A DNA stretch of 24,144 nucleotides from a virus (IMGVR_UViG_3300009788_000296:1-24144); one strand, 5' to 3'; numbered from the stretch's first letter, positions 1-24,144 are shown. Numbers and translations are program-made. The notes: generated from the letters alone by a model not told the origin.

Positions 1-394
1 CGACGCCGGCGTCGAGAACGACCTGGTCTTCGCCTGGTCGATCGACGGGACGGCCATCCAGACGGCCTTCATCAACAACATCGGCGACCTCGCGATCGGG
101 ACCTTCATCCACTTCGAGGTCAGCCGCGAAGGCGGGACGCTCCGCTTCTTCATCGACGGCGTCCTCCAGACACTCGACGGCGCGAGCGACTCGATCGCCG
201 GCGACGTGATTCACGAGCCGCTCGATGACGCGGCGAACGAGATCTGGGTCGGGCGGATGAACGACACGGCCGGGACCGACCGCGACTTCGACGGACACCT
301 GGACGAGCTCCGGATCTTGAACCGCAACGACCACACGGCGACCTTCACGCCGGAGGTCGCGCCCTACACCAGGCCGAGCTCGCCGGACTTCTAG
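1..394 (+). CDS. LamG/concanavalin A-like domain virion protein (3' part)
   Basis: This is the C-terminal 130 residues of a larger protein, open from the left edge in the frame starting at base 2. Two segments look like a laminin-G/concanavalin A-like fold: LRFFIDGVLQT, the usual 'yvDGvlv' strand, and FDGHLDELRILNR, the usual 'G.iDEvriyn' ending strand. In phages such domains sit on tail fibres or other exposed virion proteins and are thought to bind carbohydrate. The TAG stop overlaps by four bases the stop of a small reverse-strand gene. The domain type is reasonably clear; the exact virion role is inferred, because the N-terminal part lies outside the window. Confidence 0.75.
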   Translation, partial: DAGVENDLVFAWSIDGTAIQTAFINNIGDLAIGTFIHFEVSREGGTLRFFIDGVLQTLDGASDSIAGDVIHEPLDDAANEIWVGRMNDTAGTDRDFDGHLDELRILNRNDHTATFTPEVAPYTRPSSPDF

Positions 395-546
395 CGCCGG
401 CGGATCCGGCGCGGGTTCCAGGTTCGCCAGGCGAAGAACATGAGGGAGGCGTCGATCGAGAGCGCGACCCAGGCCGCGGTCGAGACGTGGAAGACGACCA
501 GGCCAGCCAGGCCGAGGAGGATCGTGATGAAGATGAAGTCGCGCAC
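391..546 (-). CDS. Small membrane protein, 51 aa, antisense to its neighbours
   Basis: Read on the minus strand, a GTG start at 546 opens a 51-residue frame. It has two hydrophobic segments (about residues 4-20 and 25-40, with FITILLGLAGLVVF and WVALSIDASLMFFAW) and a very basic tail ending RRIRRR. Its codons follow the phage's C-ending preference, so it looks like a real gene. It fills the gap between two plus-strand virion genes. A TATAGT box on the minus strand (559-554) ends seven bases before the GTG, and no ribosome-binding site is visible, so the message may be leaderless. Two transmembrane helices with a basic tail are compatible with a holin-like or other small membrane role, but no family is recognised. 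Confidence 0.65.
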   Translation of the reverse strand: MRDFIFITILLGLAGLVVFHVSTAAWVALSIDASLMFFAWRTWNPRRIRRR

Positions 547-555
547 CCCTCGGAC

Positions 556-561
556 TATACT
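556..561 (+). promoter_or_regulatory. Candidate -10 box TATACT
   Basis: TATACT followed by CG lies 26 bases upstream of the ATG at 588 and 12 bases before its AGGAG. No good -35 is seen. The complement reads TATAGT two bases over and could serve the minus-strand gene at 546, making this a possible divergent promoter. Confidence 0.4.
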
Positions 562-587
562 CGAACAGCAACCAGGAGAAGATCATC

Positions 588-1172
588 ATGTCCCAGAACC
601 TCCAGCTCCAGAAGACCGTCAACATCCACGCGCGGAGGATCCGACACCGACGCCGCCTTCTCACGACCGACCCGCGCTTCCGTTCACGCCTGGCCGGCTT
701 CGACAATTTCCTCACCCGCGAGGCGACCAGGGCGAACGCGAGCCCGCTCCGCCTGGTCGGCGAGGCGATCGCGGCCGGCGGGACCGGCTACGCGCCGAAC
801 GACCAGTTCGACATCACCGGCGGGACCTTCTCGGTCCCCGCGGTCGGCATGGTTCGGACGGTCGACGGGAGCGGCGTCGTCCTCACGGCGAAGCTCATCG
901 AGCGGGGCGTCTACACGGTCGTCACGCCGCCGGCATCTCCGACGACTGTCATCCGTAGGAAGAACGGAGCGCCAGCGGCCGGGACCGGCTTGACGATCAA
1001 CGACGGGATCACGAGCGCGGTCTCGGGCGTCACCGCCGCCGAGCTCCTGGCGGGACTTCGTTCGCGCTTGAACATCGCCGGCACGATCCCGACCAGGAAG
1101 GCCGCGCGAGATTATCGCAACGACGAGAACAGCTCGGACACCTACGAGGACGCGGGCGTCCCGACCAGCTAG
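588..1172 (+). CDS. Glycine-rich virion-like protein, 194 aa
   Basis: The ATG start has AGGAG at 574-578. The N-terminus is basic (about residues 14-24, HARRIRHRRRLL). The middle, about residues 57-130, has the pattern GGTGYAPNDQF, then a strand-rich stretch with ITGGTF and VLTAKLIERGVYT, then GTGLTIND. That 'GGxGY..gD...GGT...G.Y' pattern recurs in phage tail-fibre and baseplate-type beta-structured proteins. Its position after a LamG virion gene fits a structural role. The stop overlaps by four bases the stop of the convergent gene downstream. No specific family is recognised, so the virion assignment is inferred from composition and context. Confidence 0.7.
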   Translation: MSQNLQLQKTVNIHARRIRHRRRLLTTDPRFRSRLAGFDNFLTREATRANASPLRLVGEAIAAGGTGYAPNDQFDITGGTFSVPAVGMVRTVDGSGVVLTAKLIERGVYTVVTPPASPTTVIRRKNGAPAAGTGLTINDGITSAVSGVTAAELLAGLRSRLNIAGTIPTRKAARDYRNDENSSDTYEDAGVPTS

Positions 1173-1618
1173 TCGTCCGGCCGCTCCCGAAGGAGCGACA
1201 CGTCGCGAGCCCGGAGGGCCTTGTTCATCCTCCAGGGCTCCGGCGCCTGGCCGGCTTGCTTCACCGCCCGACACAACCAGGCGAAGTCCTTCGGCGTAGA
1301 TCCGGAGAGGTCGACGAGAACGTGGCCGACCGTGACGTCTTCGTGGACCGGGATCTCCTGGTCGTTCAACCAGGCGATCAACTTCCTCGCCTCATCTCGA
1401 CCGATCGTTCCCGCCGCGACGTTCACGCGCTGGCTCGCGCGCTCCTCTCCGCCGCTCGGCTCGCTCCGCTTGCCATAGGATCCGCCCCTGGGCGGACCCA
1501 GTCCGAGATCCTCGGGCGAGTTCGGCTTCGGCTCGTCGTCGTCCTGGACGACCGGCTTCGGCTCATCGAAGAGCCCGCCCTGGTCGCCGTCTCCTGGGCT
1601 AGAAGGGGACGTCGTCAT
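1169..1618 (-). CDS. Unknown protein with disordered acidic N-terminus, 149 aa
   Basis: The start is ATG at 1618 with a strong GGAGG-TAGGAG ribosome site just upstream. Its first 20 bases overlap the end of the zinc-finger gene, so the two are probably translated together. Residues 1-60 are rich in Pro, Asp, Glu and Gly (including LFDEPKPVVQDDDEPKP) and look disordered. Residues 65-145 look folded (DEARKLIAWLNDQEIPVHEDVTV and DFAWLCRAVKQAG). Coupling to a protein with an SSB-like tail hints at a DNA-replication or repair role, but no family is recognised. The frame ends in a 4-base convergent overlap with the plus-strand gene at 588-1172. Confidence 0.75.
   Translation of the reverse strand: MTTSPSSPGDGDQGGLFDEPKPVVQDDDEPKPNSPEDLGLGPPRGGSYGKRSEPSGGEERASQRVNVAAGTIGRDEARKLIAWLNDQEIPVHEDVTVGHVLVDLSGSTPKDFAWLCRAVKQAGQAPEPWRMNKALRARDVSLLRERPDD
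1182..1197 (-). other. UUCG-loop hairpin at the 3' end of the 149-aa gene
   Basis: On the minus strand CGCTCC-TTCG-GGAGCG forms a perfect 6-bp stem closed as C(UUCG)G, an unusually stable tetraloop, about ten bases before the stop codon. There is no T-run, so it is a poor intrinsic terminator. It may protect the 3' end or simply encode part of LLRERPDD. Confidence 0.35.
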
Positions 1619-1898
1619 CTCCTACCTCCCCGAGCTTCTCCTTCGCCCTGGGCGGACTGGCTGGTTCCTGGGGCCGGTTCCGGCCGCCTCCCTGGCCGCG
1701 GTAACAAGACGGACACAACGACATCCAGGGCGCACCCTTGAACGCCTTCCCGCACCCTGGGCCCTCACACGTCCGCTCGATCTCGCAACGATGACGGGAT
1801 CCCGTGGTCGGGTCTTCCGGGATCCAGCGCCCGCCGTCTTGTCGCCATTTAATAGCCGCCCCGCAATCCTTACACGAAGACCTCGATCCGTTCGCCAT
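1599..1898 (-). CDS. Zinc-finger protein with SSB-like C-terminal tip, 99 aa
   Basis: Start is ATG at 1898 with GAGGAGGAAGAG upstream. Eight possible zinc ligands form two clusters: C9, C12, H36, C38 and C44, C49, C62, C65 (CEGPGC and CPSC). A Gly/Pro/Lys-rich linker (about 68-93) follows, and the protein ends DDDVPF. That ending closely resembles the bacterial SSB C-terminal tip (DDDIPF), which docks RecQ, PriA, ExoI, RecO and other genome-maintenance proteins. No OB fold is seen, so this is not a standard SSB. It may bind DNA through the fingers and recruit host SSB partners, or compete with host SSB for them. The tip and cysteines are seen directly; the interaction role is inferred. Confidence 0.8.
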   Translation of the reverse strand: MANGSRSSCKDCGAAIKWRQDGGRWIPEDPTTGSRHRCEIERTCEGPGCGKAFKGAPWMSLCPSCYRGQGGGRNRPQEPASPPRAKEKLGEVGDDDVPF

Positions 1899-1913
1899 CT
1901 CTTCCTCCTCGAT

Positions 1914-1933
1914 TTATCCCCAGCTTATCAACA
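1914..1933 (+). promoter_or_regulatory. Two DnaA-box-like nonamers
   Basis: TTATCCCCA (1914-1922) and TTATCAACA (1925-1933) each differ at one base from the consensus TTATNCACA and lie in the same orientation, 11 bp apart. They sit between the ribosome site of the zinc-finger gene and the palindrome cluster. Function as DnaA sites is inferred from sequence alone. Confidence 0.4.
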
Positions 1934-1981
1934 GCTTCCCCCCTGGTCATCCCCTGGGATTGACGACGGGAGGCCCTTCCG

Positions 1982-2019
1982 TCTAACAACTGTTAGAAGG
2001 TTTTAACCGTTCACAACGG
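1982..2019. promoter_or_regulatory. Cluster of three palindromes
   Basis: Three inverted repeats adjoin: TCTAAC-AACT-GTTAGA (1982-1997), GGTT-TT-AACC (1999-2008) and CCGTT-CAC-AACGG (2007-2019). They lie about 85-120 bases upstream of the zinc-finger gene. This is the layout of a regulator-binding region or origin element; the binder is unknown. Confidence 0.45.
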
Positions 2020-2070
2020 GCCAGTCACGGGTCCGGAGGGAAGGGCCACAAGCTCCGGACAACTGTGAGA
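1986..2070 (+). repeat. Near-exact 12-base direct repeat
   Basis: ACAACTGTTAGA at 1986-1997 recurs as ACAACTGTGAGA at 2059-2070 (11 of 12 identical), 73 bases apart. The first copy is half of the first palindrome. Together they could be two sites for one DNA-binding protein. Confidence 0.4.
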
Positions 2071-2184
2071 CGGGACCGAAGCCGGACGGACCAGTGGGTC
2101 GCCGGTTCCGGGAGATCTTGCGGGAGGCTCGGGCTCGTGGCAGAATCGCGGAGCCCGGTCGTCTTCCTGCAAAGATTCCGACCG

Positions 2185-2222
2185 AAAAAAAGCCCCGCCG
2201 GGATCTTCGCCTGGCGGGGCTT
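2185..2222 (-). terminator. Intrinsic terminator of the minus-strand operon
   Basis: A perfect 10-bp stem (AAGCCCCGCC at 2190-2199 with GGCGGGGCTT at 2213-2222) is followed, on the minus strand, by seven Ts complementary to the A-run at 2185-2191. It lies 33 bases past the stop of the 115-aa gene and would end the transcript that starts near 5050. Confidence 0.85.
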
Positions 2223-2254
2223 CTCTTTATACGCCGGACCGCGGCGCGTTACAA

Positions 2255-2602
2255 CTACCGGCCCTCGACGTGTTCCCAGTACGCCTTCCAGGCTCCGAGC
2301 TTCGCGTCCTCCAGGTAGCGAAAGCCGTGACCGTTCGGCGAGACGATGATGTCGTCCGCGAAGAAGGCCTCGATGTAGTACGGCCAGAGCGCGGTCGGAT
2401 GCCCGCAATGAATGACCCAGACGTCGAGATCCAGGAGGCCCTCCCCGTTGAACCTCATGACGCTCAACTGGTAGCGCCGGCCCTTCGTGGCCGAGTCGCC
2501 GAAGCCCTCCCAGTTCGTCTTCTTCATCTCCGGGAGAAGCGCGAGCTCGTCCGCCGGCCAGAGATCGGTCGGCGGCGAGCTCATCTTCCTCGGCCGGTTC
2601 AT
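2255..2602 (-). CDS. Unknown protein, 115 aa, last gene of the minus operon
   Basis: The start is ATG at 2602, overlapping the upstream stop as ATGA. The sequence is rich in aromatic residues (LPEMKKTNWEGFGDS, LWPYYIEAFFADDIIV, FRYLEDAKLGAWKAYWEHV) and looks like a compact globular protein with no membrane segment or zinc site. It is the last of seven co-oriented genes and is followed by the intrinsic terminator. No family is recognised. The operon position, downstream of methyltransferase-like and TGT-like genes, suggests an early accessory function. Confidence 0.75.
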   Translation of the reverse strand: MNRPRKMSSPPTDLWPADELALLPEMKKTNWEGFGDSATKGRRYQLSVMRFNGEGLLDLDVWVIHCGHPTALWPYYIEAFFADDIIVSPNGHGFRYLEDAKLGAWKAYWEHVEGR

Positions 2603-2820
2603 CGGATGTAGTCGACGAAGGTGATCTCCGTCGGCTTGATGATGAAGCCGAGCGAGCCCTGGAACCTCACCTGGATCCAGCCCGTCTTCGTGTCGATCTT
2701 GCGGACGTCTCGCGTCGCCGTCTCGACTCCGAACCTATGCGCGACCGTGAACTTGATCCTCACGCGGCCGCCCTGGGACATCCAGCTCGAGATCTCGTTG
2801 ACCTGGACCTGGCCGATCAT
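2599..2820 (-). CDS. Small unknown beta-rich protein, 73 aa
   Basis: ATG at 2820 overlaps the preceding stop, and its own stop overlaps the next ATG, so it is translationally coupled on both sides. Alternating hydrophobic stretches (RVRIKFTVAHRFGVETATRDV, WIQVRFQG, FIIKPTEITFVDYI) suggest a small beta-barrel or SH3-like fold. No catalytic motif or metal site is visible and no family is recognised. Coupling within the methyltransferase-like operon is the only functional clue. Confidence 0.75.
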   Translation of the reverse strand: MIGQVQVNEISSWMSQGGRVRIKFTVAHRFGVETATRDVRKIDTKTGWIQVRFQGSLGFIIKPTEITFVDYIR

Positions 2821-3053
2821 GTCCGTCTCCTCTCGACCTGGACGTTCAACGTCTTCGTCCGTCGGTCCCCGGCGATCAACGCCATCTTCTCGAGAAGCGC
2901 GCGGCCGGCCTGGGAGCCGTCGCGAGCGAGTTCTTCCTCGAGCTTCTTGTGGAGACGTTCGACGGCCCGCTTGAACTGGCTCCGGACGATGTCCGGCTCG
3001 AGCTCAACCAGGAGCGCCTCGAAGGTCGCCGTGTCTTCGATCTTCTTCCTCAT
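2817..3053 (-). CDS. Small unknown helical protein, 78 aa
   Basis: ATG at 3053 overlaps the upstream stop (ATGA) and has GGGAGGA a few bases before it. The sequence is highly charged and probably all helical (FKRAVERLHKKLEEELARDG), with a basic tail QVERRRT. It may form a coiled coil. No motif or family is recognised. Its size, charge and tight coupling are typical of early phage proteins that bind host factors, but nothing in the sequence shows this. Confidence 0.75.
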   Translation of the reverse strand: MRKKIEDTATFEALLVELEPDIVRSQFKRAVERLHKKLEEELARDGSQAGRALLEKMALIAGDRRTKTLNVQVERRRT

Positions 3054-3256
3054 GATCGTCCTCCCTCGCGGATCTCCCGCGCATTATGGACGAGGGCCTT
3101 GAACGGCGACGGCCGTCTCCTTCCCTCGATCCGGTTCAAGTGGACCCAGATCCCGGCCCAGTATCCGAACATCGCGAACTTATACCGGGCGAGCGAGTCG
3201 ATCGCCTTCGCGGCGGCCTCCTGGATCTCGTGGTCGAGCTTCTCTTCTCTGGTCAT
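3050..3256 (-). CDS. Small unknown protein, 68 aa
   Basis: The start is ATG at 3256 with AGGAGG upstream. The N-terminus is charged and helical (MTREEKLDHEIQEAAAKAI), followed by an aromatic stretch KFAMFGYWAGIWVHLNRI that could be a short amphipathic or membrane-touching helix, and a basic tail. It begins 18 bases after the stop of the TGT-like gene, the only real gap in the operon, and overlaps the next gene by ATGA. No family is recognised. Confidence 0.7.
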   Translation of the reverse strand: MTREEKLDHEIQEAAAKAIDSLARYKFAMFGYWAGIWVHLNRIEGRRRPSPFKALVHNAREIREGGRS

Positions 3257-3274
3257 GTCGTTCCTCCTACTGGT

Positions 3275-4075
3275 TCACAATTTGGGGCGCGCGGTCGGCG
3301 CGTCGTCGAAGTTCGTGATCGAGCTCGTCACCGTCTCGACCTCGGCCAGGTCCAGGCCGGCGTCGACCTGGGACTGGATCCGGCGCTTCATGAAGGCCGC
3401 CCGATCGTCGCCGTGTTCGGCCTTGTGCCGGCAATGATTGACGGCGATGTTCGTCGAGTCGGCGCTCTCGAATCGCGTGAGCTCGGACAAGACGCCGAGG
3501 CCTCTCATCAAGTGGATCCACGGCCGGCGATTGTGATCGGCCTCAACCTGGTCGAGGACCTGGGAGGCGTCACGGATCCGCGCCAGGTAGTCGGCGCGCT
3601 TCGTCTGGACGTCGAACTCGGCGCAAGATCCGAAGCCGACGAAGTTCATGAGCCGCGCCTGGGTCTCGAGGAACTCGAGGCTCTCGTTCAAGTGCCAGAT
3701 CGACATCGTCCGCTCGGGGAAGTCGGCCAGCTCCTCGCGGATCGCCCAGGAGATCTCGAGAAGGTTCTCGCGCTCGGATCCCTCGATCACGTCCGGGATC
3801 ACGGCGACGGCCTGGGAGCTCCGAGCCTGGGCGGCGTTCGCCCAGCTCCAGAACTTGTTCCGGTCGATCGCGCCCTTCTTCTTCTTCCAGTGAGAGAAGG
3901 CGCCATTGTCGAGGACCAGGATCTCGTCCTCGCCGACGAACTCGATCGCCCGATCGAGATCTCGAGGAGCCGCGTGAGACACGCAAAACGACGAGCCGGC
4001 CAGCGACGGGAAGAGGGCCTTCGGCGTGACCGGAGTCCCGACGACGATCCTCGGCTTGAAGATGTCGGAGTTCAT
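3275..4075 (-). CDS. TGT/DpdA-like protein (candidate DNA 7-deazaguanine transglycosylase)
   Basis: The 266-residue product has a set of short motifs in the order expected of a tRNA-guanine-transglycosylase-like TIM barrel: LVLDNGAFS (D56), AVIPDVI (D95), IWHLNE (127-131), VGFGS (146-150), HLMRGLG (188-194) and SADSTNIAVNH (D206). In true TGTs two aspartates act as nucleophile and general base; D56 and D206 are the best counterparts. Phage DpdA proteins of this superfamily exchange guanine for 7-deazaguanine bases in DNA and block restriction. No preQ0 synthesis genes and no TGT zinc site (CxCxxC) are visible, so a substrate would come from the host or from genes outside the window. Coupled by ATGA overlap to an 82-aa gene and close behind a C5-methyltransferase-like gene. 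The fold is probable; the reaction is inferred. Confidence 0.55.
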   Translation of the reverse strand: MNSDIFKPRIVVGTPVTPKALFPSLAGSSFCVSHAAPRDLDRAIEFVGEDEILVLDNGAFSHWKKKKGAIDRNKFWSWANAAQARSSQAVAVIPDVIEGSERENLLEISWAIREELADFPERTMSIWHLNESLEFLETQARLMNFVGFGSCAEFDVQTKRADYLARIRDASQVLDQVEADHNRRPWIHLMRGLGVLSELTRFESADSTNIAVNHCRHKAEHGDDRAAFMKRRIQSQVDAGLDLAEVETVTSSITNFDDAPTARPKL

Positions 4076-4320
4076 CGGCCGACACCGTTGAGAAGCCGGC
4101 GGGCTTCCTTCGTTGCGCCGTTCCGCCTGGCGGATCCGCGGAAGCGCGACGCGGCCTTCTCGACCGGGCCGGCATCCGTGACCCGGATGTCCTTCTTGTC
4201 CTGGCGACGGACGACGACCTTCGGCGTCTGGATCACGAACCGGACCTGGGAGCGGCCCTCGAACATGATCGCCGCGCGGAAGGCGCCGTCGACCCAGGCG
4301 TTCACGAAGCGCGCGTTCAT
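4072..4320 (-). CDS. Small basic protein, 82 aa, between methyltransferase and TGT-like genes
   Basis: ATG at 4320 overlaps the methyltransferase stop as ATGA, which fixes this start over longer upstream options. The product begins MNARFVNAWVDGAFRAAIMF, has a beta-like segment VRFVIQTPKVVVRRQ, and ends in a basic helix-rich half (ASRFRGSARRNGATKEARRLL). It might bind nucleic acid. Its stop overlaps the TGT-like start, so all three genes are coupled and may work together. No family is recognised. Confidence 0.75.
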   Translation of the reverse strand: MNARFVNAWVDGAFRAAIMFEGRSQVRFVIQTPKVVVRRQDKKDIRVTDAGPVEKAASRFRGSARRNGATKEARRLLNGVGR

Positions 4321-5021
4321 CGGTTCGCCTCGAAGAAGGCCTGGGCGAACCCCGGCGGAGTCACCGACCGGAGGGCCTTCGTCTTCTCGGAGGATCCGCC
4401 GAGCTTCATCAACCAGCTCCCGGCGTCGCAAGCCTTCACGGGCTCGACGTCGTTCCGCTCGAGGTCCGTGAAGAACGAGCCCCAGAGCCCGGTCTTCTTC
4501 GTGTAGGCGTCGCCGAACTGGTGCGGCTGGAAGTACCAGGGAGCGCCGAGGCCCTCGATCAACTTCGGAAGACGGCCGACCGGATTCTCGAACACCCAGA
4601 ACTTCGGAGCGAAGAGCTCGACGGTCCGGAAGACCATGTAGACGAGCTCCAACATCTCCGCCGTCCGACCGTCCGCGTCCTTCGCGGGCCAGTATTGAGC
4701 GCCGGATCCGGAGAAGTGAGTACACGGCGGCGCGGCGATGACGCCGTAGATCGTATCGAGGCCGAGCTCCTCCAGGAGATACTCACACGAGAAGTCGGCG
4801 ATGTCGTGACACCAGCCGAAGCCGCCCGGCTCCTTGATGTCGAAGTGGATGACCGGATAGCCGGCGTCGCGGTACGGCTTCGACCACTCGCCCGAGTGAT
4901 CGAAGAGCGAGATGATGACCCGGTTCTCGATCCGCTCGAAGTGAGTCTCACGCCACTCCAGCCAGTCTTCGTCCTGGTCGGCCGTGAGCGAGCTCATGTT
5001 GTCCTGGCGCGTTCTGTTCAT
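4317..5021 (-). CDS. C5-cytosine DNA methyltransferase-like protein, 234 aa
   Basis: ATG at 5021 is chosen because GGAGG lies five bases upstream; an in-frame GTG at 5057 lacks this. Motif I is VIISLFDHSGEWSKPYRDAGY (about 35-55), where AdoMet would bind. Motif IV is AAPPCTHFSG with the catalytic C100. Motif VI appears as FENP (144-147) rather than the usual ENV, and motif VIII is altered to YTKKTGLWG. The end, TPPGFAQAFF, matches the motif X helix region. The protein is short compared with about 330 residues or more in restriction-linked enzymes, leaving a very small target-recognition segment. Such compact forms occur in phages and may methylate DNA against host restriction. It leads the operon. 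Confidence 0.85.
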   Translation of the reverse strand: MNRTRQDNMSSLTADQDEDWLEWRETHFERIENRVIISLFDHSGEWSKPYRDAGYPVIHFDIKEPGGFGWCHDIADFSCEYLLEELGLDTIYGVIAAPPCTHFSGSGAQYWPAKDADGRTAEMLELVYMVFRTVELFAPKFWVFENPVGRLPKLIEGLGAPWYFQPHQFGDAYTKKTGLWGSFFTDLERNDVEPVKACDAGSWLMKLGGSSEKTKALRSVTPPGFAQAFFEANR

Positions 5022-5047
5022 GTCGTCCTCCGTGAAGTCGAGCTCGT

Positions 5048-5053
5048 ATTGTC
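5048..5053 (-). promoter_or_regulatory. Possible minus-strand -10 box GACAAT
   Basis: On the minus strand GACAAT lies 26 bases upstream of the methyltransferase ATG, giving a short leader with GGAGG. The -35 region would fall beside the palindrome at 5075-5088, so a protein bound there could block the promoter. The match is weak. Confidence 0.25.
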
Positions 5054-5074
5054 TCACACCGCGGGACGGCTCGC

Positions 5075-5088
5075 GTGACCTGGGTCAC
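5075..5088. promoter_or_regulatory. Operator-like palindrome GTGACC-TG-GGTCAC
   Basis: A perfect 6-bp inverted repeat with a 2-base centre lies between the divergent minus operon and the HTH gene. Size and symmetry fit a dimeric Cro/cI-type repressor site. The HTH protein at 5256 is the obvious candidate binder, though only one copy was noticed. Confidence 0.5.
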
Positions 5089-5156
5089 AGTTTTCGACAT
5101 CCGCTTCAATGGGATCAAGGAGTTGCGACTTATTCCCCGGATTATGGAAAGGGCGA

Positions 5157-5173
5157 CCAGGGCGTCGCCCTGG
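5157..5173. promoter_or_regulatory. 17-bp palindrome CCAGGGCG-T-CGCCCTGG
   Basis: A perfect 8-bp inverted repeat with one central base, nested with a second repeat (GGGCGAC at 5151-5157 and GTCGCCC at 5164-5170). It lies in the divergent intergenic region, about 60 bases upstream of the candidate HTH promoter. It may be a second operator or an RNA structure. The rest of 5089-5219 shows nothing else recognisable. Confidence 0.4.
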
Positions 5174-5216
5174 GCGGTCCGGATCTTGACGCGGCTCGCG
5201 GACTGGTCTCGGGTCG

Positions 5217-5225
5217 TGTTACAGT
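5217..5225 (+). promoter_or_regulatory. Extended -10 promoter TGTTACAGT
   Basis: TG-T-TACAGT is an extended -10 pattern with a predicted transcript start near 5232, ten bases before the AGGAG of the HTH gene. No clear -35 is seen, as is common with extended -10 promoters. Confidence 0.45.
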
Positions 5226-5255
5226 GACGAACGAGAACCCCAGGAGATGTTCCAC

Positions 5256-5486
5256 ATGAAACACTCGAACCTTCTCCGCCGCGCGCGGAAGGCGTCGGGC
5301 AAGACGGCCGAGGAGATCTGTGTCGCGACCGGATGCACCCGGCCGACGCTCTACCGCGTCGAAGCCGGCGAGGTCACGCCGAAGAGGCCGCTCGCTCGGG
5401 CGCTCTTCCGGATCTACAAGGGCCAGGTCCCGCTCGCTCACATCTACGACCCCGAGTTCGCCGGCGAAGTCCGGGCGGCATCATGA
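5256..5486 (+). CDS. Cro/XRE-like helix-turn-helix regulator, 76 aa
   Basis: The start is placed at ATG 5256, because AGGAG (5242-5246) abuts an earlier in-frame ATG at 5247 but is nine bases from this one. Residues 5-60 read as an XRE/Cro fold: LLRRARKASGKTAEEICVATGCTRPTLYRVEAGEVTP, where TAEEICVATG is helix 2 plus turn and CTRPTLYRVEAG the recognition helix. Length suits a Cro-type protein with no peptidase or sensor domain. It is the first rightward gene, facing the minus methyltransferase operon across a palindrome-bearing region, the usual layout of a phage transcription switch. The stop overlaps the next start (ATGA). The HTH call is strong; its target sites are inferred. Confidence 0.85.
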   Translation: MKHSNLLRRARKASGKTAEEICVATGCTRPTLYRVEAGEVTPKRPLARALFRIYKGQVPLAHIYDPEFAGEVRAAS

Positions 5487-5782
5487 GCCGCGCCTTGACC
5501 GTCCAGCCGAAGGTCGGCTCGTTGCCCTGGCGGGCGCACCCGTCCGAAGAGACGACCGTCGCCGAGCTCGAGCGCGCGCTCTCGATGTTCAAGATCGACC
5601 TCGTGAGAACGACCGCCGACGAGATCCTTCTCGTCCAGAACACCGAGTCGATCCGCGACGGGGAGGCGCCGCCGACGACCGAGGACCTCGCCCGGATAAT
5701 GTTCGGGCACGATGACGCCGTCCTGGTCGAAGAGACCGGCGCACACAAGAAGCTCGACGGGGAGAAGTTCCCCGTCGGATAG
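5483..5782 (+). CDS. Unknown acidic protein, 99 aa, coupled to the HTH gene
   Basis: ATG at 5483 overlaps the HTH stop as ATGA, giving a 99-residue product. Features seen are VGSLPWRAHP near the start and an acidic middle (ELERALSMFKIDLVRTTADEILLVQNTESI) that could form two helices and a strand. Coupling to the regulator suggests it may modify regulator activity or act early, but no family is recognised. It is followed directly by a strong terminator. Confidence 0.7.
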   Translation: MSRALTVQPKVGSLPWRAHPSEETTVAELERALSMFKIDLVRTTADEILLVQNTESIRDGEAPPTTEDLARIMFGHDDAVLVEETGAHKKLDGEKFPVG

Positions 5783-5788
5783 ACGACG

Positions 5789-5850
5789 CCGGAGGCCGTT
5801 CCGCTGGCGCGGGCCCGTGAGGGGCTCCTGGGGCGGTCTCCGGTTTTTTT
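5789..5850 (+). terminator. Intrinsic terminator with a GTGAG hairpin at its tip
   Basis: CCGGAGGCCGTTCC (5789-5802) pairs with GGGGCGGTCTCCGG (5830-5843), with four G-T wobbles once the adjoining 5803/5829 pair is counted. Seven Ts follow (5844-5850). Inside it, 5811-5827 folds as GGGCCC-GTGAG-GGGCTC, a member of the loop family described in the findings. It would end the transcript of the HTH gene. Confidence 0.75.
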
Positions 5851-5852
5851 GT

Positions 5853-5865
5853 TCTCGTGAGGAGA
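5853..5865 (+). other. GTGAG-loop leader hairpin (TCTC/GAGA)
   Basis: TCTC-GTGAG-GAGA forms a 4-bp stem around GTGAG just after the terminator. The loop and right arm include the GGAG ribosome site of the zinc-ribbon gene at 5871, so folding could limit its translation. Confidence 0.5.
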
Positions 5866-5870
5866 TGAAG

Positions 5871-6146
5871 ATGATGAGCTCGTCCGACTTGCCGGCGTGT
5901 CCGGCGTGTGGATCCCGAGAGGTCCGAACCGTCCAGGATCCGCCCCGGACCTTCTACGCTTGCGCGCAATGCGGGCGCGACCGGACGGAGGCCTGGGAGG
6001 CCATCCAGCCGCCGCCGGCGCCAGAGAAGACCCCGAAGACGAAGGCCTTCCGCCAGGCCCAGGCGTTCAACCAGGAGGCGAAGGAGCGCCACATGGAAGA
6101 GGATCTCGCCCTGGGGATCGGCGCGACACTCGGGGCCAGCTTGTGA
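5871..6146 (+). CDS. Zinc-ribbon protein, 91 aa
   Basis: Three in-frame ATGs (5865, 5871, 5874) follow GAGGAG; 5871 gives the best spacing (six bases). Residues 8-32 contain CPAC and CAQC separated by 16 residues (ACPACGSREV and FYACAQCGRD), a four-cysteine zinc ribbon. A Pro/Lys-rich linker (PPPAPEKTPKTK) and a charged helical tail (QAFNQEAKERHMEEDLALGIG) follow. Small zinc ribbons of this sort usually bind nucleic acid or RNA polymerase. It overlaps the next gene by GTGA or starts it by reinitiation. The specific role is unknown. Confidence 0.75.
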   Translation: MMSSSDLPACPACGSREVRTVQDPPRTFYACAQCGRDRTEAWEAIQPPPAPEKTPKTKAFRQAQAFNQEAKERHMEEDLALGIGATLGASL

Positions 6147-6499
6147 ACGCGCCCGAGCGTGTCTTCATGGATGAGCGGGTCGCGGCCAGGATGCCGGCGA
6201 GCGAGAGCGACGCCGCCGAGGAGATCGGCCAGGACGTCGAGGTCGTCGCCTACTGGCGCGAGGACATCGTCCTCGAGAGGATCCGCGAAGGCCAGGCCGA
6301 GGCCGAGGAGTTCGCCGTCCAGTTCGAGGTCTACGGCGTCGCGACCTTGCCGGACAACTCCGGGACCTATGCGCCGCTCCTGGTCGTCTTGTCGAACTTC
6401 GGGAGGATCCGCCGCCAGGTCCAGATCGAGGACGGCGACGCCGAAGCCGGCCAGAGGATCGTCTGGGAAGCCGTCGAAGTTCCGGAGCTCAAGACGTGA
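6143..6499 (+). CDS. Unknown acidic protein, 118 aa
   Basis: GTG at 6143 overlaps the upstream TGA (GTGA), the same coupling used by neighbours; an ATG at 6167 is the alternative. The N-terminal 45 residues are acidic. The second half reads as a beta-rich domain (EFAVQFEVYGVATLPDNSG, APLLVVLSNFGRIRRQVQI). The strands alternate and end VWEAVEVPEL. No motif or metal site is seen and no family is recognised. It lies in a run of short coupled genes between a zinc ribbon and winged-helix candidates. Confidence 0.7.
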   Translation: MNAPERVFMDERVAARMPASESDAAEEIGQDVEVVAYWREDIVLERIREGQAEAEEFAVQFEVYGVATLPDNSGTYAPLLVVLSNFGRIRRQVQIEDGDAEAGQRIVWEAVEVPELKT

Positions 6500-6804
6500 G
6501 GGCCTGGAAGAGCGCCGCCACGGATCCCGAGAAGGTCTTCCTCTACTTCCGCGAACACGCCGACAAGTTCTTCACGGAGGACCATGTCGCCGCCCAGATC
6601 CGCGTCGGCCGCCGGCGGACCCGGAGGATCGTCGCCTGGCTCGTCATCGAGGCGAAGCTCGAGTCGATCGAGACCGTGAGCTCGTTCGCCTGGGGCCGGC
6701 CGAAGAAGATGTTCCGCGCGAACCGCGCCGACGACACGATCAACCAGGTCGAGCTCTTCCGCGACCGGATCGCCGCCGCCGGCTTCGGGGATCCCTACGG
6801 ATGA
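6496..6804 (+). CDS. Possible winged-helix DNA-binding protein, 102 aa
   Basis: GTG at 6496 overlaps the previous stop (GTGA). Residues 10-60 read as helix, helix-turn-helix and wing: KVFLYFREHADKFFTEDHVAAQIRVGRRRTRRIVAWLVIEAKLESI, with the turn near VAAQIRVGRRRTRR. A basic patch (GRRRTRR and WGRPKKMFR) supports nucleic-acid binding. The next gene is similar in design, so the two may be paired regulators or replication accessories. The call is by pattern, not family match. Confidence 0.65.
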   Translation: MRAWKSAATDPEKVFLYFREHADKFFTEDHVAAQIRVGRRRTRRIVAWLVIEAKLESIETVSSFAWGRPKKMFRANRADDTINQVELFRDRIAAAGFGDPYG

Positions 6805-7085
6805 CCGTCCGCGACACGAGCGTCCAGGCGTTCCGCGAGAACCTGGCGCGCGGGATCTACGCCAGCCAGAAGGCCGCCCTCTCCGCCCTGGTCGAGATGA
6901 CCGGACCAGGATCTCGGCGCGAACTCGCCGCGCGGTCCGGCTTCGAGATCTCGGCCGTGTGCGGCGCGGTCAACTCCCTCATCAAGACGAACGCCCTCCA
7001 GGATCCGCGCGTCGTGACGTGCAAGAAGACCGGCCGGCCGGTTCACCTGGTCGAGCGCGTTCCGTTCCAGGCGGCGCTCTTCTAG
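6801..7085 (+). CDS. Winged-helix DNA-binding protein, 94 aa
   Basis: ATG at 6801 overlaps the upstream stop (ATGA). Residues 25-75 give a clear helix-turn-helix, ALVEMTGPGSRRELAARSGF then EISAVCGAVNSLIKTN, followed by a wing-like strand pair VVTCKKTGRPVHLVERV. This resembles MarR/ArsR-type or replication-initiator winged helices used by phages to bind DNA. It is translationally coupled to a second winged-helix candidate and a zinc ribbon. Its target is unknown. Confidence 0.7.
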   Translation: MTVRDTSVQAFRENLARGIYASQKAALSALVEMTGPGSRRELAARSGFEISAVCGAVNSLIKTNALQDPRVVTCKKTGRPVHLVERVPFQAALF

Positions 7086-7258
7086 TGTCCGGTCGTTGCC
7101 GAGATTGCGGCGCCATCTTCGACGAGCCGAGCTTCTCCGAAGGTCCGAAGACCTGGGACGAGAACCTCCAGAAGGTCGTCCGCTTCGCCCAGTCGCTCTT
7201 CATGTGTCCCGAGTGTCTCTCGACGAACATCCGGGAAGACGTCCGTCCCGTCGCCTGA
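7085..7258 (+). CDS. Zinc-ribbon microprotein, 57 aa
   Basis: A GTG at 7085 shares one base with the upstream TAG. The 57 residues contain CRDC (5-8) and CPEC (about 43-46) in a classic four-cysteine ribbon, separated by an acidic, aromatic loop (EPSFSEGPKTWDENLQKVVRFAQSLFM). It ends TNIREDVRPVA, and the stop overlaps the next promoter. This is the second small zinc ribbon in the operon. It probably binds nucleic acid or a protein partner; the exact role is unknown. Confidence 0.75.
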   Translation: MSGRCRDCGAIFDEPSFSEGPKTWDENLQKVVRFAQSLFMCPECLSTNIREDVRPVA

Positions 7259-7264
7259 TACACT
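7256..7264 (+). promoter_or_regulatory. Extended -10 promoter TGATACACT
   Basis: TG-A-TACACT overlaps the stop of the zinc-ribbon gene and predicts a transcript start near 7271, just upstream of AGGAG for the gene at 7290. No clear -35 is seen. Confidence 0.4.
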
Positions 7265-7289
7265 GGGCGGACCTTTGCAGGAGAACGAC

Positions 7290-8297
7290 ATGAACGAAAA
7301 AACAGACCAGGCGGTCGTCCTGGTCGAGACTCCCGTCTCGGATAACGGCCACGCCCTCGAGGTCCGCTCGGCCCTCGACATCAAGCCCTCGCTCTTCAAG
7401 GCCGGCCTCGAACGCCGGAAGAAGAACCGGGACTCGCTCATCGAACACATCCGCGAGGCCCTGGTCGAGGGGACCGACTTCGGCCGGATCCACGTCATCA
7501 AGAAGGACCGCTGCCCCGACGGCGCCTTCTGTTCTAACCCCTACCACTTCTCGAAGCCGTCGCTCTGGAAAGCCGGCGCCGAGAAGATCGCCGGGATCCT
7601 CGGGCTCCGTGTCACCTGGCCGACCCTCCGCGCCTACGAGGACCGGATCATCCAGGGCCAGGACGTGAACCAGGTCCTCCTCCGTTGCGAGCTCGTGAAC
7701 TCCGACGGCGTCATCATCGCCGAGGGGATCGGCGGCCGCCTGATTCAACAGGACGGCGACCTCAACAAGGCGCTCAAGATGGCGAAGAAGTCCGGCCAGA
7801 TCGACGCCGTCCTCAACGTCGGAGGCCTCTCCGAGGTCTTCACCCAGGACCTCGAGGACATGGATCCCGAACAACTCGGAGGCCAGCGCGACCCGTTCCA
7901 GCCAGGCGAAGAGCGCGTCGACTCCGCGATCCCCAGGGACGCGAAGCCGCTCTCGACTCATTGCCCGATCGGGCGCGAGTGGAAGGGGACGCCCTGGGAA
8001 GAAGTCGACGACGGCTTCCTCAACTGGATCATCTCGAAGATCGACGACAAGCCCGACCTCCGCGACCGAGCTCTCAAGGAACTCGAGAGCCGATCGGTCG
8101 AGACACCCGAGGCCGCCGAGCGTCGCGTCTCTGCTAAAATGGGAACGAACAAGAAGATCGGGGACTTCGCTCGTGAGCTTTCGCTGGCGAAGACACTCGA
8201 CCAGCTCATCGCCATCACCGACGAGCTCCCCGACGAGTTCGAGCCAGGCCTTCGCGCCTTCATCACCGAACGCGAAGCCGAACTCGGCCCGCAATAA
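7290..8297 (+). CDS. Putative single-strand annealing/recombination protein, 335 aa
   Basis: ATG 7290 has AGGAG at a good distance; an upstream TTG does not. The N-terminal domain carries a signature known from phage genomes and often placed near recombination genes: HFSKPSLWKAGAEKIAGILGL (about 86-106), LLRCELVNSDG, AEGIGGR, NKALKMAKKSGQIDAVLN and FTQDLED (184-190). The order resembles families grouped loosely with Rad52/ERF-like annealing proteins. Residues 227-265 (GREWKGTPWEEVDDGFLNWII) resemble the short 'GK.kG.....VP..YL.WL' domain (DUF3820/exonuclease-X C-terminal type), so this looks like a fusion. Its partner is probably the next gene. The annealing role is inferred; no biochemical motif proves it. 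Confidence 0.55.
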   Translation: MNEKTDQAVVLVETPVSDNGHALEVRSALDIKPSLFKAGLERRKKNRDSLIEHIREALVEGTDFGRIHVIKKDRCPDGAFCSNPYHFSKPSLWKAGAEKIAGILGLRVTWPTLRAYEDRIIQGQDVNQVLLRCELVNSDGVIIAEGIGGRLIQQDGDLNKALKMAKKSGQIDAVLNVGGLSEVFTQDLEDMDPEQLGGQRDPFQPGEERVDSAIPRDAKPLSTHCPIGREWKGTPWEEVDDGFLNWIISKIDDKPDLRDRALKELESRSVETPEAAERRVSAKMGTNKKIGDFARELSLAKTLDQLIAITDELPDEFEPGLRAFITEREAELGPQ

Positions 8298-8302
8298 TTA
8301 GC

Positions 8303-8317
8303 GGCCCGTGAGGGGCC
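8303..8317 (+). other. GTGAG-loop leader hairpin (GGCCC/GGGCC)
   Basis: A perfect 5-bp stem, GGCCC-GTGAG-GGGCC, sits in the leader of the gene at 8329 and directly before its AGGAG. An AATAAT box at 8293-8298 would start transcription at or inside this hairpin, placing it at the 5' end of the message. Confidence 0.6.
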
Positions 8318-8328
8318 AGGAGTACAAC

Positions 8329-9045
8329 ATGGAAACCAACACCCAGAAGTCGCTCGCGATCGCCGAGCTCAACCCGATCGTCACCGACATCGCGGCCTTC
8401 GCCGGCACGATCGAAGGGATCGACGTCGCCGACGAAGAGACCCAGGGCCAGGTCGGCGACCTGGTGAAGATGATGAACCACAGACGGAAGAAGCTCGAGG
8501 ACAAGCGGACCTCGCTCGTCGCGCCGCTCAACGCCGTCGTGAAGGACATCAACGCGCTCTTCAAGCCGCCACGCGATCGGATCGACGAGATCGTCCAGAT
8601 CGCGAAGAAGAAGATGAACCGATTCGCCCAGGCCCAGGTCGCCCTCGAGGCGGAGAAGAAGCGGATCGAGAGGGAGGAAGCGGAGACCGAGCGGAGGGAG
8701 GCCCAGGAACTCGCCGACGCGCTACGCGCGAAGGCCGGCCCCGAAGCCGAGGTCGTCGCCGAGGTCGTCGTCGAGGAGGCCGAGAAGAAGGTCGAGAAGG
8801 CGGCGGCTCCGGCGCGAGTCGCCCCGACCAGGGGACGCGAGTCGAGCGTCATCGTGTCGAAGACCTGGAAGGCCGAGGTCGTCGACATCCTCGAGCTCGC
8901 GAAAGCCGTCGCGGCTGGTAAACTTCCGACCCGCGTCCTCGAGCCGAACATGACCGCCCTCAACGACATCGCCCGCGAGAAGAAGGACCCCGGCACGATC
9001 GACGGCGTCCGCTTCTACGAAGACGTCACGACGAGCGTCCGATGA
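8329..9045 (+). CDS. Coiled-coil phage protein, recombination-linked family, 238 aa
   Basis: ATG 8329 is chosen for its AGGAG; an upstream GTG lies in the leader hairpin. Residues 40-75 (MNHRRKKLEDKRTSLVAPLNAVVKDINALFKPPRDRID) lead into a long charged coiled coil (about 85-165). The C-terminal domain runs GRESSVIVSKTWKAEVVD, then LEPNMTALNDIAREKK and IDGVRFYED. This arrangement is common in phage proteins encoded beside single-strand annealing genes; most are unannotated. The role is probably in DNA recombination with the upstream gene. It overlaps the next start (ATGA). Confidence 0.65.
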   Translation: METNTQKSLAIAELNPIVTDIAAFAGTIEGIDVADEETQGQVGDLVKMMNHRRKKLEDKRTSLVAPLNAVVKDINALFKPPRDRIDEIVQIAKKKMNRFAQAQVALEAEKKRIEREEAETERREAQELADALRAKAGPEAEVVAEVVVEEAEKKVEKAAAPARVAPTRGRESSVIVSKTWKAEVVDILELAKAVAAGKLPTRVLEPNMTALNDIAREKKDPGTIDGVRFYEDVTTSVR

Positions 9046-9374
9046 AGAGCCAGTTCTCGAACGAGAGGCGGGGACCAGTCCGCGCGGACTTCCTCCTCCA
9101 GGTCGACGAGCCGGCGAAGCTCATCCGGATCATCGACCAGGATCTCGGCGGGATGTCCGTCACGAACGACCTCGAGGCCGTCCTCCGCGAGGTCTCGCTC
9201 CAGATCGACGCCGCGCTTCCCGAGTATTCCGTCATCTACCGCGACTCGACCGGAACCTGGGACGCGATCATCGTGAAGGCTCACGACGTTCTCGCGCACA
9301 CCTGGACCTTCGAGGTCCGGCCCGGACCAGGCCCGGAGACGGAGACCCGCGACCCGATGGCGAGATCTCGATGA
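9042..9374 (+). CDS. Unknown protein, 110 aa
   Basis: ATG 9042 overlaps the upstream stop. Mixed alpha/beta appearance: FLLQVDEPAKLIRIIDQDLGG, then a helix EAVLREVSLQIDAALPEYSVIYRDSTG and a strand WDAIIVKAHDVLAHTWTFEV. The tail is Pro/Glu/Arg-rich and probably disordered. It lies in a coupled run behind the annealing-type genes, so a DNA-metabolism role is possible, but no motif shows this and no family is recognised. Confidence 0.7.
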   Translation: MKSQFSNERRGPVRADFLLQVDEPAKLIRIIDQDLGGMSVTNDLEAVLREVSLQIDAALPEYSVIYRDSTGTWDAIIVKAHDVLAHTWTFEVRPGPGPETETRDPMARSR

Positions 9375-9787
9375 GCGCCGGCGTCGTCATCAAGGTCGAC
9401 AACTCGGTCGAGCGGACCGCCTGGACGCGCCTCCTCGAGGCGTTCCGGATCTCGGAGATCTACGAGCTCCCAGGCCTCGGCCAGCCGCTCGAGAAGTCGA
9501 TCAAGATCGAGACCCTCTCGGACCTGGCGAACTACCACGAAGCCGACCTGGTCGTCCTCGCGGCGATCGACGGCGACTTCGTCCAGGGCCAGCGCGCGCT
9601 CGTCTCGTTCGAGCATCCGGAGGAGGCGATCTACATCTTCGGCGGCTCGATGACCAGGCTCTCCCAGGCCGACCTCCTGGGCGAGACGATCGTCGAGTCC
9701 CTCTACATCGAGGCCGGCGATCTGTTCCCGAGCCAGGCCGGCGCGGTCGTTCTCTGGGACCGCTACGTCAAGCGGCTCCTCCTATGA
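9371..9787 (+). CDS. SPOUT/SpoU-like protein (possible RNA methyltransferase), 138 aa
   Basis: ATG 9371 overlaps the previous stop. The second half follows the pattern of the knotted SPOUT methyltransferase fold: DLVVLAAIDGDFVQGQRALVSF, then HPEEAIYIFGG (82-92, the position of the 'lvlGsE' AdoMet loop), then VESLYIEAG (the position of 'v.IP') and AGAVVLWDRYVKRL (123-136, where SpoU enzymes have 'N.s.A..i.lye'). Phage proteins with this HPE.A.YIFG signature have been labelled SpoU-like. The catalytic N of motif 3 is not obvious and the AdoMet loop is altered, so it may be inactive or have another role. The fold is moderately supported; activity is uncertain. Confidence 0.45.
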   Translation: MSAGVVIKVDNSVERTAWTRLLEAFRISEIYELPGLGQPLEKSIKIETLSDLANYHEADLVVLAAIDGDFVQGQRALVSFEHPEEAIYIFGGSMTRLSQADLLGETIVESLYIEAGDLFPSQAGAVVLWDRYVKRLLL

Positions 9788-10044
9788 GCGACGAGCTCGT
9801 GGCCGCCGGCTTCTGGTTCCTCCTGGGCTTCTTCGTCGCCTCCTGGCTGGCGTACAAGTCCCAGGCGAAGCGGCGGATCCAGTCGCTCGAGTCGTTCCGG
9901 ACCGCGAAGAGCGAGATCCTCAAGCTCCTCCAGGACGTCCGGGAAGTCACCGAGATCCGTGTCACAATTCACGACGAGGACGGCGAGCTCGAGGTCACGA
10001 CCGAAGAGGCCCCTCTTCCTCCCCCGAAGAAGGACCTCCACTAG
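9784..10044 (+). CDS. Membrane-anchored protein, 86 aa
   Basis: ATG 9784 overlaps the previous stop. One transmembrane helix near the start (AGFWFLLGFFVASWLAY, about 8-24) is followed by a basic stretch KSQAKRR, so the body should face the cytoplasm. A helix (SLESFRTAKSEILKLLQDV), a strand pair (EIRVTIHDEDGELEVTTEE) and a Pro/Lys tail follow. It is the last gene before a strong terminator. No family is recognised. Confidence 0.7.
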   Translation: MSDELVAAGFWFLLGFFVASWLAYKSQAKRRIQSLESFRTAKSEILKLLQDVREVTEIRVTIHDEDGELEVTTEEAPLPPPKKDLH

Positions 10045-10067
10045 ATCCAGGCGTTCGCGTATCCTCG

Positions 10068-10097
10068 AGGCCCCGCTCAACGGCGGGGCCTTTTTTT
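10068..10097 (+). terminator. Intrinsic terminator
   Basis: A perfect 9-bp stem (AGGCCCCGC at 10068-10076 with GCGGGGCCT at 10083-10091) with a six-base loop is followed by a run of Ts ending at 10097. It closes the operon that ends with the membrane-anchored protein. It lies just upstream of the ribosome site at 10104, so the next gene needs read-through or a promoter that was not identified. A TATCCTCG box at 10060-10067 precedes it. Confidence 0.85.
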
Positions 10098-10114
10098 CGC
10101 GCCAGGAGAACGTC

Positions 10115-10759
10115 ATGAAGATCCTCACCCTCACCCTCATCCTCATCGCGTCGCCGGCATGGTCGACCGGCGGCGGAGATCCGGATCCGAACCAGGAACA
10201 ACACCAGGGCCAGGAGCAAGGCCAGGAGCAAGGCCAGCACCAGGGCCAGGAGACGACCGTCATCACCGAGGCCTCGATCGCCGAGGGAGCCGTCACGATC
10301 AACCAGAACCGGGAGGCCCAGGGCGACTACGAGGTCAAGTTCCGCAACAACCCGAACGTCTACTCGCCGGCGATCCAGCCGACGATCTCCTGTTATAAAA
10401 CGGGCGGAGGCGGCGCGTCGGGCGGCGGCGTCGGGCTCTCGTTCGGCGGCGGGAAGATCGACTCGGCTTGTGTCGAGCGCGAAGAGATCCGGCTCGGCCA
10501 TCTACTCGGCCACGAGGAGGTCGCGCTCTTCCGCTATTGCAACCTCGAGAACAACGTCGCGGCCTTCGGCTCGGCGCTGGCTTGCATCACCTACGACTCG
10601 AGCCCGGCGTCGTCGGAATACCAGCTCCTTCTCACCGAGAAGAACCGGCTCGAGCGCGAGCTCCGTGAGACTCACGAGCTCATGGTCTCGAGATGCCAGG
10701 CCGCGGAAGAAGCCGGCGAGCGGACCGAGGAAGCCTGGCTGGAGTGTCTCGCAAAATAG
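10115..10759 (+). CDS. Secreted Gln-rich, cysteine-containing phage protein, 214 aa
   Basis: ATG 10115 has AGGAG. The product begins with a signal peptide (MKILTLTLILIASPAWS, cleaved near residue 17), then a QG/EQ-rich repeat (about 24-45). A core follows with VYSPAIQPTISCYKTGGGG and GLSFGGGKIDSACVEREEIRLG, then RYCNLENNVAAFG. A C-terminal coiled coil (EKNRLERELRETHELMVSRC) ends it. Six cysteines suggest periplasmic disulfides. Unannotated phage proteins with the same plan (signal peptide, Q-rich repeat, APS/SPAI..CYK core) are often found near lysis genes. It lies directly before the endolysin, so it may act in the periplasm at lysis or in envelope blocking. Function is not known. Confidence 0.75.
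   Translation: MKILTLTLILIASPAWSTGGGDPDPNQEQHQGQEQGQEQGQHQGQETTVITEASIAEGAVTINQNREAQGDYEVKFRNNPNVYSPAIQPTISCYKTGGGGASGGGVGLSFGGGKIDSACVEREEIRLGHLLGHEEVALFRYCNLENNVAAFGSALACITYDSSPASSEYQLLLTEKNRLERELRETHELMVSRCQAAEEAGERTEEAWLECLAK
10208..10252 (+). repeat. 12-base in-frame tandem repeat
   Basis: GGCCAGGAGCAA occurs twice perfectly (10208, 10220), then degenerates (10232) and ends in a partial copy (10244-10252). It encodes the QEQG repeat of the secreted protein. Such repeats can change length by slippage. Confidence 0.75.
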
Positions 10760-10762
10760 CGA

Positions 10763-10768
10763 TAGACT
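10763..10768 (+). promoter_or_regulatory. Candidate -10 box TAGACT
   Basis: TAGACT followed by CG, four bases after the stop of the secreted protein, predicts a transcript start near 10775. That is the first base of the GTGAG hairpin, ahead of the endolysin gene. The same TAGACTCG precedes the capsid gene. Confidence 0.45.
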
Positions 10769-10775
10769 CGGCGCT

Positions 10776-10790
10776 CGGCCGTGAGGGCCG
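10776..10790 (+). other. GTGAG-loop leader hairpin (CGGCC/GGCCG)
   Basis: A perfect 5-bp stem, CGGCC-GTGAG-GGCCG, would form the extreme 5' end of the endolysin/lysis message if the TAGACT box is used. The leader continues about 45 bases to AGGAGG and ATG 10838. Confidence 0.65.
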
Positions 10791-10837
10791 TTAGTCACTC
10801 GAAGCCGGCCCCAGGGCCGCGAATCCAGGAGGCCCTC

Positions 10838-11281
10838 ATGTCCTTCCAGTACGGCGCAGGATCCCAGAAGAAGCTCGACACCGTTCACCCGGACCTCGCC
10901 GACGTGTTCGCCCTGGCGATCACGCGGACGCCCTACGACATCACGATCGTCCACGGCTGGCGCGGCGAGGAGATCCAGAACGCCCTCGAGGACTCCGGCG
11001 CGTCGACGAAGAGGTTCCCGGACTCGTATCACAACCAGACAACGGACCCGTCGATCCCGGACCCCGAGGAGGTCTCGGACGCGGTCGACTTCGCGCCCTA
11101 CATCGACGGGAAGATCCCCTGGGGCGAGACTCACATCTTCGCCGCGATCGCCGGCGTCGTCTTCTGTTGCGCCGCCGAGCTCGGCGTCGCGATCGACTGG
11201 GGCGGCGACTGGGACGGCGACGGCAACACGAAGGAGCATAAGCTCCAGGACTGGGGCCACATCCAGAGGAGACGCGGATGA
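10838..11281 (+). CDS. Endolysin, M15-family peptidoglycan peptidase, 147 aa
   Basis: ATG 10838 has AGGAGG. The sequence matches the VanY/M15C layout: SYHNQ with H65 (position of the SxH ligand), SDAVDFAPY with D84, the core helix FAAIAGVVFCCAAELGVAI, then DWGGDWDGDG and LQDWGHIQ with D138 and H141. H65, D84 and H141 should bind zinc; D138 is the likely catalytic acid. These enzymes cut the L-Ala-D-Glu or D-Ala crosslink of peptidoglycan from the cytoplasmic side after holin opening. The 147-residue length is normal. No signal peptide or SAR helix is present. It overlaps the next gene by ATGA. Confidence 0.9.
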   Translation: MSFQYGAGSQKKLDTVHPDLADVFALAITRTPYDITIVHGWRGEEIQNALEDSGASTKRFPDSYHNQTTDPSIPDPEEVSDAVDFAPYIDGKIPWGETHIFAAIAGVVFCCAAELGVAIDWGGDWDGDGNTKEHKLQDWGHIQRRRG

Positions 11282-11730
11282 AGAAGTTCTCGGAACACTC
11301 GGGCGGGATCCAGCTCGCCCAGATCCTCGGGGTCATGGGCTTCATCTTCGGCGTCGGCGGGTCCTTCATGATCTGGGCCGCGGACGCGAAGATCGACGAA
11401 AAATACGCGACCGACGCGGATCTCCTGGCCGTTCAACAGACGACGAGCGCCCAGGTCACGGTCCTCACGACGACCGTCCAGGAGAACACGACGACCGTCA
11501 AGGCCACGGCGAGCTCGGTCGACGGGCTCACCCTGGTCGTCCTCGGCCTCCAGATGACCGACCTCGAGAGCGAGGTCTCGGCGCTCGAGAAGGAGAAGCG
11601 CGACCAGGGCGCCGGCTGGAACGAACGAGACGAACGCAACCTTCGCGACCGCCAGAGATCCCTCTCGGATCTCGAGCGCCAGCGCGGGATCATCCTCGAC
11701 CGATTACTCGCCGCGGATCCGGAGCCGTGA
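11278..11730 (+). CDS. Membrane protein with coiled coil, lysis-cassette, 150 aa
   Basis: ATG 11278 overlaps the endolysin stop. One transmembrane segment (AQILGVMGFIFGVGGSFMIWAA, about 14-35) is followed by a Thr-rich stretch (QTTSAQVTVLTTTVQENTTTV) and a long C-terminal coiled coil (LESEVSALEKEKRDQG and RDRQRSLSDLERQRG). It is not the inner spanin, which is encoded later, but it sits inside the lysis cassette. It may be an antiholin or pinholin partner. No family is recognised. Confidence 0.65.
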   Translation: MKKFSEHSGGIQLAQILGVMGFIFGVGGSFMIWAADAKIDEKYATDADLLAVQQTTSAQVTVLTTTVQENTTTVKATASSVDGLTLVVLGLQMTDLESEVSALEKEKRDQGAGWNERDERNLRDRQRSLSDLERQRGIILDRLLAADPEP

Positions 11731-11815
11731 ACGAAGGAGACCGTCGCCGTCGACGAACTCAAGCCGCCCGCACACCAGGCGCGCGTGACGAACGCCGAGG
11801 CGCTGGAGCTCGACC
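11731..11815. other. Short gap in the lysis cassette, no convincing gene
   Basis: The 85 bases hold a plus-strand 30-codon frame (11727-11819) joined to both neighbours by GTGA, but its product is Arg-rich and looks like a shadow. A 44-residue minus frame (11838-11704) has normal codons but no ribosome site. Neither is called. Confidence 0.4.
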
Positions 11816-12097
11816 GTGACCTCGGAGGATCCGGTCATCCACTTCGCGGAGCGGCTCGACGCCCTCCGAATAATTCCGCGCGCTCTGGTCATCTTCTACT
11901 ACGCCTTTTTTGCGAAGTTCTCGTTCTACCTGGCCGACTGGTTCATCAACTACGACTTCTCGGGAATTGAGAACCAGGCGGTCGCCCTGGCTGTTGCCGG
12001 TTTTCCGGTCGGGATCCTGGGAGTGATGACTGGCGTCCTCGGGACGCTCACGAACAACTACTTCCGAACGGGCAAGGCCGGCGGGAATGGCGGGTAG
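11816..12097 (+). CDS. Holin-like membrane protein, 93 aa
   Basis: GTG 11816 has GGAG eight bases before it. Two hydrophobic segments are seen: ALVIFYYAFFAKFSFYLADWF (about 23-43) and AVALAVAGFPVGILGVMTGVL (about 55-75), with a short tail FRTGKAGGNGG. Size, two helices and location between endolysin and spanins fit a phage holin, the protein that opens the inner membrane so the endolysin can reach the wall. Small marine-phage holins have similar layouts. It has no unique motif, so this is a context-based call. Confidence 0.65.
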   Translation: MTSEDPVIHFAERLDALRIIPRALVIFYYAFFAKFSFYLADWFINYDFSGIENQAVALAVAGFPVGILGVMTGVLGTLTNNYFRTGKAGGNGG

Positions 12098-12100
12098 AGC

Positions 12101-12481
12101 TTGAACATCCAGGCCCTCCTCGTTGTCCTGGTATTAGGTGGCGGAATGATGGCCGGCGGCTTCTTCCTCGTCAAGGGCCAGATCGACATGAGAGTCGCCG
12201 CCGAGGTCTCCGCCAGCGCCGAAAGGACCCGCGCGGATCTCGCCGAACATGAACGCGATCGTCTCGAGAGGGACATCGAAGACGAACTTGAGCGCCAGGC
12301 CGAACTCCAGACGGAGCTCCAGGCCGCCCGCGACCTAGAAGCAACGACGACGGAAGTCCTCGAAGACCGTGAGCGTCTCACTCGCCTCACCCAGGCGAAG
12401 CCCGGCTTGATCGAACGACAAGCGCGAAGGGCGACGACGAAGGTCTGGAGCGACATCGAAGTCGAAAGCCGTGAACAGTAA
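12101..12481 (+). CDS. Inner-membrane spanin-like protein (i-spanin), 126 aa
   Basis: TTG 12101 is used because it precedes the whole transmembrane helix (ALLVVLVLGGGMMAGGFFLV, about 5-24) and no ATG fits. A long periplasmic coiled coil follows (AERTRADLAEHERDRLERD, QAELQTELQAARDLE and DRERLTRLTQ). Rz-type inner spanins have this N-terminal helix plus coiled coil and join an outer-membrane lipoprotein to fuse the membranes at the last step of lysis. The next gene overlaps it by 11 bases in another frame and encodes a lipoprotein, as in many Rz/Rz1 pairs. Confidence 0.75.
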   Translation: MNIQALLVVLVLGGGMMAGGFFLVKGQIDMRVAAEVSASAERTRADLAEHERDRLERDIEDELERQAELQTELQAARDLEATTTEVLEDRERLTRLTQAKPGLIERQARRATTKVWSDIEVESREQ

Positions 12482-12818
12482 AGCGGCCGCCGCTCTGGTC
12501 CTCCTGGGAGTTCTCCCTGGTTGCTCACTTTTTAGCTCGAAGCCTCCGGACGTCACGATCCAGGAGCGCGCGACGCCGGTCATCTGTGACACGTCACCCA
12601 GGCCCGACCCGCTCAACTTGAAGGACACGCCGCCGACCCTGGTCATGGATCCGAACGAGGTCTGGGGCTATTGGTTCAACTCCGAGCTCTACGCCGCGCT
12701 CGCCGAGAACCTCCAGGCGATGAGGTCCTGGATGACCCAGTCCCGCGCGATCCGCTCGAAGCTCGTCGCCTGTATTGACGACCACAACTCGAGCGTCGAG
12801 GATCCTCCCCCAGATTAG
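12471..12818 (+). CDS. Outer-membrane lipoprotein, Rz1-like o-spanin, 115 aa
   Basis: GTG 12471 lies inside the i-spanin gene. A hydrophobic start (AAAALVLLGVLPGC) ends in a lipobox with C18, the lipid-attachment cysteine for signal peptidase II. The mature protein is Pro-rich at first (PRPDPLNLKDTPP), then helical (YAALAENLQAMRSWMTQSRAI), a design seen in phage lipoproteins next to Rz. It would be the outer-membrane half of the two-component spanin. The family normally has shorter Rz1 proteins (about 60 residues), so this is a long version. Confidence 0.75.
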   Translation: MNSKAAAALVLLGVLPGCSLFSSKPPDVTIQERATPVICDTSPRPDPLNLKDTPPTLVMDPNEVWGYWFNSELYAALAENLQAMRSWMTQSRAIRSKLVACIDDHNSSVEDPPPD

Positions 12819-12910
12819 GCGAGGCCGGAAGGTATGGCGGCAAGCGGAGCGAGGCCCGCCTCATTGCGGGAACAGTCACCGCGGCCTAGAGCCGCCGGTC
12901 TCGCCTTCCG
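12818..12910 (+). ncRNA. Candidate structured RNA after the spanin genes
   Basis: The gap between the o-spanin and the next small gene can fold extensively. GGCGAGGCCGG (12818-12828) pairs with CCGGTCTCGCC (12895-12905) with one G-T. Inside are perfect hairpins CCCGC-CTCATT-GCGGG and GCGGC-CTAGA-GCCGC. A rival stem CGGAAGG/CCTTCCG (12826-12832 with 12904-12910) is exclusive of the outer stem. There is no T-run, and it lacks tRNA arms. It could be a noncoding RNA or a switching leader. Confidence 0.4.
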
Positions 12911-12932
12911 AGTAGCGAGCCGCGCCGCGCGA

Positions 12933-12941
12933 TGTTACGCT
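12933..12941 (+). promoter_or_regulatory. Extended -10 promoter TGTTACGCT
   Basis: TG-T-TACGCT followed by CG ends eight bases before the ATG at 12950, so a transcript would start at or next to the start codon (leaderless). A similar arrangement is seen for the minus gene at 546. Confidence 0.35.
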
Positions 12942-12949
12942 CGCCGGTC

Positions 12950-13084
12950 ATGAAGAGGAGCGACTTCAACGAGCGGCCCGGCGTCTTCCGGACCTGGAAG
13001 GAGGCCCGCCCGATGTTACTCGCCGCGCTACTCGGCGCGCTTCTCTGGACTCTGGCGCTCTACCAATGCGCCCCGAAGGAGTAG
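12950..13084 (+). CDS. Small membrane protein, 44 aa
   Basis: ATG 12950 opens 44 residues: a charged start (MKRSDFNERPGVFRTWKEAR) then one transmembrane helix (MLLAALLGALLWTLALY, about 22-38) and a short tail QCAPKE. Codon use matches the phage. There is no ribosome-binding site, and the promoter box predicts a leaderless message. An internal ATG (MLLAAL) has GGAGG upstream and might be the real start of a 23-residue hydrophobic peptide. Function unknown; it is too short for a typical holin. Confidence 0.55.
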   Translation: MKRSDFNERPGVFRTWKEARPMLLAALLGALLWTLALYQCAPKE

Positions 13085-13087
13085 ATG

Positions 13088-13393
13088 ATGGCGAGAACAG
13101 AAGAACAGAAGGCCCGCCGGCGAGAGCGCGATCGGGAACGACGCGACGAGCTCCAGGCCGCGCGACCAGCTCCCGAAGAGGACCGCCCGCCGATCCCGGC
13201 CTTGAAGGTTCAACGGATGGGGAAGCTCTTCCGGATCGCCTACGCCGAGACGCGCAACCTCGCGAAGTACAACTCCGGCGACCCCGTCGACGGCGGCGGC
13301 TTCGACGACGAGACCGACGCCCAGATCTTCCTCTCGAAGGTCCTCGGCGAACAAGGTCCGACCCGTGACGCGGAGGCGGAGGGAGTCGGCTAG
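13088..13393 (+). CDS. Unknown basic-N-terminus protein, 101 aa
   Basis: ATG 13088 is six bases after AAGGAG; an ATG at 13085 is only three away. The first 20 residues are strongly basic and helical (ARTEEQKARRRERDRERRDELQ), then a Pro-rich link, then a compact region (LFRIAYAETRNLAKYNSGD and TDAQIFLSKVLGEQG). It may bind nucleic acid or membranes through the basic helix. It is joined to the next gene by TAGTG. No family is recognised. Confidence 0.65.
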   Translation: MARTEEQKARRRERDRERRDELQAARPAPEEDRPPIPALKVQRMGKLFRIAYAETRNLAKYNSGDPVDGGGFDDETDAQIFLSKVLGEQGPTRDAEAEGVG

Positions 13394-13707
13394 TGAGACC
13401 AGACGGCGCGCCGGAGGACTTCGACCCGACGGGCTACTATAAGCGGAAGGCGGAACACCGCGCCGAGATGATCCCGATCCTCGTCTGGGTCTGGACCCTG
13501 GGGCTCGGGATGATACTCTTCGCCGCGGCGATCAACTTCTTCGACACCTACCAGGAGACGCTCATGTTCGGCCTCAACCTCACGACCCTCATCATCGGGA
13601 TCCTCATCGGTCTCGCCCTGGTTCAACTGTATCCGCCGAGCGCGCGGATCGGCGTCTGGATCGTCAACAAGGGCCGCGCCGCCTGGACCTGGATCCGCGA
13701 ACGATGA
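13393..13707 (+). CDS. Membrane protein with two helices, 104 aa
   Basis: GTG 13393 shares one base with the upstream TAG. Two transmembrane helices (MIPILVWVWTLGLGMILFAAA, about 26-46, and LTTLIIGILIGLALVQLY, about 63-80) flank a short loop, with a cytoplasmic-type basic tail (NKGRAAWTWIRER). Two helices near lysis genes could mark a second holin or antiholin. It is followed by a tiny one-helix protein coupled by ATGA. Confidence 0.65.
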   Translation: MRPDGAPEDFDPTGYYKRKAEHRAEMIPILVWVWTLGLGMILFAAAINFFDTYQETLMFGLNLTTLIIGILIGLALVQLYPPSARIGVWIVNKGRAAWTWIRER

Positions 13708-13811
13708 GGAAGGGCGCGATCATCTTCGTCGTCGTCTTACTTCTGGCGCTTGTCGTTCTCGCCGCCGCTCCTCTGTTGGGGATCATCTTCGGCGGCGGGT
13801 TCGACCCTTAG
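13704..13811 (+). CDS. Single-helix membrane microprotein, 35 aa
   Basis: ATG 13704 overlaps the previous stop (ATGA), and TAG 13811 is directly followed by the next ATG. Nearly the whole peptide is a transmembrane helix (AIIFVVVLLLALVVLAAAPLLGII) after MRKG. It is tightly coupled on both sides, which supports translation. Function unknown. Confidence 0.6.
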   Translation: MRKGAIIFVVVLLLALVVLAAAPLLGIIFGGGFDP

Positions 13812-13958
13812 ATGGCCGGGCCGAAGGGCCAGGCGAACAAGGGCGACCGCTCCAGCGCGTCAAGCCGACACGGCGAGACGGACTGGTTCAAGAAGAACCG
13901 GCTCAAGAAGCGCCGGCGCGACAAGATCGCGAAGGCCTCGAAGAAGCGGAACCGATGA
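13812..13958 (+). CDS. Small very basic protein, 48 aa
   Basis: ATG 13812 directly follows the previous stop, and its own stop overlaps the RusA-like start (ATGA). The 48 residues are extremely basic (FKKNRLKKRRRDKIAKASKK) and could bind DNA or RNA. It may assist the resolvase encoded next or package DNA. No family recognised. Confidence 0.6.
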   Translation: MAGPKGQANKGDRSSASSRHGETDWFKKNRLKKRRRDKIAKASKKRNR

Positions 13959-14398
13959 AGGTCCTCGACGTCCGACCGACGCCGGCGCCCAGGCAAAGCC
14001 AGCGCGACAAGTGGGCGCCCTCGAAGGCCGTCCAGATCTACCGCGCCTTCCGTGACGAGATCGGCTACAAGCTCCAGGAGCTCCCCGCGGACTTCTTCCA
14101 TGTCGTGTTCGTGATCCCGATGTCGGCCTCCTGGTCGGAGAAGAAGAAGCGCGAGTTCGTCGGCCAGCCTCACGAGCTCAAGCCGGACGCGGACAACCTG
14201 GTCAAGGCGCTCATCGACGCCGTCTATCGTGACCGAGAGGACTCCCAGGTCTGGAACTATGCGACGACGAAGCTCTGGGGCTACACCGGCGCGATCTTGA
14301 TCTCCGACGACTTCCTCCCGTTCTACGAGCTCCCCGTCGATCTTGCCGAACTGGTTCGGGGATCCTGGGAAGTGTACGATCGGAAGCCCGTCGTGTGA
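13955..14398 (+). CDS. RusA-like Holliday-junction resolvase, 147 aa
   Basis: ATG 13955 overlaps the previous stop. Motifs match the RusA family: FFHVVFVIPMSASWSEKKKREFVGQPHELKPDADNL with KPDADN at 76-81, then KALIDAVY and DREDSQVW. The aspartates D78 and D80, plus one of D93/D96, would form the acidic site equivalent to D70, D72 and D91 of E. coli RusA, which cuts four-way junctions as a dimer. In phages it resolves recombination intermediates and clears branched DNA before packaging. It lies directly upstream of the terminase genes, which fits that role. Usual length is about 120-150. Confidence 0.9.
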   Translation: MKVLDVRPTPAPRQSQRDKWAPSKAVQIYRAFRDEIGYKLQELPADFFHVVFVIPMSASWSEKKKREFVGQPHELKPDADNLVKALIDAVYRDREDSQVWNYATTKLWGYTGAILISDDFLPFYELPVDLAELVRGSWEVYDRKPVV

Positions 14399-14404
14399 GA
14401 CGAC
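14390..14404 (+). other. GTGAG-loop hairpin (GTCGT/ACGAC) before terminase
   Basis: A perfect 5-bp stem, GTCGT-GTGAG-ACGAC, covers the stop codon of the RusA-like gene and ends four bases before the GGAGG of the small terminase gene. It could couple or limit translation between the two. Confidence 0.6.
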
Positions 14405-14410
14405 CTCGGA

Positions 14411-14423
14411 GGCCGTGATGGCC
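14411..14423 (+). other. GTGAT-loop hairpin covering the terminase start
   Basis: GGCC-GTGAT-GGCC (4-bp stem) has the ATG of the small terminase in its loop and part of GGAGG in its left arm. It is a variant of the GTGAG hairpin family. Confidence 0.4.
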
Positions 14424-14939
14424 GCGCAACCCGAAGAAGAGACACCCAGCGGACACGATCAACACGCGCGCGCGACGCCTGGGAACCGTTCCGTCGTTCC
14501 GCTTCATCTCGTCCAGTTCCTCGAAGCCCTCCGCCAGAACGGGAACGTCTCGCTCTCCGCCCGGATGATCGGCTGGAGTCGCTCGACCGTCTACGCCTTC
14601 GCCGGCAAGAACCCCAGCTTCCGCGAGGCGATGAGGGAGGCGCTCACCGAAGGCCGTGAGCTCCTGGTCGGCGAGGCCTGGAAGCGCGCCGTGACCTGGG
14701 CCGAGTACACCGACACGAAGAAGACCCTCCACGTCGCGCCGCCGTCCGATCGTCTCCTGGCGATCCTGGTCGCCGGCTACTTCCAGGAGTTCAAGCCAGG
14801 CCGAGGGGATGACGTCCCGGCCGACACCCTCCTCCCGGAGACCGCGGACCTCACCCAGCTCGACGACCAGGAACTCGAGACGCTCGAGCGGATCCTCGTG
14901 AAGGCGGGAGCCGATGAGCTCGGCTCTCGCGCGGATTAG
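14418..14939 (+). CDS. terS: Terminase small subunit-like protein, 173 aa
   Basis: ATG 14418 has GGAGG five bases upstream. The N-terminus is disordered. Residues 33-75 form a helix-turn-helix-type DNA-binding domain (LVQFLEALRQNGNVSLSARMIGWSRSTVYAFAGKNPSFREAM), as in TerS proteins that recognise the phage packaging site. A helical region then follows for assembly, plus an acidic tail. It overlaps the large terminase by 26 bases. A family-specific signature is lacking, so the call rests on domain order and location. Confidence 0.85.
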   Translation: MAAQPEEETPSGHDQHARATPGNRSVVPLHLVQFLEALRQNGNVSLSARMIGWSRSTVYAFAGKNPSFREAMREALTEGRELLVGEAWKRAVTWAEYTDTKKTLHVAPPSDRLLAILVAGYFQEFKPGRGDDVPADTLLPETADLTQLDDQELETLERILVKAGADELGSRAD

Positions 14940-16365
14940 AGCCGAACGAGCTCGCCGAGGCCTCGGCCTCCACGACTTCATCCGCGACGCCTGGAAGTGG
15001 GTCGACCCGATCGAGGGCGTCTTCGGCCGCTACACGCGGGCGCTCTGCTGGACCCTCGAGCAAGTCCTCCAGGGCCGGATCCGCCGGCTCATCATCAACG
15101 TCCCGCCCGGTCACATGAAGAGCCTCACCGTGTCGGTCTTCTGGCCGGCCTGGGCCTGGCTCATGAAGCCCGAGATCCGCTTCGCCTTCACGTCTTACCG
15201 TGGCGACCTGGCGCTTCGAGACGCCGATCGCTCTCGGGATCTCATCCGCTCGGAGTTCTATCAGGAGCTCCTCCTGGGCCGGCCGAAGAAGTGGGCGCTC
15301 CTCCGAACCGGCCAGGACACGAAGAGCCGCTTCGCGAACAACCAGGGCGGCTACAGGTTCTCGAGCGCGGTCGCCGGCATCATGGGAGAAGGCGGCGACA
15401 TCGTCGTCCTCGACGATCCTCACAACGTCGAGCAAGCCGAGAGCGACTCGGTCCGCGACGAGACCGTCCGGAAGATCCGCCTCGCGCTCCCGACCAGGGT
15501 CCGGTCGAAGACCGGCGCGATCGTCATCATCATGCAACGGTTACACCCGCAAGATCTCACCGGCGTCTTCCTGGACGAGGAGGGCGAGCTCTGGACTCAC
15601 TTGTGTCTTCCCGCGCGCTTCGAGCCCGATCATCCTCACCCGTGTCCGTTCGACTGGCGCCGGCAACCTGGCGAGCTCCTCTTCCCGGAGCTCTTCAACT
15701 CGACCAGGCTCGACGAGCTCGAGACCGGCCTCACCGAGTACGGCGTCGCGGGCCAGCTTCAACAACGTCCTCATCCGCGCGAGGGCGGAATGATGAAGCG
15801 CGACGACTTCAAGATCATCGACGCCGGCGACGTTCCGAAGGGCGGGACGATCGTCCGGGGCTGGGACCTGGCGGCGACCGACGCGAAGGCGCAAGACGCG
15901 AAGAAGGCCGCCTGGACGGTCGGCTTGCGTCTCCGCTACGTCGGGCGCAAGATCTACATCGAGGACGTGATTCGTCTCCGAGGCTCCCCGCATAAAGTCC
16001 GGACAACAATGAGAACCGCGGGGAACAACGACGGGAAGGTCGTCATCATCGACTTCCCGCAGGATCCCGGCCAGGCTGGCAAGGCCCAGGCGGAGGACAT
16101 CGCCGCGGACTTCCCAGACCGTCGGATCTTCTACTCGCCCGAGAGCGGAGCGAAGGAGGTCCGAGCCGAGGCTCCCGCGGCTCAAGTCGAGGCCGGGAAC
16201 GTGTACCTCGTTCGCGGCGCCTGGAACGGCGTGTTCCTGGATGAGGCCGCGGCCTTCCCTGGGTCCACGTTCAAGGACCAGGTCGACGCCTTCTCGAGAG
16301 CGTATCATCGCGCCGTCAGACAACCACGACGCCCGAGATCGGGCTCGATTAGAGGAGCCGCTTGA
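14914..16365 (+). CDS. terL: Terminase large subunit, 483 aa
   Basis: ATG 14914 lies in the small-subunit gene. ATPase motifs: Walker A NVPPGHMKS (62-70) with the deviating PPGHMKS form common to many TerL, and Walker B DIVVLDDPH (162-170). The nuclease domain starts at GWDLAATDA (about 316-324) and holds VIIDFPQDPGQAG (377-389), giving the acidic residues of a RNase H-like fold. The enzyme pumps DNA into proheads and cuts concatemers. Length is normal. It ends in TGATG with the portal gene. The C-terminal 20 residues are basic. Confidence 0.95.
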   Translation: MSSALARIRAERARRGLGLHDFIRDAWKWVDPIEGVFGRYTRALCWTLEQVLQGRIRRLIINVPPGHMKSLTVSVFWPAWAWLMKPEIRFAFTSYRGDLALRDADRSRDLIRSEFYQELLLGRPKKWALLRTGQDTKSRFANNQGGYRFSSAVAGIMGEGGDIVVLDDPHNVEQAESDSVRDETVRKIRLALPTRVRSKTGAIVIIMQRLHPQDLTGVFLDEEGELWTHLCLPARFEPDHPHPCPFDWRRQPGELLFPELFNSTRLDELETGLTEYGVAGQLQQRPHPREGGMMKRDDFKIIDAGDVPKGGTIVRGWDLAATDAKAQDAKKAAWTVGLRLRYVGRKIYIEDVIRLRGSPHKVRTTMRTAGNNDGKVVIIDFPQDPGQAGKAQAEDIAADFPDRRIFYSPESGAKEVRAEAPAAQVEAGNVYLVRGAWNGVFLDEAAAFPGSTFKDQVDAFSRAYHRAVRQPRRPRSGSIRGAA

Positions 16366-18086
16366 TGAGTACACAAGACCAGCCGACGAGCTTGATCCTT
16401 CCGAACGCGACCGCGCCCTTCCAGGCGGGGATCACGACACCGCCCCAGTCCGCCCAGGGCGGCTCGAACATCTCCGACCCTCACCCAGATCACAACGCCA
16501 GGCGCTCGGACTGGGTCGTCATGTTCGACGCGAACGAAGGCCAGCGACACATCAAGTCGAAGACGACCCAATACTTGCCCGCGACCTCGGGGATGAGGGC
16601 GCTCTCGAGCTCGGCGACGAAGCTCGACCAGGAGGGGCTCGCGCTTTATACCGCCTACTTGACGCGCGCCTTCTTCCCGGATCTCGTGAAGGAGACCGTC
16701 CGGGCCCTCACCGGGATCCTCGACCGGGAGCCCGCGAACATCGAACTCCCCGAGGCCCTCGAGGACATGAGGGAGCTCGCCACGCCGAAGGGCGAGTCGC
16801 TCAACGATCTCCTCGTCCAGATCCACATCAACCAGCTCCTCTACGGTCGGCTCGGTCTCCTCCTGGACGTCGACGCGAACCGGGACCTCCCGCTCATCGT
16901 CCGCTACCCCGCGCCCCAGATCCTCAACTGGGACGACCTCACGGTCACGAACGACATCAAGCAACAAGACGACGCGAAGCGGAGCGAGGCGGTCCGCCGG
17001 CTTCTCATGGTCGTCCTCGACGAGACGCGCTTCGAGCGCGACACCGGCAACACCTACACCTGGAACCTCGTCCCGCGCTACCGCGTCCTCAACCTGGGCG
17101 AGGCCGAGGCGAACGTCTACACGACGCAAGTCGAGCGCGACGGAGCTCTCCAGGCGGCGGTCCAGCCGTCGATCCGCGGGAAGACCTTCGAGGAGATCCC
17201 CTTCACGTTCATCAACACGACCGACCTCGCGACCCAGCCGGGCGAGGTCCCGCTCATCAACCTCGCGAACCTGGGGCTCGCCATCTACCGCGGCGAAGCC
17301 GATCACCGGAGCGCGCTCTTCATGTCCGGCCAGGACACGCTCGTCATCACGGGCTACGACATCTCGGCCGGATCCTCGGAGAACCCCGGCGACAACGAGG
17401 CCCCGATCATCGGCTCGGGCGCCTACTTGAACATCCCGGACCCGGAGGGCGACGCGAAGTTCATCGGGCCCGACTCGAACGCCTTGAGCGAACAACGGAC
17501 GAGCCTCGAGGACGACTACAGGCGAGCCGGCGAGGAGGGGATCAAGCTCCTCTCGAGTGGCGCCGGCGCGGAAGCCGCCGAGACTCTCCGGATCCGAGTC
17601 GCGGGCCGGACGGCCACGCTCCAGACGATCGCCATGACCTCGGCGACCGGCCTCGAGACGGCCCTCCGCCAGGCGGCGGTCTGGGTCGGCGCGGATCCCG
17701 AGGAGGTCAAGGTCGAGCCGAACCTGGACTTCATCACCGAGGACCAGGATCCCGCGGACCTCATCGCCTTCGCCACGGCGAAGAAGTCGAAGGTCCCGCT
17801 CTCCTGGAAGTCGGTCCACAACTGGCTCCGCCAGAAGGACTTCACCGAGCTCACCTTCGAGGAGGAGCTCGAACAGATCGACGAGGAGGCCGACATCGAC
17901 GCCTTCGACACGGGCGGCGACGCCTTCCTGGGCGAACCAGGAGAACCAGGAGCGCCGGCTGGAGATCTCAACAACCCGGCAATGGTCGCCCAGCGCGCGG
18001 CGGCGATCGAAGCCGCCGGCGGAGCGCCAGAAGGCGACCCAGCCCAGCCAGGCGCCGGAGGAGACCAGGGCGACGCCGAGGAGTAG
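16365..18086 (+). CDS. Portal protein, DUF4055-like, 573 aa
   Basis: ATG 16365 is taken over an in-frame TTG one codon earlier, as AGAGGAG lies seven bases before it. The body matches DUF4055-type phage portals: FFPDLVKETVRALTGILDR near 100, the NWDD and RFERDTGNTYTWN region, then EEIPFTFINTTDL, PLINLANLGLAIYRGEADH (about 305-325), GYLNIP-like loops and YRRAGEEGIKLL. Twelve copies form the DNA channel at the capsid vertex. The C-terminal 60 residues are low-complexity, including GEPGEPGAPAG (collagen-like) and an acidic end. It lies between terminase and Mu gpF-like gene, the standard order. Confidence 0.85.
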   Translation: MSTQDQPTSLILPNATAPFQAGITTPPQSAQGGSNISDPHPDHNARRSDWVVMFDANEGQRHIKSKTTQYLPATSGMRALSSSATKLDQEGLALYTAYLTRAFFPDLVKETVRALTGILDREPANIELPEALEDMRELATPKGESLNDLLVQIHINQLLYGRLGLLLDVDANRDLPLIVRYPAPQILNWDDLTVTNDIKQQDDAKRSEAVRRLLMVVLDETRFERDTGNTYTWNLVPRYRVLNLGEAEANVYTTQVERDGALQAAVQPSIRGKTFEEIPFTFINTTDLATQPGEVPLINLANLGLAIYRGEADHRSALFMSGQDTLVITGYDISAGSSENPGDNEAPIIGSGAYLNIPDPEGDAKFIGPDSNALSEQRTSLEDDYRRAGEEGIKLLSSGAGAEAAETLRIRVAGRTATLQTIAMTSATGLETALRQAAVWVGADPEEVKVEPNLDFITEDQDPADLIAFATAKKSKVPLSWKSVHNWLRQKDFTELTFEEELEQIDEEADIDAFDTGGDAFLGEPGEPGAPAGDLNNPAMVAQRAAAIEAAGGAPEGDPAQPGAGGDQGDAEE

Positions 18087-18089
18087 AAC

Positions 18090-19253
18090 GTGGCGCACAC
18101 GTCGAACACCGACATCCGCGACCAGCTCATCGCGCACCAGATCGGGCTCCTCCGCTTCTCGAAGGGGCTCTCGGGCCGGATCATCGCGCTCCTCAATCGG
18201 TCCGAACCCGAGCTCGCGGCCAGGCTCAAGGCCCGGCTCGATCGGATCGCCGCGCTCAACAACGACCCAGGCCCGGCAACGACCCGCCGGCTCATCGTCA
18301 CCCAGCGCCTCATCAAGGGGATCCTCGACCCGACCTGGAAGTCGATCAACGAGATCATCCGGAGGGAGCTCGTCGGCCTGGCGTTCGGCGAGACGTTCTT
18401 CATCCAGGGCGTCGTCTCCGACGCGCTTCCCGTCCTGGTCACGCCGGCGATCCCGTCACCGAAGGAGCTCCGCGGGATCGTCTTCGCTCGGCCGTTCAAT
18501 AACCGGATCCTCCGAGACTGGACCGGGACCTTCCAGCTCGGCGACCGCCGGCGCATGATGGACGAGATCCGCCAGGGCCTCCTCTTCAACGAGACGCCGA
18601 CCCAGATCGGGAAGCGGATCTTCGGGACGCGGGCCCTCGGCGGCGCCGACGGCGTCCGGGCGATCACCAGGCGCGGAGCCCAGACGCTCGCCCAGACCGC
18701 GACCTCCGCGATCTCGAACGGCGTCCGCTCGGCGCTCTACAAGGCGAACAAGAGATTCATCCGGCGCGAACAATACGTCGCGACCCTGGACTCGAGGACG
18801 ACGCCGATCTGTCAGTCGCTCGACGGCGACGTCTTCAAGACGGGGACCGGGCCGATCCCGCCGATCCACATCAACTGTCGGAGCATCCGCGTCCCGGTCA
18901 TCGACGGGCGCAAGCTCGGGAAGCGCCCGGCGAGCCGCGCAACGGAGCGCGAACTTCGCGGACTTCGAGGTCCAGCCCGCCGGCGCGCCGTCGAGAAGCT
19001 CGTCGGGCCGGTCCCTGGAACGACGACCTATCAGGACTTCCTCAAGAACTCGAAGGCGAGCTTCCAGGACGACGTCCTGGGGCCAGCTCGCGGGAAGCTC
19101 TTCCGCTCTGGCGAGATAGACCTCAAGGGCTTCGTCGACAATTCCGGCCAGCGCCTCACGCTTCGCCAGCTCTACGACACGGACCCCGGCGCCTTCCAGC
19201 GGTCCGGCGTCCCCGCGCCGCCGGCGCTGGACGCTCCCAGGCCGGCGCGATGA
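18090..19253 (+). CDS. Mu gpF-like head morphogenesis protein, 387 aa
   Basis: GTG 18090 has GAGGAG. The C-terminal half has the conserved gpF-like motif: RREQYVATLDSRTTPICQSLDGDVFKTGTGPIPPIHINCRSIRVPV (about 226-270), a Cys/His region, then YQDFLKNSKASFQDDVLG and FVDNSGQRLTLRQL, known from phage minor head proteins. The N-terminal part (ARLKARLDRIAALN) is helical. Such proteins enter the prohead and assist capsid or DNA-ejection functions. Located after the portal, as is typical. The end is Pro/Ala-rich. Confidence 0.85.
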   Translation: MAHTSNTDIRDQLIAHQIGLLRFSKGLSGRIIALLNRSEPELAARLKARLDRIAALNNDPGPATTRRLIVTQRLIKGILDPTWKSINEIIRRELVGLAFGETFFIQGVVSDALPVLVTPAIPSPKELRGIVFARPFNNRILRDWTGTFQLGDRRRMMDEIRQGLLFNETPTQIGKRIFGTRALGGADGVRAITRRGAQTLAQTATSAISNGVRSALYKANKRFIRREQYVATLDSRTTPICQSLDGDVFKTGTGPIPPIHINCRSIRVPVIDGRKLGKRPASRATERELRGLRGPARRRAVEKLVGPVPGTTTYQDFLKNSKASFQDDVLGPARGKLFRSGEIDLKGFVDNSGQRLTLRQLYDTDPGAFQRSGVPAPPALDAPRPAR

Positions 19254-19266
19254 TCCTCTTCTGGCT

Positions 19267-19290
19267 TTGACATAAGTCTCGCGTTATAGT
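19267..19290 (+). promoter_or_regulatory. Candidate promoter for scaffold/capsid genes (TATAGT)
   Basis: TATAGT followed by CG (19285-19290) predicts a transcript start near 19297, just before the GTGAG hairpin. A perfect TTGACA at 19267 is only 12 bases upstream, too close for a normal sigma-70 -35, so it may be chance or an operator. Confidence 0.45.
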
Positions 19291-19298
19291 CGGCGCGA

Positions 19299-19311
19299 TC
19301 CTGTGAGAGGA
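19299..19311 (+). other. GTGAG-loop leader hairpin (TCCT/AGGA)
   Basis: TCCT-GTGAG-AGGA, a 4-bp stem, starts close to the predicted transcript start and its right arm holds the AGGA ribosome site for the scaffold gene. Arm sequence is unlike the GC-only members, yet pairing and loop are retained. Confidence 0.55.
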
Positions 19312-19319
19312 AGACCGAG

Positions 19320-20156
19320 ATGACCCTCGAAGCCACAATTCAAGACAAGGCGAAGATCCCGGAAGGGCTCGCCGCTCACTACGTCGAAGCCGACGGCGTC
19401 TTCACCCTGGACGTGAAGGGGATGAAGACCCAGAAGGACTTCGACGACTACGCCGAGGCCTTGAAGAAGCGGCTCACCGACGCCGGCGCCGACTTCGCCA
19501 GGAAGCAAGGGGCCGGACTATCGCGCGACGATGTCCTCGAGATCATCGAGGGCTCGATGAAGAAGTTCATCAAGCCGGGCGCGAAGCCTGGCGACGGCAA
19601 CGGAGCCGGCAACGGGGAAGGCGGGGACGTCGACGGACGCCTCCACGATCTCGAGCGGAACCTGGCCTCGGTCACGAAGGAGCTCGACACCGCGAAGAAG
19701 GAACGCGACGACGCCCTGGGAAAATCGAAAGACACAACAATACGAAACCAGCTAACCCAGGCCGCCAACGCCGCCGGCGCGACGCCGGAGGGAGTCACGA
19801 ACCTCGTCTCGTTGATCGAGACGAACTTCGAGGTCGCTCAAGACGGGAGCGTCGTCACGAAGCTCGAGGCCGGGGCCGGAGTGAGTCCGAACCAAAAGCC
19901 CGAGGACTTCCTGGCGGCGGTCGCGCGCCAGAAGGACTTCCGGATGTTCTGGCCGAAGTCGGCCGGAGCCGGAGCGGATGGCGACGGGGCGGGAGGCCCT
20001 GGCGCCGGCGGAGATCTCGGGAAGGGGAACCCCTTCTCGAAGGCCGGCTGGAACATGACGAACCAGGGCAAGATCTACACCGCCAACAAGCCCGAAGCCG
20101 AGCGCCTCATGAAGGCCGCCGGCGTAGAACTAGGCGCGGTCGCTCCTGTAAGGTAG
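19320..20156 (+). CDS. Capsid scaffold-like protein, 278 aa
   Basis: ATG 19320 has AGAGGAAG. The sequence fits phage scaffolds: an N-terminal beta-like region (GLAAHYVEADGVFTLDVKG), a long charged coiled coil (DLERNLASVTKELDTAKKERDDALG, about 103-135), then a helix with QLTQAANAAGATPEGV and an acidic, Gly-rich segment, and an end with WNMTNQGKIYTANKPEAERLMKAAG that may bind coat protein. It precedes the major capsid gene, the normal order. Role is assigned from the pattern and position. Confidence 0.8.
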   Translation: MTLEATIQDKAKIPEGLAAHYVEADGVFTLDVKGMKTQKDFDDYAEALKKRLTDAGADFARKQGAGLSRDDVLEIIEGSMKKFIKPGAKPGDGNGAGNGEGGDVDGRLHDLERNLASVTKELDTAKKERDDALGKSKDTTIRNQLTQAANAAGATPEGVTNLVSLIETNFEVAQDGSVVTKLEAGAGVSPNQKPEDFLAAVARQKDFRMFWPKSAGAGADGDGAGGPGAGGDLGKGNPFSKAGWNMTNQGKIYTANKPEAERLMKAAGVELGAVAPVR

Positions 20157-20159
20157 ACT
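20154..20159 (+). promoter_or_regulatory. Candidate -10 box TAGACT before the capsid gene
   Basis: TAGACT followed by CG overlaps the scaffold stop codon and predicts a start near 20166. It is identical over eight bases to the box before the endolysin leader. A dedicated promoter would suit a highly expressed coat protein. Confidence 0.4.
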
Positions 20160-20179
20160 CGCGCAAGTAAACACCGCCA

Positions 20180-20192
20180 GGCCGTGAGGGCT
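20180..20192 (+). other. GTGAG-loop leader hairpin upstream of capsid gene
   Basis: GGCC-GTGAG-GGCT has three Watson-Crick pairs and one G-T. It lies about 14 bases into the predicted capsid leader and 30 bases before ATG 20222. Confidence 0.5.
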
Positions 20193-20221
20193 CGGCTCAA
20201 CGTAACGAGAAGGAGACCCTC

Positions 20222-21283
20222 ATGGCCGAAGTAAGAGTCGCGGACGTCGTAGTCCCCGAGATCTTCGCCCCCTACGTCCGAACCCTCACCGAACAGAAGA
20301 CCGCCTTGATCGAATCGGGCGTCGTTGTTCGGGATCCAGCTCTCGACGGGTTCCTTGCGGGCGGCGGGACATCATTCAATGCGCCCTCATGGCGAGACAA
20401 CGACGACGACTCGAACATCCTCGCCGATCGAGTCTCGAGCGATAACCCGGCGACCGTAGCAACCCCGGCGAACATCCAGTCGAACCAGGAGATCGCGAGA
20501 CGCCTCTCGCGGAACCAGTCCTGGAAGACTATGGACCTCGCCGCCGCGCTTGCGGGAGACGACCCCGCGAACTCAATCGCGGCGAACGTCGCCGCCTACT
20601 GGCGCCGCCGCCTCCAGGCCGTCTTCGTGGCAACCTGGACCGGCATCTTCGCCGACAACGCCCAGGTCACACCGAACGACGACCCGCGCGCCGGCATCAC
20701 CAACAACGCCGCCCAGGACGACCTCACCGTCGACATCTCGGGCGCGTTCACGCCTGGCGTGACCGACTTCTCCGCGGAGGCGTTCATCGACGCCATCACG
20801 ACCGCCGGCGATTCCCAGAGCGACTTCGTCGCCGTCATGATGCACTCGATCGTGTTCTCGAAAGCCCAGAAGAACAACTTGATCGACTTCATCCCGGACT
20901 CATCGAACGCCCTCGCCGCGGACATCCCGACCTTCCTCGGCCGGCGCGTTATCGTCGATGATTCCATGCCGAACGCCGCGGGCGTCTTCGACACCTGGAT
21001 CTTCGGCGCGATGGCCTCGCGCTGGGGCGTCGGGAACCCGAAGGTCCCGGCCGAGGTAGACCGTGAGCCAGGACAAGGCAACGGCGGCGGAGGCGAGGAG
21101 CTCTTCTCGAGGATCGAATGGTCGATGCACCCAGTCGGCCACAACTTCCTCGCCGGCTCTGTTGGCAACCCCGACGGCGGTCCGACGAATGTCGAGATCG
21201 GCGACGGCGTGAACAACTGGGCCCGCACCTTCCCCGAGAGGAAACAGATCAAGGCCGCGCGCCTTGTGACGACCGAGTTCTAG
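20222..21283 (+). CDS. Major capsid protein, 353 aa
   Basis: ATG 20222 has AAGGAG. It starts VVVPEIFAPYVRTLTEQKTALIESGVVV, which is a typical opening of phage coat proteins, then GGGTSFNAPSW (44-57). Middle: LAAALAGDDPANSIAANVAAYWRRRLQAVFVATWTGIFADN (helical 'spine' area). Later: FVAVMMHSIVFSKAQKNNLIDFIPD, RRVIVDDSMPN and an end RTFPERKQIKAARLVTTEF. This is the HK97-type fold family used as main shell protein. It has its own leader and follows the scaffold gene. Confidence 0.9.
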   Translation: MAEVRVADVVVPEIFAPYVRTLTEQKTALIESGVVVRDPALDGFLAGGGTSFNAPSWRDNDDDSNILADRVSSDNPATVATPANIQSNQEIARRLSRNQSWKTMDLAAALAGDDPANSIAANVAAYWRRRLQAVFVATWTGIFADNAQVTPNDDPRAGITNNAAQDDLTVDISGAFTPGVTDFSAEAFIDAITTAGDSQSDFVAVMMHSIVFSKAQKNNLIDFIPDSSNALAADIPTFLGRRVIVDDSMPNAAGVFDTWIFGAMASRWGVGNPKVPAEVDREPGQGNGGGGEELFSRIEWSMHPVGHNFLAGSVGNPDGGPTNVEIGDGVNNWARTFPERKQIKAARLVTTEF

Positions 21284-21308
21284 TTCACCCTTGAACACCG
21301 TGTCGGAG

Positions 21309-21327
21309 GCCGGCCGTGATGGCCGGC
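21309..21327 (+). other. GTGAT-loop leader hairpin (GCCGGCC/GGCCGGC)
   Basis: A perfect 7-bp stem around GTGAT lies after the capsid gene and before the gene at 21356. No T-run follows, so it is not a normal terminator. It is the strongest stem of the hairpin family. Confidence 0.55.
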
Positions 21328-21355
21328 TCCCATTTAACCAGGAGGCCCGACGAAC

Positions 21356-22027
21356 ATGAGCGAAGAGACACCGACGACCGAGGAGCTCGCGAACGAGCTC
21401 GCGGCCACGGAGACCGAGAGCCCAGAGACCGCCCCAGATCCAGCTCCAGCGGAGCCGGAAGCGCCAGCGGATACTCCGGCCGACTCGGATCCGCCAGCGG
21501 ATCCCCCAGCGGATCCGGAACCCGAACCCGAGAAGACGATCGCCCCGCCAGTGAGGAGCGCCGCCCAGGCCGACAAGAAGGCCGCGGACGGATCCAGGCG
21601 GAAGAAGCTCATCGCCGACTCCGCGACGCCCGACCTCCCAGTCGACGAAGACGAGGAGAAGCGGAAGGCGGGGATCTACGACGAGCTCGAGAAGGTCCAG
21701 GCGGACCTCGAGGAGGCCCTGGCCGCCGTCGAGTCCTGCAAGGGCCGAGCCCGCGATCTCATGGCCGAGCTCTACCCTCACACGACCGGGAGCGACAAGC
21801 TCGTCGACGCGGTCCGCGGACACATCAAGGCCCAGAAGAAGATCCGCGCGAACCGGGCCTCGAGTCCCGCCAGGATCGCCGAGATCTTGAAGGCGGCCGG
21901 GAGGTCTCCGATCGACCAGGCCTTCTCCGTTCAACGCGCCCGAGGGATGGCGCGCCCTACCAGGTCCCAGGCGAAGCCAGCCGACGACCAGGGAGGCGGC
22001 TCCGACGCGAACGCCGGCTCGGAGTAG
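21356..22027 (+). CDS. Pro/Glu-rich head-region protein, 223 aa
   Basis: ATG 21356 has AGGAGG. Residues 1-60 are low-complexity and acidic (PADPPADPEPEPE type repeats). The middle (about 95-165) is helical, with EEKRKAGIYDELEKVQADLEEALAAVESCKGRARDLM and GHIKAQKKIRANRASSPA. The end is rich in Gly, Ala and Gln. It follows the capsid gene, where head-completion or decoration proteins are usual. No family recognised. Confidence 0.7.
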   Translation: MSEETPTTEELANELAATETESPETAPDPAPAEPEAPADTPADSDPPADPPADPEPEPEKTIAPPVRSAAQADKKAADGSRRKKLIADSATPDLPVDEDEEKRKAGIYDELEKVQADLEEALAAVESCKGRARDLMAELYPHTTGSDKLVDAVRGHIKAQKKIRANRASSPARIAEILKAAGRSPIDQAFSVQRARGMARPTRSQAKPADDQGGGSDANAGSE

Positions 22028-22030
22028 AGC

Positions 22031-22462
22031 ATGGCGACGCCGACGGGACGCCCCGCCCAGGAGGCGCGCGGCTTCTTCGCTCGTGTGAGACGACGGAAGA
22101 AACAAGACCAGAGCGACTTCGACATCGCGGGGCTCGTCGACTCGCCTCACGACTTCGGCTCGGCCGCTCCGTCCGCGGCCTTCCCGAACGCCTTGACCCT
22201 TCCGGCGAACGCCCGGATCCTGGCGGAGGTCCTCGCCGCGAGCGGCGCGATCCCCGCCGGCGACACGCTCTTCTCGGACGGAACGGCCCAGGCTCGGAAC
22301 TCCGAAGACCTGGCGAACCTCACGACGATCCGCGCCCTCTTCATCGAGAGCCGGAGCTTGACGATCACCCGCGGCCCGGCCGTCTCGAGCGGGACTCTCC
22401 AGGTCTACTTCTTCGGGCCGAAGAGCCAGCGGATCCTCATCGGGACGGGAGTGTTCTCATGA
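22031..22462 (+). CDS. Possible head/tail structural protein, 143 aa
   Basis: ATG 22031 lies three bases after the preceding stop. It has a basic N-terminus (GFFARVRRRKKQD), then a beta-rich region (LTLPANARILAEVLAASG, LTTIRALFIESRSLTITRG) ending in VSSGTLQVYFFGPKSQRILIGTG. The pattern resembles small phage connector or decoration proteins. No catalytic motif. An in-frame 20-codon frame follows at 22459 but its codons are unlike the phage, so it is not called. Confidence 0.65.
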   Translation: MATPTGRPAQEARGFFARVRRRKKQDQSDFDIAGLVDSPHDFGSAAPSAAFPNALTLPANARILAEVLAASGAIPAGDTLFSDGTAQARNSEDLANLTTIRALFIESRSLTITRGPAVSSGTLQVYFFGPKSQRILIGTGVFS

Positions 22463-22535
22463 CAACATCGACCTCGCCCCGTGTTTCTTGTAATCTTCAC
22501 CGCGCCAGCGCCAGCAACTAGGAAGGAGCTAACCC
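22463..22535 (+). other. Short leader, possible promoter, no gene called
   Basis: The 73 bases hold TGTAAT at 22489-22494, five of six to the -10 consensus, and AAGGAG for the gene at 22536. No -35 or hairpin of the GTGAG type is seen. Confidence 0.3.
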
Positions 22536-22979
22536 ATGTCAGCCCAGGACTTCTTCGAGGACGACCTCCTCGACCTTATCTTCACGAACGTCGCCGCCCC
22601 GAATGTCGGGGACGCGGGCGGTCTCCTCCCCTCAGTCGGGGCCGGGAACTTCCACACGTCCCTCATGACGGCCCTCCCCGCCGAGTCCGTCTCGGATCAA
22701 ACAACGAACGAGGCAACCTACACGCCATACGCTCGGGTCGCCGTCGCGCGTTCCCTGGCCGGCTGGACGGTAGCCGCGGGAGTCGTAGACAACGACGCCG
22801 CGATCACCTTCCCCCAGGCGACCTCGGGCTCGGATACCGTGACCCACTTCGGGCTCGGCTTCGCCGCGTCCGGCGCCGGGTTCCTCAACATGGTCGGCGT
22901 CCTCGCGAGCTCGCTCGCGATCTCGACCGGGATCACGCCGGAATTTGCTCCCGGAGATCTCGACGTCTCCCTCGACTAA
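22536..22979 (+). CDS. Phage structural protein, tail-associated or decoration-like, 147 aa
   Basis: ATG 22536 has GAAGGAG. Layout DDLLDLIFTNVAAPN, GNFHTSLMTALPAE, then TYTPYARVAVARSLAGWTV, AAITFPQATSGSDTVTHFGLGF and ending in GITPEFAPGDLDVSLD. The 'YtgYaR....r...W' plus 'ItFP...g....thfg' motif set is frequent in phage virion proteins near the head-tail genes, often called tail fibre-like or gp80-type. It is likely part of the virion; precise position is unknown. Confidence 0.75.
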   Translation: MSAQDFFEDDLLDLIFTNVAAPNVGDAGGLLPSVGAGNFHTSLMTALPAESVSDQTTNEATYTPYARVAVARSLAGWTVAAGVVDNDAAITFPQATSGSDTVTHFGLGFAASGAGFLNMVGVLASSLAISTGITPEFAPGDLDVSLD

Positions 22980-23008
22980 ATTCTGGCCTTGTGCCATAGG
23001 AGAAAAAC

Positions 23009-23332
23009 GTGAACCAGTCACTCGCGAAAAACGTCCGCCGGCTTGCCCGGCTTGAACTCCGGGGCGCCCGGATCCAGACCTTGACCGCTCGCGCGACCGA
23101 GGCCGGGAACACCGAGCTCGTCGCGAAGTACGACAAGGAACTCAAGCGCCGCGCCGCGGAGGCGAACTACTTGTCGCTCCGTTGTGAGGCCGACCTGGAG
23201 GATCTCGATGAAGCGGGCCTGGCGGAAGCCGAGGCTCTACGAGAAGCCGTTCTGGCCGGAAGCCGAGGATCCGCCGCCGCGAAGGCGATCATGAAAGGGA
23301 CCGCCGCGCCAGCCGCCGAAGCCGCCGGCTAG
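23009..23332 (+). CDS. Small helical protein, 107 aa
   Basis: GTG 23009 has AGGAGAAA. Charged helices (LAKNVRRLARLELRGARIQTLTARATEAGNTELVAKYDKELKRRAAEA) with two cysteine-free coiled regions, then an acidic helix EADLEDLDEAGLAEAEALREAV and an Ala-rich tail. May be a chaperone-like or connector protein. Shares one base with the next start (TAGTG). No family recognised. Confidence 0.65.
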   Translation: MNQSLAKNVRRLARLELRGARIQTLTARATEAGNTELVAKYDKELKRRAAEANYLSLRCEADLEDLDEAGLAEAEALREAVLAGSRGSAAAKAIMKGTAAPAAEAAG

Positions 23333-23796
23333 TGAGCGAGATCTTCGAGTCGACCGGCGTCTCCGTGGACGTCGAGAACGACGTCGTCGTCCTTCGGGTC
23401 GGCGACAAGATCGCGCGCTTCTCGTACACGTCCGCCTTCATGGTCGCGCAACGGATGAGGCTCGTGTCGAACATGGCCGGACGGATCGCTGGCGTGAGCT
23501 CCGCCGTCACGGCCGAGCTCAAGCGGAAGGCCGACGAGTCGAACCTCACCCCGATCAACAACGCGCCGCCCAGGGATTCGAGCGCGCCCTGGGACGTCTG
23601 GAACGAGGGCGAGATCGTCGCCGTCCGCCTGGGCCTTGTGACCGCGCGCTGGGAAGTTCCGGCGGCCTTGACGATCGCCGGCTGGATCCGCGAAGGCGGA
23701 CGCCAGGCGAAGAACTGGGCCGGAGATACCTCGAAGACGCTCCGGATCGCCGGCATCTTGACCGACGCGGAGGAGAACCGCCGGCTCGCGAATTGA
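23332..23796 (+). CDS. Unknown structural-region protein, 154 aa
   Basis: GTG 23332 shares one base with the previous stop. The first part is beta-rich (VSVDVENDVVVLRVGDKIARFSYTSAFMVAQRMRLVS), then a helix and Pro-rich bend (NNAPPRDSSAPWDVW), then a strand-rich part with EIVAVRLGLVTARWEVPAALTIAGWIREG. It may be a tail-adaptor or head-completion protein. No family recognised. Confidence 0.65.
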   Translation: MSEIFESTGVSVDVENDVVVLRVGDKIARFSYTSAFMVAQRMRLVSNMAGRIAGVSSAVTAELKRKADESNLTPINNAPPRDSSAPWDVWNEGEIVAVRLGLVTARWEVPAALTIAGWIREGGRQAKNWAGDTSKTLRIAGILTDAEENRRLAN

Positions 23797-23850
23797 GTGA
23801 GGACGTGATGGCCTCCGACATCCGGGCCCAGAAGTCCGAAGGAGGACATG

Positions 23851-24144
23851 ATGGCGATCCAGATCAAGCTCCGCGGAGGGCGCCTAGTCTTCCGCGAGAA
23901 CATCGACCGCAACGGCCCGGCCTTGACGCTCGCCTTCGGCGATCGCGCGGCCTTTCGGACCGCTCTCAACTCCCTCACGAACGACGGCGACGAGGTCATC
24001 ACCCAGGGCCGCTTCCGCCGGATCGAGGACTTCACGAGCTCGCCCGTCTGTATCTGTAAGACCGAGGCCCAGGCGGACACGATTGTCGCGGCGCTGGGCG
24101 CCGGCTTCACGAAGAGGACCCAGGGCGAAGCCGTCGACGGCTTC
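23851..24144 (+). CDS. Protein of unknown function, 5' part (98 aa seen)
   Basis: ATG 23851 is five bases after GGAGG; ATG 23848 is too close. The open frame continues past the window end. Visible residues read MAIQIKLRGGRLVFREN, ALTLAFGDRAAFRTALNSL, SSPVCICKTEAQADTIVAALGAGFT. The alternation suggests an alpha/beta domain. Virion or tail function is likely from the neighbourhood only. The leader 23797-23850 holds no gene or hairpin. Confidence 0.65.
   Translation, partial: MAIQIKLRGGRLVFRENIDRNGPALTLAFGDRAAFRTALNSLTNDGDEVITQGRFRRIEDFTSSPVCICKTEAQADTIVAALGAGFTKRTQGEAVDGF

Follow-up and report, generated by a model that had tools for sequence, protein, structure and literature searches.

The boxB RNAs of the N antitermination systems of lambda, P22 and phi21 are small promoter-proximal phage hairpins whose GNRA-like loop exceeds 4 nt and is closed by a pyrimidine-purine pair. 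The leader operators of CsrA/RsmA combine a conserved loop with variable stems, lie in 5′ leaders, often over the Shine-Dalgarno (SD) sequence, and bring many targets under one protein; binding by CsrA requires a GGA within the loop. The Smaug recognition element, the eukaryotic target of a SAM domain, has a CNGGN loop and likewise consists of dispersed fixed-pentaloop hairpins with a variable stem and one reader protein. The put RNA of phage HK022 is nascent leader RNA directly past a phage promoter and comprises ~70 nt with two long stem-loops of shared sequence (PMC9378689). The SAS and ESAS elements of cluster K mycobacteriophages are dispersed, short, of unknown function, and located 5′ of many starts within one phage group, mostly in one orientation; SAS itself is a conserved linear 13-mer, GGGATAGGAGCCC, found 3–7 bp before starts in the half of the genome that holds the non-structural genes (PMC3203893).

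We analyzed hairpins in a viral record from IMG/VR (IMGVR_UViG_3300009788_000296:1-24144), the whole 24,144-base stretch of which is referred to as the window. Its G+C content is 66%, and it carries an exonuclease-like gene as well as genes for endolysin, terminase, portal, head morphogenesis, scaffold and capsid; no tRNA genes and no Rfam 15 matches at gathering score were found in it. Judging by its 144-base terminal repeat, the near-identical contig G001 probably represents a complete genome of 44.7 kb. Among cultured phages, those of the Queuovirinae type have the nearest relatives of the capsid gene (~54% identity), and a host search with the capsid protein across GTDB genomes returned no relatives.

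On anatomy, N/boxB is the closest mechanism. The hairpins described here share the promoter-proximal position, small size and pyrimidine-purine closing pair of boxB, and their GNGAN loops on stems in the nascent leader agree with its GNRA-like loop of 5–6 nt, the three-dimensional fold being a predicted one. Unlike boxB, they have no boxA, their stems differ between sites, the window's genome holds about 7–10 of them, and no N-like protein occurs clade-wide; because boxA and such a protein are missing, the data do not support a boxB/N system in the strict sense. CsrA/RsmA operators are similar in layout, with a conserved loop, variable stems and many leader targets, but the loops found here (GTGAG, GCGAG, GTGAT, GTGAC, GCGAT and GAGAC) contain no GGA. 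The put RNA is similar in its position past a promoter and differs in structure, since here there are single hairpins of 13–21 nt with variable stems. In contrast to SAS, which they resemble in their dispersal, orientation and placement 5′ of many starts, these are covarying hairpins in which only the loop is fixed, and they belong largely to virion and lysis genes. With the Smaug element the analogy is one of mode only. We found no description of these hairpins in open papers; absent from the literature searched and from Rfam 15, the element is apparently undescribed.

The initial annotation had listed nine stem-loops with unrelated arms and a GTGAG or GTGAT loop. All nine are present with the arms it gave, those at 5811 and 20180 each needing one G·U pair (Table 1), and the observation of a dispersed GTGAG stem-loop family holds. 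When every 5-base loop in the window was scored for closure by at least four Watson–Crick pairs, GTGAG ranked first among all 1024 pentamers, with 8 of 30 copies closed (0.26 expected), and the runner-up had 3 closed copies. In 1,200 resampled versions of the window, 400 from each of the Markov models of order 1, 2 and 3, GTGAG reached at most 2 and the best of the 1024 loops at most 7, never the 8 of the real sequence, so shuffled sequence does not reproduce the family.

Table 1. Hairpins and putative promoter boxes in the window (positions counted from its first base).
Feature	Position	Strand	Context
Branched terminator-like long hairpin CCGGAG...CTCCGG, then U7	5789..5850	+	three-way fold; encloses the 5811-5827 GTGAG arm
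GTGAG hairpin GGGCCC/GGGCTC, one G·U	5811..5827	+	nested arm inside the 5789-5850 structure
GTGAG hairpin TCTC/GAGA	5853..5865	+	overlaps SD of Zn-ribbon gene 5871-6146
GTGAG hairpin GGCCC/GGGCC	8303..8317	+	immediately 5′ of SD, exonuclease-like gene 8329-9045
-10-like box TAGACT (predicted)	10763..10768	+	12 nt ahead of loop
GTGAG hairpin CGGCC/GGCCG	10776..10790	+	leader of endolysin gene 10838-11281
-10-like box TACGAT (predicted)	14375..14380	+	14 nt ahead of loop
GTGAG hairpin GTCGT/ACGAC	14390..14404	+	TerS leader
GTGAT hairpin GGCC/GGCC, start-codon sub-type	14411..14423	+	spans TerS ATG 14418-14420
-10-like box TATAGT (predicted)	19285..19290	+	12 nt ahead of loop
GTGAG hairpin TCCT/AGGA	19299..19311	+	overlaps SD of scaffold gene 19320-20156
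-10-like box TAGACT (predicted)	20154..20159	+	overlaps scaffold stop codon; TAnnnT form in nearly all clade members
GTGAG hairpin GCC-A-GGCC/GGCT-C-GGC	20176..20196	+	leader of major capsid gene 20222-21283
GTGAT hairpin, intercistronic, after capsid gene	21308..21328 (reported as 21309-21327)	+	stem kept, loop varied

Related IMG/VR contigs, many of them fragments, were gathered via TerL and via capsid proteins, giving two sets that overlap in some contigs. Hairpins were formed by 64 of 262 GTGAG copies in the TerL-recruited set (1.6 expected) and by 71 of 322 in the capsid-recruited set (2.2 expected), and a comparable signal was absent for loop lengths of 3, 4 and 6. In the window and 10 related contigs, 11 long contigs in all, with the genes of the latter called by a simple script, hairpin-bearing copies made up 32 of 107 in sense leaders (0.67 expected), 13 of 59 in other intergenic DNA (0.35 expected) and 13 of 138 in sense coding DNA (0.91 expected); on the antisense strand their number was at chance level (3 of 494, 3.2 expected). 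The family is thus conserved in related phages, in gene leaders and on the sense strand only. Beyond these contigs, remoter TerL and capsid relatives gave no hairpin-family signal, and no enrichment was found in the cultured relatives tested (PaMx25, SeppeHuegi, Siara, MiCath, Vibrio K251 g3, Shewanella S0112 and Rhizobium RHph_TM3_3_9). The concentration in sense leaders agrees with the placement proposed initially, in non-coding leaders or around start codons, except that the hairpin at 21309-21327 sits past the capsid stop codon. It was also right that GTGAG copies inside genes mostly lack stems, yet two copies with 4-bp stems had been missed, with loops at 19881 and 22085.

The hairpins might have arisen by chance in G+C-rich sequence, or as a by-product of SD and start-codon sequence. 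Lone short hairpins are indeed frequent in such DNA, and the start-codon sub-type at 14411 partly follows from GGAGG plus ATG GCC, but the loop census, the resampling, the distribution over leaders and strands and the covariation described below are all contrary, and we consider this origin extremely unlikely. For the main leader class, chance and composition are ruled out by the covariation and orthology tests.

This main leader class comprises the sites at 8303, 10776, 14390, 19299 and 20180. Two of the nine hairpins (14411 and 21309) represent other sub-types, and the nine are not a uniform class. In the capsid leader, the stem reported at 20180-20192 is part of a longer one, 20176-20196, which includes one A·C mismatch. 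The hairpins at 5811 and 5853 form what looks like an attenuator-like double element, in which a branched hairpin and U7 are followed by a GTGAG hairpin over the SD. This arrangement, the layout of 5789-5850 included, recurs in ~10 relatives with different sequences, and a U-run directly follows the stem of this larger hairpin and of none of the window's other leader hairpins; automatic alignment of the diverged double-hairpin leaders was poor. Relatives show G-C, A-T or G·T as the outer pair of the 14411 hairpin. At the 21309 site, relatives keep a stem and have varied loops (TTCG, TGCG, GTTTAAAC and others), and because the loop is not conserved, this hairpin is probably not a family member.

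Orthologous leaders retain the element to different degrees. GTGAG was present in 38 of 40 major capsid leaders, with at least 3 pairs in 35, and in 11 of 13 leaders each of TerS and of the tail protein MSDTNRVG. It occurred in 10 of 13 exonuclease leaders, with altered stems, in 9 of 13 endolysin leaders, and in some of the leaders of portal and scaffold genes. Ahead of TerL, stem-bearing GTGAG was absent (0/44), and ahead of the head morphogenesis gene there was no GTGAG copy of any kind (0/48); the hairpin is also missing from some orthologous leaders, such as that of the window's own 22536 gene.

In a scan of diverged leaders, which used a lower stem threshold for GNGAN than for other loops, scaffold leaders without GTGAG carried GCGAG (nine leaders), GCGAT, GAGAC or GTGAT, mostly on stems of 5–8 bp. 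GTGAC was found in the exonuclease leader of contig L014 and the tail leader of L128, and GTGAT in the tail leader of L126. Loop positions 1, 3 and 4 are constant (G, G and A) and positions 2 and 5 vary; the resulting GNGAN reads as the GNRA rule plus one 3′ nucleotide. By that rule the loop should fold as a GNRA turn with an extra 3′ nucleotide, the GNRA-type fold being a predicted one. GNRA-like folded pentaloops are known, including one with an insertion past the fourth base (PMC12550061). Almost every copy closes its loop with a pyrimidine-purine pair (CG in 75, TA in 32, CA in 13 and TG in 6 of 131). The initial comparison of GUGA to a GNRA tetraloop gains support from the GNGAN rule in diverged leaders, as regards a GNRA-type loop with a predicted fold.

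The stems covary. Over 79 distinct hairpins, a set that carried a mild pairing filter, the covariation score was 0.79, compared with 0.24 for shuffled arms and at most 0.20 for slid partners. In 110 rows chosen without any such filter, the inner four positions were paired in 85% of cases, versus 52% (maximum 59%) with shuffled arms, and arm covariation within the capsid, exonuclease, endolysin, tail and scaffold families exceeded that of within-family shuffles. Covariation, orthologous leaders and the excess over chance together support the suggestion that pairing and loop are selected.

Where a single one of the inner four pairs was not Watson–Crick, it was G·U in 17 cases, A·C in 3 and another mismatch in 5, against a background in which G·U equals A·C. 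Since G·U is favored over A·C, it is the sense strand that folds, and the function would therefore lie on the sense strand, as RNA or, less likely, as the non-template DNA strand. A protein-binding DNA operator was rejected as the main reading: the arms vary yet pair, and G·U is favored over A·C. We consider very unlikely an alternative on the model of RfaH/ops, in which the non-template DNA strand, instead of RNA, would carry the functional hairpin in early elongation. The asymmetry in G·T tolerance and the promoter proximity fit DNA and RNA alike, but many copies overlap the SD or the start codon, and the stems, which reach 8 bp with internal mismatches, exceed the shorter bubble hairpin of the ops type.

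The hairpins are associated with putative promoters. A TAnnnT box ending 9–24 nt 5′ of the loop accompanied 24 of 57 hairpins versus 1 of 36 stemless GTGAG copies, with a peak at 14 nt. Tail leaders (9/9) and most TerS leaders had 14 nt between box and loop; in the main scaffold group the distance was 12 nt, and in the capsid leaders, where the stems are longer, ~24–26 nt. A weak T-n-G signal 17 nt upstream of the box, dominated by capsid leaders, hints at a possible −35 element. Transcription from sigma-70-type promoters starts ~7 nt past the −10 box, so the hairpin would begin between about +1 and +10; many hairpins are thus predicted, from sequence-derived promoters and start sites, to lie near the mRNA 5′ end. 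When genes were called by the script, a hairpin preceded 41 of the 147 with an upstream gap of 11–90 nt and none of the 271 whose gap was at most 10 nt.

This promoter-proximal placement fits another initial proposal, that of a plain 5′ mRNA stabilizer, in which a 5′-end hairpin blocks 5′-end-dependent decay and the loop is kept for stability alone. The predicted start ~0–10 nt ahead of the hairpin and the lack of a hairpin where a gene has no upstream gap of its own both agree with it, but the near-invariant loop is left unexplained: GNGAN stays constant while stems wholly change, and other loops and lengths, including stable tetraloops, are unenriched in leaders. We regard a plain stabilizer as unlikely.

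The initial annotation had also pointed to a boxB-like antitermination signal, a likeness that holds as a general mode only. In processive antitermination of the N/boxB type, a phage peptide bound to a GNRA-like loop of the nascent leader alters RNA polymerase, which then reads through downstream terminators. The promoter-proximal hairpins, the GNRA-like loop with its pyrimidine-purine closing pair, the regional terminator-like structures, one of which encloses a GTGAG arm, and a small protein of the window subclade whose N-terminus is rich in Arg are in line with such a system. However, the hairpins have no boxA alongside: in the 40 nt downstream, the best match was typically 4–5 of 8 bases, with no consistent element per gene family, and on the upstream side, where boxA was checked through shared 6-mers only, these were −10-like words. 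Stem sequence differs within one genome, and many units have their own promoter, which makes read-through seem less needed. Antitermination of this type is therefore improbable in our estimate.

A search for a binding factor across the clade found no N-like protein common to all members. The small protein encoded at 13085-13393 has a conserved, unannotated core, its model gave no fold matches, and its Arg-rich N-terminus is confined to the window subclade, this part being missing in hairpin-bearing relatives. A basic 82-aa protein with weak similarity to bS21 was rejected as the regulator, being confined to close relatives.

Pattern scans were of limited use for extending the family. When viral contigs were scanned for a GTGAG stem with SD and ATG, most unrelated contigs had the bait copy alone, and a GTGAA control outscored GTGAG (42 vs 10 matches), so the pattern alone fails to identify the family; the GTGAA surplus probably comes from the common codon pair GTG AAG. 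One contig reached through the control scan, L196, has three 4-bp stems in a context not recognizable as leaders. A covariance model of 17 positions (R1) recovered the window sites, but its E-values were too weak for database-scale searches.

On balance, we lean towards reading the dispersed hairpins as leader operators for one putative trans-acting factor, phage- or host-encoded. A target for an RNA-binding regulator is the best fit of the options raised initially, although the regulator search was negative. That stems change freely while the loop stays fixed suggests that a single trans-acting factor recognizes the loop and the backbone. Each main gene unit would then consist of a promoter (−10 TAnnnT), a short hairpin close to the 5′ end of the message, an SD and the gene, and each hairpin of a freely covarying stem of 4–8 bp, a pyrimidine-purine closing pair and a GNGAN loop, usually GUGAG. 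The factor would recognize loop and backbone, not stem sequence, and would set the output of the gene units jointly. SD access may be altered where hairpins overlap the SD, control could run via read-through where the hairpin lies in a terminator-like leader, and 5′-end protection is another candidate route. In 21 of 48 cases the hairpin end reaches the SD window, which makes an effect on translation plausible, and in 26 it lies upstream of that window, where read-through, stability or recruitment is more likely; with about half in each position, no single mode of action is evident.

We more tentatively entertain a broader possibility, in which the GNGAN hairpin is a clade-wide 5′ message tag, and a dedicated factor, encoded by the phage or recruited from the host, reads the GNRA-type loop on most promoter-led units and thereby switches or favors phage expression, as a new RNA–protein system unrelated to N/boxB and Csr.

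Overall, these results position the hairpin as a well-supported RNA element, with a clear GNGAN loop rule and covarying stems, that marks many of the principal gene units throughout a phage clade, and they show that a loop census can detect regulatory hairpins whose shortness puts them beyond the usual RNA-family searches. If one factor reads the hairpin, the element could be used as bait for that factor, and virion, lysis and recombination genes would be coordinated after the onset of transcription via a GNRA-type loop.

The small Zn-ribbon gene is preceded by a two-hairpin leader whose layout recurs in about ten relatives and resembles an attenuator. Across the clade, the hairpin that follows the capsid gene keeps its stem, while its loop is not conserved. 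A further GTGAG/GTGAC hairpin, lying within the scaffold gene, was found again in relatives, and the synonymous third positions of its codons seem to covary (GGA/AGT, GGC/ACG, GGG/AGC).

Features of the window, with coordinates
Feature	Position	Strand
82-aa basic protein	4072-4320	-
Two-part leader: long terminator-type hairpin with U7, then GTGAG hairpin covering the Shine-Dalgarno sequence	5789-5870	
Small core protein	13085-13393	
Hairpin-forming GTGAG/GTGAC within the scaffold gene	19877-19889	
Intercistronic hairpin 3' of the capsid gene	21308-21328	

The putative scaffold promoter region (19266-19290) carries a conserved TTGACATAA a little upstream of the -10-like box, and L077 has an inverted-looking TTATGTCAA; this may be an activator site.

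Terminal direct repeats of 144 bases in G001, a contig near-identical to the window (L109-L111), and of 102 bases in G002 (L112-L114) indicate that these are probably complete genomes of ~44.7 and ~45.4 kb, respectively. The cultured Nipunavirus PaMx25 (L102) has one lone GTGAT hairpin, at 1826-1840 within the TerS leader, which may be a chance occurrence or a remnant.

Two small proteins were also considered. The 82-aa protein, detected only in close relatives, bears a weak resemblance to ribosomal protein bS21 in its C-terminal half (Pfam E-value of 0.028, below the cut-off). The small core protein, for which Pfam, PHROG and fold comparison returned no match, contains the invariant motif V-Q-R-x-G...R-I-x-Y; in the window subclade it also possesses an arginine-rich N-terminus that recalls N-type peptides.
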